Shown piece after piece: positions 1 to 64,000 of a DNA stretch of 64,000 bases; position 1 is the first letter of the stretch, and each line of letters begins with the position of its first letter. This DNA comes from Geodermatophilus nigrescens (GTDB lineage: Bacteria > Actinomycetota > Actinomycetes > Mycobacteriales > Geodermatophilaceae): NCBI RefSeq assembly GCF_900129495.1, contig NZ_FQVX01000002.1, positions 62,001 through 126,000 of the forward strand. The letters are read 5' to 3'. The translations under genes were made by a program, and so were the position numbers. The notes beneath the pieces are model-generated. The model was given only the letters and a program-made list of their open reading frames with translations, did no database searches and was not told where the DNA came from.

Positions 1-1388
1 TCCTCGGCCGATCCGGGTGCCGGGACGACGACGGCGAGGCCGACCTCGCCCCACCGCGCGTCGGGGACGCCGATGACGGCGGCCTCGAGCACGTCGGGCA
101 GCTCGAGGAGGGCCGACTCCACCTCGGCGGGGTACACGTTCTCCCCGCCCGAGATGATCATGTCCTTGTAACGGTCGCGGATGTAGAGGTAGCCGTCCTC
201 GTCGGTCGAGCCGGCGTCCCCGGAGTGGTACCAGCCGTCGACGATCGCGGCCGCCGTCGCCTCGGGGGCGTTCCAGTAGCCGGCCATGATGTTGGGCCCG
301 GACAGCACGACCTCCCCGATCTCACCCGGGTCGCACTCGGTCCCGTCGGGGCGGACGACCCGCACGTCGACGAAGAACTGCGACCGGCCGGCCGAGCCGA
401 CCTTGGCCACGGCGTCGGCGCTGTCCAGGGCGGTGCCGGCCGGTGCCGACTCGGTCATCCCGTACGCCTGCTGCACGGTGATCCCACGGTCCAGCCACGT
501 GCGCAGGAGCGGCAGCGGGAGCGGGGCGCCGGCCGCGCCGATGGTGCGCAGCGCGGACAGGTCGACGGTGTGGAAGTCCGGCTGCCGGCTGATCGCGTCG
601 AGCATCGTCGGGACGGCGAAGAACGACGTGACCCGCTGCTCGACGACCACCCGGAGCGTCGCCGGCGGGTCGAAGCCGCGGACCAGGACGACGCACCCGC
701 CGCGCAGCAGCGTCGGGTTGAGCGTGCCGTTGAGCCCGCCGATGTGGAACAGCGGCGCCAGCCCCAGCGTGCGCTCGTCCGGCGTGAAGTCGAACCCGAG
801 TATCTGGTTCATGCAGGACCACGTCATGTTGCCGTGGGTCAGCGTGGCGCCCTTGGGCCGGCCGGTCGTGCCGGACGTATACATGATCAGGCAGACGTCG
901 TCGAGGGTGACCGGCTCGTCGCGCAGCACCGGCTCGGCGTCGGCCAGCAGGCGCTGCCAGTCGAGGGAGTCCGCGCCCCCCTCGAGCGGGGGCTCCGCGG
1001 CCGCCCAGTGGCGGACGGCGGGCACCTGCGCCCGCAGCGTGTCCGCCGTCGTCCCGTGCTCCCGCCCGTGGACGACGACGGTCGCGCCGGAGTGCTCGAG
1101 CACGTACCGGGCCTCGGGAGCGGTGAACCGGGCGTTGACCGGCACCCAGATCGCCCCGAGCTGGCCGCAGGCGTAGAGCGTCTCCAGCGCGGCCGGGTGG
1201 TTGGCGCCGAACCAGGCGACCCGGTCGCCCCGCGCCACGCCGAGGGCGTCCAGCGCCGCGGCCGCCCGGCGGACCCGGTGCGCGAACTCGCCGTGGGTGG
1301 TCGTGGTCCCCTCGAACCAGATCGCCGGCTTGCGCGGCGAGATGCGCAGCCGGCGCTCGGGCCAGCTGCCCAGGCCCGCGTTCCTCAC
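1..1388 (-). CDS. Acyl/aryl-CoA ligase (AMP-forming), C-terminus beyond window
   Basis: ANL-superfamily ligase that would activate a carboxylic acid to its CoA thioester through an acyl-adenylate. The 462 visible residues carry the P-loop YTSGTTGRPKG near residue 170, the adenine-site GMTES near 309 and the YHSGD hinge motif near 387. About 40-50 C-terminal residues, including the usual catalytic lysine, lie outside the window. The GTG start is chosen because it overlaps the TGA of the upstream amidohydrolase (GTGA), indicating translational coupling. It is the last gene of the dehydrogenase-amidohydrolase-ligase operon. By context it could be a hydroxycinnamate-CoA ligase (CouL-like), but medium-chain fatty acid ligases look alike, so the substrate is inference. 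Confidence 0.85.
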   Translation of the reverse strand, partial: MRNAGLGSWPERRLRISPRKPAIWFEGTTTTHGEFAHRVRRAAAALDALGVARGDRVAWFGANHPAALETLYACGQLGAIWVPVNARFTAPEARYVLEHSGATVVVHGREHGTTADTLRAQVPAVRHWAAAEPPLEGGADSLDWQRLLADAEPVLRDEPVTLDDVCLIMYTSGTTGRPKGATLTHGNMTWSCMNQILGFDFTPDERTLGLAPLFHIGGLNGTLNPTLLRGGCVVLVRGFDPPATLRVVVEQRVTSFFAVPTMLDAISRQPDFHTVDLSALRTIGAAGAPLPLPLLRTWLDRGITVQQAYGMTESAPAGTALDSADAVAKVGSAGRSQFFVDVRVVRPDGTECDPGEIGEVVLSGPNIMAGYWNAPEATAAAIVDGWYHSGDAGSTDEDGYLYIRDRYKDMIISGGENVYPAEVESALLELPDVLEAAVIGVPDARWGEVGLAVVVPAPGSAE

Positions 1389-2281
1389 CGCTGGGCGGCC
1401 GGGGCGAGGTTCAGCGCGCGGATCGCGTTCTCCTTCATGATCAGCGGCCGGACCTCGTCCTTGATCTCGAGGGTCTCGAAGTCGCGGATCCACCGCTCGG
1501 GGCGGATGAGCGGGTAGTCCGAGCCGAAGAGCACCTTCCTCTTCAGGAGCCCGTTGGCCGCCTTCACCAGCTGCGGCGGGAAGTACTTCGGCGACCAGCC
1601 GGACAGGTCGATGTAGACGTTGGCCTTGTGGGTGGCCACCGAGATGGCGGCGTCCTGCCAGGGCACCGACGGGTGGGCCATGATGATCGTGAGGCCGGGG
1701 AAGTCGGCGGCGACGTCGTCGAGCAGCATCGGGTCGGAGTAGCGCAGCTTGATGCCGCGCCCGCCGGGCAGGCCGGCCCCGATGCCGGTCTGCCCGGTGT
1801 GGAACAGCGCCGGGACGCCGAGGCTCTCCAGCTCCTCGTAGAGCGGGTAGTGCCGGCGGTCGTTCGGCTCGAAGTCCTGGAAGCTGGGGTGGAACTTGAA
1901 GCCCCGCACGCCGTGCGACTCGACCAGCCGGCGGGCGGTGCGGATGCCGGCCCGGCCGCGTGCGGGGTCGACCGAGCCGAACGGGATGAGCACGTCGGGG
2001 TGCTGGGCGGCGGCCTCGGCGATCTCCTCGTTGGACAGCGTCATCTGGCCGGTCGCCGCCTCGGCGTCGACGGTGAAGACGACCGCCGCCATCCCCTTCT
2101 CGCGGTAGTCGGCGGCGATGTCGTGCACGGTGGGGTCGTACGGGTCGCCCTTGAAGTACTGCGCCGCCGCGGCGCCCAGCTCGTCGTCCAGCGCCTTGTG
2201 GCCGTGCGCGTCGGCGTGCACGTGGGTGTGCACGTCGATCGCGACCAGCGCGTCGAGGTCGAGTCCGGTCGGGGTGCTCAC
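1385..2281 (-). CDS. Amidohydrolase_2 family hydrolase, CouO-like
   Basis: TIM-barrel metal-dependent hydrolase of the ACMSD/amidohydrolase_2 family, 298 residues. The N-terminal HxH metal motif is in DVHTHVH, with later conserved histidines in GFKFHPSF and MAHPS and the terminal aspartate in GSDYP. The GTG start overlaps the TGA of the upstream dehydrogenase gene. In Rhodococcus jostii RHA1 a protein of this family (CouO) hydrolyses 4-hydroxyphenyl-beta-ketoacyl-CoA in hydroxycinnamate catabolism, next to a dehydrogenase, a ligase and a MarR regulator. The same set is present here, so that role is a reasonable inference. Family membership is much surer than substrate. Confidence 0.82.
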   Translation of the reverse strand: MSTPTGLDLDALVAIDVHTHVHADAHGHKALDDELGAAAAQYFKGDPYDPTVHDIAADYREKGMAAVVFTVDAEAATGQMTLSNEEIAEAAAQHPDVLIPFGSVDPARGRAGIRTARRLVESHGVRGFKFHPSFQDFEPNDRRHYPLYEELESLGVPALFHTGQTGIGAGLPGGRGIKLRYSDPMLLDDVAADFPGLTIIMAHPSVPWQDAAISVATHKANVYIDLSGWSPKYFPPQLVKAANGLLKRKVLFGSDYPLIRPERWIRDFETLEIKDEVRPLIMKENAIRALNLAPAAQR

Positions 2282-3186
2282 TTCGGGGGCTCCGGGAGCT
2301 GCTGGCCCACCGTCTGCTGAGAGGGGGCGAACCGCTCGGCCCAGATGCCGGCGATGGCGTCGGGGGACCAGCCGGTGCCGTCGGCGAACTCGACGACGAC
2401 CTCCGCCGGGTGGCTCCACAGGGCCAGCCGGTCGCCGCCGATGCCGATGGCCTGCCCGGTGATCCCGGCGGCGGCGTCGGAGGCGAGGAAGGCGACCAGC
2501 CCGGCGGCGTCCTCCGGCGAGCCGAAGCCGAGCTGCTGGCGGGCGAAGGCGGGCAGGGGCTCGCCGGCGGCCAGCGCGTCGACGTACGGCTTGAGGAAGG
2601 GCACGGTCTCGGTCATCGCGGTGGCGGCCACCGGCACGACCGCGTTGACGGTGATCTCCGCCCGCGCGAGCTCCATCGCCCAGGTGCGGACCATCCCGAC
2701 GATGCCGGCCTTGGCCGCGGCGTAGTTGGTCTGGCCGAAGTTGCCGACCTGCCCGGTGGGGGAGCCGACGCCGATGACCCGCCCGCCCTCGCCCTGCTCG
2801 CGCATGCGGACGGCCGCGGCGCGGGTGCAGGTGAAGGTGCCGCGCAGGTGGGTGGTGACGACGGCGTCGAACTGCTCGTCGGTCATCTTCCACAGCGTGG
2901 TGTCGCGCAGGATGCCGGCGTTGTTGACCAGCACGTCGAGCCGGCCGAACTCGTCGACCGCGCGGTCGACCAGCGCCTGCGCGGCCTCGGAGGTGCCCAC
3001 CGGCACGACCTCGGCGACGGCGCTGCCGCCCGCGCCGGTGATGGTCTTCACGGCGGCCTCGGCGACGGCGGCGTCGACGTCGTTGACCACGACGGCGGCG
3101 CCGCAGCGGGCGAGCTCGGTGGCGTAGGCGAGGCCGAGGCCCCGCCCGCTGCCGGTGACGATGGCGACCTTGCCGGTCAGGTCCAC
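2278..3186 (-). CDS. Short-chain dehydrogenase/reductase (CouN-like candidate)
   Basis: Classical SDR of 302 residues, probably oxidising a beta-hydroxyacyl-CoA with NAD(P). The TGSGRGLG cofactor motif is near residue 11, NNAG is in the middle, and the catalytic serine (VGSPTG) precedes the YAAAK tyrosine/lysine motif. The C-terminus is about 50 residues longer than a minimal SDR and contains a DRLALWSHP segment, as in actinobacterial acyl-CoA-linked SDRs. A GTG start is chosen because GAGGAG lies 6 bases upstream; a longer frame to 3252 has no good ribosome site and is arginine-rich. First gene of the operon, divergent from the MarR gene. Confidence 0.85.
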   Translation of the reverse strand: MDLTGKVAIVTGSGRGLGLAYATELARCGAAVVVNDVDAAVAEAAVKTITGAGGSAVAEVVPVGTSEAAQALVDRAVDEFGRLDVLVNNAGILRDTTLWKMTDEQFDAVVTTHLRGTFTCTRAAAVRMREQGEGGRVIGVGSPTGQVGNFGQTNYAAAKAGIVGMVRTWAMELARAEITVNAVVPVAATAMTETVPFLKPYVDALAAGEPLPAFARQQLGFGSPEDAAGLVAFLASDAAAGITGQAIGIGGDRLALWSHPAEVVVEFADGTGWSPDAIAGIWAERFAPSQQTVGQQLPEPPK

Positions 3187-3250
3187 GGGACTCCTCGGGC
3201 GACGATGGGGAGGACGCCGGGCCGGTCGGCCGCGCGGCGTGACACGGGCC

Positions 3251-3280
3251 ACGCTAGGGCGATATCGTGGAGGTTGTCAA
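3251..3280 (-). promoter_or_regulatory. Promoter of the SDR-amidohydrolase-ligase operon
   Basis: On the minus strand TTGACA (3275-3280) is followed after 18 bases by TAGCGT (3251-3256), a good actinobacterial housekeeping-type promoter about 60 bases upstream of the dehydrogenase start. The -35 lies inside a GntR-type palindrome described separately. Confidence 0.6.
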
Positions 3281-3285
3281 CGATT
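3272..3285. promoter_or_regulatory. GntR-type operator, copy 1
   Basis: GGTTGTCAACGATT matches the imperfect palindrome GATyGTyrACrATC also present at 19694 and 25381 in this window. It covers the -35 of the minus-strand SDR operon and lies 9 bases before the MarR start codon, so a bound protein would affect both genes. GTnnAC is the usual core of FadR/VanR-type GntR sites. Which regulator binds is inference. Confidence 0.5.
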
Positions 3286-3294
3286 GAGGAGTGC

Positions 3295-3738
3295 ATGAAC
3301 CTGGGCTCGCTGGCCGACGACGCCGGCTTCCTGCTGTCCCGCGCCAGCGGTCTCGTCGTCCGCGGCGCCAACGCGGTCCTGGCCGAGCACGGGCTGCGCG
3401 TCCGGCAGTACTCGGTGCTGTCCCTCGCCGTCGACGCGGCCGACGGGATCTCCCAGCGCGACCTCGCCGGGGCGCTCGGCCTCGACCCCAGCCAGGTGGT
3501 CGGGCTCGTCGACGAGCTGCAGGCCGCGGGCCTGGTCGACCGGCGGCCGTCACCGGGCGACCGGCGCACCCGGCTGGTCGTGGCGACGGCGCGGGGGTGC
3601 GAGGTCCGGGCGGCGGCGGCCGAGGGCGCGCGGGCCGACGTGCGACGGCAACTGGGCGCGCTGACCGGTGCCGAGCAGGAGACGCTGCGCGCCCTGCTTG
3701 CCCGGGTGGTGACCGAGGCCGGCTCCCGCGGCGACTGA
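3295..3738 (+). CDS. MarR-family transcriptional regulator
   Basis: 147-residue winged-helix regulator. The recognition region (ISQRDLAGALGLDPSQVVGLVDELQAAGLVDRR, about residues 57-90) is followed by the MarR wing SPGDRRTRLV. The ATG start has GAGGAG 5 bases upstream. It is divergent from the dehydrogenase-amidohydrolase-ligase operon, as CouR is from hydroxycinnamate genes in Rhodococcus. It would therefore be expected to repress that operon until an aryl-CoA thioester appears (inference). A GntR-type palindrome lies in the same intergenic space, so two regulators may meet here. Confidence 0.85.
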   Translation: MNLGSLADDAGFLLSRASGLVVRGANAVLAEHGLRVRQYSVLSLAVDAADGISQRDLAGALGLDPSQVVGLVDELQAAGLVDRRPSPGDRRTRLVVATARGCEVRAAAAEGARADVRRQLGALTGAEQETLRALLARVVTEAGSRGD

Positions 3739-3781
3739 GGCGGGAACCGCCGGCGCGGTCCGGTTGGTCCTGTCCGTGCGC

Positions 3782-3840
3782 CCGGGTGTCGACCTGCTGC
3801 CGTCTCCCGGCCCGGGAGGCAGCAACGAGTCGACACCCGG
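3782..3840. repeat. Dispersed palindromic element, copy 1 (bidirectional terminator-like)
   Basis: Outer arms CCGGGTGTCGAC and GTCGACACCCGG enclose inner arms TGCTGCC / GGCAGCA and CTCCCGG / CCGGGAG. The element lies between the convergent MarR and aldehyde dehydrogenase genes. A closely related element at 37319-37375 lies between another convergent pair. A shared role as an intergenic terminator or REP-like element is inferred. Confidence 0.65.
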
Positions 3841-3890
3841 CGGTGTCGACGCCGGGCCGGCGGGCGTGCGCGCCGCCGGCCCGGCGGGAC

Positions 3891-5390
3891 TCAGTGCGCG
3901 GCCCCCGCCTCGCGGGTCTCGTCCGCGCCGTGGGCGATCGACCGGGTGTCCTGGAACGCCCGGACGCCCTCGATGCCCTGCTCCCGGCCCATGCCCGAGG
4001 ACTTCATGCCGCCGAACGGCGCCCGCAGGTCCAGCCGCGCCGCGCCGTGGTCGTTGACCCAGACGTAGCCGCACTCGAGCCGCCCGCCCAGCCGGTTGGC
4101 GGCATCGGCGTCCGCGGTCCAGACCGAGGCGCACAGGCCCGCCCACGTGTCGTTGGCCAGCCGGACCGCCTCGTCGTCGTCGTCGAAGGGCAGCACCGGG
4201 ATGACCGGGCCGAACTGCTCCTGGGTGACGACGCGCAGCGACGGGTCGGGGTCGACGACGACGGCCGGGCGCAGGAAGTTGCCCTCGGCGAACTCGCCGC
4301 CGGGGAGCTCGCCGAACTCCAGCACGGTCGCCCCGGAGTCCTTCGCCTCCTCGATGATCTCCGCGACGAAGGCCTTCTGCGCCGGCTGGTGCAGCGGGCC
4401 CATCGTGGTGCCCTCGGCCAGCCCGTGGCCAAGGACGGTCCGCTCGAGCCGGGCCGACAGGCCGGCCACCAGCTCGTCCATCCGCGACCGGTGCACGTAG
4501 ATCCGCTTGGCGTTCATGCAGATCTGGCCGGTGGTGTCGTAGACGGCGCTGAACAGCCGGTCCAGGTGCTCGTCGTCGAGGACGGCGTCGGCCCGGACGA
4601 TCGCCGGGTCGTTGCCGCCGAGCTCGAGGGTGACCCGGGTGAGGCTCCGCGAGGCCATCTCCATGATCTTCTTGCCGCCGTTGACGCTGCCGGTGAAGCA
4701 GACCTTGGCGACGGCGGGGTTCTCGATCAGCCCGGCCATCTCGCTGTCCCGGCCGGTGACCACGTTGACCACGCCGGGCGGCAGCTTCTCCGCCACGCGC
4801 TGCACCAGCCGGGTGGTGGCCAGCGGCGTCGACGGCGGTGGCTTGACGATGACGGTGTTGCCGGCCAGCAGCGCGTGCGGGAGCGACGCGGCGAGGATGG
4901 CGATCGGCCAGTTGAACGGCACGATGATCGTCACCACGCCGAGCGGCTGGTGGGCGACGGTGGTCTGCACGGGGATCCCCGGCGCGGGCGGCAGCACCTT
5001 GGTGGCCTCCACCTCGTCGGCGAGGGAGAGCGCGAGCTGCCACCGGATCTCGAAGACCAGGGCGTCCACCCAGGCCTCGTGGACGATCTTGCCGTTCTCC
5101 AGCGAGAGGACCCGGGCGTCCTCGTCGCGCTCGTCGGCCAGGCCCTCGATCGCGGCGGCCATGGCGGCGGCACGCTCGGTCGCGGGCATCGCCGACCAGG
5201 CGGGGTAGGCCGACCGGGCGGCTGCGACGGCGTCGGCGACGTCGTCGGCGGTGGCCGCCGCCGCCGTGCCGACGACGACGCCCGGCCGGGCCGGGTCGAC
5301 GACCTCGAGCACCTCCGCCGTGGTCCGTGCCTCGCCACCGATGTAGAGCCCCGTGGTGACCGGGGCCGCCGTGTCGATCGTGCTCGTCAT
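3891..5390 (-). CDS. Aldehyde dehydrogenase family protein
   Basis: NAD(P)-dependent aldehyde dehydrogenase of 499 residues, the family's normal length. It shows the Rossmann segment VPFNWP, the general-base glutamate in LELGGNDPAIV, the nucleophilic cysteine in GQICMNAKR and the C-terminal PFGGMKSSG motif. Asn-Asp replaces the commoner Lys-Ser/Asp after LELGG. The ATG start overlaps the folP TGA (ATGA), so it is the last gene of the folD-pabBC-folP-aldehyde dehydrogenase string. Candidate substrates are aromatic aldehydes from side-chain shortening or formaldehyde from O-demethylation; sequence does not decide. It ends convergently with the MarR gene. Confidence 0.88.
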   Translation of the reverse strand: MTSTIDTAAPVTTGLYIGGEARTTAEVLEVVDPARPGVVVGTAAAATADDVADAVAAARSAYPAWSAMPATERAAAMAAAIEGLADERDEDARVLSLENGKIVHEAWVDALVFEIRWQLALSLADEVEATKVLPPAPGIPVQTTVAHQPLGVVTIIVPFNWPIAILAASLPHALLAGNTVIVKPPPSTPLATTRLVQRVAEKLPPGVVNVVTGRDSEMAGLIENPAVAKVCFTGSVNGGKKIMEMASRSLTRVTLELGGNDPAIVRADAVLDDEHLDRLFSAVYDTTGQICMNAKRIYVHRSRMDELVAGLSARLERTVLGHGLAEGTTMGPLHQPAQKAFVAEIIEEAKDSGATVLEFGELPGGEFAEGNFLRPAVVVDPDPSLRVVTQEQFGPVIPVLPFDDDDEAVRLANDTWAGLCASVWTADADAANRLGGRLECGYVWVNDHGAARLDLRAPFGGMKSSGMGREQGIEGVRAFQDTRSIAHGADETREAGAAH

Positions 5391-6283
5391 GCGGATCGAT
5401 CCCTTCCTTCTCCTGCGTGGTGGGTGCTGTGCGGTCGAGCATCGGGAAGCGGGCGCCCCGCGTCCACGGTCCTGTCGACGGCCGCGAGGAGGCGGACCGC
5501 GTCCGCGCTGCCGGCGACGTCGTGCACCCGCACGCCCCAGGCGCCGGCGCGGGCGGCCAGCACGGTGGTGGCCAGGGTCGCGGCGTCGCGCCGGGCGGGC
5601 GGCGGGGGAGGCTCGCCGGGTGGCGCCAGCACGGCGCCGAGGAAGCGCTTGCGGGAGGCGCCGACCAGGACGGGGAAGCCGAGGTCGGCGATCCGGTCCA
5701 GGCCGGCCAGCAGCGCGAGGTCGTGCCCGGGCAGCTTCGCGAACCCCAGCCCGGGGTCGACGACGATCCGGTCGGCCGCCACGCCCGCCGCCATGGCCGC
5801 GTCGACGCGCCGGCACAGCTCCCGCCGCACGTCGGCCACCACGTCCCCGTAGGCGGCCTCGGCGTACATGTCGCGGCTCCCGCCCCGCCGGTGCATGAGC
5901 ACCCAGGGCACGCCGGCGTCGGCGACCACGCGGGCCATGTCCGGGTCCGCGAGGCCCCCGCTGACGTCGTTGACCATCGCTGCCCCCGCCCCGAGGGCCG
6001 CCGTGGCCACCGCGGCGCGGGTCGTGTCGACGCTGACCGCGACGCCCGCCCGCGCGAGGGCGGCGACCACCGGCAGGACGCGGCGGCACTCCTCCCCGGC
6101 GTCCACCCTCCCGGCGCCGGGCCGCGTGGACTCCCCGCCGACGTCCACCCAGTCGGCGCCGTCGGCGGCCAGCGCGAGCCCGTGCGCGACCGCGGCCTCG
6201 GCGGTGGCGTGGCGGCCGCCGTCGGAGAACGAGTCCGGCGTGACGTTGAGGACCCCCATGACGACGCAGCGGCCGGCGGTCAC
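5387..6283 (-). CDS. folP: Dihydropteroate synthase
   Basis: Condenses p-aminobenzoate with 6-hydroxymethyl-7,8-dihydropterin diphosphate to dihydropteroate in folate synthesis. The hallmark MGVLNVTPDSFSDGG is near residue 9. Further pterin-site motifs are GGESTRPGA, the NDVSGG block, DPGLGFAK and GASRKRFLG. The product is 298 residues, slightly longer than usual, with a proline/alanine-rich tail. The GTG start overlaps the pabBC stop (GTGA); an internal ATG at 6259 is an alternative. It sits with pabBC, folD and metF rather than with folB/folK, which suggests an accessory copy raising folate capacity for the O-demethylases nearby (inference). Confidence 0.93.
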   Translation of the reverse strand: MTAGRCVVMGVLNVTPDSFSDGGRHATAEAAVAHGLALAADGADWVDVGGESTRPGAGRVDAGEECRRVLPVVAALARAGVAVSVDTTRAAVATAALGAGAAMVNDVSGGLADPDMARVVADAGVPWVLMHRRGGSRDMYAEAAYGDVVADVRRELCRRVDAAMAAGVAADRIVVDPGLGFAKLPGHDLALLAGLDRIADLGFPVLVGASRKRFLGAVLAPPGEPPPPPARRDAATLATTVLAARAGAWGVRVHDVAGSADAVRLLAAVDRTVDAGRPLPDARPHSTHHAGEGRDRSA

Positions 6284-8076
6284 GGGCCGCCACCCGGGGA
6301 CGCGGCCACCACCGGCTCGCGGGCGGGGACGAGGTGCGCCGGGCGCCGGCCGCGCAGCGAGTTGAGCACCGCGACCTCCTCGGCGGCGTGAAGGTCGGCG
6401 ACGGTGAGCACCCGCTCGGCCAGCAGCCCATGCTCCAGCAGCCGCGCCCGCTCGACGCCGGGGAGGCAGCCGGAGGAGGTCGGCGGGGTCCACCACCGGC
6501 CGCCGAGCCGGAGGGCCACGTTCGCCGTGGTGGTCTCGGTGAGCTCGCCCCGCCGGTTGACCAGCACGACGTCGTCTGCCTCCGGGTGGGCCAGCGCCCG
6601 GGTCAGGTAGACGTCGCGGCGGGTGCTCTTGTGCTGCAGCCACGGGTCGGCGTCGTCCACGGGGTCGTCGCTGAGCGCGAGCCGCACGGGCCCGGCCGGC
6701 GGAGGGGGCGCGGGCCCGACCTCGACGTCGAGGTCGCCGTCGCGGGACAGCAGGAGCCGGACCCGGGCCGGCCCGGCGCACCCCGCGACCGCGCGGTGCA
6801 GCGCCGCGAGGGCCGCCGCCGCGTCGAACCGGAAGCCGGCCCAGTGGGCCGAGTCGCCCATCCGGGCCAGGTGCCGGGCGGCGTGGCGGAGCTCCCCGCC
6901 GGCGGTGAGGGCCAGGGTCTCGAGCAGCCGGTGCTCGGTGACGTCGTGCGTGAGGACGACGGCCTTCGCGTGCAGCTCGGCCCGCTCGCGGGCGGGGTCG
7001 GAGTCCCAGGTGATGCCGCCGCCCGCGCCGTAGACGGCCCCGCCGGTGGCGCGGTCGACGACGGCGGTGCGGATGGCGACGGAGAAGCGCGCCCGGACCG
7101 GGGCCGACGGCGGCCCGACCAGGCCGACGGCGCCGCAGTACACCCCGCGCGGCGCCGGCTCCAGCTCCCCGATCAGCCGCATGGTGGCCCGCTTCGGGGC
7201 GCCGGTGACCGAGCCGCACGGGAACAGCGCGGTGAACAGGTCCAGCAGCGTGGTCCCGGCCGGCACCCGGGCGCTCACCTGCGAGGTCAGCTGCCAGACG
7301 GTGGGGTAGCGCTCGAGCGCGAACAGCTCGTCGACCACCACGCTGCCCACCTCCGCCACCCGGCCCAGGTCGTTGCGGAGCAGGTCGACGATCATCAGGT
7401 TCTCGGCCCGCTCCTTGGCGCTCGCGAGCAGGGCGCGGCTGCGCTCGGTGTCCTCGGCGGTGGTGCGGCCGCGGGGGGCGGTGCCCTTCATCGGGCGGGT
7501 CCGGACGACGTCGCCCGCCCACTCGAAGAACAGCTCCGGGCTGGCGCCGGCGACCACGTGCCGGCCGAGGTCGAGGTAGGCGTTGTGCGCGCCGCGCTGG
7601 GCGAGGGCGAGGCGGGCGTAGAGGGCCCCGGGGTCGCCGGCGGCGGGGGAGCGGAGCCGGTCGGTGAGGTTGCACTGGTAGGTCTCGCCCGCGGCGATCC
7701 GCTCGCGGACGACCGCGACCGCGTGCGCGTGCTCGGCGTCGGTCCGGTCGGGGCGCCACGCCGGGCCCGGGGGAGCGGCGGCCGCGGGCGGGCGCACCGG
7801 CTCGACGCGGGTGGGCTCGCCGCACAGGCCGAACCACACCAGCGGCGGCTGCCCCGGCGGCGTCGGGCCGCCCGGCAGCCGGGGGTCCAGGCCGGAGGCG
7901 GCCTCGTAGGCGACGTACCCGTAGGCCCAGCTCCCGGCCTCCGTGGCGTCGTGCACCTCCCGGAGCACCCCGGCGACCTCGTCGGGGTGCACCGCGGTGA
8001 GCACCCGGGACGGCGGCGGGCACAGCAGCGCCTCCCCGGCGCGCAGGTCGTCGAACCGTGCCCAGGGGGCGGCCAT
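6280..8076 (-). CDS. pabB: Fused aminodeoxychorismate synthase component I / aminodeoxychorismate lyase
   Basis: 598-residue bifunctional protein making p-aminobenzoate. The N-terminal chorismate-binding half (about residues 60-375) has RPMKGTAPRG with the active-site lysine, ENLMIVDLLRNDLGR, FPCGSVTGAPK and GAGGGITWDSD. The C-terminal class IV aminotransferase-fold half (about 385-595) has HKSTRR with the PLP lysine and the TETTTANV block, as in PabC. A separate PabA glutaminase is needed and is not in this window. The ATG overlaps the folD stop by one base (TGATG) and the gene's own stop overlaps the folP GTG. It supplies the pABA used by the adjacent folP product. Confidence 0.9.
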   Translation of the reverse strand: MAAPWARFDDLRAGEALLCPPPSRVLTAVHPDEVAGVLREVHDATEAGSWAYGYVAYEAASGLDPRLPGGPTPPGQPPLVWFGLCGEPTRVEPVRPPAAAAPPGPAWRPDRTDAEHAHAVAVVRERIAAGETYQCNLTDRLRSPAAGDPGALYARLALAQRGAHNAYLDLGRHVVAGASPELFFEWAGDVVRTRPMKGTAPRGRTTAEDTERSRALLASAKERAENLMIVDLLRNDLGRVAEVGSVVVDELFALERYPTVWQLTSQVSARVPAGTTLLDLFTALFPCGSVTGAPKRATMRLIGELEPAPRGVYCGAVGLVGPPSAPVRARFSVAIRTAVVDRATGGAVYGAGGGITWDSDPARERAELHAKAVVLTHDVTEHRLLETLALTAGGELRHAARHLARMGDSAHWAGFRFDAAAALAALHRAVAGCAGPARVRLLLSRDGDLDVEVGPAPPPPAGPVRLALSDDPVDDADPWLQHKSTRRDVYLTRALAHPEADDVVLVNRRGELTETTTANVALRLGGRWWTPPTSSGCLPGVERARLLEHGLLAERVLTVADLHAAEEVAVLNSLRGRRPAHLVPAREPVVAASPGGGP

Positions 8077-8984
8077 CAGGCCGGGACCTCCCGCGGGACC
8101 TCCTGCTCGACGCCCTGCTCGGCGCCCTGCTCGACGTCCTGCTGCGCCCGCGCCGCGGCCAGCGTGTTGGCGAGCAGCATCGCGATCGTCATCGGCCCGA
8201 CGCCGCCGGGCACCGGCGTGAGCGCGCCCGCCACCTCCGCGGCCGGGTCGTGGTCGACGTCGCCGCGCAGCCCGTCCTCGCCGCGGTGGATGCCCACGTC
8301 GACGACGACCGCCCCGGGCTTGACGGCGTCCGCGCCGACCAGGCCGGGGATGCCCGCCGCGACGACGAGCACGTCCGCGCGCCGGCACACCTCGGCGAGG
8401 TCGCGCGTGCGCGAGTGGCAGATCGTCACGGTCGCGTCGCGGGCCAGCAGCAGCTGCGCCATGGGCCGGCCGACCAGCACCGACCGGCCGACGACGACGG
8501 CCTCGGCGCCCGCGAGGGGGACCTCGTACTCGTCGAGCAGCGCCATCACCCCGGCCGGCGTGCACGGGCGCAGCCCCGGCCGGCCCTGGGCGAGCAGGCC
8601 GGCGTTGTCCGTCGTCAGGCCGTCGACGTCCTTCGCCGCGGGGATGCGGGCGACGAGGGCGTCGGCGTCGAGGTGGGCCGGCAACGGCAGCTGCAGGAGG
8701 ATCCCGGACACCGCCGGGTCGGCGGCCAGCTCGTCGACGAGCGCGGCCACGGTCTCCTGGCCGGCGTCGGCGGGCAGGTGCCGGTGCAGGTCGCGCATGC
8801 CCGCCTCGACCGACAGCCGGCGCTTGTTGCGGACGTAGACCTCCGACGCGGGGTCGTCCCCGACCAGCACGGTCGCGAGTCCCGGGGCGGTGCCGCCCGC
8901 GGCGACCAGCTCCGCCACCCCGGCCGCGACCTCCTCGCGGACCCGCCGCGCCACCGCCTTGCCGTCGATCACCCGTGCGGTCAC
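8076..8984 (-). CDS. folD: Methylenetetrahydrofolate dehydrogenase / methenyltetrahydrofolate cyclohydrolase
   Basis: Interconverts 5,10-methylene-, 5,10-methenyl- and 10-formyl-tetrahydrofolate with NADP. The 302-residue sequence contains YVRNKRR with the catalytic lysine, [29 protein letters not shown] and [10 protein letters not shown]. The last 20 residues are a glutamine/glutamate-rich tail beyond the normal end. The GTG start has GGAGG about 8 bases upstream. With metF (5-methyl to 5,10-methylene) and purU at 33339 (10-formyl to formate plus THF), it would complete a route that drains methyl groups from O-demethylation and regenerates free tetrahydrofolate (inference from gene content). 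Confidence 0.95.
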
Positions 8985-9074
8985 CGTGCTGTCCTCCAGG
9001 GGGTCGGCCGCGCGGGACGCGCCGGCGCGTGCGTCGTGGACCGCCGTCTCAGGCGATGAGGTGCGGCGAGGTCG

Positions 9075-9938
9075 TCAGGCGAGGTCGGCCAGCGTCCGCC
9101 GGCGCCACGCCTCGGTCGGCTCGAGGTCGTTGAAGGTGAAGACGTGGAAGCCCTCGATGGCGTTGTCCGGCTTCCCGATGTGCGGGGCCAGCCCCTTGAT
9201 GATCTTGTCGGGGCTGTAGCCGCCGGGGACGAAGAAGCGCCAGAGCAGGTTCTGCTGCTTCTTGAGGAACTTGGCCGACTCGCCGATGCCCAGGCCGCCG
9301 GAGACCCGGATCAGCTTCTGCCGGTGCACCGCGCCGGGGACGCCGACGTGCACGGGCAGGTCGATGCCGCGGGTCCTGAGCTCCCGCGCCCAGCGCAGGA
9401 TGGCCGCCGGGTCGAACACGATCTGGGTGACGATGTGCGTGGCCAGCGGCGCCTTGTCCACGAGCGCCTGGAACATGACGTCCTCGGCCGCGCTCGGGTG
9501 GCCCTCGGGGTGCCCGCCGATGCCGATGTCGGTGAAGCCGTGGTCGAGCTCGTGCAGGGCGACCAGCAGGTCGTGGGCGTGCCGGAACTCCGTGGGGTCC
9601 TCGGTGGGGTCCCCGCCGACGACGAAGACGTCGGTGATGCCGGCCTCGCGGCAGCGGTCGACGACGTCGGCGAGGTGCGCGCGGTCGCGGACCTGGCGCG
9701 CCGACAGGTGCGGGGCCACCGAGTAGCCGTGCGCGGCGAGCGCGACGGCGAGGTCGATGGTGGCGTCCTGGCCCTTGGCCGGCGAGGCCGTCACGGTCAG
9801 GCGGACGTCCTTCGGGACGTGCGCGAGGACCGACTGCTCGGTCTTCTTGAACGGGATCACCTCGTAGCCGAGGCCCTGGAAGGCGTGCCGCAGCGTGGCC
9901 CGGGTGGTCGTGTCCCGGACGGCCAGCGAGCGCTTCAC
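9075..9938 (-). CDS. metF: Methylenetetrahydrofolate reductase
   Basis: TIM-barrel MTHFR of 287 residues. Seen in the sequence are an N-terminal segment, VFVVGGDP, the GIGGHPEGHP block, THIVTQIVFDP and a C-terminal PTEAWRRRTLADLA. The GTG start is chosen for GGAGGAG 7 bases upstream; the longer frame to 10019 adds only charged, non-conserved sequence. In Sphingobium SYK-6 a MetF/LigC-type enzyme works with the THF-dependent O-demethylases LigM and DesA, oxidising 5-methyl-THF. The same catabolic direction is likely here given the two LigM-like genes at 14995 and 16641. It lies 90 bases upstream of folD, probably in one transcript. Confidence 0.88.
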   Translation of the reverse strand: MKRSLAVRDTTTRATLRHAFQGLGYEVIPFKKTEQSVLAHVPKDVRLTVTASPAKGQDATIDLAVALAAHGYSVAPHLSARQVRDRAHLADVVDRCREAGITDVFVVGGDPTEDPTEFRHAHDLLVALHELDHGFTDIGIGGHPEGHPSAAEDVMFQALVDKAPLATHIVTQIVFDPAAILRWARELRTRGIDLPVHVGVPGAVHRQKLIRVSGGLGIGESAKFLKKQQNLLWRFFVPGGYSPDKIIKGLAPHIGKPDNAIEGFHVFTFNDLEPTEAWRRRTLADLA

Positions 9939-10057
9939 GTGGTCTCTCCTCCGACGGTGGGGCGGAACCTGCCGTCGTCCATCGTGACCTGCGCCACGCC
10001 CCTCCGGGCACGGTGCCATGACGGCACCTCGGGGGCCGGATCGGCAGCAGCGGATGG

Positions 10058-10070
10058 GTCAATCGTCGCG
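10058..10070 (+). promoter_or_regulatory. GTCRATYGTCGCG box, copy 1
   Basis: GTCAATCGTCGCG lies in the metF / histidine kinase intergenic region. The same 13-mer is at 31439 and a two-mismatch version at 33198, all intergenic. Function unknown; possibly a shared operator. Confidence 0.35.
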
Positions 10071-10208
10071 GTCGGCGGGCCCGGACGGGTGGCGGTGCGG
10101 GTATGCCGCGCCGCGGGCGGCGACGGCCGGGTGCCGGCGTGTCAGCATTCCCCCGTGGTGAGCCGCGTCACGGACGGCCCGGGAGGTGCGGCCGGGGAGG
10201 AGCGACAC

Positions 10209-11810
10209 GTGCGACGAGGAGGACCGGCCGCGCCCGGCACGGTCACCTCCGCGGAGGAGCTGGTGCGGCGCGCCCCCGACGGCCTCGCGGTGGTCGACGG
10301 CCGGGCCCGCTTCGTGGAGGCCAACCCCGCGGCGGTGCTGCTGTGCGGGCTGGACCCCGACGCCGTCGCCGGCTCCCCGTCGCCGTTCCCGGTGCCGGAC
10401 GACCCCGCCGCCGCCCGGCCGGGGGAGCTGACCGTGGCCTGGGAGCCCGGGCCCGGGCAGCGGCGCGAGTTCGCCTACGTGCTCGCCCCGGTGCCCGGGG
10501 AGGACCGCTGGGTCGTCTCCTTCCGGGACGTGACCCTGAGCCGGCTGCGGGAGCGGCGCCTCGCGGCCATCGCCAAGGCGGCGTCGAGCGTGGCGTCCAA
10601 GCGCTCGCTGGTGGGCACCCTCGAGGCGCTCGCGCAGGAGGTGGCGGGCACCGACGCGCTCGCCGGCGTCCAGGTCCTCACCGTCAACTCCTCCGGCGAC
10701 CGGCTGCACGTCATGGGCGCCGCGGGCTTCGGGCGGGCGGCCGACTTCTTCGACCGGCTCATGGAGTGCCACGCCCTGGGCGCCGAGCTCAAGATGCTCG
10801 AGGCGCTGCGCCGGCGCGAGCCGCTCGTGGTGCCCGACCGGTACGAGCAGACGATGCGGGACCCGGCCTGGGCGCCCCTGCACGAGCTGCTGCGCCACCC
10901 GCGCTGGGACTGGTTCGTCAGCGTGCCGCTGCTCGCCCGCGGGGAGCCGGTGGGCATCCTCAACGCCTTCTACGCGCCGGGGCAGGTGGTCGGCGACACC
11001 GAGCTGGAGTTCCTGCTGGCGATGGCCGAGCAGGCGGCGATGGCCGTCGACCACGCCGCGCAGCGCCAGCGCGAGCGCGACGTCGCCCGCCGGGAGGAGC
11101 GCCAGAAGCTCGCCCGCGACCTGCACGACTCGGTGGTGCAGCAGGTCTTCTCGATGATGATGCAGGCCCGCTCGCTCGGGGTGCTGGTGGAGCGGGGGCT
11201 GCCGCCCACGCCGGACCGGGTGGCCCAGGTGGCCGACGACCTCAGCACGAGCGCCGAGGCCGTGCTGGCCGACCTCCGGGGCATGGTCGTGGAGCTGCGG
11301 CCGGCGGCCACCACCGGCGACGGCCTGCACTCGGCGCTGCAGTCGCTGGTCGACACCACGACCGCCCGCACCGGGGTGGCCGTGGCGCTCGACGTGCACG
11401 ACCCCGACGACGAGCTGTCCGCGCAGGACGGCGACCTCCTGGAGGACGTCTACCGGGTGCTCGCCGAGGCGCTGCACAACAGCGTCAAGCACGCCGACGC
11501 CTCGACGATCACCGTCCGGCTGGTGGTCGGCCCCCGCGGCCGCCGGCGGCGGCTGGTCGCCGACGTGACCGACGACGGCCGGGGGATGACCGACGCGGAC
11601 GCCGCCGGCGGCGCCGCCGTGCCGACCGGCGCGGGCGACTCCGCGTCGAGCGGCTACGGCATGACGGTCATGCGCGAGCGCGCGGACCGGTGGGGCGGCG
11701 CCGTCCGGGTGCGCCGCCCCGCGGCCGGGGGCACGACCGTGCGGCTGACCCTGCCCCTGCGGACCTCGCTGCCCGCGTCGCCGGCCGGCGACCGTACGGT
11801 CGCCCCGTGA
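10209..11810 (+). CDS. PAS-GAF sensor histidine kinase (NarL-partner type)
   Basis: Soluble sensor kinase of 533 residues without membrane segments. A PAS domain (about 12-110) and a GAF domain (about 130-280) precede a HisKA_3 dimerisation domain with the phospho-accepting histidine in ARDLHDSVVQQVF (near residue 309). An HATPase_c domain follows with the N box EALHNSVKHA and the G box DDGRGM. The GTG start is chosen for GGGGAGGAG 6 bases upstream; GTG codons at 10155 and 10158 lack a site. Its stop overlaps the start of the response regulator gene. The signal is unknown; position between folate and ring-cleavage genes suggests aromatic or redox sensing. Confidence 0.88.
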   Translation: MRRGGPAAPGTVTSAEELVRRAPDGLAVVDGRARFVEANPAAVLLCGLDPDAVAGSPSPFPVPDDPAAARPGELTVAWEPGPGQRREFAYVLAPVPGEDRWVVSFRDVTLSRLRERRLAAIAKAASSVASKRSLVGTLEALAQEVAGTDALAGVQVLTVNSSGDRLHVMGAAGFGRAADFFDRLMECHALGAELKMLEALRRREPLVVPDRYEQTMRDPAWAPLHELLRHPRWDWFVSVPLLARGEPVGILNAFYAPGQVVGDTELEFLLAMAEQAAMAVDHAAQRQRERDVARREERQKLARDLHDSVVQQVFSMMMQARSLGVLVERGLPPTPDRVAQVADDLSTSAEAVLADLRGMVVELRPAATTGDGLHSALQSLVDTTTARTGVAVALDVHDPDDELSAQDGDLLEDVYRVLAEALHNSVKHADASTITVRLVVGPRGRRRRLVADVTDDGRGMTDADAAGGAAVPTGAGDSASSGYGMTVMRERADRWGGAVRVRRPAAGGTTVRLTLPLRTSLPASPAGDRTVAP

Positions 11811-12469
11811 CCGCGCCGCACCCCATCCGCGTCCTCGTCGTCGACGACCACGCCGTCGTGCGCCGCGGCGTGGTGGCCTACCTCGAGGCGCTCGAGGACG
11901 TCGAGGTCGCCGCCGAGGCCGGCGACGGGCAGGAGGCGCTCGACCAGCTGGCCCGCGCCGCGGCGCACGGCGAGCTGCCGCACGTCGTCCTCATGGACCT
12001 GCAGATGCCGGGCATGGACGGCGTGACCGCGACCGGCGAGGTGCTGCGCCGGTTCCCCGAGCTCAAGGTCGTGATCCTGACCAGCTTCGGGGAGACCGAG
12101 CGCGTGCACGCGGCCCTGGAGAGCGGCGCCTCGGGCTACCTGCTCAAGGACGCCGGGCCGGCCGAGGTCGACGCGGCGCTGCGCGCGGCCGTCCGCGACG
12201 AGGTGTTCCTCGACGCCGCGGTCACCCGCCGGCTCACCCAGGAGATGCGGGCGCCCCGCAGCGGCCTCGGGGCGCTCACCTCGCGGGAGAAGGAGGTGCT
12301 CGTCCTCGTGGCCGAGGGCCGGTCCAACAAGGACATCGCCCGGCACCTGGTGATCAGCGAGCGGACCGCGCGCACGCACGTCAGCCACCTGCTCACCAAG
12401 ATGGGCCTCACCTCCCGCACCCAGGCCGCGCTGCTCGCGGTGAAGGAGGGCCTCGTCCAGCCGCGCTGA
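11807..12469 (+). CDS. NarL/FixJ-family response regulator
   Basis: 220-residue partner of the upstream kinase, joined by a GTGA overlap. The receiver domain (about 1-125) shows the acidic pair VDDH, the phospho-aspartate in LMDLQMPGMDG, the threonine/serine in LTSF and the lysine in LLKDA. The LuxR-type helix-turn-helix (about 155-215) reads LTSREKEVL then SNKDIARHLVISERTARTHVSHLL. A perfect 15-bp tandem duplication covers its stop codon. Targets are unknown; the hydrolase-ligAB promoter directly downstream is one candidate. Confidence 0.92.
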   Translation: MTAPHPIRVLVVDDHAVVRRGVVAYLEALEDVEVAAEAGDGQEALDQLARAAAHGELPHVVLMDLQMPGMDGVTATGEVLRRFPELKVVILTSFGETERVHAALESGASGYLLKDAGPAEVDAALRAAVRDEVFLDAAVTRRLTQEMRAPRSGLGALTSREKEVLVLVAEGRSNKDIARHLVISERTARTHVSHLLTKMGLTSRTQAALLAVKEGLVQPR

Positions 12470-12485
12470 GTCCAGCCGCGCTGAG
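12456..12485 (+). repeat. 15-bp tandem duplication at stop codon
   Basis: TCCAGCCGCGCTGAG occurs twice in direct succession (12456-12470 and 12471-12485). The first copy contains the response regulator stop codon, so the second adds only noncoding sequence. Probably a slippage event. Confidence 0.9.
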
Positions 12486-12501
12486 GGGGCACCGGGACGG
12501 A

Positions 12502-12508
12502 TGACGTA
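12502..12508 (+). promoter_or_regulatory. TGACGTA box upstream of hydrolase-ligAB operon
   Basis: TGACGTA lies 68 bases upstream of the -10. The same heptamer is found upstream of both O-demethylase genes at 16526 and 18265, about 77 and 99 bases from their -10s. A shared regulator site is possible but short. Confidence 0.3.
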
Positions 12509-12542
12509 GCGCGCACCCGCCGCGGCGGTGGCGCGGCCGTGA

Positions 12543-12581
12543 CATCGGACGGATCCGTCCCGGCCCCCGGGTGCCTAGCGT
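12543..12581 (+). promoter_or_regulatory. Activator-type promoter of the hydrolase-ligAB operon
   Basis: CATCGGAcgGATCCG (12543-12557) is followed after 16 bases by CCTAGCGT, with TAGCGT (12576-12581) as the -10. The same box, spacing and -10 occur in front of the O-demethylase gene at 16353 on the other strand. The -35 position reads GATCCG, far from consensus, which fits an activator-dependent promoter. A perfect 14-bp palindrome GGACGGATCCGTCC (12547-12560) is embedded. Confidence 0.55.
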
Positions 12582-12646
12582 GGGGTGCCGCCGGGACGCG
12601 GCAGGGGACATCCGGCCCCCGGACGACCTCGACGAGGAGGGGCAGC

Positions 12647-13378
12647 GTGGCCACGTTCGTGCTCGTCCACGGCGCCTGGCACGGCGGCTGGTGCTGGGAC
12701 CGGGTGGCCCGCCCGCTGCGCGCGGCCGGCCACGAGGTGCACGCCCCCACGCTGACCGGGCTGTCGGAGCGGGCGCACCTGCTCTCCCCGCTCGTGGGCC
12801 TGGAGACGCACGTGGAGGACGTCGTCCGGCTGATCGACGTGCTCGGGCTGACCAACGTCGTCCTCGTCGGGCACAGCTACGCCGGCCAGGTCGTCACCGC
12901 GGTCGCCGACCGCCGGCCGGACGCCGTCGCGCGGCGCGTCCACCTCGACGCCTTCGTGGGCGCCGACGGCGAGGCCGCCCGCGACCTGCTCCCGGAGACG
13001 GTCGAGCACCACTGGGCGCAGTCGGCCGCCGAGCAGGGCTTCGGCTGGCTGGTGCCGGTCCGGAAGCTGTCGGTGCTCGGCGTGACCGAGCAGGCCGACG
13101 TCGACTGGCTCACCCCCCGGCTCACCCCGCACCCGTGGAAGACCTACACCGACCCGCTGCGGCTCACCGGCGCGGCCGACGCCGTGCCCGCGGCCTTCGT
13201 CGAGTGCACCGACTGGATGCGTGTCTTCGCCGCCCAGGCCGACCGCGCCCGCGCGCTCGGGTGGCCGGTGCACGAGATCGCGACCGGCCACGAGGCGATG
13301 GTGACCGCGCCCGGCGAGCTGGCGGCGGTGCTCACGGAGATCGCCGGCAGCGTGCCGGGCGGCAGCGGAGGAGGCTGA
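12647..13378 (+). CDS. Alpha/beta hydrolase (esterase-like)
   Basis: 243-residue alpha/beta hydrolase of the plant methylesterase / hydroxynitrile lyase-like branch. The oxyanion segment LVHGAWHGGWCWDRV is at the N-terminus, the nucleophile serine is in GHSYAG (near residue 82) and the catalytic histidine is in TGHEAM near the C-terminus. GTG start with GGAGGGG 5 bases upstream. It heads an operon with a muconolactone isomerase homolog and ligA-ligB, so hydrolysis of an aromatic methyl ester or of a lactone ring-cleavage product is plausible. The reaction is not settled by sequence. Confidence 0.85.
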   Translation: MATFVLVHGAWHGGWCWDRVARPLRAAGHEVHAPTLTGLSERAHLLSPLVGLETHVEDVVRLIDVLGLTNVVLVGHSYAGQVVTAVADRRPDAVARRVHLDAFVGADGEAARDLLPETVEHHWAQSAAEQGFGWLVPVRKLSVLGVTEQADVDWLTPRLTPHPWKTYTDPLRLTGAADAVPAAFVECTDWMRVFAAQADRARALGWPVHEIATGHEAMVTAPGELAAVLTEIAGSVPGGSGGG

Positions 13379-13379
13379 C

Positions 13380-13658
13380 GTGGAGTTCCTGGTCCGGTCG
13401 GAGAACCGGCTGCCGGCCGACACCCCGGCGCAGCGGCGGGAGGAGCTGCGGGCGGGGGAGCGCGCCCGCGCGATGGAGCTGCGCGCCGCCGGCGTCCTCA
13501 AGCGGCTGTGGCGGGTCCCCGGGCGCAACGCGACCATCGGCCTGTACGAGGCCGAGGACCCGGCGGCCCTGCACGACGCGCTCATGTCGCTGCCGATGGC
13601 CCCGTGGCTCGACGTCTCCGTCGAGGCGCTGGCCACCCACCCCCAGGAGCGGACGTGA
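13380..13658 (+). CDS. Muconolactone delta-isomerase family protein
   Basis: Small ferredoxin-fold protein of 92 residues, the normal size of CatC-type muconolactone isomerase. It has the FLVR start strand, the ERARAMELRAAG helix, LKRLWRVPGRNATIGLYEAED and the PMAPWLDVSVEALATHP C-terminus typical of the family. GTG start one base after the hydrolase stop. CatC normally acts in the catechol ortho pathway, but no catA or catB is present. With ligAB alongside, it may isomerise a lactone or enol intermediate of the meta-cleavage route. The role is inference. Confidence 0.85.
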   Translation: MEFLVRSENRLPADTPAQRREELRAGERARAMELRAAGVLKRLWRVPGRNATIGLYEAEDPAALHDALMSLPMAPWLDVSVEALATHPQERT

Positions 13659-13708
13659 CGCAGGCGCCCGCGACGCGGGCACCGGTACGGGAGAGAGGAA
13701 CGACGGCC

Positions 13709-14077
13709 ATGGGCACCACCGCCGGCCCGGGACGCCGGGACCTGCCGGGGACGCCGGTCTTCGACGGCGACAGCAGCCGGCGGGGACTGCGCATGAACCG
13801 GCTGTTCATGAGCCTGCGCCACGCCGAGGCGCGGGAGCGGTTCGCCGCCGACGAGGCCGCCTACTGCCGGGAGTTCGGCCTGAGCGCCGAGCAGGAGCGG
13901 GCCGTGCTCGACCGCGACTGGCAGGCGATGATCGACCTCGGCGGCAGCATCTTCTACGTCTACAAGCTGGCGATGATCGACGGCCTGTCGATGCAGTACC
14001 TCGGTGGGGTGTTCACCGGCATGGGCGAGGAGGACTTCCTCGCCGCGATGCGCGCGGGAGGCCGCCGCGATGGCTGA
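13709..14077 (+). CDS. ligA: LigA-type alpha subunit of class II extradiol dioxygenase
   Basis: Small helical alpha subunit (122 residues from the chosen ATG) of the protocatechuate 4,5-dioxygenase / gallate dioxygenase family. The conserved blocks are MNRLFMSLRHAEARERFAADEAAY, LDRDWQAMIDLGGSIFYVYKL and GVFTGM, matching LigA of Sphingobium. A GTG at 13655 overlapping the upstream stop would add 18 residues of low-complexity sequence; the ATG with GAGAGGAA upstream is preferred. The 3' end overlaps ligB by 8 bases. It closes over the active site of LigB in known structures, and the pair should cleave the ring of protocatechuate, gallate or 3-O-methylgallate. Confidence 0.88.
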   Translation: MGTTAGPGRRDLPGTPVFDGDSSRRGLRMNRLFMSLRHAEARERFAADEAAYCREFGLSAEQERAVLDRDWQAMIDLGGSIFYVYKLAMIDGLSMQYLGGVFTGMGEEDFLAAMRAGGRRDG

Positions 14078-14927
14078 GGTGATCTGGGGCCTGGCGACCT
14101 CGCACGTGCCCTCGATCGGCGCCGCGATGGACCGCGGGAAGACCGACGACCCGAACTGGAAGGCGCTCTTCGACGGGTACGCCCCGGCGCGCGCCTGGCT
14201 GGCCGAGCACCGGCCCGACGTCGCGATCGTCGTCTACAACGACCACGCCAACGGCATCGACCTCGACTTCGTGCCGACGTTCGGGCTGGGCACCGCCGAG
14301 CGCTACGAGGTCGCCGACGAGGGCTTCGGTCGGCGCCCGGTCCCCGACGTCGTCGGGCACCCCGAGCTGTCGCTGCACCTGGTGGAGAGCCTGGTCGACG
14401 AGGAGTTCGACCTCACCGTCTTCCAGGAGCTGCAGGTCGACCACGGCTTCACCGTGCCGCTGTCGGTGTGGACCCCCGACCCGGGCGACGCCTGGCCCTG
14501 CCCGGTGGTGCCGCTGCTGGTCAACGTCATCCAGTACCCGCAGCCGACGGCGGCCCGCTGCTACGCGCTCGGCCAGGCGCTCGGGCGGGCCATCCGCAGC
14601 TTCCCCGAGGACCTCACGGTCGGCGTCCTCGGCACCGGCGGGATGTCCCACCAGCTGGCCGGCGCCCGGGCGGGGTTCATCAACCCCGAGTTCGACGCGC
14701 TGTGGATGCAGGCGATCGAGACCGACCCGGCGCGGCTGGCGGCCATGTCCCGGGAGGAGCTCATCCGGCAGGCGGGCTCCGAGGGCATCGAGCTGATCAT
14801 GTGGCTGGTCATGCGCGGGGCGATGGACGAACAGATCACGAAGGTCCACTCGGACTACTTCGTGCCGGCGTCCAACACCGCGGCCGGCATCGCGCTGTTC
14901 GAGAACCGGGCGCCGCGGCCGGCCTGA
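14070..14927 (+). CDS. ligB: LigB-type catalytic subunit of extradiol ring-cleavage dioxygenase
   Basis: Catalytic subunit of 285 residues. Iron ligands of the LigB family are visible: His12 in TSHVPS, His59 in NDHANG, and a C-terminal glutamate in the EGIELIMWL region. The acid-base histidine is in LGTGGMSHQL. The product should insert both atoms of O2 next to the catechol hydroxyls, giving a 4-carboxy-2-hydroxymuconate-type compound, or oxalomesaconate from gallate. The ATG at 14070 aligns with the LigB N-terminus; the longer frame to 14004 is not needed. The gallate reading is favoured by the tannase, O-demethylases and oxalomesaconate enzymes elsewhere in the window. Confidence 0.92.
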   Translation: MAEVIWGLATSHVPSIGAAMDRGKTDDPNWKALFDGYAPARAWLAEHRPDVAIVVYNDHANGIDLDFVPTFGLGTAERYEVADEGFGRRPVPDVVGHPELSLHLVESLVDEEFDLTVFQELQVDHGFTVPLSVWTPDPGDAWPCPVVPLLVNVIQYPQPTAARCYALGQALGRAIRSFPEDLTVGVLGTGGMSHQLAGARAGFINPEFDALWMQAIETDPARLAAMSREELIRQAGSEGIELIMWLVMRGAMDEQITKVHSDYFVPASNTAAGIALFENRAPRPA

Positions 14928-14942
14928 CCGCCGCGCCCCTGA

Positions 14943-14989
14943 CACGCGGAGGCCCCCCGGGACGACGTCCCGGGGGGCCTCCGCGCGTG
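14943..14989. terminator. Bidirectional terminator between ligB and O-demethylase 1
   Basis: Long hairpin with arms CGCGGAGGCCCCCCGGGAC and GTCCCGGGGGGCCTCCGCG around a 3-base loop. It lies between two convergent genes. Confidence 0.85.
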
Positions 14990-14994
14990 TGCCG

Positions 14995-16353
14995 TCAGCG
15001 CGACCGGTAGGTGTCCCGCGCGTCGTACGGGCACGGGGCCACCGTCGCGCGGATCTCGACCTGCACGTGGTCCTCGACCGCGGGCTTCGCCGACACCGGC
15101 CGCTCGCCCCAGACGACGACGACCTCGGTGCCCGGCTCGGCGAGCGCGGTGTCGACGGTGGCCAGGGAGACCATCTCGCGCTCGTTGGCGAGGTAACCGC
15201 AGTCCAGCGAGATGCCGACTCGCTGCCCGTCCTTGAGCACCACGTCCTCGTGGTGGGTGGCGTAGCGGGCCTTGGGCATCTCGATGTACTTGGCGCCGGG
15301 CCCGGGCCGGTAGAGCGAGCCGACCGCCGCGGTGACGTCCTCGGCGTCCCAGACCAGCGTCACCTTCGTGCGCGGCGGGGCCGCCTCCGCCAGGCGCTCG
15401 AGGGCCTCGCGGCCGACGAAGTCGTGGTCGAACTTGACGGTCTTGCCGTAGCCGACGTCGTAGGGCGTCAGGTAGTAGTCGGCGATGTCGGGGGAGTCGA
15501 GGCTGCCGCCGAGGGAGCCCACGCTCGTGACGGGGAGCCAATCGCGGTACTCGGCGAGCAGCGGGTCGTCGCCGAAGACGGCCGGCAGCGGGGCGGGGAC
15601 CCAGCCCGAGCCGAGGTTGGCGGTGGAGTAGGCCTTCGACCCGACCCGGACGAGCCCGTGGTCCTCCCCGGCGCGCAGCAGGGCGTCGAGGACGGCCTCG
15701 CCGTCCTCCCAGGGGCCGAAGAGCTCGAAGCCGGGCTGGCCGGCCATGCCGTGCCGCAGGCCGTGGACGCGCCGGCCGGCAACGGTGAACTCGGTCATCG
15801 AGAAGAAGCGCACCTCCGGCACCGTGGTGCCGAGCACCGCCTCCATCAGGGCGGGGGCGGTCGGGCCCTGCAGCTCGTAGCGGTAGAACCGCGGCGGGCC
15901 GGACCGGCGCACGATCGAGTTGTCGTCCCGCTCGACCTTCGCGTCGTAGCCGCCGCGCTCGACGTGGAAGGTGACCCAGTCGATGACCATCGGGTGGCCC
16001 ACGAGGTCGAACAGCTCCTCCTCGAGGTGGAAGAGGATGGCGTCGCCGATGAGGTGGCCGTCGGGGGCGACGGCGACGAACTGCTTGGCCCGGCCGACGC
16101 CGAAGTTCGCGAACGTGTTGACGGCGAGGTCGCTGAGCAGCCGCAGCGCGTCGGGGCCCTCGATGAACAGGTCGGTCATGTGGTGCGACTGGTCGAGCAG
16201 CGCGCAGGTCTCCAGCCAGGACCGCTGCTCGGACCGCCAGTTGGTGAACTCCGGCCGGACCGGGAAGGTGCTCGGCGGGAAGGCCAGGTTGCGCAGCAGC
16301 TCGACCGGGCTGCCGGCGCGGGCGAGCGCCGCGGCCAGACTCTCGGTGGACAT
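14995..16353 (-). CDS. Tetrahydrofolate-dependent aromatic O-demethylase, LigM/DesA-like (copy 1)
   Basis: 452-residue protein of the GcvT/aminomethyltransferase fold, longer than true GcvT (about 360). The family blocks seen are EFTNWRSEQRSWLETCALLDQSHHM, GVGRAKQFVAV, YRYELQGPTAP, RHGMAGQPGFELFGPW and [17 protein letters not shown]. LigM and DesA transfer the methyl group of vanillate, 3-O-methylgallate or syringate to THF, giving the phenol and 5-methyl-THF. ATG start. The promoter on the minus strand shares its CATCGGA box with the ligAB operon, and metF, folD and purU are nearby, supporting this role over glycine cleavage. Substrate choice between the two copies is unknown. Confidence 0.85.
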   Translation of the reverse strand: MSTESLAAALARAGSPVELLRNLAFPPSTFPVRPEFTNWRSEQRSWLETCALLDQSHHMTDLFIEGPDALRLLSDLAVNTFANFGVGRAKQFVAVAPDGHLIGDAILFHLEEELFDLVGHPMVIDWVTFHVERGGYDAKVERDDNSIVRRSGPPRFYRYELQGPTAPALMEAVLGTTVPEVRFFSMTEFTVAGRRVHGLRHGMAGQPGFELFGPWEDGEAVLDALLRAGEDHGLVRVGSKAYSTANLGSGWVPAPLPAVFGDDPLLAEYRDWLPVTSVGSLGGSLDSPDIADYYLTPYDVGYGKTVKFDHDFVGREALERLAEAAPPRTKVTLVWDAEDVTAAVGSLYRPGPGAKYIEMPKARYATHHEDVVLKDGQRVGISLDCGYLANEREMVSLATVDTALAEPGTEVVVVWGERPVSAKPAVEDHVQVEIRATVAPCPYDARDTYRSR

Positions 16354-16443
16354 GACGGGGGACCCTCTCGTCGCGGGACGGCAGGAATGCTCCTGCCCGG
16401 GGTGCCGCGGAGCCTCTCCGGCCCACCTCCTGCGGCGCAGCCC

Positions 16444-16482
16444 ACGCTAGGGAGCGCGGGTGTGCAGCGGATCACTCCGATG
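16444..16482 (-). promoter_or_regulatory. Activator-type promoter of O-demethylase 1
   Basis: Read on the minus strand, CATCGGAgtGATCCG (16468-16482) is followed after 16 bases by CCTAGCGTGGG, with TAGCGT at 16444-16449. Box, spacing and -10 match the hydrolase-ligAB promoter at 12543. This points to one activator controlling O-demethylation and ring cleavage. Confidence 0.55.
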
Positions 16483-16525
16483 ACGCTGTCCGGCGTCCAC
16501 CCCGGCCCGTCCGCGCCGCGACATG

Positions 16526-16532
16526 TGACGTA
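16526..16532 (+). promoter_or_regulatory. TGACGTA box upstream of O-demethylase 1
   Basis: TGACGTA is found 77 bases upstream of the minus-strand -10 of O-demethylase 1. On the minus strand the context is TACGTCACATGTCG, similar to TACGTCAAATGACG at the second O-demethylase promoter. Confidence 0.3.
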
Positions 16533-16582
16533 GCCGTCACCCCACCCTGCCTCGCCTCGCCCTGCCGGGGTCCGGAGACGGC

Positions 16583-16619
16583 CGTGGCCGGGTGACGACG
16601 GGATCGTCACCCGGCCACG
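16583..16619 (-). terminator. Terminator after O-demethylase 2
   Basis: Perfect hairpin with 16-base arms CGTGGCCGGGTGACGA and TCGTCACCCGGCCACG and a 5-base loop. It lies just past the stop of the minus-strand gene ending at 16641. Confidence 0.85.
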
Positions 16620-16640
16620 CCGGTCGGTGCGGGGTGCGGG

Positions 16641-18390
<1,750 letters not shown>

Positions 18391-19611
18391 GTGACGCGTC
18401 GGCCGCTCGGCCGCCGGGAGCCGCCGGGAGCCGCTCCCGGTCCCGGCCGGACCTCCTGGGCCGCCGTGGCGGCCCTGCTCGGGGCCGGGGTGGTCGCCGC
18501 CGCGCAGATCGGCGGGGCGGCGGCCGCGCTGCCGGTGCTCACGGACTCCTTCGGGCTCGGGCCCGGCACCGCGGCCTGGTACCTGTCGACGGTCAGCGCG
18601 CTCGGGGCCGCGGGCGGGGCGCTGCTCGGGTGGCTCGGCCAGGGCCTGGGCTTCGGCCGGCAGGTCCGGCTCGGCCTCGCGGCGATCGTCGCCGCGGACC
18701 TCGGCGGCGCGCTGGTCGACTCGCTGGCGGGGCTGATGGTGGCCCGGGTGGGGGAGGGCCTGGGGCTGGTCCTGGTCATCCTGGCCGCGCCGCCGCTGCT
18801 CGCGGAGGTGGCCGCGCCCGGGCAGCGGCGCCTCGTGGCCGGCACGTGGGGCGCGTACATGCCCGTCGGGTCGGGCCTGGCCGCCCTGCTCGTGCCCGTC
18901 GCGATCGGGCTGGTCGGCTGGCGGGGGGCGTCGGTGGCCGACGGGTGCGTCGCGGCGGTCGCGCTCGCGGTGGTCGCCCGCTGGGTGCCGTCGGTCGGGG
19001 AGCGCCGGCGGCCGTCGTCCGCGGGGCTGCTCGGTGCCCTGCGCTCGCCGACCGTGGTGCTCACCGCGGCGGTCTTCGCCCTCTACGCGGCCCAGTACCT
19101 CGCCGTGGTCGGGCTGTTCCCGGCGGCGCTCGTCGCCGACGCCGGGTTCTCGGTCGCCGACGCCGGGTGGGTGGGCGCGCTGGTCTTCCTCGTCAACGCG
19201 CCCGCCAACGTCCTCGGCGCCTACCTGCTGCACCGGGGCGTGCCGCTGCGGTGGGTGGTCGCCGGCGGGTGCGCGGGCATGGCGCTGGCCGTGTGGGGGG
19301 TGCTCGACCCGGGGCTGCCGGTGGGCGTGCGGATCGCCGCGGCGGTCGCCTTCTCCGGGGTCTCCGGGGTGGTCCCGGCCGCGCTGTTCGCCGGGCTCGC
19401 GGCGGTGTCGGGGGGCACCCGGTCCGCCGGCGCCGCCATCGGCCTGGTGACCCAGGGGTCCGCGGTGGGGCAGCTGCTGGGGCCGCCGCTGGTGGTCGCG
19501 GTGGGGGCGGGCCTGGGCTCCGGCGCGCCGCAGGCGGCGGTGCTCGTGGGCGTGTCCGGCCTGGTCGCGACCGGCGCGTCCCTGCTGCCGCGGGGCCCGC
19601 GGGCGACCTGA
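18391..19611 (+). CDS. MFS transporter
   Basis: 406-residue major facilitator protein with about 12 hydrophobic segments; the first starts near residue 22 (SWAAVAALLGAGVVAAAQIGG) and the last ends near the C-terminus. GTG start with GGAGGGAG 6 bases upstream. No loop motif identifies the substrate. Divergent from O-demethylase 2 and upstream of the Liv-type importer, so uptake or export of an aromatic acid is a reasonable guess and no more. Confidence 0.82.
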   Translation: MTRRPLGRREPPGAAPGPGRTSWAAVAALLGAGVVAAAQIGGAAAALPVLTDSFGLGPGTAAWYLSTVSALGAAGGALLGWLGQGLGFGRQVRLGLAAIVAADLGGALVDSLAGLMVARVGEGLGLVLVILAAPPLLAEVAAPGQRRLVAGTWGAYMPVGSGLAALLVPVAIGLVGWRGASVADGCVAAVALAVVARWVPSVGERRRPSSAGLLGALRSPTVVLTAAVFALYAAQYLAVVGLFPAALVADAGFSVADAGWVGALVFLVNAPANVLGAYLLHRGVPLRWVVAGGCAGMALAVWGVLDPGLPVGVRIAAAVAFSGVSGVVPAALFAGLAAVSGGTRSAGAAIGLVTQGSAVGQLLGPPLVVAVGAGLGSGAPQAAVLVGVSGLVATGASLLPRGPRAT

Positions 19612-19693
19612 GCGCGGGGTCGCGCGGGGTCGCGTGCGCCCGCGGGAGGGGCCGGGCCGGCGCGACACGACCGTGGACACGACCTTCAGATCA

Positions 19694-19728
19694 GATCGTT
19701 GACAATCCCCCGAGGCCGTCCGTACGTT
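19694..19728 (+). promoter_or_regulatory. Promoter of the liv operon with GntR-type operator, copy 2
   Basis: TTGACA (19699-19704), 18 bases, TACGTT (19723-19728). The -35 lies inside GATCGTTGACAATC (19694-19707), the best match to the palindrome GATyGTyrACrATC. Same layout as at 3251-3285 and 25381-25414. Confidence 0.6.
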
Positions 19729-19773
19729 GCGGCGCACGCACCGGAGCAACACCCAATGGCGGGAGATGCGGGT

Positions 19774-20559
19774 ATGGCGGGTGGGCTGACGCTGCAGGAC
19801 GTGAGCCTGCGGTTCGGCGGTGTCACGGTGCTCCAGGACGTGGGCTTCGCGGTCGAGCCGGGCCAGATCCTCGGGCTCGTCGGGCCCAACGGCGCGGGCA
19901 AGACGTCGCTGTTCAACTGCATCAGCGGGCACTACCGGCCGACGTCGGGGCGGGTGCTCATCGACGGCGCCGAGGTGCAGGGCGCGCGCCCGGCCACGCT
20001 GGCCAAGCACGGCCTGGCCCGCACGTTCCAGCACCCCGCGCTGCAGCTGCGCGCGACGGTGCTGGAGAACGTGCTGCTGGGGGCGCACACGCGGCTGCCC
20101 GGCGGGGCGCTGGAGTGGGCCTTCCGCACGCCGCGCACCCGGCGGGCCGAGCGGGAGCTGCGCGCGGAGGCCCTCGCGCTGCTCGAGCGCAACGGCCTCG
20201 GCTGGGCGGCGCACCTGCCGGCCGACGAGCTCTCGCACGGCCTGCACAAGGGCGTGGAGCTGTGCCGGGCGCTGCTGATGCGGCCGAGCCTGCTGCTCCT
20301 CGACGAGCCGGCCGCCGGCCTCTCGCACGGCGAGGTCGAGCAGCTCATCACCACCGTCCGTCGGCTGCGCACCGACGACGACATCACCGTCGTGGTCGTC
20401 GAGCACCACATGGGTCTCATCGCCGCGCTCACCGACCGCGTCGTCGTCCTCGACCACGGCGCGAAGCTCATGGAGGGCACGGCCGCCGAGGCGCAGTCCG
20501 ACCCCCGCGTGATCGAGGCCTACATCGGGAAGGACGCCGCCGCCGATGACGCTGCTTGA
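19774..20559 (+). CDS. livG: Branched-chain amino acid-type ABC transporter ATP-binding protein (LivG-like)
   Basis: 261-residue ATPase with Walker A GPNGAGKTS, a degenerate signature LSHGLHKGVEL (normally LSYGxQR) and Walker B LLLLDEP, followed by VVVEHHMG. The ATG at 19774 has GGGAG 8 bases upstream; an in-frame ATG at 19756 is a possible alternative, while the TTG at 19699 is part of the promoter. It heads a livG-F-H-M-K operon. In soil actinobacteria and proteobacteria Liv-type importers often carry aromatic acids, which fits this neighbourhood; amino acids cannot be excluded. Confidence 0.88.
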   Translation: MAGGLTLQDVSLRFGGVTVLQDVGFAVEPGQILGLVGPNGAGKTSLFNCISGHYRPTSGRVLIDGAEVQGARPATLAKHGLARTFQHPALQLRATVLENVLLGAHTRLPGGALEWAFRTPRTRRAERELRAEALALLERNGLGWAAHLPADELSHGLHKGVELCRALLMRPSLLLLDEPAAGLSHGEVEQLITTVRRLRTDDDITVVVVEHHMGLIAALTDRVVVLDHGAKLMEGTAAEAQSDPRVIEAYIGKDAAADDAA

Positions 20560-21256
20560 GCTCGAGGGGGTCACCGCGGCCTACGGCCCGGTGCAGGTGC
20601 TCGAGGACGTCTCGCTGACCGTCCCGGACGGCGGCGCCGTGGGCATCCTCGGCGCCAACGGCGCCGGCAAGACCACCACGCTGCGCGCGATCAGCGGCAC
20701 CGTCCGCGCCGGCGGGCGGATCGTCTTCGACGGCCGCGACGTCCGCGGCCTGCGCCCCGACCAGGTCGCCGCCCTCGGCATCGCGCACGTGCCCGAGGGG
20801 CGCGGCACGCTCGGCGACCTCACGGTCCGGGAGAACCTCCGGGTCGGCGCCTACCTCCGCAAGGACGCCAAGGGCGTCGAGCGCGACATCGACTACTGCC
20901 TCGACCTGTTCCCCAACCTGCAGGCGCGGATCCGGTCGAACGCCTCCGCCCTGTCCGGCGGCGAGCAGCAGATGCTGGCAGTCGGTCGGGCGATCATGTC
21001 CAAGCCGCGGCTGATGCTGCTCGACGAGGCGTCCCTGGGGCTGGCACCCAGCACCGCGAAGACCGTCTACGACGCGATCCGGCGCCTGCGCGTGGAGTCC
21101 GGCATCGCGATGCTCGTGGTCGAGCAGAACGCCAACCTCGCCTTCACCCTCGTCGACACCGCCGCGGTGCTCGAGACCGGGCGGACCGTCCTCACGGGCA
21201 CGTCCGCCGAGCTCAAGGGCATGGACGAGATCCGTCGCGCCTACCTGGGAGGCTGA
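20546..21256 (+). CDS. livF: Branched-chain amino acid-type ABC transporter ATP-binding protein (LivF-like)
   Basis: 236-residue second ATPase with Walker A GANGAGKTTT, signature LSGGEQQMLA and Walker B LMLLDEAS. Its start lies 14 bases inside the end of livG, so the two are translated together. LivF and LivG form the cytoplasmic nucleotide-binding pair that drives LivH/LivM. Confidence 0.92.
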   Translation: MTLLELEGVTAAYGPVQVLEDVSLTVPDGGAVGILGANGAGKTTTLRAISGTVRAGGRIVFDGRDVRGLRPDQVAALGIAHVPEGRGTLGDLTVRENLRVGAYLRKDAKGVERDIDYCLDLFPNLQARIRSNASALSGGEQQMLAVGRAIMSKPRLMLLDEASLGLAPSTAKTVYDAIRRLRVESGIAMLVVEQNANLAFTLVDTAAVLETGRTVLTGTSAELKGMDEIRRAYLGG

Positions 21257-21257
21257 C

Positions 21258-22139
21258 ATGGAGAAGTTCGTCCAGCTCGTCGTCGACGGCCTGTCGACCG
21301 GCTCGGTGTACGCCGCGCTCGCGCTGGCCATCGTGCTCGTCCACTCCGCGACCGGCCTGATCAACTTCGCGCAGGGCGGCCTGGCCGTCCTGGCCGCGTA
21401 CGTGGCCTGGGTGCTCACCAACCAGGGGCTCCCGGTGGGCCTCGCGATCGTCGCGGCGATCCTGGTCTCGTTCGTGCTGGGCGCGGTGGTGGAGCGCTAC
21501 CTCATCCGGCGCTTCGAGCGCGGTGACCCCGACACCGCCGTGGTCGTCACGATCGGCCTGCTCACCCTGGTCACCGGCGTCGCCGGCTGGATCTGGGGCT
21601 ACAACAACCAGCAGTTCCCCTCGCTGTTCCCCCTCGACACGGTGTCGCTGCTGGGCGTCTCGGTGAGCATCCGCTCCCTCGGCACGACCGCGGTGATCGT
21701 CGTGGCGATGGTGCTGCTGCAGGTCCTCTTCGTCCGCACGAAGATCGGCCTCGCGCTGCGGGCGGTCGCGATCAACCCGCAGTCGGCGGCCTTCAGCGGC
21801 CTCCCGGTCGGCCGGCTGCTCATGGTCGGCTGGGGGCTCGCGGCGGCGCTCGGCGCGGTCGCCGGCACCCTCGTGGCGCCCCAGCTCACGCTGACGCCCG
21901 GCATGCTCGACAACGCCCTGGTCTACGCGCTGGCCGCCGTCATCCTGGGCGGTCTCACGAGCCCGGTCGGCGTCGTCGTCGCGGCGTGGATCATCGGCGT
22001 CCTCGAGAACCTCGCCGCGGTCTACGTCGGCTTCATCGGCTTCGACCTCAAGGTCGCCGTGCCGTTCATCCTGATCTTCGTCGTCCTCCTCGTCCGACCC
22101 CAGGGCCTGTTCGGCCGGAAGACCGTGGTGCGTGTGTGA
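21258..22139 (+). CDS. livH: Branched-chain amino acid-type ABC permease (LivH-like)
   Basis: 293-residue membrane permease with about eight hydrophobic segments. It has the LivH start (VDGLSTGSVYAALALAIVLV), the GLINFAQGG block and the conserved region ALRAVAINPQSAAFSGLPV that contacts the ATPase. It starts two bases after livF and its stop overlaps the livM ATG (TGATG). With LivM it forms the translocation path. Confidence 0.92.
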   Translation: MEKFVQLVVDGLSTGSVYAALALAIVLVHSATGLINFAQGGLAVLAAYVAWVLTNQGLPVGLAIVAAILVSFVLGAVVERYLIRRFERGDPDTAVVVTIGLLTLVTGVAGWIWGYNNQQFPSLFPLDTVSLLGVSVSIRSLGTTAVIVVAMVLLQVLFVRTKIGLALRAVAINPQSAAFSGLPVGRLLMVGWGLAAALGAVAGTLVAPQLTLTPGMLDNALVYALAAVILGGLTSPVGVVVAAWIIGVLENLAAVYVGFIGFDLKVAVPFILIFVVLLVRPQGLFGRKTVVRV

Positions 22140-23245
22140 TGGCCCGAGTCCTGGACACCCCGACCCCCTCCACCCCGCCCCCGCCGGCGCGGTCCCTCCG
22201 GCAGACGCCGTGGGTGCGCTGGGGAGCACCGCTGCTGCTGGTCGCCGCGCTCGCCGTGCTGCCCCTGGTGGGCACGGAGTCGTTCAACGACACGCTGGCG
22301 CGCATCGGGGTCTTCGCCGTGGCCGTGCTCGGGCTCAACGTGGTCATGGGCTACACCGGCCAGGTCTCGCTGGGGCAGATCTTCTTCCTCGGCCTCGGCG
22401 CCTACGTCACCGCCTACGGGGTCCAGCAGGGCTGGAACGTCGTCCTCGTCTTCGTGCTCGCCTGCCTGCTCCCCGCGGTCGCCGGCCTGCTCGTGGCGCT
22501 GGCCGCCGCCCGCCTGGGCGGCCTGGCCATCGCGATGGTCACGATCGCCCTGCCCATCGTCGGCGTGCCCCTGGCCAAGCGGCTCAGCGAGTTCACCGGC
22601 GGCTCGCAGGGCCTGTCCGCGCGCTTCACCGACGCGCCCGAGGGCAGCGGTCTCTACGACGACCAGTTCCAGCTGTACCTGGTGCTCGGCATCGGCGGCG
22701 TGGTGTTCCTGCTGACCGCCTGCCTGGTCCGCGGCAAGTACGGCCGGGCCTTCGCCATCGTCAAGGACAACGAGAACGTGGCGTCGTCCATGGGGATCTC
22801 GCCCTACCGGTACAAGGTGCTCGCCTTCACCATCGCGTCGCTCATCGGCGGGGTCAGCGGGTTCCTGTACATGGTCGTCGTCCAGTACACGTCGCCGGAG
22901 ACCATGAGCTTCGGGCACTCGATCGAGCTGCTCGTCGCGATGGTCATCGGCGGCGCCGGCAGCATCGCCGGGTCGCTGCTCGGCGGCGTGTTCTACGTCG
23001 TCGTCCCGGACCTCACCAACGCCGTCGACCCCAGCCTGACGTCGCTGCTGCAGGGCGCGCTCCTGCTGCTGGTGCTGTTCCTGCTCCCCGGTGGCCTCGT
23101 GTCGCTGCCCCGTGCGCTCGCGCGCCGGCTGCGGCGCTCTCCCGCCGGCCGCGGCTCCGCCGCGCCACCGACCCCTCCGTCGTCGACCCCCGGGTCGGCC
23201 ACCGCGGCGGAGCGACCCCAGACAGAGAGGCAAGGGCACGCATGA
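22139..23245 (+). CDS. livM: Branched-chain amino acid-type ABC permease (LivM-like)
   Basis: 368-residue permease. After a proline-rich cytoplasmic N-terminus of about 30 residues come roughly nine hydrophobic segments, the VMGYTGQVSLGQ block and the EAA-like region GRAFAIVKDNENVASSMGISPYRYKV. The C-terminal 40 residues are Ser/Pro/Ala-rich and unlike LivM of other phyla. The stop overlaps the start of livK (ATGA). Confidence 0.92.
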   Translation: MARVLDTPTPSTPPPPARSLRQTPWVRWGAPLLLVAALAVLPLVGTESFNDTLARIGVFAVAVLGLNVVMGYTGQVSLGQIFFLGLGAYVTAYGVQQGWNVVLVFVLACLLPAVAGLLVALAAARLGGLAIAMVTIALPIVGVPLAKRLSEFTGGSQGLSARFTDAPEGSGLYDDQFQLYLVLGIGGVVFLLTACLVRGKYGRAFAIVKDNENVASSMGISPYRYKVLAFTIASLIGGVSGFLYMVVVQYTSPETMSFGHSIELLVAMVIGGAGSIAGSLLGGVFYVVVPDLTNAVDPSLTSLLQGALLLLVLFLLPGGLVSLPRALARRLRRSPAGRGSAAPPTPPSSTPGSATAAERPQTERQGHA

Positions 23246-24504
23246 ACGGACACGTCCGGTCGCGGAGGACGCTCGGCATCGCCGTGGCGTCGGCGCTCGC
23301 GGTCACGCTCAGCGCCTGTGGCGGTGCCACCGACGCCGGTCGCGGTGGCGACACCGCCGAGGGGGCGCCCAGCCCGGGGATCACCGACGACTCGGTGACG
23401 CTCGGCATCACCACCCCGCTCAGCGGCTCGACGGCCGGCCCGGGCACCTGCACGGTCGCCGGCGTCCGGGCCTACTTCGGCATGCGCAACGCGGAGGGCG
23501 GGATCGAGTTCGGCGACGGGCAGACCCGCACGGTCGAGATCGAGGCGCTCGACGACACCTACGACCCGCAGCAGGCGGCGGCGAATTACGACCAGCTCAA
23601 GAACGAGGTCTTCGCGATGACCGCGGGGCTGGGCACGCCGACCAACCGCGCCTGGCGCGACGCGGCGATCGCCGACGAGGTGCCGCAGGCGCTGATCATG
23701 ACCGGCGACCCGATCTTCAGCGACACCGAGCAGAGCCCCTGGCAGCTGGGCTTCGTGCCGATCTACCAGAACGAGGGCGAGGCGTTCGGCGAGCTGCTGG
23801 CCGCCTCCGGGCAGCAGCACCGGGTCGCGATCCTGTCCCAGAACGACGACTACGGCGAGGGCTACGTCGAGGGCTTCAAGGCCGCCGTCGAGGGCGCGGA
23901 CAACATCGAGATCGTCGACGAGCTCACCTACGAGGCGACCGACACCTCGGTCGACGCGCAGATCACCGAGCTGGCCAACAGCGGCGCGGACGTCATCTTC
24001 AACGCCATGTCGCTCGTGCCGCTCGTGGTCGGCGCGCTGCAGAAGGCGCAGCAGCTCGGCTGGACGCCGAGCTGGTTCCTGCCCTCGAACACCTCCAGCC
24101 CCGGCGCGGTCCTCGAGCCCGGCGGCGGCGGGGCGTTCCCCGGCATCTACTCGGTGTCCTTCGCCAAGGCGCCGGCCAGCCCGGCCTTCGCCGAGGACGA
24201 GGACGTGCAGACCTACCTGTCGGCCCTCGCGGAGTACGGCGACTACCCGGAGCCCCCGGCGTTCCCGCACTGCCAGTGGAGCTGGATGGTCGGTGCCACC
24301 CTCGAGCAGGCCTTCACGCAGATGGAGGAGCCGACCCGGGACAGCTTCATGGAGGCGCTGCGCGGCATCCAGGGCTACGAGGCGCCGCTGATGCTGCCGG
24401 GCACGTCGGTCGACACCACGCAGGACGGGCAGCCCGCGGTGTCCAGCGTCGTGGTGCAGAAGTACAACGGCCGGGGCTACGACACCGTCGAGTCCTTCGG
24501 CTGA
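23242..24504 (+). CDS. livK: ABC transporter substrate-binding lipoprotein (LivK-like)
   Basis: 420-residue type I periplasmic-binding protein. A signal peptide with lipobox LSAC gives a lipid-anchored cysteine at about residue 27, then a Thr/Gly/Ala linker and the Peripla_BP_6 domain (VTLGITTPLSG, DDTYDPQQAAANYDQL, QNDDYGEGYVEGF). It captures the ligand at the cell surface for the LivHMGF importer. The ligand is unknown; the promoter's GntR box ties the operon to the ligK-ligU-ligJ operon and the SDR operon, which favours an aromatic acid (inference). Confidence 0.9.
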   Translation: MNGHVRSRRTLGIAVASALAVTLSACGGATDAGRGGDTAEGAPSPGITDDSVTLGITTPLSGSTAGPGTCTVAGVRAYFGMRNAEGGIEFGDGQTRTVEIEALDDTYDPQQAAANYDQLKNEVFAMTAGLGTPTNRAWRDAAIADEVPQALIMTGDPIFSDTEQSPWQLGFVPIYQNEGEAFGELLAASGQQHRVAILSQNDDYGEGYVEGFKAAVEGADNIEIVDELTYEATDTSVDAQITELANSGADVIFNAMSLVPLVVGALQKAQQLGWTPSWFLPSNTSSPGAVLEPGGGGAFPGIYSVSFAKAPASPAFAEDEDVQTYLSALAEYGDYPEPPAFPHCQWSWMVGATLEQAFTQMEEPTRDSFMEALRGIQGYEAPLMLPGTSVDTTQDGQPAVSSVVVQKYNGRGYDTVESFG

Positions 24505-24518
24505 GCCCGGCATGACGA

Positions 24519-24554
24519 GCGGGGGCGGTCCGGGTCGACCCGGGCCGCCCCCGC
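24519..24554 (+). terminator. Terminator of the liv operon
   Basis: Hairpin GCGGGGGCGG-CCGGGT / ACCCGG-CCGCCCCCGC with one mismatch pair, 14 bases after the livK stop. Confidence 0.8.
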
Positions 24555-24652
24555 GCGCGTCGGGTACCCGGCGTGACCCTCCCGGGGGATCCCGGCGCCC
24601 GGGACCCCCGGGGCGCTCGACCCGCGCTCCGGCCGCTGCCTACGGTGACCGG

Positions 24653-25330
24653 ATGCCCCAGGGGACCGGTGAGGGTGCGCGCCTGCTGACCGGCGTGCAG
24701 GCCCGGCGCACCGCCGAGCGGCGCCTGCGCGAGGAGATCACCCGGGGGGTCGTCGTCCCCGGGCAGCGGCTGGTCGAGCCCGAGCTCGGCGAGCGCTACG
24801 GCGTCACCCGCAACAGCGCCCGGCTGGCGCTGGACGCCCTGATCGCCGAGGGCCTGGTGGAGCGCATCCCCAACCGGGGGGCGCGGGTCCGGGTGATGTC
24901 CGGCGCCGAGGCGGTCGCCGTGCTGGAGTGCCGCCAGGTCCTCGACGGGCTGCTCGCGGCGAAGGCCGCCGAGCACGCCACCGGCGCCCAGGTCGAGCGC
25001 CTGCGCGCAACGCTCGAGCGCCTGCGGCGGGCCGTCGCCGACCACGAGCTGCTGGAGTGCTGGGACCTTCTCCAGGAGCACCACCGGCTGGTCGCCGACG
25101 CGGCCCGCCAGCCCCTCGCCTCCTCGCTCGTCGCCCGCCTGCAGGGGCGCGTGGCGCGCTCGCAGTTCCAGCTCCTGCTGCGCCCCGGGCGGGCGCAGCA
25201 GGCCCTCGCGGAGCTGGCCGACGTCGTCGACGCCGTCGCCGGCGGCCGCCCCGCCGACGCCGACCGGGCCGCCCGGGCGCACGTGCAGAGCGGCATCGAC
25301 GCCCTCGCCGCGGAGTCCCCGGAGGGCTGA
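24653..25330 (+). CDS. GntR-family regulator, FCD (FadR-like) type, copy 1
   Basis: 225 residues: N-terminal winged helix (about 20-85; VVVPGQRLVEPELGERYGVTRNSARLALDALIAEGLVERIPNRGARV) and an all-helical FCD ligand domain whose metal-site histidines are in EHHRLV and RAHVQ. The ATG lies 7 bases after a TACGGT -10 with no ribosome site, so a leaderless mRNA is likely. The next gene is a close relative. It may read an aromatic or dicarboxylate intermediate. Confidence 0.88.
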   Translation: MPQGTGEGARLLTGVQARRTAERRLREEITRGVVVPGQRLVEPELGERYGVTRNSARLALDALIAEGLVERIPNRGARVRVMSGAEAVAVLECRQVLDGLLAAKAAEHATGAQVERLRATLERLRRAVADHELLECWDLLQEHHRLVADAARQPLASSLVARLQGRVARSQFQLLLRPGRAQQALAELADVVDAVAGGRPADADRAARAHVQSGIDALAAESPEG

Positions 25331-25380
25331 CGCCGGGCCCGCGGAGGACCCGCGCGGACGTCGGACCGGATCGCTCACAG

Positions 25381-25414
25381 GATCGTTGGCAATCCTGCGG
25401 ACGTGGGCTACCGT
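25381..25414 (+). promoter_or_regulatory. Promoter of GntR copy 2 / ligK operon with GntR-type operator, copy 3
   Basis: TTGGCA (25386-25391), 17 bases, TACCGT (25409-25414), with the -35 inside GATCGTTGGCAATC (25381-25394). The start codon is 6 bases past the -10. One core base differs from the copies at 3272 and 19694 (GTTGGC instead of GTTGAC). Confidence 0.55.
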
Positions 25415-25420
25415 GCCGCC

Positions 25421-26074
25421 ATGGTGTCCGGCGCGCAGGAGACGGCCGAGCGCGCCCTGCGCCTCGCCATCGCGCGCGGGGACATGCCGCCCGGCTACCG
25501 GCTGGTCGAGGCCGAGCTGGTCTCGCGCACCGGGGTGAGCCGCGGCGCCGTCCGGCTGGCGATCGACGCGCTGGTCGCCGAGGGCCTGGTCGAGCGCATC
25601 CCCAACCGCGGGGCGCGGGTGCGGGTGGTCACCACCGAGGAGGCCGTCGCGATCACCGAGGTGCGGCTGCCGCTGGAGGCGCTGCTCGCCCGCAAGGCGG
25701 CCGAGCGGGTCACCGACGCCGAGATCGGGCGGCTGCGCGCCCACCTGGAGACGATGACCGACGCCGTCGGCTCCGGCGACGTCCGGAAGTACTCCGAGCT
25801 CATCCAGCAGCTCTACGCCATGGTCGGCGAGGTCGCGCGGCACCCCATCGCCGCGGACCTGGTCGGCCGCCTGCAGGCCCAGCTCGTCCGCCACCAGTTC
25901 CGCCTGTCGCTGCGCCCCGGCCGGCCCCGCGTGAGCCTCGCCGGCTTCACCGAGCTCGTGGAGGCGCTCACCGCGCGGGACCCGGCACGCGCCGAGGCCG
26001 CCGTCGCCACCCACCTGCGCGGGGTGATCGCGGCGCTCTCCGAACCGACCCCCGACCTGGGAGGACCCGCATGA
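25421..26074 (+). CDS. GntR-family regulator, FCD type, copy 2
   Basis: 217 residues with the same layout as the gene upstream: winged helix (about 5-70; PPGYRLVEAELVSRTGVSRGAVRLAIDALVAEGLVERIPNRGARV) and FCD domain. In the FCD domain the usual helix-4 histidine region reads QQLYAMVGEV, without the His-His seen in copy 1, so the metal site may be altered. It is the first gene of the operon with ligK, its stop overlapping the ligK ATG. A GntR-type palindrome lies on its own promoter, so autoregulation is likely. Confidence 0.88.
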   Translation: MVSGAQETAERALRLAIARGDMPPGYRLVEAELVSRTGVSRGAVRLAIDALVAEGLVERIPNRGARVRVVTTEEAVAITEVRLPLEALLARKAAERVTDAEIGRLRAHLETMTDAVGSGDVRKYSELIQQLYAMVGEVARHPIAADLVGRLQAQLVRHQFRLSLRPGRPRVSLAGFTELVEALTARDPARAEAAVATHLRGVIAALSEPTPDLGGPA

Positions 26075-26784
26075 GGACCGTCGTCGTCACCGACCCGCCG
26101 CGCGCCGACGCGGCCGACGCCGAGACGCTCGGGGGGTTCGGCGTCGCCACCGTGCACGAGGCGCTGGGGCGGGTCGGCTACCTCGGCCCGCAGTTCCGCC
26201 CGGCCTGGGCCGGGGCGCGCATCGGCGGCACCGCCGTCACGGTGCTGTGCTGGCCCGGGGACAACCTGATGATCCACGTCGCCGTGGAGCAGTGCCGGCC
26301 CGGCGACGTGCTCGTCGTCGCCACCGCCTCGCCCTCCAGCGACGGCCTGTTCGGCGAGCTGTTCGCCACGGCGCTGGCCCACCGAGGGGTCCGCGGGGTC
26401 GTGCTGGGCAGCGGGGTGCGCGACGTCGCCGAGCTCCGGGGGATGGGCTTCCCCGCCTGGTCGACCGCGGTGAGCGCGCAGGGGTCGGTGAAGGCCACCG
26501 CCGGGGCGGTCAACGTGCCGGTCGTCCTGGGCGGCCAGCGGATCTGCCCCGGCGACGTGATGGTGGCCGACGACGACGGCGTGATGGTCGTGCCGCGCGC
26601 CGACGTGCCGCGCGCGCTCACCGCGTCCCGGGCGCGCGCCGAGAAGGAGGAGGCCACCCGCGAGGCCTTCCGCCGGGGCGAGCTCGGGCTCGACCGCTAC
26701 GGCCTGCGGGGCAAGCTCCCCGCCTTCGGCATCGAGTACGTCAGCCACGCCGACGAGCACGCCGAGGAGGCGGGGGAGCGGTGA
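26071..26784 (+). CDS. ligK: 4-carboxy-4-hydroxy-2-oxoadipate (CHA) aldolase, RraA-like
   Basis: 237-residue RraA/HMG-CHA aldolase fold protein. The family's Arg-Asp pair is in VVLGSGVRDVAEL, and GVATVHEALGR and PGDVMVADDDGVMVVP are diagnostic. LigK/ProA enzymes split CHA into pyruvate and oxaloacetate, the last step of the protocatechuate 4,5-cleavage and gallate pathways. It is translationally coupled to the GntR gene before it and the isomerase gene after it (GTGA). RraA proteins also occur as RNase E regulators, but the pathway context makes the aldolase role likely. Confidence 0.85.
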   Translation: MRTVVVTDPPRADAADAETLGGFGVATVHEALGRVGYLGPQFRPAWAGARIGGTAVTVLCWPGDNLMIHVAVEQCRPGDVLVVATASPSSDGLFGELFATALAHRGVRGVVLGSGVRDVAELRGMGFPAWSTAVSAQGSVKATAGAVNVPVVLGGQRICPGDVMVADDDGVMVVPRADVPRALTASRARAEKEEATREAFRRGELGLDRYGLRGKLPAFGIEYVSHADEHAEEAGER

Positions 26785-27875
26785 GCCACGGCGGCACGAG
26801 CTACGACGACACCGGCGTCCGAACCACGATGCTGCGGTCCGGCACGTCCCGCGGCCTCTACCTCGAGGCCCGCGACCTGCCCGCCGACCCGGCCGAGCGC
26901 GACGACCTCCTGCTGCGCCTCATGGGCACCCCCGACCCCCGGCAGATCGACGGCCTGGGCGGGTCGACCACGCTGACCAGCAAGGTCGCCGTCGTCTCGC
27001 CGTCGGAGGACCCGGAGGTCGACGTCGACTACCTGTTCCTGCAGCTCGGCGTCGACGAGGCCACCGTCAGCGACCGGCAGAACTGCGGCAACATCCTGGC
27101 CGGCGTCGGGCCGTTCGCCGTCGAGCGCGGGCTGGTGCCCGCCGCCGGCGAGGAGACCAGCGTGCGGATCCGGATGGTCAACTCCGGCAGCGTCGCCGTC
27201 GCCACCTTCCCCACGCCCGGCGGGCGGGTCGAGTACCGCGGGAACGTCGAGATCGCCGGGGTGCCCGGGCGGGCCGCCGGGATCGTCCTCGACTTCGCCG
27301 ACACCGAGGGGTCGGCCACCGGCGCGCTGCTGCCGACCGGGCACGTCCGCGACACGGTCGAGGGCGTCGAGGTCACCTGCGTCGACAACGGCATGCCGGT
27401 CGTGCTGGCGCTCGCCTCGTCGTTCGGGCTCACCGGGTACGAGACGCACGAGGAGCTCGCGGCCGACGCCGCGCTGCTCGCCCGGGTCGACGCCTTCCGC
27501 CGCAAGGCCGCCGACCTCATGGGCATGGGCGACGTGTCGCAGGCGTCGGTGCCCAAGACGGTGCTGCTCGCCCCGGCCCGCGACGGCGGGCAGGTGAGCA
27601 CCCGCTCGTTCATCCCGGTGCAGCCGCACACCTCGATCGGCGTCCTCGGCGCGGTCAGCGTCGTCACCGGGATGCTGCTGCCGGGCGCCGTCGGCCACGA
27701 GCTCACCGCGGACTGGCCGGCGGGCACCTCGCAGGTCGACGTCGAACACCCGACCGGGCACCTGCTCGTCGACGTCGTCGTCGACACCGCCGCCTCGCCG
27801 CCCCGGGTGGTCCGCTCCGGCGTCGTCCGCACCGCCCGCAAGCTCTTCGACGGCACCGCCTTCCCGCGCGCCTGA
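26781..27875 (+). CDS. ligU: 4-oxalomesaconate isomerase/tautomerase, PrpF family (LigU/GalD-like)
   Basis: 364-residue diaminopimelate-epimerase-fold protein of the PrpF family. It shows MLRSGTSRGLYL near the N-terminus, GLGGSTTLTSKVAVV, DRQNCGN with the first catalytic-site cysteine position, and TRSFIPVQPHTSIGVLGAVSVV. GalD tautomerises oxalomesaconate in gallate degradation, and LigU moves the double bond of oxalomesaconate before hydration by LigJ. With ligJ two genes downstream, either role fits. The GTG start overlaps the ligK stop. Confidence 0.85.
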   Translation: MSHGGTSYDDTGVRTTMLRSGTSRGLYLEARDLPADPAERDDLLLRLMGTPDPRQIDGLGGSTTLTSKVAVVSPSEDPEVDVDYLFLQLGVDEATVSDRQNCGNILAGVGPFAVERGLVPAAGEETSVRIRMVNSGSVAVATFPTPGGRVEYRGNVEIAGVPGRAAGIVLDFADTEGSATGALLPTGHVRDTVEGVEVTCVDNGMPVVLALASSFGLTGYETHEELAADAALLARVDAFRRKAADLMGMGDVSQASVPKTVLLAPARDGGQVSTRSFIPVQPHTSIGVLGAVSVVTGMLLPGAVGHELTADWPAGTSQVDVEHPTGHLLVDVVVDTAASPPRVVRSGVVRTARKLFDGTAFPRA

Positions 27876-27902
27876 ACCCCTTCGCCCCCAGAGGAGAGTC
27901 CC

Positions 27903-28853
27903 GTGCCGCCGCTCCACGAGATCGCGCACCTGGCCCACGTCGAGCTGCTCACCCACAAGCCGGAGGAGAGCCTCGACTTCTTCGTGCGCTACCTCGGGAT
28001 GACGGAGAACGGCTCGTCCGGGGACTCGGTGTTCCTGCGCGCGTGGGACGACTACGAGAACACCACGATCAAGCTGACGGCGGCCGCGCAGTCGGGCGTC
28101 GGCCGGACGAACTTCCGCGCCGCCACCCCGGAGGCCCTGCAGCGCCGGGTGGCCGCGATCGAGGCGACCGGGCTCGGGAGGGGCTGGCAGGACGGGGACC
28201 CCGGCTACGGGCCGGTCTACGTCTTCACCGATCCCGACGGCCACGAGATGGGCGTCTACTACGAGACGGAGTGGTACCGCCCGCAGGGCGACCTCGTGCC
28301 CGCGCTCAAGAACCAGGCGCAGGCCTACCCGGGCCGCGGGGTCAGCGTCCGGCGGATCGACCACATCAACTACCTCGGCGTGGACCCGCGGGCGAACCGC
28401 GACTTCTTCGTCGACACCCTCGGGGCGATGACCACCGAGCAGATCGTCCTCGACAGCGGCGAGATCGCCGGCACCTGGACCACCTTCACCAACCAGGGCT
28501 ACAACGCGGTCTGGACGAAGGACCGCACGGGCACCTCCGGCCGGCTGCACCACGTCTCGTTCGCCGTGGACAGCCGGGACGACATCATCCGCGCGGCCGA
28601 CCTCGCCCTCGAGCACGGCGTCCACATCGAGACCGGGCCGCACAAGCACACGATCCAGCAGAGCTTCTTCCTCTACGTCTGGGAGCCGGCCGGCAACCGG
28701 ATCGAGCTGGACAACCCGGCCGCCCGCCTCGTGTTCGCCCCCGACTGGGAGCCGGTCGACTGGTCGGAGGCCGAGCGCGCCAAGGGGCAGGCCTGGGGCC
28801 TGCAGACCATCTCGACCTTCCACACCCACGGCACGCCCCCGGTCCAGCAGTGA
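27903..28853 (+). CDS. Type I (VOC) extradiol ring-cleavage dioxygenase, catechol 2,3-dioxygenase family
   Basis: 316-residue two-domain vicinal oxygen chelate protein. Iron ligands expected for catechol 2,3-dioxygenases are present in the C-terminal domain: His in RIDHINYL, His in GRLHHVSFAV and Glu in NRIELDN. The catalytic tyrosine region VYVFTDPDGHEMGVYYE ends the N-terminal domain. GTG start with GAGGAG upstream. It is unrelated in fold to LigAB, so this locus has two kinds of extradiol enzyme. Substrate candidates are a catechol, pyrogallol or 3-O-methylgallate. Confidence 0.87.
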   Translation: MPPLHEIAHLAHVELLTHKPEESLDFFVRYLGMTENGSSGDSVFLRAWDDYENTTIKLTAAAQSGVGRTNFRAATPEALQRRVAAIEATGLGRGWQDGDPGYGPVYVFTDPDGHEMGVYYETEWYRPQGDLVPALKNQAQAYPGRGVSVRRIDHINYLGVDPRANRDFFVDTLGAMTTEQIVLDSGEIAGTWTTFTNQGYNAVWTKDRTGTSGRLHHVSFAVDSRDDIIRAADLALEHGVHIETGPHKHTIQQSFFLYVWEPAGNRIELDNPAARLVFAPDWEPVDWSEAERAKGQAWGLQTISTFHTHGTPPVQQ

Positions 28854-29632
28854 CGCGCATCGCCGTCCTGGGCCTCGGGGAGGCGGGCTCGGAGATCGCC
28901 CGGGACCTCGTGGCGGCCGGCGCCGACGTGCGCGGCTACGACCCCAAGGGCCTCGCCGTCGACGGCGTCGCCACGCGGGGCAGCGAGGCCGAGGCGGTGG
29001 CCGACGCCGACCTGGTGCTCAGCGTGAACAGCTCGCACGACGCCGCGGTCGCCCTGGACAACGCGCTGCCGGCGCTGCGGCCCGGCACGCTGTGGGCCGA
29101 CCTCAACACCGCGAGCCCGGGACTCAAGGCGGCCCTGGCCGAGCGGGCCGCGCCGGCCGGGGTCGACGTCGTCGACGTGGCGCTCATGTCGCCGGTGCCG
29201 GGCAAGGGCCTGCGCACCCCGATGCTGGTGTCGGGGGAGGCGGCCGGCCGCTACGTCGGGCTCGTCACCGGGCTCGGCGCGGACGCCCGGGTGCAGGAGG
29301 GCCCGGTCGGCACCGCCATCTCCCGCAAGCTGCTGCGCAGCGTCTTCTACAAGGGCCTGGCCGCCGCCGTCACCGAGGCGCTGCGGGGCGCCGAGGCCGC
29401 CGGCTGCGAGGACTGGCTGCGCGGCAACGTCGCCGCCGAGCTGGCCGGGTTCGACGAGCGCACGCTCGACCGGCTGGTCGAGGGCACCCGCGTGCACGCC
29501 CGCCGGCGGGCCGACGAGATGGCCGCCGCCACCGAGCAGCTGGAGGAACTGGGGGTGCCGGCGCGCATCGCCCCGGCCGCCCGCGACCTGCTCGTGGAGC
29601 TGCGCGACGCCGCCCCGGGAGGGACCGCGTGA
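28850..29632 (+). CDS. NAD(P)-binding oxidoreductase, 6-phosphogluconate dehydrogenase-like with DUF1932
   Basis: 260 residues. An N-terminal Rossmann domain (IAVLGLGEAGSEIARDL, about 1-150) is followed by an all-helical C-terminal domain of the DUF1932 type (SRKLLRSVFYKGLAAAVTEALRGAEAAG). The GTG start overlaps the stop of the dioxygenase, and its own stop overlaps ligJ. In the middle of a ring-cleavage operon it may oxidise or reduce a hydroxy/oxo-acid intermediate. LigC, the dehydrogenase of the protocatechuate 4,5 pathway, belongs to a different family, so no name is assigned. Confidence 0.75.
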   Translation: MTRIAVLGLGEAGSEIARDLVAAGADVRGYDPKGLAVDGVATRGSEAEAVADADLVLSVNSSHDAAVALDNALPALRPGTLWADLNTASPGLKAALAERAAPAGVDVVDVALMSPVPGKGLRTPMLVSGEAAGRYVGLVTGLGADARVQEGPVGTAISRKLLRSVFYKGLAAAVTEALRGAEAAGCEDWLRGNVAAELAGFDERTLDRLVEGTRVHARRRADEMAAATEQLEELGVPARIAPAARDLLVELRDAAPGGTA

Positions 29633-30660
29633 TCATCGACTGCCACGGCCACTACACGACCGCCCCGGCCGCGCACACCGCCTGGCGCGAGCAGCAGGTG
29701 GCGGCCTGGGAGGCCGGGACGACGCCGCCGCCCTACCCGGCGATCAGCGACGACGAGATCCGCGAGACGATCGAGGGCAGCCAGCTGCGGCTGATGGACG
29801 AGCGCGGCATCGACGTCACGCTGTTCTCCCCCCGCGCCTCGGCGATGGCCCCGCACGTGGGCGACGCGGCCGTGAGCCTGGAGTGGTCCCGCCGCAGCAA
29901 CGACCTCGTGCACCGGGTGGCCGCCCTCTACCCGGGCCGCTTCGTCCCGGTCGCCCAGCTGCCCCAGTCGCCCGGGGCGGACCTCACCGCCTCGGTCGCC
30001 GAGCTGCGCCGCTGCGTGGAGGAGCTCGGGTTCGTCGGCTGCAACCTCAACCCCGACCCCAGCGGCGGGTCCTGGTCCTCCCCGCCGCTGACCGACCGCA
30101 GCTGGTACCCGGTCTACGAGGCGATGGTCGAGCTCGACGTGCCGGCGATGGTGCACGTCTCGGCGTCGGCGACCCCGGTGTTCCACGCGACCGGGGCGTA
30201 CTACATCAACGCCGACACGACGGCGTTCATGCAGCTCGTGCAGGGCGACCTGTTCGGCGACCTGCCGGACCTGCGGCTGGTGATCCCGCACGGCGGGGGA
30301 GCGGTGCCCTACCACTGGGGCCGCTACCGGGGGCTGGCGGACATGCTCGGCCGGCCGCCGGTGGAGACCACCGTGATGACCAACGTCTTCTTCGACACCT
30401 GCGTCTACCACCAGCCGGGCATCGACCTGCTGCTCGACGTCGTCGACACCGCCAACGTGCTGTTCGGGTCGGAGATGGTGGGCGCCGTCCGCGGCATCGA
30501 CCCGCGGACCGGGCACCACTTCGACGACACCCGGCGCTACGTCGAGGCGGCCGCGGCGCGGGGGGCGCTCTCCGGCGAGGCGCGGGCCGCGGTGTTCGAG
30601 GGCAACGTGCGGCGGGTCTACCCGCGGCTCGGGCCGGCGCTGGCGGCCGCCGCGCGCTGA
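29629..30660 (+). CDS. ligJ: 4-oxalomesaconate hydratase (LigJ-like amidohydrolase)
   Basis: 343-residue amidohydrolase_2 protein that reads along its length like Sphingobium LigJ: IIDCHGHYTTAP at the start, ISDDEIRETIE, QLRLMDERG, FSPRASAMAPHVGD, GFVGCNLNPDPSGG, IPHGGGAVPYHWGR, NVFFDTCVYHQPGI and LFGSEMVGAVRGIDP. LigJ adds water to oxalomesaconate to give CHA, the substrate of LigK encoded in the same operon. The metal motif is HGH, with later histidines in MVHVS and IPHGG. GTG start overlapping the upstream stop. One of the firmest pathway assignments here. Confidence 0.92.
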   Translation: MIIDCHGHYTTAPAAHTAWREQQVAAWEAGTTPPPYPAISDDEIRETIEGSQLRLMDERGIDVTLFSPRASAMAPHVGDAAVSLEWSRRSNDLVHRVAALYPGRFVPVAQLPQSPGADLTASVAELRRCVEELGFVGCNLNPDPSGGSWSSPPLTDRSWYPVYEAMVELDVPAMVHVSASATPVFHATGAYYINADTTAFMQLVQGDLFGDLPDLRLVIPHGGGAVPYHWGRYRGLADMLGRPPVETTVMTNVFFDTCVYHQPGIDLLLDVVDTANVLFGSEMVGAVRGIDPRTGHHFDDTRRYVEAAAARGALSGEARAAVFEGNVRRVYPRLGPALAAAAR

Positions 30661-30685
30661 CCGGAGGGTCCCCGGGCGTCTCCGG
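30661..30685. terminator. Weak hairpin between ligJ and the ABM-domain gene
   Basis: CCGGAG and CTCCGG arms surround GC-rich sequence between two convergent genes. Possible terminator; stem short. Confidence 0.3.
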
Positions 30686-30695
30686 ACCGCTGGGG

Positions 30696-31325
30696 TCAGG
30701 TCGTCTCGGGGACCCGCAGGTGGGCGACGGCGACGTCGAACTCGGCGGTGTCGAGCACCTCGAGGCCCATCGCCGGGGCGAGGCCCTCGCGGAACTCCCG
30801 CGCGCCGTCGGCGGCCGCCTCGGCGTCCTCCCGGCTGCCGTAGGACACCGCGGCCACGGTGAGCCCCTCGTCCCGGCGGACCAGCACGCTCACGCTGCAG
30901 AAGCCGGGCAGGTCGTCGAGCTTGGGCATCAGCGACAGCCGGACGGCGTCCACGGCGCGGTCCACGGCGTCCGGCGGCGTGCGGAGCCAGGTGACGCGGG
31001 CGCGGGCGCCGTCGCCGGCGTCCAGGACGCGGTGCATGGCCGCGACCTCCCACTCCCGGACCTCCGGCTCCCCACCCAGCAGCGCGGCGGTCCGCTCGGC
31101 GAAGGGGCGGACCTCCTCGCGGCTGTCGGCCAGCGCCTGCCCGTCGCGCCACGACGTGGTCACGATGCAGCGGCCGCCCCGCGGGTCGGCGAGGACCGAC
31201 AGGCCCAGGCACCCGGGCATCCGCTGCACCGCCGGGAGCACCTCGTCGCGGGCGTGCGCGACCGCCGCCGCCACGGACGCCGGGGTCCCGGCGACCTCGG
31301 TGGACCGGGCACGGATCTCGGCCAC
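30696..31325 (-). CDS. Tandem ABM-like (dimeric alpha+beta barrel) domain protein
   Basis: 209-residue protein made of two similar ferredoxin-like halves, about 1-100 and 105-205. Each has an antibiotic-biosynthesis-monooxygenase-type pattern (MPGCLGLSVLADPRGGRCIVTTSWRDGQALADSRE; LPGFCSVSVLVRRDEGLTVAAVSYGSREDAEAA). GTG start with GGGAGG 5 bases upstream. Such proteins act as cofactor-free oxygenases, heme-binding proteins or simple stress proteins. Nothing here decides. It is divergent from the tannase gene and they share an intergenic box. Confidence 0.75.
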   Translation of the reverse strand: MAEIRARSTEVAGTPASVAAAVAHARDEVLPAVQRMPGCLGLSVLADPRGGRCIVTTSWRDGQALADSREEVRPFAERTAALLGGEPEVREWEVAAMHRVLDAGDGARARVTWLRTPPDAVDRAVDAVRLSLMPKLDDLPGFCSVSVLVRRDEGLTVAAVSYGSREDAEAAADGAREFREGLAPAMGLEVLDTAEFDVAVAHLRVPETT

Positions 31326-31438
31326 GCGGCCTCCCGTCGGGGTCTCGGGCCGGGGTCTGGCCCGGTCGGGCCGGCGGGGTCCCGGGCGGGTGCCGGCCCG
31401 GCCCAGCGTGCCCGCCGCGCCCGCGCCCGGGCAACCGA

Positions 31439-31451
31439 GTCAATCGTCGCG
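31439..31451 (+). promoter_or_regulatory. GTCRATYGTCGCG box, copy 2
   Basis: GTCAATCGTCGCG lies midway between the divergent ABM-domain and tannase genes, about 114 bases from each start. It is identical to the site at 10058 near metF. Confidence 0.35.
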
Positions 31452-31564
31452 GCCGGAGCGCGACGGGGAGGGGCTGTGACCCCGGTCACCCGCGCCGAGG
31501 ATCGGGAGGCCGGCCCGCGTCCCGATCCGTCCGGCGGCCGGCCCGACCCCAGGGGGAACCGCCC

Positions 31565-33142
31565 ATGCGGACACGTCCACGACTCGCCGTCCTCTCGGTG
31601 CTGGCGGCCACCGCCGCCGCGGTGCTCGCCGCGCCGACCGCGCAGGCCGCGCCACCACCGCCCGATCCCGGGCCGCTGCTGCCCGTGGCCGACTGCGGGG
31701 AGATGGCGGGCTTCACCCGCCCGGGCACGACGGTGACCGCCGTCGAGGAGCACCGCGGCGACGACCGGACGCCGGCGTCGTGCCGGGTCACCCTGCGGGT
31801 GGAGGACCCCGAGGACGGCGGCGTGGTGACCGTCTGGGTGGCCCTGCCCGAGGAGACGTGGAACGGCCGGTTCCAGGCCGTCGGCGGCGGGGGCTTCTCC
31901 GGCGGCAGCGCCGGCAGCCTCGAGGCGCCGCTGCGCGACGGCTACGCCGCGGCGGCCACCGACGCCGGTCACGTGGGGCCCTCGGGCACCTTCGGCCTGC
32001 GCCCCGACGGCACCCCCGACCAGGCCGCCCGCGAGGACTTCGGTCATGAGGGCGTGCACGACATGACCGTCACCGCGAAGGCCGTCGTCGCCGAGTACTA
32101 CGGGCGCGACCCGGCCTACTCGTACTGGAACGGTTGCTCCACCGGCGGCCGCCAGGGGCTCATGGAGGCGCAGCGGTACCCCGACGACTACGACGGCGTC
32201 CTCGCCGGCGCCCCGGTGGTCAACTTCCCGGAGATGCAGACCGGCCAGATCTGGGGCCAGGTCGTCATGCTGCAGGAGGACGCCCCGATCCCCGCGTGCG
32301 AGTTCGAGGCCGCCCTGGCCGCCGCGGTCGAGGCCTGCGACACCGTGGGCGACGGCGTGGTCGACGGCGTCATCGGCGACCCGTTCGCCTGCGACTTCGA
32401 CCTCACCACGCTCATCGGCACGGTGACCCCCTGCGGGACCATCACCGCCGAGGACGTCGCGGTGATGCAGCGCATCCACGAGGGCCCGCGCGGCACCGAC
32501 GGCCGGTTCCTCTGGTACGGCCTGCCCTACGGCGCCCCCTACGCCGGCCTGCACGACGTCACGCTCGACGAGTCCGGGCGGCTGGTGGGCAACCCGTTCC
32601 TCTACGACATCTGGTGGATCCGGTACTTCCTGACCGACGACCCCGATTTCGACTGGCGCACCATCGGCTACGAGGAGTTCGAGGGCCTGTTCGACCTGGC
32701 CGTCGAGCGGTACGGCGACATGATGGGCGCGAGCGACCCGGACCTGTCAGCGTTCCGCGACAGCGGCGGGAAGCTGCTGATGTGGCACGGCCTCGCCGAC
32801 TTCGGGGTCACCGTGCAGGGCACCGTCGACTACCACGAGCGGGTCCTCGAGGAGCTCGGCCCGGGCCACACGCAGCAGTTCGCGCGACTGTTCCTGGCGC
32901 CCGGCGTGGGCCACTGCCGCGGTGGGGCCGGCGCCCAGCCGGTCGACCCGTTCGGCGCGCTGGTCGCGTGGGTGGAGGGCGGGCAGGTGCCGCGCACCCT
33001 CGACGGCGTGACCGCCGACGGGGCCACCCGCCCGATCTGCGCCTACCCGACGGTGGCGCGGTGGACGGGCCGGGGCGACCCGGCCGACGGCGCCACGTAC
33101 CGCTGCGTCCCGGCGACGCGCATGGAGCTGCGGCAGCCGTGA
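31565..33142 (+). CDS. Secreted tannase / feruloyl esterase family protein
   Basis: 525-residue serine esterase of the tannase family. A Sec signal peptide with a hydrophobic core and AQA-A cleavage site ends near residue 28. The family's CS-D-HC motif is intact: Cys-Ser in WNGCSTGGRQG, Asp in HGLADFGVT and His-Cys in GVGHCRGG, where the two cysteines form the disulfide beside the triad. Several other cysteine pairs fit an extracellular enzyme. It would hydrolyse galloyl or feruloyl esters outside the cell, feeding the O-demethylase and LigAB steps. ATG start with AGGGGGAA upstream; strong terminator follows. Confidence 0.9.
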   Translation: MRTRPRLAVLSVLAATAAAVLAAPTAQAAPPPPDPGPLLPVADCGEMAGFTRPGTTVTAVEEHRGDDRTPASCRVTLRVEDPEDGGVVTVWVALPEETWNGRFQAVGGGGFSGGSAGSLEAPLRDGYAAAATDAGHVGPSGTFGLRPDGTPDQAAREDFGHEGVHDMTVTAKAVVAEYYGRDPAYSYWNGCSTGGRQGLMEAQRYPDDYDGVLAGAPVVNFPEMQTGQIWGQVVMLQEDAPIPACEFEAALAAAVEACDTVGDGVVDGVIGDPFACDFDLTTLIGTVTPCGTITAEDVAVMQRIHEGPRGTDGRFLWYGLPYGAPYAGLHDVTLDESGRLVGNPFLYDIWWIRYFLTDDPDFDWRTIGYEEFEGLFDLAVERYGDMMGASDPDLSAFRDSGGKLLMWHGLADFGVTVQGTVDYHERVLEELGPGHTQQFARLFLAPGVGHCRGGAGAQPVDPFGALVAWVEGGQVPRTLDGVTADGATRPICAYPTVARWTGRGDPADGATYRCVPATRMELRQP

Positions 33143-33146
33143 CGAC

Positions 33147-33188
33147 GACGGCGCAGGCCGGGGACGCGCGTCCCCGGCCTGCGCCGTC
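33147..33188 (+). terminator. Terminator of the tannase gene
   Basis: Perfect 19-base arms GACGGCGCAGGCCGGGGAC and GTCCCCGGCCTGCGCCGTC with a 4-base loop, 4 bases after the stop codon. Confidence 0.9.
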
Positions 33189-33197
33189 CCGGCCTGC

Positions 33198-33210
33198 GTC
33201 GATTGTCGCG
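33198..33210 (+). promoter_or_regulatory. GTCRATYGTCGCG box, copy 3, upstream of purU
   Basis: GTCGATTGTCGCG, two mismatches to the sites at 10058 and 31439, is 141 bases before the purU start. A candidate -10 TAGGTT lies near 33281. Confidence 0.3.
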
Positions 33211-33338
33211 CCCCGGGTGCGGTCTTCCGCCGACGGAGAGACGTCATCTGTGGCGTGCGGCACACCGGCGACCGGCCATAGGTTCGCCGCACGGCGGCCG
33301 GCGAACGCCCGGCGCCCACCACTCGCGGAGGAGGTCCG

Positions 33339-34211
33339 ATGACCCGGCCCGTCGACGCCCAGCACGGCGTCCTGGTGCTGTCCTGCGAGGACGCGCCCGG
33401 CATCGTGCACGCGGTGTCCGGCCTGCTCCTGCAGGAGCGGTGCACCATCCTGGAGAGCCACCAGTTCGACAGCCCGACCAGCGGCATGTTCTACATGCGG
33501 GTCGAGTTCGCCCACGTCGACGGCTCACCGCTGGACGTCGACGCGCTGCGCGCCGCCTTCGAGGAGACCGCACAGCGGTTCGCGATGGACTGGCGGATGG
33601 TCGACTCCGCGCAGCGGCCGCGGGTGCTCATCCTGGTCAGCAGGTACGCGCACTGCCTCAACGACCTGCTGTTCCGCAACTCGATCGGCGAGCTCGACCT
33701 CGACGTCGTCGCCGTCGTCTCCAACCACCCCGACCTCGCCGGCACCGCCGAGTTCTACGGCGTCCCCTTCCGGCACGTGCCGGTCACCCCGGAGACCAAG
33801 CCCGAGGCCGAGGCAGCGCTGCTGGAGATGGTGCGCGCGGAGCGGATCGACCTCGTGGTGCTCGCCCGCTACATGCAGATCCTGTCCGACGGGCTGTGCA
33901 AGGAACTCGAGGGCCGGGCGATCAACATCCACCACTCGATGCTGCCGAGCTTCAAGGGCGCGCGGCCCTACCACCAGGCGCACGCGCGCGGGGTCAAGTT
34001 CATCGGGGCGACGGCGCACTACGTCACCGCCGACCTCGACGAGGGCCCGATCATCGAGCAGGAGATGCTGCGCGTGGACCACGCGCTGACCCCCGAGGAG
34101 CTCGCCGCCCGCGGCCGGGAGGCCGAGACCCGCGCGCTCGCGCACGCGGTGCGCTGGCACACCGAGAACCGGGTGCTGATCCGGGGGAACCGGACCGTCG
34201 TCTTCGAGTGA
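33339..34211 (+). CDS. purU: Formyltetrahydrofolate deformylase
   Basis: 290-residue hydrolase of 10-formyl-THF to formate and THF. An N-terminal ACT regulatory domain (VLVLSCEDAPGIVHAVSGLLLQ, about 10-90) precedes a formyltransferase-fold domain with the catalytic Asn-His in INIHHSMLPSF and the Asp in TADLDEGPI. ATG start with GGAGGAGG upstream. PurU normally balances the C1-folate pool; here it gives an outlet for methyl groups moved through MetF and FolD from O-demethylation, and regenerates THF. It is convergent with the P450 gene. Confidence 0.93.
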   Translation: MTRPVDAQHGVLVLSCEDAPGIVHAVSGLLLQERCTILESHQFDSPTSGMFYMRVEFAHVDGSPLDVDALRAAFEETAQRFAMDWRMVDSAQRPRVLILVSRYAHCLNDLLFRNSIGELDLDVVAVVSNHPDLAGTAEFYGVPFRHVPVTPETKPEAEAALLEMVRAERIDLVVLARYMQILSDGLCKELEGRAINIHHSMLPSFKGARPYHQAHARGVKFIGATAHYVTADLDEGPIIEQEMLRVDHALTPEELAARGREAETRALAHAVRWHTENRVLIRGNRTVVFE

Positions 34212-34214
34212 GCC

Positions 34215-34258
34215 GGTCCGGCAATCCCCGCCGGGATCAGGCGGGGGTCAGCCGGACC
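34215..34258. terminator. Bidirectional terminator between purU and P450
   Basis: Nested hairpin: outer arms GGTCCGGC / GCCGGACC, inner arms CCCCGCC / GGCGGGG. It overlaps the last codons of the minus-strand P450 gene. Confidence 0.65.
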
Positions 34259-35442
34259 GGGAGGCTCTCCCACGCGCGCAGCGTGTTGTTGTGGTGCCGC
34301 ACGGGCGTGCCGGCGGGCGCGATCGCGCGCACCCGCCGGGCCAGCGCGGTGAGCAGCGCCTCGGCCTCCAGGCGCGCGACGTGCTGGCCCACGCACTGGT
34401 GGATGCCCATGCCGAACCCGACGTGCCCGGAGGGGTCGCGGGACAGGTCGAAGGCGTCGGGGTCCGCCCAGCGGCGCGGGTCGCGGTTGGCCGCGCCCAG
34501 GAACATGAGGATCTTGCGCCCCTCGGGGACGACGACGTCGCCGACCCGCACGTCGGTGGTGGCGGTGCGGAAGAAGGTCTGCACCGGGGACTCCCAGCGC
34601 ACCGCCTCGTCGAAGGCGACGCGGGCCAGCGACGGCTCGGCGCGCAGCCGGTCCCACTGCGCGGGGTGGGTGGCGAAGGCGTGCAGGATCGCCGACAGCG
34701 CGTGCACGGTGGTGTCCACCCCGGCGGTGAGCAGCGAGCGCACGACCAGCGGCGCCTGCTCCGGGGTGATCTCGCCGCGGTCGCTGGCCGCCCAGATCTC
34801 GGCGCCGAACCCGCCGGGGGCGAGCACCTCGCGGCGGCACTGCGCGGCGACCCACCCCGACAGCTCGGCCACCCGGGGCGCGCCCTTCGCGACCAGGTCG
34901 TTGGCCGGGCCGAACGCGTTGAAGGCGTGGTCGCCGTAGGGCAGCAGGTTCTCCCGGCCGTCGTCCGGGATGCCCACGGCGTCGGGGAAGACGCGCAGCG
35001 GGAACACCTCGGTGAGCACGGGGACGGCGTCGAACTCCGTCCCGGCGGCGAGCACCTCGTCGACGAGGGCCTCGGCGTCGGCCCGCCAGTGCTCGTGCAG
35101 CCGGCGCAGCGCCCGGGGCCCGAGGACCTTCTGCAGCACCCGGCGGGGCGCGTCGTGCCGGGGCGGGTCGGCCTCGAGCAGCAGGCTCGGCGGCCGCCAC
35201 GGCTCCTCGTACCGGAAGTTGGACAGGCCCACGCCGGCGGCGGACTGGAAGCCCTGCCAGTCGGTGAGAGCCGCGTGCACCTCCGCGTAGCGGGCCATCG
35301 CGTAGACGTCGTGGCGGGACAGGTGCACGACCGGGCCCGCCTCGCGCAGGGCGGCGTGCATCGGCAGCGGGTCCTCGAGCACCTCGTGCGCGAACGGGTC
35401 GACGTCGCTGGTGGGGATCGTCGTGGGGACGGTGGCGGTCAT
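34237..35442 (-). CDS. Cytochrome P450, CYP199A-like (aromatic O-demethylase candidate)
   Basis: 401-residue soluble P450. The heme-ligand loop is FGMGIHQCVG, the I-helix has AGVDTT, and the ExxR motif is EAVR. Long blocks match the pattern of CYP199A4 as I recall it: LREAGPVVHL, VYAMARYAEVHAAL, the GVGLSNF and PWRPPSL region, LRVFPDAVGI and FNAFGPANDL. CYP199A4 oxidatively demethylates para-methoxybenzoates, releasing formaldehyde. The arginine and serine of PWRPPS, associated with carboxylate binding there, are kept. ATG start chosen inside a longer open frame. Its reductase gene lies 40 bases upstream. A role on veratrate, 4-O-methylgallate or similar is inference. Confidence 0.87.
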   Translation of the reverse strand: MTATVPTTIPTSDVDPFAHEVLEDPLPMHAALREAGPVVHLSRHDVYAMARYAEVHAALTDWQGFQSAAGVGLSNFRYEEPWRPPSLLLEADPPRHDAPRRVLQKVLGPRALRRLHEHWRADAEALVDEVLAAGTEFDAVPVLTEVFPLRVFPDAVGIPDDGRENLLPYGDHAFNAFGPANDLVAKGAPRVAELSGWVAAQCRREVLAPGGFGAEIWAASDRGEITPEQAPLVVRSLLTAGVDTTVHALSAILHAFATHPAQWDRLRAEPSLARVAFDEAVRWESPVQTFFRTATTDVRVGDVVVPEGRKILMFLGAANRDPRRWADPDAFDLSRDPSGHVGFGMGIHQCVGQHVARLEAEALLTALARRVRAIAPAGTPVRHHNNTLRAWESLPVRLTPA

Positions 35443-35482
35443 GGCGGACTCCGGTCGGTGATCGGTCCTCAGAGCTCGGTGC

Positions 35483-36472
35483 TCACAGGTCGAGGACGAG
35501 GCGCTCGTCGCGGGAGCGGGACACGCAGACGTACATGCAGTCGTTCGCGGCGCGCTCGTCGTCGTCGAGCAGCGCGTCGCGGTGGTCGGGCCGCCCGGCC
35601 AGGACCGTCGTCTCGCAGGTGCCGCAGACGCCGCGGCGGCAGGAGGACAGCACCTCCACGCCGACCCGGCCCAGGGCGTCGAGCACGGTGCTGCCGGGGT
35701 CGACGACGACCGTCGTCCCGGTGCGGGCGAGCTCGACCTCGAACGGCGCGGTGCGCGCCGGGGCGCCGCCGTCCACCGCCACGAACCGCTCGGTGCGCAG
35801 CGTGTACGGCGGCCAGTCCGCGCAGGCCCGCTCCATCGCCGCGAGCAGGGGCGCCGGGCCGCAGGAGTAGACGCGGACACCGGGGCGCGGCCGCCCGAGG
35901 AAGCCGGCGAGGTCCAGCAGCCCGGTCTCGTCCTGCGGCCGGACGAGCACGCGGTCGCCGAACGCGGCCAGCTCGTCGAGGAACGCCATCGAGCGCCGCT
36001 CCCGCCCGCCGTAGAGCAGCCGCCAGTCCGCGCCGAGGGCCTCGGCCTGGCGCACCATCGGCAGCAGCGGGGTGATCCCGATCCCGCCGGCCACGAACAG
36101 GTAGCGCTCCGAGGGGACCAGCGGGAAGTTGTTGCGCGGGCCGCCGACGCCCACGAGGTCGCCCACCGCGAGCTCCCGGTGCACGTACGCCGACCCGCCG
36201 CGGCTGCCCGGCTCCAGCAGCACCCCGACCCGGTAGGTCGCGGGGTCGAAGCGGTCGCCGCACAGCGAGTACTGCCGGGTCAGGCCGCCGGGCAGGACCA
36301 GGTCGACGTGCGCCCCGGGCGTCCAGTCCCGCAGCCGCCCGCCCGAGGGGGACGCCAGGTCGAGGGTCACGACGCCGTCGGCCCGCACCTGCTTGTCGAC
36401 GACGCGCAGCGTGGCGACGTCGGCTGAGGCAGGCGCGGAGGCGAGCGCGGGCGCGGAGACGGAGGCGGTCAC
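35483..36472 (-). CDS. Phthalate dioxygenase reductase-type (VanB-like) oxidoreductase
   Basis: 329-residue single-chain electron transfer protein. An N-terminal flavin domain (RQYSLCGD flavin motif) and an NAD domain (FVAGGIGITPLLPM) are followed by a C-terminal plant-type [2Fe-2S] domain with ligands in SSCRRGVCGTCE and a distant Cys in ANDCMYVCVS. This class normally serves Rieske oxygenases such as VanA, but no Rieske gene is near and the P450 follows directly, so it probably feeds that P450. The GTG start is followed by an Ala/Ser-rich leader and has no clear ribosome site. Confidence 0.87.
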   Translation of the reverse strand: MTASVSAPALASAPASADVATLRVVDKQVRADGVVTLDLASPSGGRLRDWTPGAHVDLVLPGGLTRQYSLCGDRFDPATYRVGVLLEPGSRGGSAYVHRELAVGDLVGVGGPRNNFPLVPSERYLFVAGGIGITPLLPMVRQAEALGADWRLLYGGRERRSMAFLDELAAFGDRVLVRPQDETGLLDLAGFLGRPRPGVRVYSCGPAPLLAAMERACADWPPYTLRTERFVAVDGGAPARTAPFEVELARTGTTVVVDPGSTVLDALGRVGVEVLSSCRRGVCGTCETTVLAGRPDHRDALLDDDERAANDCMYVCVSRSRDERLVLDL

Positions 36473-36519
36473 ACCGGCAGGGTGACGGGCCCGGCTGTGA
36501 CGTGGACAACGCCGTCTCA

Positions 36520-37296
36520 ATGGACGAGAGTCCGGACGTGCCTCGGGTCGCGACGGGTGAGTCGTCGCTGGACCGCGCCGTCCGGGTGCTCGAGGCCTTC
36601 ACGCCGGACCGGCCGGAGCTCGGCGTCACCGAGGTGGCCCGCCGCGCCGGGCTGCACGTGGCGACGGCGTCGCGCATCGTCGCCCGGCTCGCCGACCACG
36701 GCCTGCTCGAGCGCACGCCCGACCGGCGGGTGCGCATCGGCGTGCGAATGTGGGAGCTGGCGGCCCGCGCCTCGCCGACCCGTTCCCTGCGCGACGCCGC
36801 GATGCCCTACCTGGAGGACCTGCACGCGGTCGTCGGGCACCACGCGCAGCTGGCCGTCCGGGACGGGGACGACGTGCTGTTCGTCGAGCGGCTCTCGGCC
36901 CGGGACGCGGTGGTCAACTTCTCCCGCATCGCCGGGCGGCTGCCGGTGCACGTCTCGTCGTCGGGGGTGGTGCTGCTCGCGCACGCCCCGGCCGAGGTGC
37001 AGGAGCGCGTGCTGGCGCGGCCGCTCGAGCGGCTCACCGCCGCCACGGTGAGCTCCCCGGCGCAGTTGCGCGCGCTGCTGGCGCAGGTGCGCCGGCAGGG
37101 GTGGGCGCTGCTCCCGGGCTTCGTGCACGCCGACGCCACCGGGGTCGCCGTCCCGGTGCGCGACGGGCTCGGGGAGGTGGTGGCGGCGCTGTCGGTCATC
37201 GTCCCGAACGACGACCGGGCGGCGTCCGCCGTGCCGGTGCTGCTCGCCGCCGCGCGCGGCATCGGCCGGTCCCTGCCGGTGGTCGCCCGGCCCTGA
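36520..37296 (+). CDS. IclR-family transcriptional regulator
   Basis: 258 residues: winged-helix DNA-binding domain (about 15-80; LGVTEVARRAGLHVATASRIVARLADHGLLER) and IclR effector domain (about 95-255). The ATG is chosen; a GTG 18 bases upstream is in frame. It is divergent from the reductase-P450 pair with only 47 bases between, so it most likely controls them. IclR proteins often sense aromatic acids. A palindromic repeat follows its stop. Confidence 0.9.
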   Translation: MDESPDVPRVATGESSLDRAVRVLEAFTPDRPELGVTEVARRAGLHVATASRIVARLADHGLLERTPDRRVRIGVRMWELAARASPTRSLRDAAMPYLEDLHAVVGHHAQLAVRDGDDVLFVERLSARDAVVNFSRIAGRLPVHVSSSGVVLLAHAPAEVQERVLARPLERLTAATVSSPAQLRALLAQVRRQGWALLPGFVHADATGVAVPVRDGLGEVVAALSVIVPNDDRAASAVPVLLAAARGIGRSLPVVARP

Positions 37297-37318
37297 CCCG
37301 CCGGGCCGCGTCTCGCAC

Positions 37319-37375
37319 CCGGTGTCGACCTGCGGTCGTCTCCGGCACCGGGAGGCGACCACAGGTCGACACCCG
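37319..37375. repeat. Dispersed palindromic element, copy 2 (bidirectional terminator-like)
   Basis: Arms GGTGTCGACCTG / CAGGTCGACACC enclose inner arms GGTCG / CGACC and CTCCGG / CCGGGAG. Related base by base to the element at 3782-3840 and, like it, located between convergent genes (IclR and CGNR). Confidence 0.65.
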
Positions 37376-37398
37376 GCGAAGAGGAGTCCCCGCTGCGG

Positions 37399-37938
37399 TC
37401 AGCCGGTCGCGCGGCGGGCGCGGTAGGCGGCCGCGTGCGACCGGTTCGCGCAGGCGGTGCCGCAGAAGCGCCGGCCGGCGTTCTTGGTGAGGTCGACCAG
37501 CACGTCGTCGCAGCCGGTGGCCGCGCAGCGGCGCAGCCGGTCGAGGGCGCCCGAGCGGACGACGTCGGCGACCGCCAGCGCCGCCTCCACGCCCATCCGG
37601 TCGGCCACGGAGGCGGTCGGCTCGGTCGCGTGCAGGTGGTAGGGCCACCCGTCGTGGCGGACCAGCTGCGGCAGCGCCTGCCCCTCGCGCAGCAGCCGGT
37701 TGACCACCTCGACGACCTCGTCCTCCCCGGCGGTCCAGGCGCCGGCGAGGACGGCGCGCAGCCGGTGCACGGCGGCGAGCTCCGCGTCGTCGCCGACGCG
37801 GCTGCCGGTGAACTGCCACTCGTCGAGGAACGCGGCCAGCGCCGGCGGGTCGGGCAGGCGCTCGGTGCCGTCCGCGGAGGTGTTCACCAGCGCGGCGGCG
37901 GCGGCGAGCGCCACCTCCGTGTCATGAGCGAAGAGCAT
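37399..37938 (-). CDS. CGNR zinc-finger protein (stress-induced transcription factor type)
   Basis: 179 residues. An all-helical ABATE-type N-terminal domain (about 1-125) is followed by the CGNR zinc finger, with cysteines in RRCAATGCDDV and FCGTACANRSHAAAYRARR. Such proteins are small-molecule-responsive regulators in actinobacteria. It is divergent from an EamA exporter and a long inverted repeat sits between them, so it probably controls itself and that exporter. Confidence 0.9.
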   Translation of the reverse strand: MLFAHDTEVALAAAAALVNTSADGTERLPDPPALAAFLDEWQFTGSRVGDDAELAAVHRLRAVLAGAWTAGEDEVVEVVNRLLREGQALPQLVRHDGWPYHLHATEPTASVADRMGVEAALAVADVVRSGALDRLRRCAATGCDDVLVDLTKNAGRRFCGTACANRSHAAAYRARRATG

Positions 37939-37966
37939 GTCGGTCCTGACTACGCTACGGTCTCGG

Positions 37967-37998
37967 CGTCAGGAGTGTACGGACGATCGCTCCTGACG
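37967..37998. promoter_or_regulatory. Inverted repeat in the CGNR/EamA divergent promoter
   Basis: Perfect 9-base arms CGTCAGGAG and CTCCTGACG are 14 bases apart, and a further TCCTGAC half-site is at 37944-37950. Candidate operator for the CGNR protein; the right arm lies just before the EamA ribosome site. Confidence 0.5.
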
Positions 37999-38011
37999 GG
38001 AGGAGGTCGTC

Positions 38012-38980
38012 GTGCCCGGACGCCGGACGGGAGCGGTCGGACTGCTGCTGGCGCTGCTCTCGGCGGCCGCCTTCGGCACGAGCGGGGTGTTCGCCACCGC
38101 CCTGATGGACGCCGGATGGAGCGCCGGGGCGGCGGTCACCGCCCGCCTCGGCATCGCCGCGCTCGTCATGACCGTGCCCGCCGTCGTCGCGCTGCGCGGC
38201 CGCTGGCACCTGTTGCGGGCCGACGTCCTCGGCGTCCTGCGCTACGGCGCGCTGGCCGTCGCGCTGCCGCAGCTGGCCTACTTCCTCGCCGTCGGCCGGC
38301 TGTCGGTGGGGGTGGCCCTGCTGCTCGAGTACTCGGCCGTCGTGGTCGTGGTGCTGTGGACGTGGGCCCTGCACGGCCAGCGGCCCTCCGCGCTGACCGG
38401 CGCCGGCGTGGTTGTCGCGCTGGCCGGCCTGGTGCTCGTGCTCGACGTCGTCTCCGGAGCCCGCCTCGACCCGCTCGGCGTCCTGTGGGGGCTCGTCGCC
38501 GCGTGCGGGCTGGCCGCGTACTTCCTGCTCTCCGCCCGCACCGAGGGCGCGCTCCCGCCGCTGGTCAGCGCGTGGGCCGGCCTGGCCGTCGGGGCACTGG
38601 TGGTCGGGGCAGCCGCGCTGGTCGGCGTCGTGCCGTGGCGGACGTCGGCCGCCGGGGTGGAGCTCGCCGGGTGGTCCACCAGCTGGCTCGTGCCGGTCCT
38701 CGGCCTGTCGCTCGTGGCGGCGGCCCTCGCCTACGTCACCGGCATCGCCGCCGTCCGCCGGCTCGGGTCGCGGGTGGCGTCCTTCGTCGGCCTGAGCGAG
38801 GTGCTGTTCGCCGTCGCGGCCGCCTGGCTGGCCCTGGGGCAGCAGCCGGGGGCGGTGCAGCTCGTCGGCGGCGTCGTCGTGCTGGCCGGGATCGTGCTCG
38901 TGCGGGTGGGGGAGCGGCCGCCCGCGGCGCCGGCCCCGTCCCCGGACCCGGTCCCGGCGGCCCCGCGGGCGCGGGGGTGA
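38012..38980 (+). CDS. EamA-family (DMT superfamily) transporter
   Basis: 322-residue membrane protein with ten hydrophobic segments in two EamA halves (about 8-140 and 155-290), then a Pro/Ala-rich cytoplasmic tail. GTG start with AGGAGG upstream. Members are mostly exporters of amino acids, metabolites or drugs. Regulated probably by the divergent CGNR protein. Confidence 0.87.
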   Translation: MPGRRTGAVGLLLALLSAAAFGTSGVFATALMDAGWSAGAAVTARLGIAALVMTVPAVVALRGRWHLLRADVLGVLRYGALAVALPQLAYFLAVGRLSVGVALLLEYSAVVVVVLWTWALHGQRPSALTGAGVVVALAGLVLVLDVVSGARLDPLGVLWGLVAACGLAAYFLLSARTEGALPPLVSAWAGLAVGALVVGAAALVGVVPWRTSAAGVELAGWSTSWLVPVLGLSLVAAALAYVTGIAAVRRLGSRVASFVGLSEVLFAVAAAWLALGQQPGAVQLVGGVVVLAGIVLVRVGERPPAAPAPSPDPVPAAPRARG

Positions 38981-38989
38981 GCGCACCGC

Positions 38990-39850
38990 TCAGCCCGGGA
39001 CGGCGCGCTGCTCCGGCGCCGCCTGCGCGCCCAGGACCGCCAGCAGCTGCAGGCGCTCGGCGGTCTCGCTGCCGGGGACGGCGGTGTAGACGAGCAGCCG
39101 GTGCGACTGGTCGGGGTCGACCAGCGACTGGCAGGAGAGCTCCAGCGGGCCGACGACGGGGTGCACGAAGCGCTTGACGTCGCGCGGGCGGAGGCCGACC
39201 TCGTGCGCGTCCCACAGCCGCCGCAGCTCCTCGCTCTCGGCGAGGGTCAGCTCGGCGAGCCGCGCCGCGCGTGAGCGGGGGCCGCGCAGGGTGACCAGCT
39301 CGCGCAGGCCCGAGGCGTAGAGCCGGGAGAGGAACGCGTGCTCCTCCGGGGCGTAGAGCGCACGGGTGGCCGGGTCGGTGAACCAGCGGTAGCCGAGGCT
39401 GCGCGCCGGCCCCGTGCGCTCGGTGGCGTCGCCGGTGAGCGCGACGCCGAGCGGCGTCTGCCGCAGCGTCTCGCCCAGCTCGGTGACGATCTCCGCCGGG
39501 GTGTCGCCGAGGCGGTCGAGGATGCGCAGCAGGCCGGGGCTCACGTGCTCGCCCTCCGTGCCGCGGGCGGGTGGCCGGTGCCCGGCCAGCCGGAACAGGT
39601 GGTCGCGCTCGTCGAGGGACAGGTGCAGGCCCTGCGCGATGGCGGCGACCATCTGCTCCGACGGGTGCGGCCCGCGCTCCTGCTCAAGCCGCGTGTAGTA
39701 GTCGGTCGACATGTGGCAGAGGACGGCGAGCTCCTCCCGCCGCAGCCCGCTCGTGCGCCGGCGCGGCCCGCGGGGGAGGCCGACGTCCTCCGGCTGCAGC
39801 GCCTCCCGCCGTCGTCGCAGGAAGTCCGCCAGCCCGGCCCGGTCGATCAC
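38990..39850 (-). CDS. XRE-family regulator with MmyB-like ligand-binding domain
   Basis: 286 residues: helix-turn-helix (about 5-75; RTSGLRREELAVLCHMSTDYYTRLEQERGPHPSEQMVAAIAQGLHL) and a C-terminal PAS-like MmyB domain with the GYRWFTDPATRALY and HPVVGPLELSCQSL blocks. In characterised relatives this domain binds fatty acids. GTG start with GGAGG 4 bases upstream; the frame to 39889 adds only a Pro/Gly leader. No obvious partner gene; it ends against the EamA gene. Confidence 0.88.
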   Translation of the reverse strand: MIDRAGLADFLRRRREALQPEDVGLPRGPRRRTSGLRREELAVLCHMSTDYYTRLEQERGPHPSEQMVAAIAQGLHLSLDERDHLFRLAGHRPPARGTEGEHVSPGLLRILDRLGDTPAEIVTELGETLRQTPLGVALTGDATERTGPARSLGYRWFTDPATRALYAPEEHAFLSRLYASGLRELVTLRGPRSRAARLAELTLAESEELRRLWDAHEVGLRPRDVKRFVHPVVGPLELSCQSLVDPDQSHRLLVYTAVPGSETAERLQLLAVLGAQAAPEQRAVPG

Positions 39851-40085
39851 GTCGCCTCCACTCGCGGGTCCCGGCGCGGGTCGCGGCACGGGTCCCGCCG
39901 TCGTTCCTACCGGTGCCGGCGGCGCTCATCCACGGACCGCCGGTCCCTCCCTCGTGACCGGATCGCGGACGGACGTGTACCGGATGCCCCTCCGCGGGAT
40001 GATGTCCCCGGAGCCGCGGTGCTGTAGGACAACGGATCGGTCCCCGCACCCGGGACAGGGACACGACGCAGGAGGAGGCCCGGCC

Positions 40086-41342
40086 GTGCCGAGCGACCGC
40101 TACACCGGCCTCGCCGCGGTGCTGGCCGCCATCCGGAACTCCGAGGACAGCACCCAGCCGCAGATCGTCGAGCGGGTGGGGCTGGGCCGCAGCGTCGTCG
40201 CCCAGCGGGTGGCCGAGCTGGAGGCCGCCGGGCTGGTCGTGTCCGACGGCTTCGGGCCCTCGACCGGAGGGCGCGCGCCGCGCCGGCTGCGCCTGCACGC
40301 CGAGGCCGGCCACGTCCTCGGCGCCGACATCGCCACCAACGAGCTCGTCGTGGGCATCGCCGACCTCGGCGGCAGGCTCCTGGCCACCCGGCACCGTGAG
40401 GTCGAGGTCGTCGCCGGTCCCGAGGCCGTCCTCGGGCACCTCGAGCGGCTGGCCGCCGAGCTCGTCGAGGAGGCCGGCGCCGCCGACAGCCTGTGGTCCT
40501 TCGGCGTGGGGATGCCCGGCCCGGTGGCCTGGGACAGCGGCGCGCCGGCGGCCATGCCGACCCTGCCGGACTGGAGCCGGCACCCCACCCGGGCGCAGCT
40601 GGCCGAACGGTTCGGCGTCCCGGTCTGGATCGACAACAGGACCAACCTCTCCGCTCTGGGTGAGCGGCGGGTCAACCCCGTCGCCGCGGCGTCCCGGCAC
40701 ATGGTCTACCTGGGTGGCGGCTACGGGATCGGTGCGGCGGTGGTGGTGGACGGCCGCATCCACCGTGGGGCCCACGGCCTGGCCGGCGCCATCGACCACG
40801 TGCCGGTGCCGGGCGTCGGCGACGTCGTCTGCCACTGCGGCCGCACCGGCTGCCTCGAGGCGGTCGCCGGCCGCGCCGCCCTCGTGCGCGACGGCCGGCT
40901 GCTGGCCGAGACGCGGCAGAGCCCGGCGCTCGCCGAGGTCCTCGAGCGCACGGGCCGCATCCGCCCGGTCGACGTCACCGAGGCGGCCGGCCGGGGGGAC
41001 ACCGCCGCCCGCGCCCTCCTGCACCGCAGCGCCACGCTGATCGGGCGGAGCCTCTCCACGCTGGTCAACGTCTTCGACCCCGACCTGGTGGTGGTCGGCG
41101 GCGGCATCGCCCGTGCCCGGGCGCACGTGCTGGCCGCCATCCGGGAGGAGATCTACCGGTCGGCCCTGCCGGCGGCCACCCGCGACCTGCGGATCGAGCC
41201 GTCGGCCTTCGACCAGGAGATCGCCGGCATCACCGGCGCGGTCGAGTTCGCCCTCGGGGAGCTGTTCAGCCCCGAGCACCTGCCCGCCGTCCTCGACGCC
41301 CGCGACCGCGTCCGGTCGCTGGACGAGGACATGCCGGCCTGA
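40086..41342 (+). CDS. ROK-family transcriptional regulator, copy 1
   Basis: 418 residues: N-terminal winged helix (about 10-70; STQPQIVERVGLGRSVVAQRVAELEAAGLVV) fused to a sugar-kinase-like ROK domain. The ROK zinc motif CHCGRTGCLE is present. Kinase features are degraded: the ATP-site motif reads GADIATNELVVGIADL and the catalytic-base segment WIDNRTN has Arg where Asp is expected, so it should be a sensor and not a kinase. GTG start with AGGAGGAGG 7 bases upstream. The gene is followed within 65 bases by a paralogue. Confidence 0.9.
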   Translation: MPSDRYTGLAAVLAAIRNSEDSTQPQIVERVGLGRSVVAQRVAELEAAGLVVSDGFGPSTGGRAPRRLRLHAEAGHVLGADIATNELVVGIADLGGRLLATRHREVEVVAGPEAVLGHLERLAAELVEEAGAADSLWSFGVGMPGPVAWDSGAPAAMPTLPDWSRHPTRAQLAERFGVPVWIDNRTNLSALGERRVNPVAAASRHMVYLGGGYGIGAAVVVDGRIHRGAHGLAGAIDHVPVPGVGDVVCHCGRTGCLEAVAGRAALVRDGRLLAETRQSPALAEVLERTGRIRPVDVTEAAGRGDTAARALLHRSATLIGRSLSTLVNVFDPDLVVVGGGIARARAHVLAAIREEIYRSALPAATRDLRIEPSAFDQEIAGITGAVEFALGELFSPEHLPAVLDARDRVRSLDEDMPA

Positions 41343-41363
41343 CTTCCGTCACGGAGTCGGCTC

Positions 41364-41399
41364 ACTTCCTCCGCGGAGAGGCATAAGTCCGGCTAGGCT
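41364..41399 (+). promoter_or_regulatory. ROK2 promoter with 10-5-10 operator, copy 1
   Basis: ACTTCCTCCG (41364-41373), 5 bases, AGGCATAAGT (41379-41388) precedes a TAGGCT -10 (41394-41399). The GTG of ROK copy 2 is 6 bases after the -10, so the mRNA is probably leaderless. The same left arm and spacing occur at 42759 and 46146. The position over the -35 fits repression. Confidence 0.6.
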
Positions 41400-41405
41400 G
41401 CGCGG

Positions 41406-42674
41406 GTGAGCACGGGCACCCCCGACGGGCTGGTCGCCGTCCTCGACGCCATCCGGAACGCCGACGGGGTCACCCAGCCGCAGCTGGTGCAGCGCCTCGA
41501 CCTGGGCCGCACGGTCGTCGCCCAGCGGGTCGCCCAGCTGGAGGCGGCCGGCCTCGTGGTCCAGGACGGACGCGCGCCGTCCAGCGGCGGACGCGCCCCG
41601 CGGAGGCTGCGGTTGCGGGCCGGGGCCGGCTTGGTCGCCGGCGCGGACGTCGGGGCCACGGGGATGGCCGTCGGTGTGGCCGACCTGTCGGGGCGGGTGC
41701 TCGCGACGGTGCACGAGCCCGTCGACGTGGCCGACGGGCCCGACCCGGTCCTCGGTCGCGTGGAGGAGCTCGTCGCGCGCCTGGTCGAGGGCCTGCCGGG
41801 CGCGCCGCCGCTCTGGGGGGTCGGCGTCGGGGTCCCGGGCCCGGTCGAGTTCGCCACCTCGCGCCCCGTCGCGCCGCCGATCATGCCCGGCTGGGACGGC
41901 TATCCGATCCGGGAGCGGCTGTCGGGCCGCTTCGCCGTCCCCGTCTGGGTGGACAACGACGTCAACGTCTTGGCCCTCGGGGAGCTGCGCACCAACCCGG
42001 CCGCGGCCGCGGCGGGCGACCTGCTCTACCTCAAGATCGGCACGGGCATCGGCGCGGGCCTCGTCTCCGGGGGGCGGGTGCACCGCGGGGTCAACGGCTG
42101 CGCCGGGGACATCGGGCACGTGGCGGTGACCGAGGCCGACTCGGTCATCTGCCGGTGCGGGAACGTCGGCTGTCTGGAGGCCGTCGCCGGCGGCGCAGCT
42201 CTGGCCCGGGACGGACGCCGGCTGGCCGAGAGCGGCGGCAGCGCGGTGATGGCCGAGATCCTGGCCCACCGCGGCGGGCTCACCGCGGCGGACGTGACAG
42301 CCGCCGCCGAGCGCGGCGACCCCGCCGCCACCGCGATGCTCGCCCGTGCCGGCCGGCTCGTCGGTGGCACGCTGGCCACCCTCGTGAGCTTCTACAACCC
42401 GGGACTGGTCGTCCTCGGCGGCGGCGTCGTGCACGCCGGCGACCACGTCCTCGCCGCCATCCGCGAGTCGGTCTACCGGCGGTCGCTCCCGCTGGCCACC
42501 CGCACGCTGCGCATCGAGCCGTCGCTGCTCGGTGAGGCAGCCGGCCTGGCGGGCGCCGTGCACCTTGCGCTCGACGCGCTGTTCGCGCCCGGCCGGCTGT
42601 CCCGGTGGTTGCCGTCGGGCTCCCCGGCCGGACGGCCGGATCTCGCGCCCGACGCCGAGCCCGCGCTCGTCTGA
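41406..42674 (+). CDS. ROK-family transcriptional regulator, copy 2
   Basis: 422 residues and similar along its whole length to copy 1, with the winged helix (about 8-68) and zinc motif CRCGNVGCLE. It keeps WVDNDVN and AGDIGHVAV, so the sugar-binding pocket looks better preserved than in copy 1, but it still has a DNA-binding N-terminus and a weak phosphate loop. It likely represses the sugar importer operon and itself through the 10-5-10 operators at 41364, 42759 and 46146, and releases them on binding a sugar. The operator assignment is inference from position. Confidence 0.9.
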   Translation: MSTGTPDGLVAVLDAIRNADGVTQPQLVQRLDLGRTVVAQRVAQLEAAGLVVQDGRAPSSGGRAPRRLRLRAGAGLVAGADVGATGMAVGVADLSGRVLATVHEPVDVADGPDPVLGRVEELVARLVEGLPGAPPLWGVGVGVPGPVEFATSRPVAPPIMPGWDGYPIRERLSGRFAVPVWVDNDVNVLALGELRTNPAAAAAGDLLYLKIGTGIGAGLVSGGRVHRGVNGCAGDIGHVAVTEADSVICRCGNVGCLEAVAGGAALARDGRRLAESGGSAVMAEILAHRGGLTAADVTAAAERGDPAATAMLARAGRLVGGTLATLVSFYNPGLVVLGGGVVHAGDHVLAAIRESVYRRSLPLATRTLRIEPSLLGEAAGLAGAVHLALDALFAPGRLSRWLPSGSPAGRPDLAPDAEPALV

Positions 42675-42755
42675 CGCCGGGCGCGGGCCGCTGCTGTGGC
42701 CTGCGTCATCAGCAGCGCTGATGTCGGGCATCACCACGGTTACGTCCCTGTTGCA

Positions 42756-42783
42756 TTGACTTCCTCCGTCGACTGGCAGAAGT
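42756..42783 (+). promoter_or_regulatory. 10-5-10 operator, copy 2, upstream of the sugar ABC operon
   Basis: ACTTCCTCCG (42759-42768), 5 bases, TGGCAGAAGT (42774-42783). A TTGACT -35-like hexamer (42756-42761) overlaps its left edge. About 108 bases before the binding-protein start. Confidence 0.6.
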
Positions 42784-42890
42784 ATGTGGTTGCCATCACG
42801 CGGACGGGATCCTGAGCGGACCCGACGCGGCGCTCGGAACCACCGTCGCAGTCGTCGTCCGGTCGCCGGACACGTGGAGAGAGGCAACAG

Positions 42891-44195
42891 ATGACCCAGC
42901 ACCGTTCGAGGGGGATCCGCCGCATCGGTGTCCTCGTCGCCGTCCCGGCCCTGAGCGCGCTGACGCTCGCCGCATGCGGCGGTGGCGACGACGGCGGGTC
43001 CGGCGGGTCCGGCGGGTCCGGCGCGGCCGACGGCTTCTCCTTCGCCTTCGAGAACGCCTCGGGCGGTCAGGAGAACCCCTGGCAGCTGCTCGCCGACCAG
43101 TACGCCGAGGAGACCGGCGTCGAGATCGAGACCCAGGGCCTGCCGCCGGACAGCTACGGCCTGTCGATGCGCACGCAGCTGCAGGGCGGCAGCGCCCCCG
43201 ACGTCATGATGTTCTCGCCGGGCGCGGGCAACTCCAACGCGGTCCTGCCCCTGGCCGAGGCCGGCTACATCGAGGCGCTCGGGGAGGAGTCCGCGTCCCT
43301 GGTCCCGGCCGGCAACGAGTCGCTGTTCGAGATCGACGGCGAGGTCTACGCCCAGCCGACGAGCATCATCCCGGTCGGCATGGCGTGGAACTCCGCCGCC
43401 GCCTCCGACGGCGGGGTGGACGTCCCCGCGGACGAGTCGGCGATGCTCGACGCGTGCGGCACCCTCGCGGGCGAGGGCAAGTCCTTCCTCGCGGTCGCGG
43501 GCTCGGCCCCGCCCAACATGGGGTTGATGGCCATGGCCATCTCCGCCACCCGGGTCTACGCCGAGACGCCGGACTGGAACGAGCAGCGCGCGGCCGGTGA
43601 CGTCAGCTTCGCCGACAGCGAGGGCTGGCAGGCCACCCTGCAGACCGTCGTGGACATGAACGAGGCCGGCTGCTTCCAGCAGGGCGCCGCCGGCGGTGGC
43701 TTCGACGCCATCACCCAGGGCCTCACGCAGGGCACGTCGCTGGCGGCCTTCGTGCCGGGCGCGGCGGCCACCGAGCTCGCCAACGCCAGCCCGGGCCTGA
43801 ACCTGCAGGTGCAGCCGTTCCCGCCGGCCGACGGCGGTGACCCCTTCATGCTCGCCAGCCCGAACTACGCGCTGTCCATCAACGCCTCGGCCGAGGACGG
43901 CGCCAAGGAGGCGGCGCGCGAGTTCCTGGCCTGGATGGCCGAGCCGGAGAACGCCGCTCGCTTCGTCGAGCTGCAGGGCGGGGTCGCCATCACCGGACCC
44001 GACGAGAACCTCTCGCCGGTCTACGAGCCGGTCGCCGACCTGCTCGAGTCCGGGGACTACGCGCCGCTGCCGAACCTGACCTGGCCGAACCCCGGCGTCT
44101 ACGACGCGCTGTCGACGGGCGTCCAGGGGCTGCTCGCCGGCCAGGGCGACATCGCGTCGGTGCTCGAGTCGATCGACCAGGCCTGGGACCAGTGA
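42891..44195 (+). CDS. Carbohydrate ABC transporter substrate-binding lipoprotein
   Basis: 434-residue extracellular solute-binding protein of family 1. The signal peptide ends in lipobox LAAC with the lipid-anchored cysteine at about residue 28, followed by a Gly/Ser/Asp linker. The mature part has FENASGGQENPWQLLADQYAEETGVEIETQ and the GGSAPDVMMFSPG region typical of sugar binders. Followed by two permeases. The ATPase lies further downstream at 48220. The ligand is unknown; an oligosaccharide or aryl glycoside is suggested by the gene neighbourhood. Confidence 0.92.
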   Translation: MTQHRSRGIRRIGVLVAVPALSALTLAACGGGDDGGSGGSGGSGAADGFSFAFENASGGQENPWQLLADQYAEETGVEIETQGLPPDSYGLSMRTQLQGGSAPDVMMFSPGAGNSNAVLPLAEAGYIEALGEESASLVPAGNESLFEIDGEVYAQPTSIIPVGMAWNSAAASDGGVDVPADESAMLDACGTLAGEGKSFLAVAGSAPPNMGLMAMAISATRVYAETPDWNEQRAAGDVSFADSEGWQATLQTVVDMNEAGCFQQGAAGGGFDAITQGLTQGTSLAAFVPGAAATELANASPGLNLQVQPFPPADGGDPFMLASPNYALSINASAEDGAKEAAREFLAWMAEPENAARFVELQGGVAITGPDENLSPVYEPVADLLESGDYAPLPNLTWPNPGVYDALSTGVQGLLAGQGDIASVLESIDQAWDQ

Positions 44196-44258
44196 CCGGG
44201 GCCGGCTGACCCGGCGCCACCCCCCGACCGCACCTCCGGACGCACCGAGGGACTGACG

Positions 44259-45212
44259 ATGACCGCAACCATGGGCACCCCGCAGGACACCGGTCCGCTC
44301 GTCCGGGGCACGGTCCCGGCCGCCGGGGGCGGGCAGCCCGCCCGCCCCCGGCGCAGCCGGCCGCTCATCACCTACGGCCGCTGGTGGTGGGCGCTGCCCG
44401 CCATCCTCGCGGTCCTGCTCATCCACTACGTCGCCACGGCCGGCGGGGCGCTCTACGCCTTCACGAACTGGACCGGCATCGGCGACTTCGACTGGGTCGG
44501 GCTGGACAACTTCCGCCGCATCCTCGACGACCCCGCCCTCATCGGGTCGCTCGAGAACACGCTGTTCCTCGCCTTCGGCTTCCTGATCGCGACCAACGTC
44601 GTGGGGCTGCTGCTGGCCCTCGCGCTCAACCGCACGCTCAGGACGCGCTACCTGCTCCGGGTGCTGTTCTTCATGCCGGTGGTGCTCAGCCCGCTGGCGG
44701 TGTCCTACATCTGGAAGTTCATCTTCGACTTCAACGGGCCGCTCAACGACGTGCTCGCCTGGTTCGGTGCGGCGCCGAAGACCTGGCTCGCCGACCCGAC
44801 CCTCGCGCTGTGGGCGGTCCTGGTCGTCATGGCCTGGCAGACCACCGGCATGGTCATGGTCATCTACCTCGCCGGCCTGGCCACCGTGCCGGCCGAGATC
44901 GAGGAGGCCGCGGCGCTCGACGGGGCCAGCACCTGGCGGAGGTTCCGGTACATCACGCTGCCGTCGATCCGCCCGTCGCTGGCGATCGCCTCGACCCTCA
45001 TGCTCATCCAGGGTCTGCGCGTCTTCGACCAGGTCATGGCCCTGACCGGAGGCGGCCCCGCCGGCGCCACCGAGACGCTGGCCACGCAGGTCTACAAGGA
45101 GACGTTCGCGTTGAGCAACTTCGGCTTCGGCGCCGCGCTCGCGCTCCTCCTGACCCTCATCATGCTCGTCTTCTCGGTGCTGCAGCAGGCTGCCACCAGG
45201 GACCGGTCGTAA
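44259..45212 (+). CDS. Sugar ABC transporter permease 1 (MalF-type)
   Basis: 317-residue inner-membrane permease with about six transmembrane segments after a Pro/Arg-rich cytoplasmic start. The EAA loop EEAAALDGASTWRRFRYITLPSIRPSL contacts the ATPase. Forms a heterodimer with the next gene's product. Confidence 0.92.
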   Translation: MTATMGTPQDTGPLVRGTVPAAGGGQPARPRRSRPLITYGRWWWALPAILAVLLIHYVATAGGALYAFTNWTGIGDFDWVGLDNFRRILDDPALIGSLENTLFLAFGFLIATNVVGLLLALALNRTLRTRYLLRVLFFMPVVLSPLAVSYIWKFIFDFNGPLNDVLAWFGAAPKTWLADPTLALWAVLVVMAWQTTGMVMVIYLAGLATVPAEIEEAAALDGASTWRRFRYITLPSIRPSLAIASTLMLIQGLRVFDQVMALTGGGPAGATETLATQVYKETFALSNFGFGAALALLLTLIMLVFSVLQQAATRDRS

Positions 45213-45224
45213 GGGATCCGTGCC

Positions 45225-46058
45225 ATGTTCCGCTACACCAAGGCGACCGCGCTGCGCGAGGTGCTGGTCTGGGCCTTCGCCCTGCTGACCCTGCTCCCGT
45301 TCTACTTCCTGGTGATCAACGCCCTCAAGCCGGACGAGGAGCTGCTCACCACGGGCTCCTCGACCCCGCCCAGCCGGCCGACGGTGGAGAACTTCACCGA
45401 GGTGCTGACGGCGACCGGGGACTCCAACATCCTGCTGGGGCTGCTGCACAGCGCGGTGATCACCGTGGGGAGCATCGCCGGCCTGGTGGCCTTCGGCTCG
45501 CTGGCCGCCTACGTGCTCGCCCGGACGACGGCGCGGTGGGGGAGCGTCGCCTTCTACCTCTTCCTCGTGGCGATCGTGCTGCCGACGCAGCTCGGCCTGA
45601 TCCCGCTCTACATCGGCGCCCGCCAGCTCGGGCTGGTCGGGTCGCTGTGGGGCATGATCGTCCTGTACGTCGGCACGCTCATGCCGCTGGCGGTCTTCCT
45701 CTACGCCGGGTTCTTCCGCAACCTGCCGCGTGACTACGAGGAGGCGGCGGCGCTCGACGGGGCCGGCCCCGCCCGGGTGTTCTTCCGCGTCGTGCTGCCG
45801 CTCATGGCGCCGGCCACCGGGACCGTGGCGATCCTGGCCGGCCTCATCGTCTGGAACGACTTCTTCTCCGCGCTGATCTTCCTCGGCGGCTCGGACAACC
45901 AGACGCTGCCGGTGTCCATGTACTACTACGTCGGCTCGCTCGTCTCCGCCTGGAACAAGATCTTCGCCATCGTGCTCATCTCGATGGTCCCGATCCTGGC
46001 CTTCTACCTCTTCGCGCAGAAGCGCTTCATCCAGGGCTTCGCCGGCGGCATCAAGTAG
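45225..46058 (+). CDS. Sugar ABC transporter permease 2 (MalG-type)
   Basis: 277-residue permease with six hydrophobic segments and the EAA loop YEEAAALDGAGPARVFFRVVLPLMAPA. It ends with QKRFIQGFAGGIK, a typical MalG-like C-terminus. 12 bases downstream of permease 1 in the same operon. Confidence 0.93.
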   Translation: MFRYTKATALREVLVWAFALLTLLPFYFLVINALKPDEELLTTGSSTPPSRPTVENFTEVLTATGDSNILLGLLHSAVITVGSIAGLVAFGSLAAYVLARTTARWGSVAFYLFLVAIVLPTQLGLIPLYIGARQLGLVGSLWGMIVLYVGTLMPLAVFLYAGFFRNLPRDYEEAAALDGAGPARVFFRVVLPLMAPATGTVAILAGLIVWNDFFSALIFLGGSDNQTLPVSMYYYVGSLVSAWNKIFAIVLISMVPILAFYLFAQKRFIQGFAGGIK

Positions 46059-46142
46059 CGCCGGCGCGGGCCTCCCCGGCGGAGGTCCGCCCCCATCCAC
46101 CGCGCCGATGACCCCCATCAGCACGGACAGGCACCCGCGTCA

Positions 46143-46170
46143 TTGACTTCCTCCGGTTGTCGGAGGAAGT
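46143..46170 (+). promoter_or_regulatory. 10-5-10 operator, copy 3, upstream of the Gfo/Idh gene (perfect)
   Basis: ACTTCCTCCG (46146-46155), 5 bases, CGGAGGAAGT (46161-46170): a perfect inverted repeat. TTGACT (46143-46148) overlaps the left edge exactly as at 42756. It defines the start of a separate transcription unit for the dehydrogenase-ATPase-isomerase string. Confidence 0.7.
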
Positions 46171-46215
46171 GTGTATCCCAGGTCACGGACGTGACCGAGA
46201 CCCGAAGGAGGACCC

Positions 46216-47295
46216 GTGGCCGATCGGATCCGCGCCGGCATCGTCGGGACCGGCTTCATGGGCACGGTGCACGCCCGGGCGATCCGCCGCAGCGGCGGCG
46301 TGGTCACCCGGGTCGCCGGCTCGACGCCGGAGTCGTCGGCCGCGGGCCGGGAGCGCATCGGGGCGGAGTCGGCTACCGAGTCGGTCGACGAGCTGATCGC
46401 CGCCGACGACGTGGACGTCGTCCACGTGTGCACGCCGAACGCCACCCACGCGCCGCTGGTGCGTGCGGCGATCGCGGCCGGCAAGTCCGTGGTGTGCGAG
46501 AAGCCGCTCGCCGTCGACGCCGCCGAGGCCCAGGAGCTGCTGGACCTCGCCACCGCCGCCGGCGTCACCGCCACCGTGCCCTTCGTCTACCGCTTCTACC
46601 CGACGGTCCGCGAGGCCCGCGCCCGGGTGGCCGACGGCAGCGCCGGCCCCGTGCGGCTGTTGCACGGCTCCTACCTGCAGGACTGGCTGGCCGACGCCAC
46701 CGACGACGACTGGCGGGTCGACGCCGCGGCCGGCGGGGCCTCCCGGGCCTTCGCCGACATCGGCGTGCACTGGTGCGACCTGGTCGAGTTCGTCTCCGGC
46801 CACCGGATCACCCGGCTGGCCGCCCGCACGCTCACCGTCCACCCCGAGCGGGGCGGGCGCCCCGTCACCACCGAGGACGCCGCCGTCGTGCTCTTCGAGA
46901 CCGACCGCGGCGCCGCCGGGAACGTGACGGTCAGCCAGGTGACCCCGGGCCGGAAGAACCGGCTCTGGTTCTCCGTCGACGGCGCCACCGAGAGCCTGTG
47001 CTTCGACCAGGAGAACCCCGACTCGCTGTGGATCGGGGGCCGCGAGGTCAACCGGCAGCTGCTGCGCGGCAGCGGCGGGCACCCGGCCGCCGAGCGCTAC
47101 TCCGTCGTCCCGGCCGGCCACCCGCAGGGCTACCAGGACTGCTTCGACGCGTTCGTCGCCGACACCCACGCCGCCGTCGCCGGCTCCGCGCCCGACGGCC
47201 TGCCGACCTTCGCCGACGGCGTGCGCGCCGCCCGCGTCACCGCCGCCGTCCTCGAGTCGGCGGCCGCGCGGACCTGGGTGGAGGTCGCCGCGTGA
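46216..47295 (+). CDS. Gfo/Idh/MocA-family oxidoreductase
   Basis: 359-residue NAD(P)-dependent sugar dehydrogenase. The Rossmann motif IVGTGFMGTVHARAI is at the N-terminus, CEKPLAVDAAEA carries the family's EKP lysine, and DIGVHWCDLVEFVSG gives the catalytic-domain histidine region. GTG start with AAGGAGG upstream. In a locus with glycoside oxidases it may interconvert a 3-keto-sugar and the parent sugar; other Gfo/Idh activities are possible. It is directly under the perfect 10-5-10 operator. Confidence 0.9.
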   Translation: MADRIRAGIVGTGFMGTVHARAIRRSGGVVTRVAGSTPESSAAGRERIGAESATESVDELIAADDVDVVHVCTPNATHAPLVRAAIAAGKSVVCEKPLAVDAAEAQELLDLATAAGVTATVPFVYRFYPTVREARARVADGSAGPVRLLHGSYLQDWLADATDDDWRVDAAAGGASRAFADIGVHWCDLVEFVSGHRITRLAARTLTVHPERGGRPVTTEDAAVVLFETDRGAAGNVTVSQVTPGRKNRLWFSVDGATESLCFDQENPDSLWIGGREVNRQLLRGSGGHPAAERYSVVPAGHPQGYQDCFDAFVADTHAAVAGSAPDGLPTFADGVRAARVTAAVLESAAARTWVEVAA

Positions 47296-48191
47296 CCGGC
47301 ACCCGGCTGACCGTGGGCGACCCCGCCCCGGCGTTCGCGCTCCCCGACACCGCGGGGGAGCAGGTCCGGCTCGACCCCGCGGCGCACGCCGCCACGGTCG
47401 TCGTCTTCACCGCCGACGGCTGCCCCTTCGCCCTCGCCTGGCACGACCGGGTCCAGGACGTCGCCCGCCGGTACGCCGCCCGCGGCGTGGCGGTGCTGCA
47501 GGTGGTCAGCAACGACGACACCGACCACCCGGAGGACTCGCTCGACGGCATGCGCCGCCGGGTCGACGCCGGGGAGCTCGCCGGGCCGTTCCTCCGCGAC
47601 GCCGAGCAGTCCGTCGCCCAGGCCTACGGCGCCACCGCCACCCCGGAGGTCTTCGTCGTCGACCCGACCGGGGTGGTCCGCTACCACGGCGCCCCCGACG
47701 CCGACCACGACGACCCGGCGCAGGACGCCGCCTGGCTGCGCGCGGCCCTCGACGACGTCCTCGCCGGCCGTGAGGTCGCCCGGCCGGTGACCTCTCCGGC
47801 GGGCTGCTCGATCAAGTGGCGGGTCGAGCTGCTGTGGTGGGCCGGCTGCCCGTCGCACGACGGCGCCGCCGCGCTGCTGCGCGACACGCTCGCCGGCCTC
47901 GGCCGGGGCGACGTCCGAGTCGCCGAGCGCGAGGTCCGCACCCGCGAGGAGGCGGCGCGTCTCGGCTTCCCGGGCTCGCCGACGTTCGCCGTCGGCCGGC
48001 GTGACCTCTACCCGGTCGACGCGCCCCCCGCCCTCACCTGCCGCGTCTACCCGCGGGCCGACGGGCGCAGCTCGCCGCTGCCGGAGCCGGCCGGCCTCGC
48101 CGACCGCCTGCGCACCGCCCTCGCCCGGCCCTGGGACCTCCCGCACTGGGTCGACCCCCGCCGACCGGCGCCCGCCGACAGCCCGTCCTGA
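47292..48191 (+). CDS. Peroxiredoxin-like / thioredoxin-like two-domain fusion protein
   Basis: 299 residues. The N-terminal domain (about 1-165) is an AhpC/TSA-type thioredoxin fold with VGDPAPAFALPDTAGEQV and a single active-site-like cysteine in ADGCPFALAWHD. The C-terminal domain (about 175-280) is a second small thioredoxin-like domain with WWAGCPSHDGAAALL and LGFPGSPTFAV. A central GCSIKW motif could supply a resolving cysteine. The GTG start overlaps the dehydrogenase stop. Its presence in a sugar operon may relate to hydrogen peroxide made by the flavin oxidases downstream (inference). Confidence 0.75.
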   Translation: MTGTRLTVGDPAPAFALPDTAGEQVRLDPAAHAATVVVFTADGCPFALAWHDRVQDVARRYAARGVAVLQVVSNDDTDHPEDSLDGMRRRVDAGELAGPFLRDAEQSVAQAYGATATPEVFVVDPTGVVRYHGAPDADHDDPAQDAAWLRAALDDVLAGREVARPVTSPAGCSIKWRVELLWWAGCPSHDGAAALLRDTLAGLGRGDVRVAEREVRTREEAARLGFPGSPTFAVGRRDLYPVDAPPALTCRVYPRADGRSSPLPEPAGLADRLRTALARPWDLPHWVDPRRPAPADSPS

Positions 48192-48219
48192 CCGACCACC
48201 ACCCGCAGCAGGAGCAGTC

Positions 48220-49446
<1,227 letters not shown>

Positions 49447-49460
49447 CCGGGAGGGATCCC

Positions 49461-50468
49461 GTGACCACACCGGCACACCAGATCAAGCGGGGCGTCAGCC
49501 TCTACTCGTTCCAGGAGGAGTACTTCCTCCGCACCCTGTCCCTCGAGGACTGCATCCGGGTCGCCGGCGAGATCGGCGCCACGGGCATCGAGCTCATCCC
49601 CGAGCAGATGATCCCCGGCTTCCCCACGGTGACCGACGAGTTCGTGCAGCAGTGGTTCGCCTGGATGGAGCGGTACGGGACCCGGCCGGTCGCCACCGAC
49701 CTGTTCCTCGACACCAAGCTCCACCCCGACCGGTGGCTGACCCAGGAGGAGCAGGTCGCCTCCGTCTGCCGCGACGTCGACATCGCCGTCCGGCTCGGCG
49801 CCGGCATCGTCCGGGCGATCATCAACACCCCGCCGGAGGTCATGGAGGAGGCGGCGCCCTACGCCGAGGAGAAGGGCGTCCGCCTGCTCCTCGAGGTCCA
49901 CGCGCCCTTCCACTACGAGCACCCGTGGATCCTCGAGCACCTCGAGGTCATGTACCGCACGGGGTCGCCGGCACTGGGCCTCATGCCCGACATGGGCACC
50001 TACGTCGAGCGCTTCCCCCGGGTGGTCAGCGAGCGCGCCCTGCGCGACGGCGCCCGGCCGGAGCTGGTCGACCTGGTCGTGCAGACCTACGACGACCACG
50101 GCGACACCCACGCGCTCATGGACATCGTCAACTACCGCGGCGGCGGCCCGGTGGACTTCGGCCTGGCCCGCCAGGCGACCCACTACATCTGGTCCGAGCC
50201 CAAGGCGATGCTCGAGCACATGCCCCTCATCGGGCACATCCAGGCGAAGTTCTACGAGATGACCGACGAGGGCGTCGAGTACTCGATCCCCTACGACCGG
50301 ATCGTGCCCGTGCTCCTCGAGGGCGGCTTCGACGGCCACCTGTCCAGCGAGTACGAGGGCAACCGCCACATCCAGGACGTGCACCCCGTGGACAGCGTCG
50401 AGCAGGTCCGCCGCCAGCACGCCATGTTCGCCCGCCTGCTCGGCGAGACCCCCGGAGAGGACGCCTGA
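49461..50468 (+). CDS. Sugar phosphate isomerase/epimerase-like, C-glycoside deglycosidase alpha-subunit type (pair 1)
   Basis: 335-residue TIM-barrel protein of the AP_endonuc_2 fold. Candidate metal ligands are Glu in LLEVHAPF (near 144), Asp in MPDMGTY, Gln in GHIQAKFY (where others have His) and Glu in SSEYEGN. The opening RGVSLYSFQEEYF and size match the alpha subunit (CarB/DgpB) of C-glycoside deglycosidases, which cleave the C-C or C-O bond of 3-keto-glycosides. A DUF6379 beta-subunit gene overlaps its stop by one base, as in known carBC/dgpBC pairs. GTG start with GAGGG upstream. Confidence 0.8.
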   Translation: MTTPAHQIKRGVSLYSFQEEYFLRTLSLEDCIRVAGEIGATGIELIPEQMIPGFPTVTDEFVQQWFAWMERYGTRPVATDLFLDTKLHPDRWLTQEEQVASVCRDVDIAVRLGAGIVRAIINTPPEVMEEAAPYAEEKGVRLLLEVHAPFHYEHPWILEHLEVMYRTGSPALGLMPDMGTYVERFPRVVSERALRDGARPELVDLVVQTYDDHGDTHALMDIVNYRGGGPVDFGLARQATHYIWSEPKAMLEHMPLIGHIQAKFYEMTDEGVEYSIPYDRIVPVLLEGGFDGHLSSEYEGNRHIQDVHPVDSVEQVRRQHAMFARLLGETPGEDA

Positions 50469-50854
50469 TGTTCGACAGGTACATCGTCTGCGAGGAGGGC
50501 TTCCGCGCCCTCGACGACGGCCGCACCGGCGGCGTCGTGGAGGTCCGGATGCCGTACTACCGCGGCCTCGCGCTGTCGATGGTCGAGGCCGTCGACCTCG
50601 TCGTCGACGGCCGGCCCGTGCCGCCCGCCCGCACCAGCTTCACCGTGCACGGCAACACCTACCGCTTCGACCAGCTGCCGCGGACCACCGACGACCGGTG
50701 GGAGATGGGGGAGCGGGCCCAGCTCGCCTTCGAGACCGACGAGCCGCTCGCCCCCGGCGAGCACGAGGTCGCCGTCGCCGTGCGGCTGCGCATCTCCTAC
50801 ATGCCCGTCCCCAGCGGGGGGCGCGACAGCAAGCGCCTCACGCTGGCCGCCTGA
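50468..50854 (+). CDS. DUF6379-type C-glycoside deglycosidase beta subunit (pair 1)
   Basis: 128-residue beta-rich protein. The family pattern is visible: VEVRMPYYRGLALSMVEAVDLVVDGRPVP, then FTVHGNTYRFDQLP, the W-E-rich centre (DDRWEMGERAQLAF) and a final LRISYMPVPS. In DgpC and CarC this small subunit packs on the TIM barrel and shapes the active site. ATG overlaps the stop of the alpha-subunit gene (TGATG), supporting a 1:1 complex. Of the three beta genes here, this one reads most like the founding members. Confidence 0.83.
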   Translation: MFDRYIVCEEGFRALDDGRTGGVVEVRMPYYRGLALSMVEAVDLVVDGRPVPPARTSFTVHGNTYRFDQLPRTTDDRWEMGERAQLAFETDEPLAPGEHEVAVAVRLRISYMPVPSGGRDSKRLTLAA

Positions 50855-50865
50855 GAGGACCGGAC

Positions 50866-51276
50866 ATGGGACCCCTCGACGACCAGGTGGTGCGCGCCGA
50901 CTCGCTCACCGCCGGCCCCGACGGCCTGGAGATCGCCGTCTGGTCGCACTGGTACCGCGCCCTGCCGCTGCCGTCGCTGGCCCGCGTCGACCTCACCGTC
51001 GACGGGCGCCGCATCGACCCGGCCGAGCTGTCGGTCACCGTCAACGGCACCCGCCGCCCGCTGTCCGAGGTGGCCGGGGCCGGGGACGAGTACTGGTTCA
51101 CCACCGACCCGCTGGTCCTGCACACGCCGGTGGAGACCGCCCCCGGCCGGGAGCACCGCGTCCAGCTGCTGCTGGGCCTGTCGATCCCCTACATCCTCAC
51201 CGGCCCGGACCGGGTGCCCCTCGTGGCGCCCAGCGCCACCGACAAGACCCTCACCGCGGCGGGAGCACGCACGTGA
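50866..51276 (+). CDS. DUF6379-type beta subunit (pair 2)
   Basis: 136-residue paralogue of the preceding gene: LEIAVWSHWYRALPLPSLARVDLTVDGRRID, then LSVTVNGTRRPLSEV, DEYWFTTDPLVLH and LGLSIPYILTGPDRVPL. The Pro-Tyr-Tyr-Arg motif of pair 1 is His-Trp-Tyr-Arg here. It starts 11 bases after beta 1 with GAGAGGA upstream, and its stop overlaps the GTG of the next isomerase gene, so it is expected to pair with that protein. Confidence 0.78.
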   Translation: MGPLDDQVVRADSLTAGPDGLEIAVWSHWYRALPLPSLARVDLTVDGRRIDPAELSVTVNGTRRPLSEVAGAGDEYWFTTDPLVLHTPVETAPGREHRVQLLLGLSIPYILTGPDRVPLVAPSATDKTLTAAGART

Positions 51277-52304
51277 CCGACACCGCGCCGGGGCTGCCCC
51301 GCCTCGGCACCACCCTGTTCAGCCTCACGCTGGAGCAGCGCCGCGCCGGCGGGGACCTCGCGGGCCTCGTCCGCGAGGTGGCCGCACGCGACCTCGGGCC
51401 CGGCCTGGAGATGGTCGCCTTCCAGAGCCTGCGCGGCTGGCCCCGGCTGTCCCCGGAGCAGGAGCGGGAGGTCCGCGGCGTCCTCGACTCCTCGGGGCTC
51501 ACCCCGTCGTGCCTGGCGATCAACAACGACCTCGGCCTCTACCCGGGCCGGCTGCTCTCCGACGACGAGTCCTACGAGTACGTCGCCGTCCAGCTGCGCG
51601 GGGCGGCCGCGCTCGGCTTCCCCGTCGCCCGCGTGGGGGTGGAGACCGGCCCGGCGATCCTCGAGCGGCTGCTGCCGCTCGCCGAGCAGCTCGGCGTGAA
51701 GGTCGGCGTCGAGATCCACGCCCCGCTCACCATCGAGGCCGCGCCGGTGGCCGCGCTCAAGGAGCTCTTCACGCGGCTGGACACCCCCTGGCTGGGGTTC
51801 GTCCCCGACATGAGCGCGAGCATGCGGGCGGTCCCGGACGCCGTCGACGACGCCCACCGCGTCGCCGGCATCGCACCGGAGCTCACCGCGCTCACCAAGC
51901 AGCTGTGGGCCGAGCCCGGCCCCACGATGGCGAAGTTCCCGGAGCTGGAGCGGCGGGCGGCCGAGGCCGGCGCCACCCCGCCCCAGGTCGGCAACCTGAA
52001 GATGCTGTTCACCATGCACGGGCGGATGGCGCCCGAGCGGTGGGCCGACTTCTTCCCGCACGTCGTGCACGTGCACGGCAAGTTCTACGGGATCGTCGAG
52101 GGGCCCGACGGGCTCACCGACCCCTCGATCGACTGGCCGGCCGTCGCCCGCGTCCTGCGCGAGCAGGGGTACGACGGCGTCGTCTCCAGCGAGTACGAGG
52201 CGCACGCCTACAGCGACCGGTACAGCGCCTTCGACCAGATCCGCGCCCAGCACGACATGCTCAAGCGGCTGCTCGAGGCCGAGCCCGCGGTGGCCGCGCG
52301 ATGA
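51273..52304 (+). CDS. Sugar isomerase-like, deglycosidase alpha-subunit type (pair 2)
   Basis: 343-residue TIM-barrel protein similar to the genes at 49461 and, more strongly, 62054. Metal-ligand candidates are Glu in VGVEIHAPL, Asp in VPDMSAS, His in VHVHGKFYG and Glu in SSEYEAHAYSD. It is translationally coupled to beta subunit 2 upstream (GTGA) and to the first flavin oxidase downstream (ATGA). The ordering beta-alpha-oxidase suggests the oxidised product passes to this pair. The substrate is unknown. Confidence 0.8.
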   Translation: MTDTAPGLPRLGTTLFSLTLEQRRAGGDLAGLVREVAARDLGPGLEMVAFQSLRGWPRLSPEQEREVRGVLDSSGLTPSCLAINNDLGLYPGRLLSDDESYEYVAVQLRGAAALGFPVARVGVETGPAILERLLPLAEQLGVKVGVEIHAPLTIEAAPVAALKELFTRLDTPWLGFVPDMSASMRAVPDAVDDAHRVAGIAPELTALTKQLWAEPGPTMAKFPELERRAAEAGATPPQVGNLKMLFTMHGRMAPERWADFFPHVVHVHGKFYGIVEGPDGLTDPSIDWPAVARVLREQGYDGVVSSEYEAHAYSDRYSAFDQIRAQHDMLKRLLEAEPAVAAR

Positions 52305-53923
52305 GCACGTCCCCCGGTCCCGACGTCGCCGTCCCCGGTGTGGCCGACGTCGTCGACGTCGTCGTGGTCGGCTCCGGCCCGGTCGGCACCGCCGTCGCGC
52401 GGGAGCTGGCCGACGGCGGCAGCGGCGTGCGGGTCCTCGTGCTCGAGGCGGGGCAGCCGCTGGGCGAGCCCGCCGGCGGCCACGTGAAGAACATCGCCGA
52501 CGCGGCGGCCCGCGACGCCGTCCTCGCGGCGCTGGCCACCGGCCCCGGCCCGCTGCCCGGCGGCACGCCCGCCCGGCCGGGCACGACCCTGGTCGGCGCC
52601 CCGGACATGCCCAACGCCGCGGTGTCCACCAACGTCGGCGGGATGGGCGCGCACTGGACCGCGGCCTGCCCGCGCCCGGCCGACGACGAGGTGCCCGGCT
52701 GCGTCGACCCCGCCGTGCTCGACGAGGCGCTCACCCGCGCCGAGCAGCTGCTCGCGGTCACCACGCACGCCTTCGACCGGGCGCCGCTGACCGGCGCGGT
52801 GCAGCAGGTGCTCGGCGAGCTGTTCGACCGGCCGCAGCGCCGGCCGGCCGGGCCGATGCCCGTGGCGGTGACGGTCGGCGAGGACGGCTCCCTGCACTGG
52901 ACCGGCCCGGCGATCGTCGCCGGCGACCTGTGGGACCGCCCCGACGTCGAGTTGCGCACCGGCACGCTGGCCCGGCGCCTCCTGCGCGACGGCGACCGGG
53001 TGACCGGCGTCGAGGCCGTCGACCTGTCCTCCGGCCGGCGGTACGCGATCGGTGCCCGCGCCGTGGTGGTCGCCGCCGACGCGTTCCGGACGCCGCAGCT
53101 GCTGTGGGCCTCCGGCATCCGCCCCGGCGCGCTCGGCCGGTACCTCACCGAGCACCCGCAGGTCATGGCCGCCTCGCTGCTCGACGAGCGGCACGTCCCC
53201 GCGGACGCCCCGGTCGACGCCGACCTCCCGGTCACGGCCGCCGCCGCCCCCGGGGGAGGGGCGATCGTCCCCGTCTCCGGTGTCTCCTGGGTGCCCTACG
53301 CCGCGGACCGCCCCTTCCACGGCCAGGTCATGCAGATGGACGCCTCCCCGGTCCCCCTCGACCCCGGGGTGGCCGTCCGCCCCGGGCAGGTCGTCGGGCT
53401 GGGCTGGTTCTGCCGCAAGGAGCTCTCCCCGGACAACCGCGTGTGGTTCGACGAGGACGCCGCCGACGAGCACGGGCTGCCGGCGATCCGCATCGCCTAC
53501 GCCCTCAGCGACGCCGACCGGGCCTCCGTCGCCGCGGCCGTCGAGGAGGTGGGTGCCGCGGCACGCGCCCTCGGGCGGCCGCTCGGGGAGCCGTTCGTCA
53601 TGCCGCCCGGCAGCTCCCTGCACTACCTCGGCACCACCCGGATGGGCCGCGCCGACGACGGCACCAGCGTCTGCGACCCGGCCGGGCGGGTCTGGGGCAC
53701 CGAGAACCTCTACGTCGGCGGCAACAACGTCATCCCGACCGCGACGGCCTGCAACCCCACCCTCACCGCCGTCGCGCTCGGCGTGCTCACCGCCCGGGCC
53801 GTGGCCGCGCAACTGGCCGCGCAACTGGCCGCGCAGCCGGCCATCCAGCCGGCCACCCCGCCGGCCACCCCGGCGGCCGCCCAGCCGGCCCCGTCCCCCG
53901 TCGCCGAGGAGGCGCACGCATGA
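52301..53923 (+). CDS. GMC / pyranose 2-oxidase-like flavoprotein 1 (CarA-like sugar 3-oxidase candidate)
   Basis: 540-residue FAD enzyme. The dinucleotide motif VVGSGPVGTAVA starts near residue 22. VGGMGAHWTAACPRP has the histidine that carries covalent FAD in pyranose 2-oxidase (near 117). The catalytic His is in SSLHYLGTTRMG (near 439) and the Asn in ATACNPTLTAVAL (near 484). C-glycoside 3-oxidases such as CarA belong to this branch and oxidise the sugar C3 hydroxyl with O2. An Ala/Gln/Pro-rich tail of about 35 residues encoded by a 12-bp repeat is unusual. Confidence 0.85.
   Translation: MSTSPGPDVAVPGVADVVDVVVVGSGPVGTAVARELADGGSGVRVLVLEAGQPLGEPAGGHVKNIADAAARDAVLAALATGPGPLPGGTPARPGTTLVGAPDMPNAAVSTNVGGMGAHWTAACPRPADDEVPGCVDPAVLDEALTRAEQLLAVTTHAFDRAPLTGAVQQVLGELFDRPQRRPAGPMPVAVTVGEDGSLHWTGPAIVAGDLWDRPDVELRTGTLARRLLRDGDRVTGVEAVDLSSGRRYAIGARAVVVAADAFRTPQLLWASGIRPGALGRYLTEHPQVMAASLLDERHVPADAPVDADLPVTAAAAPGGGAIVPVSGVSWVPYAADRPFHGQVMQMDASPVPLDPGVAVRPGQVVGLGWFCRKELSPDNRVWFDEDAADEHGLPAIRIAYALSDADRASVAAAVEEVGAAARALGRPLGEPFVMPPGSSLHYLGTTRMGRADDGTSVCDPAGRVWGTENLYVGGNNVIPTATACNPTLTAVALGVLTARAVAAQLAAQLAAQPAIQPATPPATPAAAQPAPSPVAEEAHA
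53801..53896 (+). repeat. 12-bp tandem repeat in the 3' end of flavoprotein 1
   Basis: Eight diverged in-frame units of the type CTGGCCGCGCAA, CCGGCCATCCAG and CCGGCCACCCCG encode a low-complexity Ala-Gln-Pro tail. It lies after the last conserved motif, so its length may vary without loss of activity. Confidence 0.8.
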
Positions 53924-55446
53924 CCGCCCGGATCCTGATCGTCGGCAGCGGGCCGACCGGGGCCACCCACGCCCGGGTGCTGCTCGAGCGGCTGACCGAC
54001 GTCTCGGTGCTCATGGTGGAGGCCGGGCCGCTGGTCACCCGGCCGGCCGGCATGAACGTCAAGAACGTCCCCGACGCCGAGGGGCAGGCCGCGGCGCGCC
54101 TGGCCTCGCAGGGGCGGTCCAGCGAGAGCGGGGTGTCCGGGATCCCCGGCGGCGTCGTCGTCGAGGGGACCGTCACCGCCCGGCAGGGCACGCACCTCAT
54201 CGGCACGGCCGCCGACGGCTCCCCGGGGATGCCCGCCGCCGCCGGCGCCACGTGCGTCGGGGGACAGGGCGTGCACTGGACGTGCGCCACGCCCCGGCCC
54301 GTGGGCAGCGAGCGCATCCCGTTCCTCGACGCCGGCGAGTGGGACGCGCTGGTCGCCGAGGCCGAGGAGCTGCTGCACGTCCACCGGCCGAGCTTCGAGG
54401 GGTCCCCGCAGGCCGCGGCCATCCTCGAGACCGTCCGCGCCGAGTTCGCGCCCGACGGCATCACGGTCCGGCCCCTGCCCGTGGCCGCCGACCCCCGGCC
54501 GGACGGCTCGCTGCGCTGGAGCGGCACCGACGTCGTCCTCGACGGCGTCCCCGACGACGAGCGCTTCACCCTGCGCACGGAGACCCTCTGCGTGCGGCTG
54601 GTGCGCGAGGGCGACCGGGTGGTCGGCGCGGTGCTGCGCGACCTGCGCACCGGCGCCGAGGAGGAGGTCCGCGCCGACGCCGTCGTCGTGGCCGCCGACG
54701 CCCTGCGCACGCCCCAGTTGCTGTGGGCCTCGGGCATCCGGCCCGACGCGCTCGGCCGGTACCTCACGGAGCACCCGCTGCTGTTCGCCGTGGTGGCGGT
54801 GCGGCCGGACCTGCTGCCCGAGCGGGAGGACCCCGGGGCGCCGGTCGACCCCATCCGGGCGATCGTCTCGGTCGGCTTCGACGAGGAGCGGCACCCCTAC
54901 CACGCGCAGCTCATGTGGAACCCGGTGTCCCCGGCACCGCTGCCGGAGGGCAGCCGCTTCCGCGACAACCCGGCCGGCTACGTCGGCATGGGCTGGGGGA
55001 TCCGGAAGTGGCCGCGCCCCGAGGACCGGCTCACGTTCGAGGACGACCGGCCCGACGAGCACGGGCTCCCCGGCATCCGCATCGCCTACGAGCTCACCGA
55101 GCGCGAGGAGGCGGAGTTCGCCAGGGCCCGCGTCCACCAGGCCCGGGCCGCCGCTGCTCTCGGCGAGTTCCTCGACGGCATGCCCCGGGTGATGCCCGCC
55201 GGCTCGTCCCTGCACTACATGGGCACGGTCCGCATGGGTCCGGCCGACGACGGGACGAGCGTCTGCGACCCGGACTCGCGCGTGTGGGGCGTTCCCGGCC
55301 TCGTGCTCGCCGGCAACGGGCTCATCCCCACCGCCAACTCGTGCAACCCGACGCTCACCAGCGTGGCCCTGGCGATCCGGGCCGCCCGCGCGCTCGCCGC
55401 CGACCTCGCCGCCCTGCCCGCCGTGGCCGGCGCAGCGGCCGAGTGA
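53920..55446 (+). CDS. GMC / pyranose 2-oxidase-like flavoprotein 2
   Basis: 508-residue relative of the previous gene with the same motifs: ILIVGSGPTGATHARV, CVGGQGVHWTCATPRP (flavin-linking histidine near 118), SSLHYMGTVRMGPADDGTSVCD (catalytic His near 429) and NSCNPTLTSVALAI (Asn near 473). VGGxxxHWTCATP is the classic pyranose oxidase string, closer here than in copy 1. ATG overlaps the stop of copy 1 (ATGA). Two adjacent oxidases imply different substrates or a heteromer. Confidence 0.86.
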   Translation: MTARILIVGSGPTGATHARVLLERLTDVSVLMVEAGPLVTRPAGMNVKNVPDAEGQAAARLASQGRSSESGVSGIPGGVVVEGTVTARQGTHLIGTAADGSPGMPAAAGATCVGGQGVHWTCATPRPVGSERIPFLDAGEWDALVAEAEELLHVHRPSFEGSPQAAAILETVRAEFAPDGITVRPLPVAADPRPDGSLRWSGTDVVLDGVPDDERFTLRTETLCVRLVREGDRVVGAVLRDLRTGAEEEVRADAVVVAADALRTPQLLWASGIRPDALGRYLTEHPLLFAVVAVRPDLLPEREDPGAPVDPIRAIVSVGFDEERHPYHAQLMWNPVSPAPLPEGSRFRDNPAGYVGMGWGIRKWPRPEDRLTFEDDRPDEHGLPGIRIAYELTEREEAEFARARVHQARAAAALGEFLDGMPRVMPAGSSLHYMGTVRMGPADDGTSVCDPDSRVWGVPGLVLAGNGLIPTANSCNPTLTSVALAIRAARALAADLAALPAVAGAAAE

Positions 55447-55481
55447 CGACCCGACCCACCCCACCCCCGACAGGAGCCCCC

Positions 55482-56264
55482 ATGACGACCACGGAGATCT
55501 CGATCGAGGCGCTCGCCCGCCGCGTCGACGAGCTGCAGCAACAGCTCGAGACGACGCGGCTCGAGGCCACCCGCGCTGCCGACCGCGGCGCGGTCGACAA
55601 CGTCTTCAACCGCTACATGCACTACCACAACGCCTACGAGGACGAGCGGATCATCGCCGAGCTCTGGGCCGCGCCGGGCACCCCCGGGATGTGGTCGCGC
55701 TACAACAACGTCGGCCGCTACACGACCTACGAGTCGGTGACCGCCTACCACCGCGGCCGTCCGCGTCCGGTCGGCAAGCTGCTCTTCCACTACGCGACGA
55801 CGCCGGTCATCGAGGTCGGCGCCGACGGTCGGACGGCCAAGGGGATCTGGATCATGGCCGGCCTCGAGTCCGGGCTCATGGACCCCGAGGTCGCGAGGAA
55901 CGTCCCCCCGTGGGTGCTGTCGGGCGGCGACGTCGACGGCAAGCCGGTGTGGGCGCACTGGGTGTGGTGCAAGTACGGCGTCGACTTCGTCAAGCAGGAC
56001 GGCGAGTGGCGCATCTGGCACTTCCGCTGCTATGAGGTCGCCCGCGCGCCGTTCAACCGGGACTGGATCTCCTTCGCGAAGGACAACCAGGAGAGCCACG
56101 ACTCGCAGCTCGCCTGGTTCGGTGACGACGGGGTGCCGGTGTTCCTGCCGCCGGTCGACGAGCCGGTGGAGACCGACTACCACCCCTACGCCAACGACCG
56201 GGCGCAGACCCTCGAGCCCCTCCCGCCGGTGCCCTACACCGACTTCGAGGACACGTTCAAGTAG
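55482..56264 (+). CDS. SnoaL-like (NTF2-fold) domain protein
   Basis: 260 residues. A short N-terminal helix (ALARRVDELQQQLETTRLE, probable coiled coil) precedes an NTF2-like cone (about 35-190) with YMHYHNAYEDERIIAELWA and a WRIWHFRCYEV end. The C-terminal 60 residues are acidic and Pro-rich. Members include small isomerases, hydrolases and dehydratases; proteins like this are often annotated nuclear transport factor 2 family. ATG with CAGGAG upstream. Its place after two glycoside oxidases suggests processing of an aglycone or keto-sugar, unproven. Confidence 0.78.
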   Translation: MTTTEISIEALARRVDELQQQLETTRLEATRAADRGAVDNVFNRYMHYHNAYEDERIIAELWAAPGTPGMWSRYNNVGRYTTYESVTAYHRGRPRPVGKLLFHYATTPVIEVGADGRTAKGIWIMAGLESGLMDPEVARNVPPWVLSGGDVDGKPVWAHWVWCKYGVDFVKQDGEWRIWHFRCYEVARAPFNRDWISFAKDNQESHDSQLAWFGDDGVPVFLPPVDEPVETDYHPYANDRAQTLEPLPPVPYTDFEDTFK

Positions 56265-57688
56265 TGGACACCACGGTTCCCGCGGCGGGGCGGGCCGCCG
56301 CCCCGCCGCGGCGGCCGGGCGCACTGCTCGCGATCGCCTGCGCCGCGCAGTTCATCTGCGTCCTGGACACCTCGATCGTCAACGTGGCCCTGCCCCCGAT
56401 GCAGGACAGCCTCGGGCTCTCGGCCACCGGCCTGCAGTGGGTGGTGAGCAGCTACACGCTCACGTTCGCCGGCTTCCTCCTGCTCGGCGGGCGGATCGGC
56501 GACCTGTGGGGGCGCAGGCGCGCGTTCCTCGGGGGCCTGGCGCTGTTCGCCCTCGCGAGCCTGGCCGGCGGCCTGGCCCAGGAGGGCTGGCAACTGGTCG
56601 CGGCGCGCTTCGTGCAGGGCGTCGGCGGCGCGGTCCTCGTGCCCACGACGCTCAGCCTCATCACGACCGGGTTCACCGAACCCGGGGCGCGCGCCCGCGC
56701 GCTCGGCCTGCTCACCGCGGCCGCTGCGTCGGGCAGCGCCCTGGGAGGGGTGGTCGGCGGACTGCTCACCGGCCTGCTCAGCTGGCGGTGGGTGTTCTTC
56801 GTCAACGTGCCGCTGGGCGCGGTGCTCGTCGTCGCGGCCCTGTGGGCGCTCACCGGCCGGCAGCCCGGCTCCGTCCGGGGCCGGCTGGACCTGCCCGGCT
56901 CGGCCACGGTGACCGCCGGGACGGCGCTGCTCGTGGCGGCGGTGATCCTCGGCGAGGAGCGGGGCTGGTCATCGGGTCCGGCCCTGGCCTGCCTCGTGGG
57001 CGCCGGAGCGTCGTTCACGGCGTTCGTGGCCGCCGAGCGGCGTGCCGAGCACCCCGTCGTCCCGCTGTCGGTGCTGCGGGTGCGGCCGGTGACCGTCGCC
57101 AACTCCCTGTCGGCGCTGACCGGCGGCGTGCTCCCCGCGATGATGTTCTTCCTCGTCCTGTACCTGCAGCAGGTGCTCGGCCTGGACCCGCTCACGGCCG
57201 GGCTCGCCCTGGCGCCGGCGGCGGTCGGGATCGCGCTCGGCGCCCAGGTCGCCTCGCGCACCATCGAGCGCCTCGGGCCGGCCCGGCTCTTCCAGCTCGG
57301 CACCCTGGTGGCCGCCGCGTCGCTGTTCTGGCTGTCCCGGCTGGAGGTCGGCGGGTCCTACTGGACCGACGTCCTGGCACCCAGCGTCCTGGCCATGGCC
57401 GGCTTCGGGGCGGCCGGGCTCCCGCTGACGGTCACCGCCACCACCGGACTCGGGCCCGAGCGCGCGGGGCTCGCCTCCGGGCTGCTGTCCATGTCGCGCC
57501 AGGTGGGCAGCGCCGTCGGCCTGGCCGCGCTCGTCGCCGTCGCCAGCACGGGGACGGCATCGGCCGGTGGGGGGGCCGAGGCGCTCACCCAGGGGTTCGG
57601 GACCGGGCTGCTCGCCGGTGCCGGGCTCCAGGTCGCTGCCTGCCTGGGCGGCTCCGCACTGCCCCGCCGGACCCACCACCCGGCCTGA
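56264..57688 (+). CDS. MFS transporter, EmrB/QacA (DHA2, 14-TM) type
   Basis: 474-residue transporter with about 14 hydrophobic segments and DHA2 motifs: VLDTSIVNVALP in the first segment, GGRIGDLWGRRRAFL in loop 2-3 and FQGVGGA-like FVQGVGGAVLVP later. The GTG overlaps the previous stop (TAGTG). DHA2 members are usually proton-driven exporters, so release of an aglycone or toxic phenol is plausible; uptake is not excluded. Confidence 0.88.
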   Translation: MDTTVPAAGRAAAPPRRPGALLAIACAAQFICVLDTSIVNVALPPMQDSLGLSATGLQWVVSSYTLTFAGFLLLGGRIGDLWGRRRAFLGGLALFALASLAGGLAQEGWQLVAARFVQGVGGAVLVPTTLSLITTGFTEPGARARALGLLTAAAASGSALGGVVGGLLTGLLSWRWVFFVNVPLGAVLVVAALWALTGRQPGSVRGRLDLPGSATVTAGTALLVAAVILGEERGWSSGPALACLVGAGASFTAFVAAERRAEHPVVPLSVLRVRPVTVANSLSALTGGVLPAMMFFLVLYLQQVLGLDPLTAGLALAPAAVGIALGAQVASRTIERLGPARLFQLGTLVAAASLFWLSRLEVGGSYWTDVLAPSVLAMAGFGAAGLPLTVTATTGLGPERAGLASGLLSMSRQVGSAVGLAALVAVASTGTASAGGGAEALTQGFGTGLLAGAGLQVAACLGGSALPRRTHHPA

Positions 57689-57719
57689 TCCCCGCCCGGG
57701 CGAGTGGGGCCGCACGGTG

Positions 57720-57739
57720 CGCCGGTGGCCTCACCGGCG
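57720..57739 (+). terminator. Hairpin between the MFS gene and the isomerase array
   Basis: CGCCGGTG and CACCGGCG arms with a 4-base loop lie in the 104-base gap. No U-run. It may attenuate expression of the downstream array or be a processing site. Confidence 0.4.
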
Positions 57740-57792
57740 GCGGGATCCCCCCACGACAACCACCAGACGACGTCGCAGGAAGCGAGGCCAGC

Positions 57793-58761
57793 ATGGCTTG
57801 GACCAAGTGGTCCTACATGGACCACTGGGTGACGGAGACGCCGCAGGGGCCGCAGCCCCCGTCGTTCAACCGCGCCTACATGGACCGGTACGTCAAGGAG
57901 CTGTCCGCCCTGGGCTTCACGGGCTTCGACACCTTCTTCTTCTACCTGCCCCTCTACGCCGGGATGTACGGCGGCGTGCCGGGCTTCGAGCGGTTCCTGC
58001 AGGACAACGGGTTCGAGAAGATCACCGGCATCTTCTCCGCGTACCCCTCCGCGACGAAGTACGCGGCACCGCACGTCCGGGAGACCCACGACCGGATCGT
58101 CGCCGACTGCACGAACACGCTGCGCATGTGCGAGGGGCTCACCGGCGTCGAGAACTTCATCGTCATGCCGACGTCGACGTACTGGCAGACCGAGCCGGTC
58201 ACCGACGACACGATCAAGGTCGTGGCCGACCTGTGGAACCGGGTCGGGGAGCTGACCCGCCGGCACGGCATGACGACGACCTGCCACTTCGAGTTCTGGG
58301 GCGCCATCCGCACGCGCGAGCAGGTCGACACGTTCCTGGCCCACACCGACCCGGAGCTCGTCCGCTTCTTCTGCGACACCGCGCAGCACACCATCGCCGG
58401 CGTCGACCCGGTCCAGCTCTTCCGCGACTACGCCGACCGCTGCACGGGGTTCCACTTCAAGGACACGAAGGACGTCGACGAGCACGAGGCCTACCGCACG
58501 CCGCCGGACCCGGAGCTCATGGCGCCCCAGGTGACGCGCTGGTTCTACGAGATGGGCGAGGGCGGCCTGGTCGACTTCCCGGCGCTGATGAAGGAGATCG
58601 TCGCCAGCGGCTACGACGGCTGGCTCACGGTCGAGCACGACAAGGCCGAGCTCGGCGGCGGCAGCTACGCCGAGGCCACCGCCGTCGCGAAGTGGTACAT
58701 CGACAACGTGCTCGCCGAGGCCGAGGCCGAGGCGCGCGCCGAGCTGGGGAGTGCGCGATGA
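57793..58761 (+). CDS. Sugar isomerase-like TIM-barrel protein A
   Basis: 322 residues. The N-terminus KWSYMDHW is shared with the protein at 59726 (A'). Metal ligand candidates: Glu in CHFEFWG, Asp in FCDTAQHTIAG, His in GFHFKDTKD and Glu in LTVEHDKAE. An acidic alanine-rich tail ends the protein. First of four consecutive genes arranged A-B-A'-B'. ATG with no strong ribosome site. An epimerase, isomerase or lyase acting on keto-sugars is likely; exact reaction unknown. Confidence 0.82.
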   Translation: MAWTKWSYMDHWVTETPQGPQPPSFNRAYMDRYVKELSALGFTGFDTFFFYLPLYAGMYGGVPGFERFLQDNGFEKITGIFSAYPSATKYAAPHVRETHDRIVADCTNTLRMCEGLTGVENFIVMPTSTYWQTEPVTDDTIKVVADLWNRVGELTRRHGMTTTCHFEFWGAIRTREQVDTFLAHTDPELVRFFCDTAQHTIAGVDPVQLFRDYADRCTGFHFKDTKDVDEHEAYRTPPDPELMAPQVTRWFYEMGEGGLVDFPALMKEIVASGYDGWLTVEHDKAELGGGSYAEATAVAKWYIDNVLAEAEAEARAELGSAR

Positions 58762-59729
58762 GGGACACCCTGCGCTGGGCCTACGCGCTCAACCAGTGGA
58801 ACGTCCGGCTCGACGTCTTCGTCCGGCACGAGGACCAGCAGCGGGCGCTCAAGACCGTGTCCGCCTGCGGGTTCGACACGATCGAGCTCGCGTCCGGTAC
58901 CGGCCGCTGGGACAACATCAGCCGGCCCGAGGTCATCCTGACCAACCACGGCAGCCACGCCGGCTTCCTCGACTTCCTGCGCCGGGCGCGGGTGCAGGGC
59001 GTCTCCAGCATGTTCTGGGACCCGCAGGCGCCCGCGGAGGAGGAGGAGGGCTACGCCTTCCGGTCGACGGCGGACCCGGACGACGCCGACGCGATCGTCG
59101 AGTGGTCGCGGCCGTTCGTCGACTTCGTGGCCGGCGTGGGCGCCGAGCAGCTCGTCGTCCGCCCGGTCGGGTCGGCCTGGATGACGCCGCCGCTGGACGC
59201 CGACGGGATCAAGCGCGTCGGCGACGTGTGGAACCGGGTCGGCGAACTCACCTCGGCCGCCGGGATCGGTCTGGCCGTGCACTACGACTGCCTGGGCGCC
59301 GTGCACACCGAGGCGGAGCTGACCGGCCTGCTCGACGCCACCGACCCGGCGCGCGTCGGCTTCGCGCTCGACACGGCCGAGCTGACGGTCGGCGGCATCG
59401 ACCCGGTGGCCTTCTACCGGGCGCACGCCGACCGGGTCGCGCACGTGCACCTCAAGGACACCCGTCACGCGGACACCGGCGAGGAGTACCGGATGCCCGG
59501 GGCGGAGTCGACCATGCTGAAGGGCGGCGCCGGCCGGCGGATCGAGCGCTGGTTCTTCGAGCTCGGCACCGAGGGCGGGCTGGTCGACGTCCCCGGGTTC
59601 GTCGCGGCGCTGCGCGAGCACGACTACCCGGGATGGGTCGTCGTCGAGAGCGACCACGGCGGCAACCCGGCCGAGCTCGCGATGCTCAACAGCTGGTACC
59701 TGCAGCACGAGCTCGGGATCGCGAAGTGA
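58758..59729 (+). CDS. Sugar isomerase-like TIM-barrel protein B
   Basis: 323 residues with the N-terminus LRWAYALNQWNV that is repeated in the protein at 60673 (B'). The first metal-ligand position is Asp (AVHYDCLG) rather than Glu; the others are Asp in ALDTAELTVGG, His in AHVHLKDTRH and Glu in VVVESDHGG. ATG overlaps the stop of gene A. Coupled translation and alternating order suggest A and B form a mixed complex. Confidence 0.82.
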   Translation: MRDTLRWAYALNQWNVRLDVFVRHEDQQRALKTVSACGFDTIELASGTGRWDNISRPEVILTNHGSHAGFLDFLRRARVQGVSSMFWDPQAPAEEEEGYAFRSTADPDDADAIVEWSRPFVDFVAGVGAEQLVVRPVGSAWMTPPLDADGIKRVGDVWNRVGELTSAAGIGLAVHYDCLGAVHTEAELTGLLDATDPARVGFALDTAELTVGGIDPVAFYRAHADRVAHVHLKDTRHADTGEEYRMPGAESTMLKGGAGRRIERWFFELGTEGGLVDVPGFVAALREHDYPGWVVVESDHGGNPAELAMLNSWYLQHELGIAK

Positions 59730-60676
59730 CCGCCCCCGAGCGCGCCATCAAGTGGTCGTACATGGACCACTGGCGGAGCAACGGCCCCTCCGGGCCCGTC
59801 GACCAGTGGCACTCGCGGAAGACGATGTCGGCCTTCCTCAAGCAGGTGAAGGCCGTGGGCTTCGACGCGATCGACACGTTCGACTTCCGCATCTGGCAGA
59901 TGTACGGCGACTACGGCGGCCCGGCCAAGTACCAGGAGATGGTGCAGGACCACGGCCTGGAGCGGATCGTGAACACGTTCCACGCCGCCGACTACGACGT
60001 CCGGAACTACGCGCCGCACGTCCCGGAGACGCACGAGGCCGTCTTCGAGGACTTCCGCGTCACGATGGGCCGCTGGTCGGAGATCCGGCTCGACAACATC
60101 ATCGTGATGCCGGCGACGCTCTTCTACGACATGGAGCCGATCACCGAGGACAAGCTGAAGTACTCGGCGGAGTGCTGGAACAAGGTCGGTGAGATCACCG
60201 CCGGCTTCGGGGTGAAGCTCACCTGCCACCACGAGTTCTTCTGCGGCATCCAGAGCGAGCCCGACATCGAGACCTTCTACTCCTACACCGACCCGCGGTA
60301 CGTGAACCTGTTCGTCGACACCGCCCAGCACTGCATCGCCGGGCTCGACCCGGTGGCGCTCTACGACCGGCACGCGCACCGGGTCAGCGGGTTCCACTTC
60401 AAGGACACCCGCCACGTGGCCACCGGCGACGACCACCGGCACCGGCCCGACTCCGAGATCATGGCGCCGACCACCGGCAAGTGGTTCTACGAGATGGGCA
60501 CCGACCAGGGCCTCGTCGACTTCGAGGCGATGATGCGGGCGGTCCGCGACAACGGCTACCGCGGCTGGATCTCCGTCGAGCACGACAAGGCCAACAAGGA
60601 GGGCGGCGACTACTCCGAGAGCACCGCGATCTCCCGCTGGTACGCGAAGAACGTCCTCGAGGAGATCTACCGGTGA
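59726..60676 (+). CDS. Sugar isomerase-like TIM-barrel protein A'
   Basis: 316-residue paralogue of protein A: IKWSYMDHW, CHHEFFCG, FVDTAQHCIAG, GFHFKDTRH and ISVEHDKANKEGGDYSESTAISRWYAKNV line up with A nearly motif for motif. All four metal-ligand positions (Glu, Asp, His, Glu) are kept. GTG start overlapping the stop of gene B. Confidence 0.84.
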   Translation: MTAPERAIKWSYMDHWRSNGPSGPVDQWHSRKTMSAFLKQVKAVGFDAIDTFDFRIWQMYGDYGGPAKYQEMVQDHGLERIVNTFHAADYDVRNYAPHVPETHEAVFEDFRVTMGRWSEIRLDNIIVMPATLFYDMEPITEDKLKYSAECWNKVGEITAGFGVKLTCHHEFFCGIQSEPDIETFYSYTDPRYVNLFVDTAQHCIAGLDPVALYDRHAHRVSGFHFKDTRHVATGDDHRHRPDSEIMAPTTGKWFYEMGTDQGLVDFEAMMRAVRDNGYRGWISVEHDKANKEGGDYSESTAISRWYAKNVLEEIYR

Positions 60677-61650
60677 GCGGCATCCGTTGGGCCTACGCGA
60701 TCAACCAGTGGAAGCCCCAGTTCGACGACTTCGTCCGCCGCGAGCAGCACGAGCGCGCGCTGAAGACCATCTCGATCGCCGGCTTCGAGGGCGTCGAGCT
60801 GACCTACGGCACCGGCCGGTGGGAGCCGCTGGGCAACCCGCAGCAGCTGGCCGCCAACTTCGGCTCCGTCGCGGGCTTCGGGGAGTTCCTGCGCAGCTGC
60901 GCCGTCGACGCGGTCAGCAGCTGGTACTGGGACCCGGCGGAGCGCTCGATGGAGGACCTCACCGGGCCGCTGTCCCCGCTGGCGGAGGCCGACGCCCCCG
61001 CCATCGCGCAGCGGGCCGGCCTGCTCGCCGGGGCGCTCGCCGAGCTCGGCGGGTCCGTGCTGCTCGTGCGCCCCGTCCCGGGCGCCGGGGACGTCGAGCC
61101 GCTCGACGACGACGCCCTCGCCCGGGTCGCCGCCTGCTGGGACGCGGCCGGCCGCACGACGGCGGAGCACGGGATCCGGCTGGCCCTGCACGTGGACTTC
61201 CTGTCCGCGCTGCGCCGCGACCACGTGCCCGCCCTGCTCGACCGCACCGACCCCGCCCTGGTGGGCCTCGCGCTCGACACCGGCGAGCTGACCGCCGGGG
61301 GCATCGACCCCCTGGGGGTGATCGAGCGCAGCGGCGACCGGATCTGGCACGTGCAGTTCAAGGACGCCCTCGCCGTCGACGACGCCGGGGAGTACCTCCA
61401 GCCGCACGCGCACTGGACCGTGCGGGTCCGCGGCGGCGCCCGGGAGGTCCCGCGCTGGTTCGCCGAGCCCGGCGCCGACGGCGGTCTCGTCGACTTCCCG
61501 GCCGTCACCCGGGCCCTGCTCGGCGCGGGGTACTCCGGCTGGATCGTCGTCGAGAGCGACCAGAGCCCGCACCCGGCGGCCAGCGCCCTGCTCGCCGGCT
61601 ACCACGTGCAGCGCGAGCTGCGTCCCCTCGTCGAGGAGGAGCCCGCCTGA
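60673..61650 (+). CDS. Sugar isomerase-like TIM-barrel protein B'
   Basis: 325-residue paralogue of protein B: IRWAYAINQWKPQFDDFVRREQHERALKTISIAGFEGVEL. The ligand positions read Asp (ALHVDFLS), Asp (ALDTGELTAGG), Gln (WHVQFKDAL, His in B) and Glu (VVESDQS). Gln at the third position also occurs in hydroxypyruvate isomerase, so activity may be kept but changed. GTG overlaps the stop of A'. Its own stop overlaps the beta-subunit gene that follows. Confidence 0.82.
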   Translation: MSGIRWAYAINQWKPQFDDFVRREQHERALKTISIAGFEGVELTYGTGRWEPLGNPQQLAANFGSVAGFGEFLRSCAVDAVSSWYWDPAERSMEDLTGPLSPLAEADAPAIAQRAGLLAGALAELGGSVLLVRPVPGAGDVEPLDDDALARVAACWDAAGRTTAEHGIRLALHVDFLSALRRDHVPALLDRTDPALVGLALDTGELTAGGIDPLGVIERSGDRIWHVQFKDALAVDDAGEYLQPHAHWTVRVRGGAREVPRWFAEPGADGGLVDFPAVTRALLGAGYSGWIVVESDQSPHPAASALLAGYHVQRELRPLVEEEPA

Positions 61651-62057
61651 TGGCCACCGGCGACACCGTCCTCACCGACGACAGCCTCATCGCCCGCCCC
61701 GGGGGACTGGGCATCGCGCTGACGGTGCCCTGGTACCGCAGCCTCTGGCTGTCCAGCGTCACCGACATCACCGTCTCCGTGGCGGGTCGCGAGATCGCGA
61801 GGGACGACCTGCGGGTCGAGCTGGGGGAGCGGACCCACCGGGTCGACGAGCTGCCCGACCAGTGGGACGTCCTCTGGTTCGTCCAGGACCGGCTCGTCGT
61901 GGTCGTGCCGCTCGACGAGCCGCCCACCGAGGGCCGGGCGGTCGACGTCGAGGTGACCGTGGACCTGCGGCTGCCCTACATGCAGATCGCCCCGCGGGTC
62001 TACGTGACCAACCACGCGAGCGACCGCCGGTCGCTGACCGTGGGGAGCACGCGATGA
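61650..62057 (+). CDS. DUF6379-type beta subunit (pair 3)
   Basis: 135 residues: GGLGIALTVPWYRSLWLSSVTDITVSVAGREIARDDLRVELGERTHRVDELPDQWDVLWFVQDRLVVVVPLD and a final LRLPYMQIAPR. Pro-Trp-Tyr-Arg replaces Pro-Tyr-Tyr-Arg of pair 1. It overlaps the stop of B' by one base and the ATG of the next alpha-type gene by four bases. Likely partner is the protein at 62054, although B' is an alternative. Confidence 0.78.
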   Translation: MATGDTVLTDDSLIARPGGLGIALTVPWYRSLWLSSVTDITVSVAGREIARDDLRVELGERTHRVDELPDQWDVLWFVQDRLVVVVPLDEPPTEGRAVDVEVTVDLRLPYMQIAPRVYVTNHASDRRSLTVGSTR

Positions 62058-63124
62058 CCGCCACCGCTCCGACCCGCGTCGCCGAGCCGGCCGTCCCGGG
62101 CAGCGGGATCAGGCTGGGCCTGACGCTGTACTCCCTCACCAGCGAGTGGGCGGCCGGCCGCTACGACCTCGCGGGCCTGCTCGACGTCGTCCACTCCGCC
62201 GGCATCGGCCCCGGCGTCGAGATCGTCGCCTCGCAGACGATCCGCACCTACCCGGACGTCACCGACGAGTTCGTCCGCGACTGGCGCGACGCCGTCGACC
62301 GGCACGGCTTCGTCCCGAGCTCGTTCGGCTGCAACCTCGACATGGGCCGCCGCCGCGACCGGGACATGACCGAGGACGAGGAGTACGAGTTCACCGTTCC
62401 GCAGTTCCGCAGCGCGCACGCGCTCGGCTTCCCGCTGGTGCGCATCCAGAGCGCCAAGCCGTCGCTGATCCGCCGGCTGCTGCCGGTGGCCGAGGAACTC
62501 GACCTGACCATGGGCTGGGAGCTGCACGCGCCGCTCGGCCCGAACTCGCCGAAGGTGCTGGAGATCCGCGAGACCTACGCCGAGATCGACTCGCCGCGGC
62601 TCGGTTTCGTCGCCGACTTCAGCGCGACGATGCGCGCGATGTCGCCCACGATCCTGCGCAAGCTCGCGAGGACGGGCCTCGGCGCCGACGAGCTGCGGAA
62701 GCTCCAGGAGATCTGGGCGACCGATGCCGACATCGACGCCCGGCACGGCGAGTTCGTCGAGTACCTGCACTCCCGCGGGATCGCCCCGGAGTCGCTCGGC
62801 TCGTTCGCGCGGCTGGCGTTCACCATGCACGGCCACGTCGACCCGGCCGAGTGGGCCGACATCATGCCGCTCGTCAAGCACGTGCACGCCAAGTTCTACG
62901 ACATCGACGAGCACGGCGACGAGCCCGCCATCGACTACCCGGCGATCGTCCGCGAGTTCGTCCGCGCCGGCTGGTCGGGCTTCTTCTCCAGCGAGTGGGA
63001 GGGCCACGCCTTCGCCGACCTCGACGAGGCCGACCCCGTGGACCTCGTCCGCAAGCAGCACGACCTCATCCGCCGGTCCATCGCGACCGCCCTGGCCGCC
63101 CCCTCCGAGGACAAGGACGCCTGA
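62054..63124 (+). CDS. Sugar isomerase-like, deglycosidase alpha-subunit type (pair 3)
   Basis: 356-residue TIM-barrel protein, closest in the window to the gene at 51273 (shared GPGxEIV/MVASQ-like opening, LHAPLGP, AKFYDID and SSEWEGHAF). Metal-ligand candidates: Glu in WELHAPL, Asp in VADFSAT, His in KHVHAKF and Glu in SSEWEGH. The N-terminal 20 residues are Ala/Pro-rich. ATG overlaps the stop of beta subunit 3. Confidence 0.8.
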   Translation: MTATAPTRVAEPAVPGSGIRLGLTLYSLTSEWAAGRYDLAGLLDVVHSAGIGPGVEIVASQTIRTYPDVTDEFVRDWRDAVDRHGFVPSSFGCNLDMGRRRDRDMTEDEEYEFTVPQFRSAHALGFPLVRIQSAKPSLIRRLLPVAEELDLTMGWELHAPLGPNSPKVLEIRETYAEIDSPRLGFVADFSATMRAMSPTILRKLARTGLGADELRKLQEIWATDADIDARHGEFVEYLHSRGIAPESLGSFARLAFTMHGHVDPAEWADIMPLVKHVHAKFYDIDEHGDEPAIDYPAIVREFVRAGWSGFFSSEWEGHAFADLDEADPVDLVRKQHDLIRRSIATALAAPSEDKDA

Positions 63125-63125
63125 C

Positions 63126-63902
63126 GTGTACCAGCTCTCCGCCAACATCGAACTGCTCTTCACCGAGGCCGGCGACGACGCCGGTGACCGGGTCCGCGCC
63201 GCGGCCGCTGCCGGCTTCGACGCCGTCGAGATGTGGTTCTCCACCGACAAGGACCTCGACTCGCTGGAGAAGGCGCTCGCCGACACCGGCGTGCAGCTCA
63301 CCTCCATGCTCGCCGGGCCCCGGATGACCTACACGTACCCGGGCACCGACCTCGCGCCGTTCCACCAGGGCCTCGACCTCGCCGTCGAGCACGCCCGCCG
63401 GCTCGGCTGCCCGCGCATCGTCCTCGCCTCCGGCATGGGCTTCCCGGGGATGAGCCGGCAGCGGAACCACCAGTTCCTGGTCGACATGTTCGGGGAGGCC
63501 CTCGAGCGGAACCGCGGTGCCGACGTCGACTTCATCCTGGAGCCGGTCAACTCGCGGGTGGACCACCCCGGTGCGCTCACCGACCGCACCGAGGACGCCG
63601 TGGACATCGCCCGGGCGATGGGCACCGACCGGTTCGGGATCCTCTACGACCTCTACCACTCGATCGTGCAGGGCGAGGACCCGGCGACCGAGCTGGCCGG
63701 CGCCGCGGGCCTCGTGAAGTACGTGCAGCTCGCCGACGCCCCCGGCCGGCACGAGCCCGGCAGCGGCGACGTCGACTGGCCGGCACAGCTGGCCGTGGTC
63801 CGCGCGTCCGGCTACGACGGCCCGATCGGCCTGGAGTACTTCCCGGCCGTCGAGTCGGCGGCGTCGGTCGGGTACATCCGGTCGGTCGCGGCGGACGCGT
63901 GA
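63126..63902 (+). CDS. Hydroxypyruvate isomerase-like (Hyi) TIM-barrel protein
   Basis: 258 residues, shorter than its neighbours and of the Hyi type: FILEPVNSRVDHPG with the first glutamate, ILYDLYHSIVQGED, YVQLADAPGRHEPGSGDVDW with Gln in the third ligand position as in E. coli Hyi, and LEYFPA with the last glutamate. It would interconvert hydroxypyruvate and tartronate semialdehyde or isomerise a related short keto-sugar. GTG two bases after the previous stop; its stop overlaps the next gene. Confidence 0.83.
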   Translation: MYQLSANIELLFTEAGDDAGDRVRAAAAAGFDAVEMWFSTDKDLDSLEKALADTGVQLTSMLAGPRMTYTYPGTDLAPFHQGLDLAVEHARRLGCPRIVLASGMGFPGMSRQRNHQFLVDMFGEALERNRGADVDFILEPVNSRVDHPGALTDRTEDAVDIARAMGTDRFGILYDLYHSIVQGEDPATELAGAAGLVKYVQLADAPGRHEPGSGDVDWPAQLAVVRASGYDGPIGLEYFPAVESAASVGYIRSVAADA

Positions 63903-64000
63903 CCGAGCCGACGGGGAAGCTCGACGTCCTGGTCGCGACCGGGCGGGTCAGCGTCGAGCACGACAACGAGCACCGCAGCTTCCGCCTGCACACCTCGATG
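63899..64000 (+). CDS. Start of an unidentified gene, runs off the window
   Basis: A GTG overlapping the TGA of the Hyi-like gene (GTGA) opens a frame with 34 visible residues beginning VTEPTGKLDVLVATGRV. This is too short to assign. Its coupling to the gene upstream shows that the operon continues past the window. Confidence 0.5.
   Translation, partial: MTEPTGKLDVLVATGRVSVEHDNEHRSFRLHTSM

Follow-up and report, generated by a model that had tools for sequence, protein, structure and literature searches.

The window, a 64,000-nucleotide stretch of DNA from the soil actinobacterium Geodermatophilus nigrescens, very likely harbors an operon for the catabolism of C-glycosides from plants. It would proceed by oxidation, elimination, hydration and reduction, and probably also accepts some O-glycosides. 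C-C bonds between a sugar and an aromatic aglycone withstand ordinary glycosidases. The locus contains three pairs of a CGDB/DUF6379 beta subunit and an alpha subunit, two glycoside-oxidase-type flavoproteins and five additional TIM-barrel genes. An initial annotation had described it as a C-glycoside/3-keto-glycoside cleavage locus, and the CGDB proteins, their alpha partners and the CGOx-type oxidases bear this out. The following genes were identified, all on the forward strand (+):

40086-41342 and 41406-42674, +, two tandem ROK-family regulators (Pfam ROK and MarR-type HTH)
42891-44195, +, ABC sugar binding protein (SBP_bac_8/SBP_bac_1; synteny)
44259-45212 and 45225-46058, +, permease-like genes (hydrophobic sequence reading; synteny)
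46216-47295, +, Gfo/Idh/MocA oxidoreductase (PF01408, 95 bits; best NCBIfam match levoglucosan dehydrogenase NF052479, 166 bits, below its cut-off of 650)
47292-48191, +, AhpC/TSA-redoxin with a DF-family-like domain (PF00578, E = 1.4e-17; NF049942, 53.7 bits, below its cut-off of 70)
48220-49446, +, ABC ATPase of an uptake system, UgpC type (NF008653, 446 bits, above its cut-off of 432; PF00005)
49461-50468, +, C-glycoside deglycosidase (CGD) alpha1, lineage 1, Gln at metal position 269 (8qvc_A, E = 7e-110)
50468-50854, +, CGD beta1 (PF19906, 106.6 bits; 8qvc_B, E = 1e-26)
50866-51276, +, CGD beta2, lineage 4 (PF19906, 35.6 bits)
51273-52304, +, CGD alpha2, lineage 4 (7dnm_A, the AgCGD2 alpha, E = 3e-55)
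52301-53923, +, OX1, C-glycoside 3-oxidase-like GMC flavoprotein with clade IV-like motifs (7qf8_A, E = 5e-128)
53920-55446, +, OX2, second GMC glycoside oxidase-like protein (best match 7dve_A, E = 6e-121; 7qf8_A, 4e-116)
55482-56264, +, SnoaL_4-like protein (PF13577, E = 1.3e-15)
56264-57688, +, MFS transporter (PF07690, E = 3e-51)
57793-58761, +, IolE-like TIM barrel type A, copy 1 (AP_endonuc_2; IolE profile 80.6 bits; model against 3cny, Z 25.2)
58758-59729, +, IolE-like TIM barrel type B, copy 1 (AP_endonuc_2; IolE profile 81.3 bits; model against 3cny, Z 29.1)
59726-60676, +, type A, copy 2 (Pfam; 44% identical to type A copy 1)
60673-61650, +, type B, copy 2 (Pfam; 43% identical to type B copy 1)
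61650-62057, +, CGD beta3, lineage 5 (PF19906, 49.1 bits)
62054-63124, +, CGD alpha3, lineage 5, AgCGD2-like (7dnm_A, E = 1e-131; 56% identity to the AgCGD2 alpha)
63126-63902, +, hydroxypyruvate-isomerase (HYI)-like TIM barrel (TIGR03234, 164 bits, below its cut-off of 353)

The three small proteins read earlier at 50468, 50866 and 61650, and their TIM-barrel partners at 49461, 51273 and 62054, were recovered by the gene calls. The run from 49461 to 63902 comprises 15 genes by a codon-model gene finder. Ten of its 14 junctions overlap by 1-4 nt, and the remaining four are gaps of 1, 11, 35 and 104 nt. Each alpha gene is joined to its beta gene by the start/stop overlap noted earlier, of 1 nt for alpha1/beta1, where alpha comes first, and of 4 nt for beta2/alpha2 and beta3/alpha3. 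Judged by this arrangement the run is operon-like, and its genes are probably co-transcribed. Oxidase, pairs, ABC transporter, Gfo and HYI-like genes co-recur, in varying sets, across named actinobacterial loci. E-values, conserved synteny and the co-evolution of alpha and beta subunits argue that the pattern of the locus is not due to chance.

In the proposed pathway, glycosides would be taken up via the ABC transporter and/or the MFS protein. OX1 and OX2 would then oxidize C3 of the sugar with O2, and the H2O2 formed would possibly be removed by the AhpC/TSA-type protein, whose gene adjoins the ATPase gene in relatives. Acid/base catalysis assisted by a metal would let three private alpha-beta deglycosidases split the 3-keto-glycoside, with a different aglycone or linkage for each pair. 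At least one TIM-barrel protein (63126, an A-B protein or several of these) would hydrate the 2-hydroxy-3-keto-glucal set free, and the Gfo/Idh/MocA protein would reduce the resulting 3-keto-glucose. The same order of oxidation, elimination, hydration and reduction has been described in other organisms (PMC10628242). The ROK pair likely acts as local regulators; one or both ROK genes head the locus in several relatives.

Pfam PF19906 is defined as CGDB, the C-glycoside deglycosidase beta subunit; solved members of this family go by DUF6379 in the PDB. All three small proteins, proposed earlier as DUF6379-type, exceeded the CGDB cut-off of 27.6 bits. When the complete genome (4.74 Mb) was searched in all six frames, no CGDB match beyond these three appeared at E ≤ 0.001.

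Alpha and beta subunits were then compared across related loci. Lineages were defined by average linkage with cut-offs of 42% (alpha) and 33% (beta), chosen by hand once and used as a single setting. They matched one-to-one in 242 of 242 pairs; 15 of 257 pairs had been excluded since their alpha or beta was already assigned. The Mantel correlation between alpha and beta was 0.957 (n = 242 pairs), the maximum in 500 permutations being 0.028. Stretches L064-L069 were left out as duplicates, their contigs being in the set already under other stretches, and L063 as a far-downstream part of the G. nigrescens genome itself. The 80 named loci had been retrieved with alpha3 and are therefore biased to lineage 5. 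Alpha and beta share one stop-free frame in 129 of the 242 pairs, namely 75 of the 80 lineage-2 and 54 of the 92 lineage-5 pairs; we read these as natural fusions. The one-to-one match and the shared frames identify alpha and beta as private partners and lend indirect support to a putative alpha-beta heteromer. The window contains lineages 1, 4 and 5. Its pairs represent distinct private lineages, which fits different substrates, and different pairs may act on different aglycones. If the lineages do differ in substrate, they would provide an orthogonal enzyme set for making aglycones or, in reverse, C-glycosides, and a clean test of the determinants of C6, C8 and O-linkage preference. The enzymatic reverse reaction has been reported for a 3-keto-C-glycoside lyase (PMC13273386).

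The alpha subunits are xylose-isomerase-like, and the nearest solved chain was a deglycosidase-type alpha for all three (8qvc_A, 7dnm_A and 7dnm_A); 8qvc_A is itself the partner of a DUF6379 chain. The metal ligands reported for AgCGD2 are E147, D179, H269, K271 and E305 (PMC8563793), and the catalytic base reported for PuCGD is H143 (PMC10628242), which we equated with AgCGD2 position 149 by our own counting along the sequence. E147, D179, K271, E305 and His149 (AgCGD2 numbering) are conserved in all three alphas. Alpha2 and alpha3 retain all five metal ligands including His269; alpha1 retains four, with Gln replacing His at 269.

This replacement raises the alternative that one or two pairs only are active deglycosidases and that alpha1beta1 has shifted to another reaction, for example hydration, epimerization or O-glycoside elimination. 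Exchange of His for Ala at this position was reported to lower the activity of PuCGD and MiCGD dramatically (PMC8563793). Furthermore, Gln269 was found in 95 of 95 a1-type open frames, in a Gln/His tally that lost 7 of 277 sequences to the motif filters; alphas of the pair set had to match [HQ][AGMS]K[FYLW], the His/Gln count therefore being conditional on this motif, and 7 lineage-2 rows of the lineage set end ahead of it. However, alpha1 keeps the catalytic His, lineage 1 alphas keep their CGDB partner, and the same Gln occurs in the solved fused alpha-beta protein 8qrz. Moreover, the solved protein most closely related to alpha1, 8qvc, carries His at this position, so that the exchange occurs between close relatives. 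We therefore regard a shifted alpha1beta1 as unlikely. The idea that the Gln-type metal site marks a wholly new enzyme class was likewise weakened by 8qrz. A literature search found no published activity for 8qrz, and on-topic publications retrieved with the PDB codes 8qvc, 8qrz, 8umc and 8qve carried 7qf8 only.

The two flavoproteins had been credited with pyranose oxidase active-site motifs, and both indeed retain the catalytic His440/Asn484 pair. OX1 carries all five residues of PsG3Ox (K55, R94, Q297, H440, N484), a GAHW motif and a DASPVPL loop. OX2 has K, R, L, H and N at these positions (four of five, with Leu at 297), GVHW and a different substrate loop. K55, R94 and Q297 have been reported to vary between oxidase clades. 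The HWT stretch of the flavin motif (PMC10807413) is present in both proteins. The TIGR02462 pyranose oxidase equivalog gave 182.7 and 199.3 bits, far under its cut-off of 544.9, and the oxidase reaction is therefore assigned only from residues and nearest structures; judged by sequence, OX1 and OX2 are not filed as classical pyranose oxidases. When nine other oxidases were aligned, OX2 was closest (54% and 50%) to those of the Thermocatellispora and Agromyces loci. The Agromyces oxidase has the loop given for clade II, but GAHW rather than the clade II motif GAWH. OX2 does not follow the clade IV pattern, and its GVHW also differs from GAWH.

The initial annotation had counted five further isomerase paralogues alongside the pairs. 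As extra deglycosidase alphas they were rejected: they have no beta partner, and four have IolE-like and one hydroxypyruvate-isomerase-like profiles, which makes them look unlike deglycosidase alphas. Comparison with NCBIfam and PDB covered the first copies of A and B. Both missed the cut-off of 290 of the IolE inosose dehydratase profile TIGR04379 (80.6 and 81.3 bits). Fold models of A and B, built on 16 and 14 sequences, matched the AtHYD structure 8ro4 at ranks 20 and 6, not as the nearest structure, with 13 and 16% identity. Many plain sugar epimerases and xylose isomerases were matched at nearly equal Z, and none of the listed matches could be identified with certainty as AtOGE. The HYI-like gene lies directly ahead of the oxidase gene in many named loci, and 63126 is a candidate 2-hydroxy-3-keto-glucal hydratase. 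The HYI-like, Gfo and A-B proteins reached no curated cut-off, and their putative assignments rest on fold and context.

Of 108 family genomes, 13 carry the tandem A-B module, and all 13 are CGDB-positive. A type A match (E 1e-40) was absent from 4 of the 17 CGDB-positive family genomes (G026, G039, G065 and G083). G065 has five pairs without type A, so A-B is dispensable for a multi-pair locus. It is conceivable, although rather doubtful, that A-B-A-B (57793-61650) forms a second, beta-free 3-keto-glycoside system, duplicated once, in which obligate partners such as an A-B heteromer open or hydrate 3-keto-glycosides or 2-hydroxy-3-keto-glycals. Each deglycosidase lineage would then be paired with its own downstream enzyme and, with the Gln-type lineage 1, a combinatorial C-glycoside pathway would result. 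Our literature search found no description of such a pathway, and searches on hydratases found nothing on types A or B among the publications listed. Two concrete targets emerge, the metal site with Gln in place of His and the A-B module linked to CGD.

Oxidases and A-B proteins also bear on the possibility that O-glycosides, for example dihydrochalcone or flavonoid O-glucosides cleaved by 3-oxidation and beta-elimination, are the main substrates and C-glycosides minor ones. A clade II actinobacterial oxidase is reported to prefer the O-glycoside phlorizin (PMC11673046), OX2 lies off the clade IV pattern beside oxidases of which one has a clade II loop, and the neighbors of the A/B models include 3-keto-beta-glucopyranoside-1,2-lyases and the Agrobacterium tumefaciens hydratase AtHYD. 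However, the literature describes CGDB/alpha complexes as cleaving C-C bonds (PMC8563793), OX1 has the clade IV motif set, neither OX2 nor the Agromyces oxidase has GAWH, and the nearest A/B folds are IolE-like, with sugar epimerases scoring equal to the lyases. Mainly O-glycosidic substrates thus appear quite improbable.

SnoaL-like genes are also found in antibiotic clusters. The presence of such a gene and the hydroxyparomomycin oxidase 7dve as closest solved relative of OX2 would suit a cluster that makes or tailors a glycosylated natural product, but this is highly improbable, as Pfam revealed no glycosyltransferase or scaffold-forming family in 21 of the 23 genes from 40086 on (the two permease-like genes left out), and ABC sugar uptake, ROK regulators, sugar oxidoreductase and isomerase-like genes suit catabolism. 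The SnoaL_4-like gene recurs in C-glycoside loci; a literature search for a link between C-glycosides and SnoaL found none.

Several known systems were compared with the proposed catabolic C-glycoside operon. AgCGD2 of Arthrobacter globiformis NBRC 12137 (PDB 7dnm/7dnn; PMC8563793) belongs to the same lineage 5 as alpha3beta3. Its alpha shares 56% identity, all metal ligands and the catalytic His with alpha3, but has Asn248 where alpha3 has Thr. The locus encoding it holds four pairs in about 13 kb, including a second lineage-5 alpha nearer to alpha3 (65-66%) than AgCGD2. The DUF6379/TIM-barrel complex 8qvc/8qvd/8umc is the nearest solved relative of alpha1 and beta1, differing by His at the 269 position; it may stem from work on Deinococcus aerius named in a J Mol Biol 2024 title. 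In the fused CGD-like protein 8qrz/8un2 (PDB name 'Sugar phosphate isomerase') a beta-like part precedes alpha in one chain. Its alpha domain has the Gln of alpha1 and is near lineage 2, matching the lineage-2 alpha of A. globiformis at E = 2e-160, whereas the window lacks lineage 2 and its pairs are split genes.

PsG3Ox of Pseudarthrobacter siccitolerans (7qf8/7qfd/7qva), a glycoside 3-oxidase, adjoins deglycosidase pairs as here; two pairs are described for its cluster (PMC10646112), and stretch L122 holds three complete pairs and a fourth alpha at its end. CarABC and PurABC of the soil Actinobacteria Microbacterium and Paenarthrobacter likewise combine an FAD oxidase with an alpha-beta C-glycoside deglycosidase; one pair is described for each (PMC8563793; PMC12724307), in contrast to three lineages and two oxidases in the window. 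The A. tumefaciens GlycDH-OGE-HYD operon shares the four-step logic, but is described as using a single TIM barrel without beta subunit for elimination and a dehydrogenase instead of oxidases (PMC10628242).

CGDB was detected in 17 of 112 family genomes with 1-8 copies each; the six positive Geodermatophilus genus-mates had 3, 3, 4, 4, 5 and 5 copies. Four or five lineages coexist in some relatives, up to five in one locus. Three pairs, considered unusual before, are thus exceeded by the 4-5 pairs of some relatives. The window locus looks like a smaller form of the Geodermatophilaceae locus with lineages 2 and 6 missing. Given the known enzyme kinds and the higher copy numbers in some relatives, it is a rich but not unique form of a known pathway. 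From these data, some soil Actinobacteria seem to cope with the variety of plant C-glycosides by stacking private alpha-beta lineages (up to five per locus), in this family also with two oxidase types. Phylum-wide, 5 of 396 genomes were CGDB-positive, 3 above cut-off, numbers that do not suffice for association tests.

O-demethylase-like, LigB-type dioxygenase, 4-oxalomesaconate tautomerase and tannase-family genes are located at 14-33 kb of the window. A single coherent bergenin/O-methylgallate pathway was considered. The tautomerase, scored above its cut-off, was commoner in CGDB-positive (10 of 17) than in CGDB-negative (19 of 91) family genomes (Fisher P = 0.0025, relatedness ignored), but in just 4 of those 10 CGDB-positive genomes do the two share a contig at a distance of no more than about 100 kb, so that the link is a loose one.

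Three gene pairs of the locus, all on one strand, were assigned to the alpha and beta subunits of C-glycoside deglycosidases (CGD), as follows (window positions):
49461-50468 and 50468-50854: alpha1 and beta1
51273-52304 and 50866-51276: alpha2 and beta2
62054-63124 and 61650-62057: alpha3 and beta3

All three small proteins (50468, 50866, and 61650) passed the cut-off of PF19906, the CGD beta subunit (CGDB), confirming the initial annotation as DUF6379-type proteins; no other CGDB genes were found in the genome. The solved chains best matched by the TIM-barrel partners (8qvc_A, E 7e-110, for alpha1; 7dnm_A, E 3e-55 for alpha2 and E 1e-131 for alpha3) are, as judged from sequence, CGD-type alphas, as had been proposed. 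Chain 7dnm_A fits the AgCGD2 alpha of PMC8563793, since a 102-residue stretch is 100% identical to a gene of Arthrobacter globiformis NBRC 12137 (locus L127); in the alignment, the five published metal-ligand positions land on the correct residues of the L127 gene. All five (E147, D179, H269, K271, and E305; AgCGD2 numbering, PMC8563793) are kept in alpha2 and alpha3, and four of them in alpha1, where residue 269 is Gln. His149 is kept in all three alphas and equals, by position count on the alignment, PuCGD H143, named as the catalytic base (PMC10628242).

A set of 242 distinct alpha-beta pairs was gathered from the window and 103 stretches of related DNA. Clustered separately by average linkage with hand-set cut-offs, alphas and betas each formed seven groups, one of which is a single pair, and the alpha and beta groups matched in 242/242 pairs. 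The alpha and beta identity matrices correlated with r = 0.957, as compared to a maximum of 0.028 over 500 permutations. Furthermore, one stop-free frame spans alpha and beta in 129 of the 242 pairs, all belonging to lineage 2 (75/80) or lineage 5 (54/92); these are read as putative fused proteins like the solved 8qrz. The one-to-one lineage match, the matrix correlation, and the shared frames provide strong indirect evidence that the betas would be true subunits of the adjoining alphas and not freely swappable, which agrees with PMC8563793, where a swap of subunits failed. The pairs of the window belong to lineages 1 (alpha1beta1), 4 (alpha2beta2), and 5 (alpha3beta3).

The C8-specific AgCGD2 has Met249, and C6-type enzymes have Ala or Gly there (PMC8563793). 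Among the collected pairs, the motif at 248-249 differs by lineage: Asn-Gly in lineage 3 (36/39), Asn-Met in lineage 5 (88/92), and Thr-Met in lineage 4 (11/11), with no match to this pattern in lineages 1, 2, 6, and 7 of the 242-pair set. Both alpha2 and alpha3 of the window carry Thr-Met; their Met249 therefore predicts a C8-type pocket, so that C8-glycosides would be favoured. At position 269, where preselection of the alphas for the motif [HQ][AGMS]K[FYLW] conditions the counts, His was found in all 146 alphas of lineages 3-6, and Gln in 15/15 of lineage 1, in the single lineage-7 pair, and in 73/80 of lineage 2, the remaining seven sequences ending before the site. Open frames typed by their best-matching window alpha gave Gln in 95/95 of alpha1 type, and His in 160/161 of alpha3 type and 11/11 of alpha2 type. 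Gln is also found at 269 in 8qrz; the Gln-type metal site occurs beyond the window locus.

Three pairs had been regarded as unusual, which was not borne out. CGDB is present in 17 of 112 Geodermatophilaceae genomes with one to eight copies each and absent from 95; the six positive genus-mates have 3, 3, 4, 4, 5, and 5 copies. Lineages 1, 2, 4, 5, and 6 co-occur in four genomes (G046, G058, G020, and G065), spread over two contigs each in G058 and G020. Among 74 named loci of ≤21 kb each, retrieved with alpha3 as query, 46 contain at least three beta genes and 34 contain three lineages. A. globiformis L127 has four pairs at 2.3-15.1 kb of the stretch; of the two enzymes described from this species in PMC8563793, AgCGD1 and AgCGD2, only AgCGD2 was assigned to a gene, which lies in L127. 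For Pseudarthrobacter siccitolerans, the accessible text of PMC10646112 describes two pairs, whereas locus L122 contains three pairs in full plus one additional, fourth alpha. A literature search taking in few subscription papers found no published description of four- or five-pair loci. The expanded form of the locus recurs in Geodermatophilaceae and other soil Actinobacteria; it is of value for its cleanly structured lineages, for the Gln-type lineage, and for an unexplained A-B module of TIM barrels, and not for the number of three pairs. The highest count in the survey, eight CGDB genes, was found in G107 of the same family (L060-L062), where they occupy about 44 kb.

The genome comprises 4.74 Mb in 11 contigs. 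A codon-model gene finder placed the locus in a same-strand gene run from 40086 (ROK regulators) to 63902; between 49461 and 63902, 10 of 14 junctions overlap by 1-4 nt and the largest gap is 104 nt. Two genes, together at 899-2966 of stretch L005, continue the run:
from 63899, extending past the window end: ThuA-like gene (PF06283)
next gene, beyond the window end: FAD monooxygenase-like gene

The oxidases of the run would be expected to make H2O2, and a redoxin gene (47292-48191) sits in the same run; its product has a redoxin domain and a DF-family-like C-terminal part, and the gene adjoins an ATPase gene in relatives. A SnoaL_4-like protein (55482-56264) is recurrent in C-glycoside loci, its gene lying between alpha and beta gene in some (L078 and L112).

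The two flavoproteins OX1 (52301-53923) and OX2 (53920-55446) had been credited with oxidase active-site motifs, and this was upheld for the H/N pair, which is found in both. The PsG3Ox residues K55, R94, Q297, H440, and N484 are all present in OX1, and four of five in OX2, where 297 is Leu. PsG3Ox was recognised by its motif and the five residues as a 519-residue oxidase in P. siccitolerans L122. OX1 combines GAHW as flavin motif with a DASPVPL loop, a set near the clade IV pattern of PMC10807413. OX2 has a loop unlike that of OX1 and the flavin motif GVHW, given for clade III (PMC10807413). Of nine other aligned oxidases, one from a Thermocatellispora locus (54%) and one from an Agromyces locus (50%) are nearest to OX2; the Agromyces oxidase has the clade II loop SETTPFPM but the flavin motif GAHW. 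Since an oxidase of clade II favours phlorizin, an O-glycoside, over the C-glycoside aspalathin (PMC11673046), OX2, if non-clade-IV, may widen the pathway to other substrates.

Five further TIM barrels are present as initially annotated, but they do not resemble additional deglycosidase alphas: four are IolE-like and one is hydroxypyruvate-isomerase-like. The former make up an A-B module in two tandem copies, with type A at 57793 and 59726 and type B at 58758 and 60673; in both copies, the A and B genes overlap by 4 nt. At E 1e-40 or better, type A was found in 13/108 family genomes, all CGDB-positive, and is missing from 4 of the 17 CGDB-positive genomes (Fisher p 1e-13, kinship ignored); these 17 were defined in the 112-genome survey and all recur in a sample of the same size as that for type A. 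Outside the family, among the loci retrieved with alpha3, A-B is no more than about 8 kb away from deglycosidase pairs in L070, L071, L072, L106, L123, and L136. Fold models of A1 (pLDDT 78.7) and B1 (pLDDT 84.0) indicate xylose-isomerase-like barrels with IolE-type proteins nearest: 3cny matched with Z 25.2 (rmsd 2.9, 276 aligned) and Z 29.1 (rmsd 2.8, 275 aligned), respectively, level with three 9zm entries, and 3-keto-glucoside lyases, AtHYD, sugar epimerases, and xylose isomerases followed a few Z units below. By sequence, A1 also matches 8tct, a 3-keto-beta-glucopyranoside-1,2-lyase (E 4e-5). IolE dehydrates a keto-inositol, a reaction chemically close to elimination from, or hydration of, a 3-keto sugar. 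Relatives of the hydroxypyruvate-isomerase-like protein (63126) are encoded just before an oxidase gene in many loci, which makes it the first candidate for the hydratase.

CGDB betas, CGD-type alphas, and glycoside-oxidase residues agree with the proposed C-glycoside/3-keto-glycoside cleavage locus; from its genes, the prediction of a C-glycoside catabolic kind is well supported. Following the four-step logic of oxidation, elimination, hydration, and reduction drawn from PMC10628242, substrate uptake would precede 3-oxidation by OX1/OX2 with release of H2O2, elimination by one of the three private alpha-beta enzymes, hydration, and reduction by the Gfo/Idh/MocA protein of the locus. The released aglycone would enter aromatic catabolism, for which genes are found upstream in the window (12.6-33 kb), at 12647-18041 and 25421-34211:
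14070: LigB-type extradiol dioxygenase
14995: DesA-like O-demethylase (560 bits, under the cut-off of 800)
16641: LigM O-demethylase (896 bits, over the cut-off of 580)
26781: 4-oxalomesaconate tautomerase (495, over the cut-off of 440)
27903: catechol 2,3-dioxygenase-like (294, under the cut-off of 320)
31685: tannase/feruloyl-esterase family gene
33339: formyltransferase-plus-ACT gene
within these regions: GntR-type regulator, RraA-like gene, and amidohydrolase

This set would fit breakdown of methoxylated gallate/protocatechuate; its link to the C-glycoside locus is loose. Additionally, the LigM O-demethylase model matched 13 times in family genome G054, with four matches exceeding its curated cut-off.
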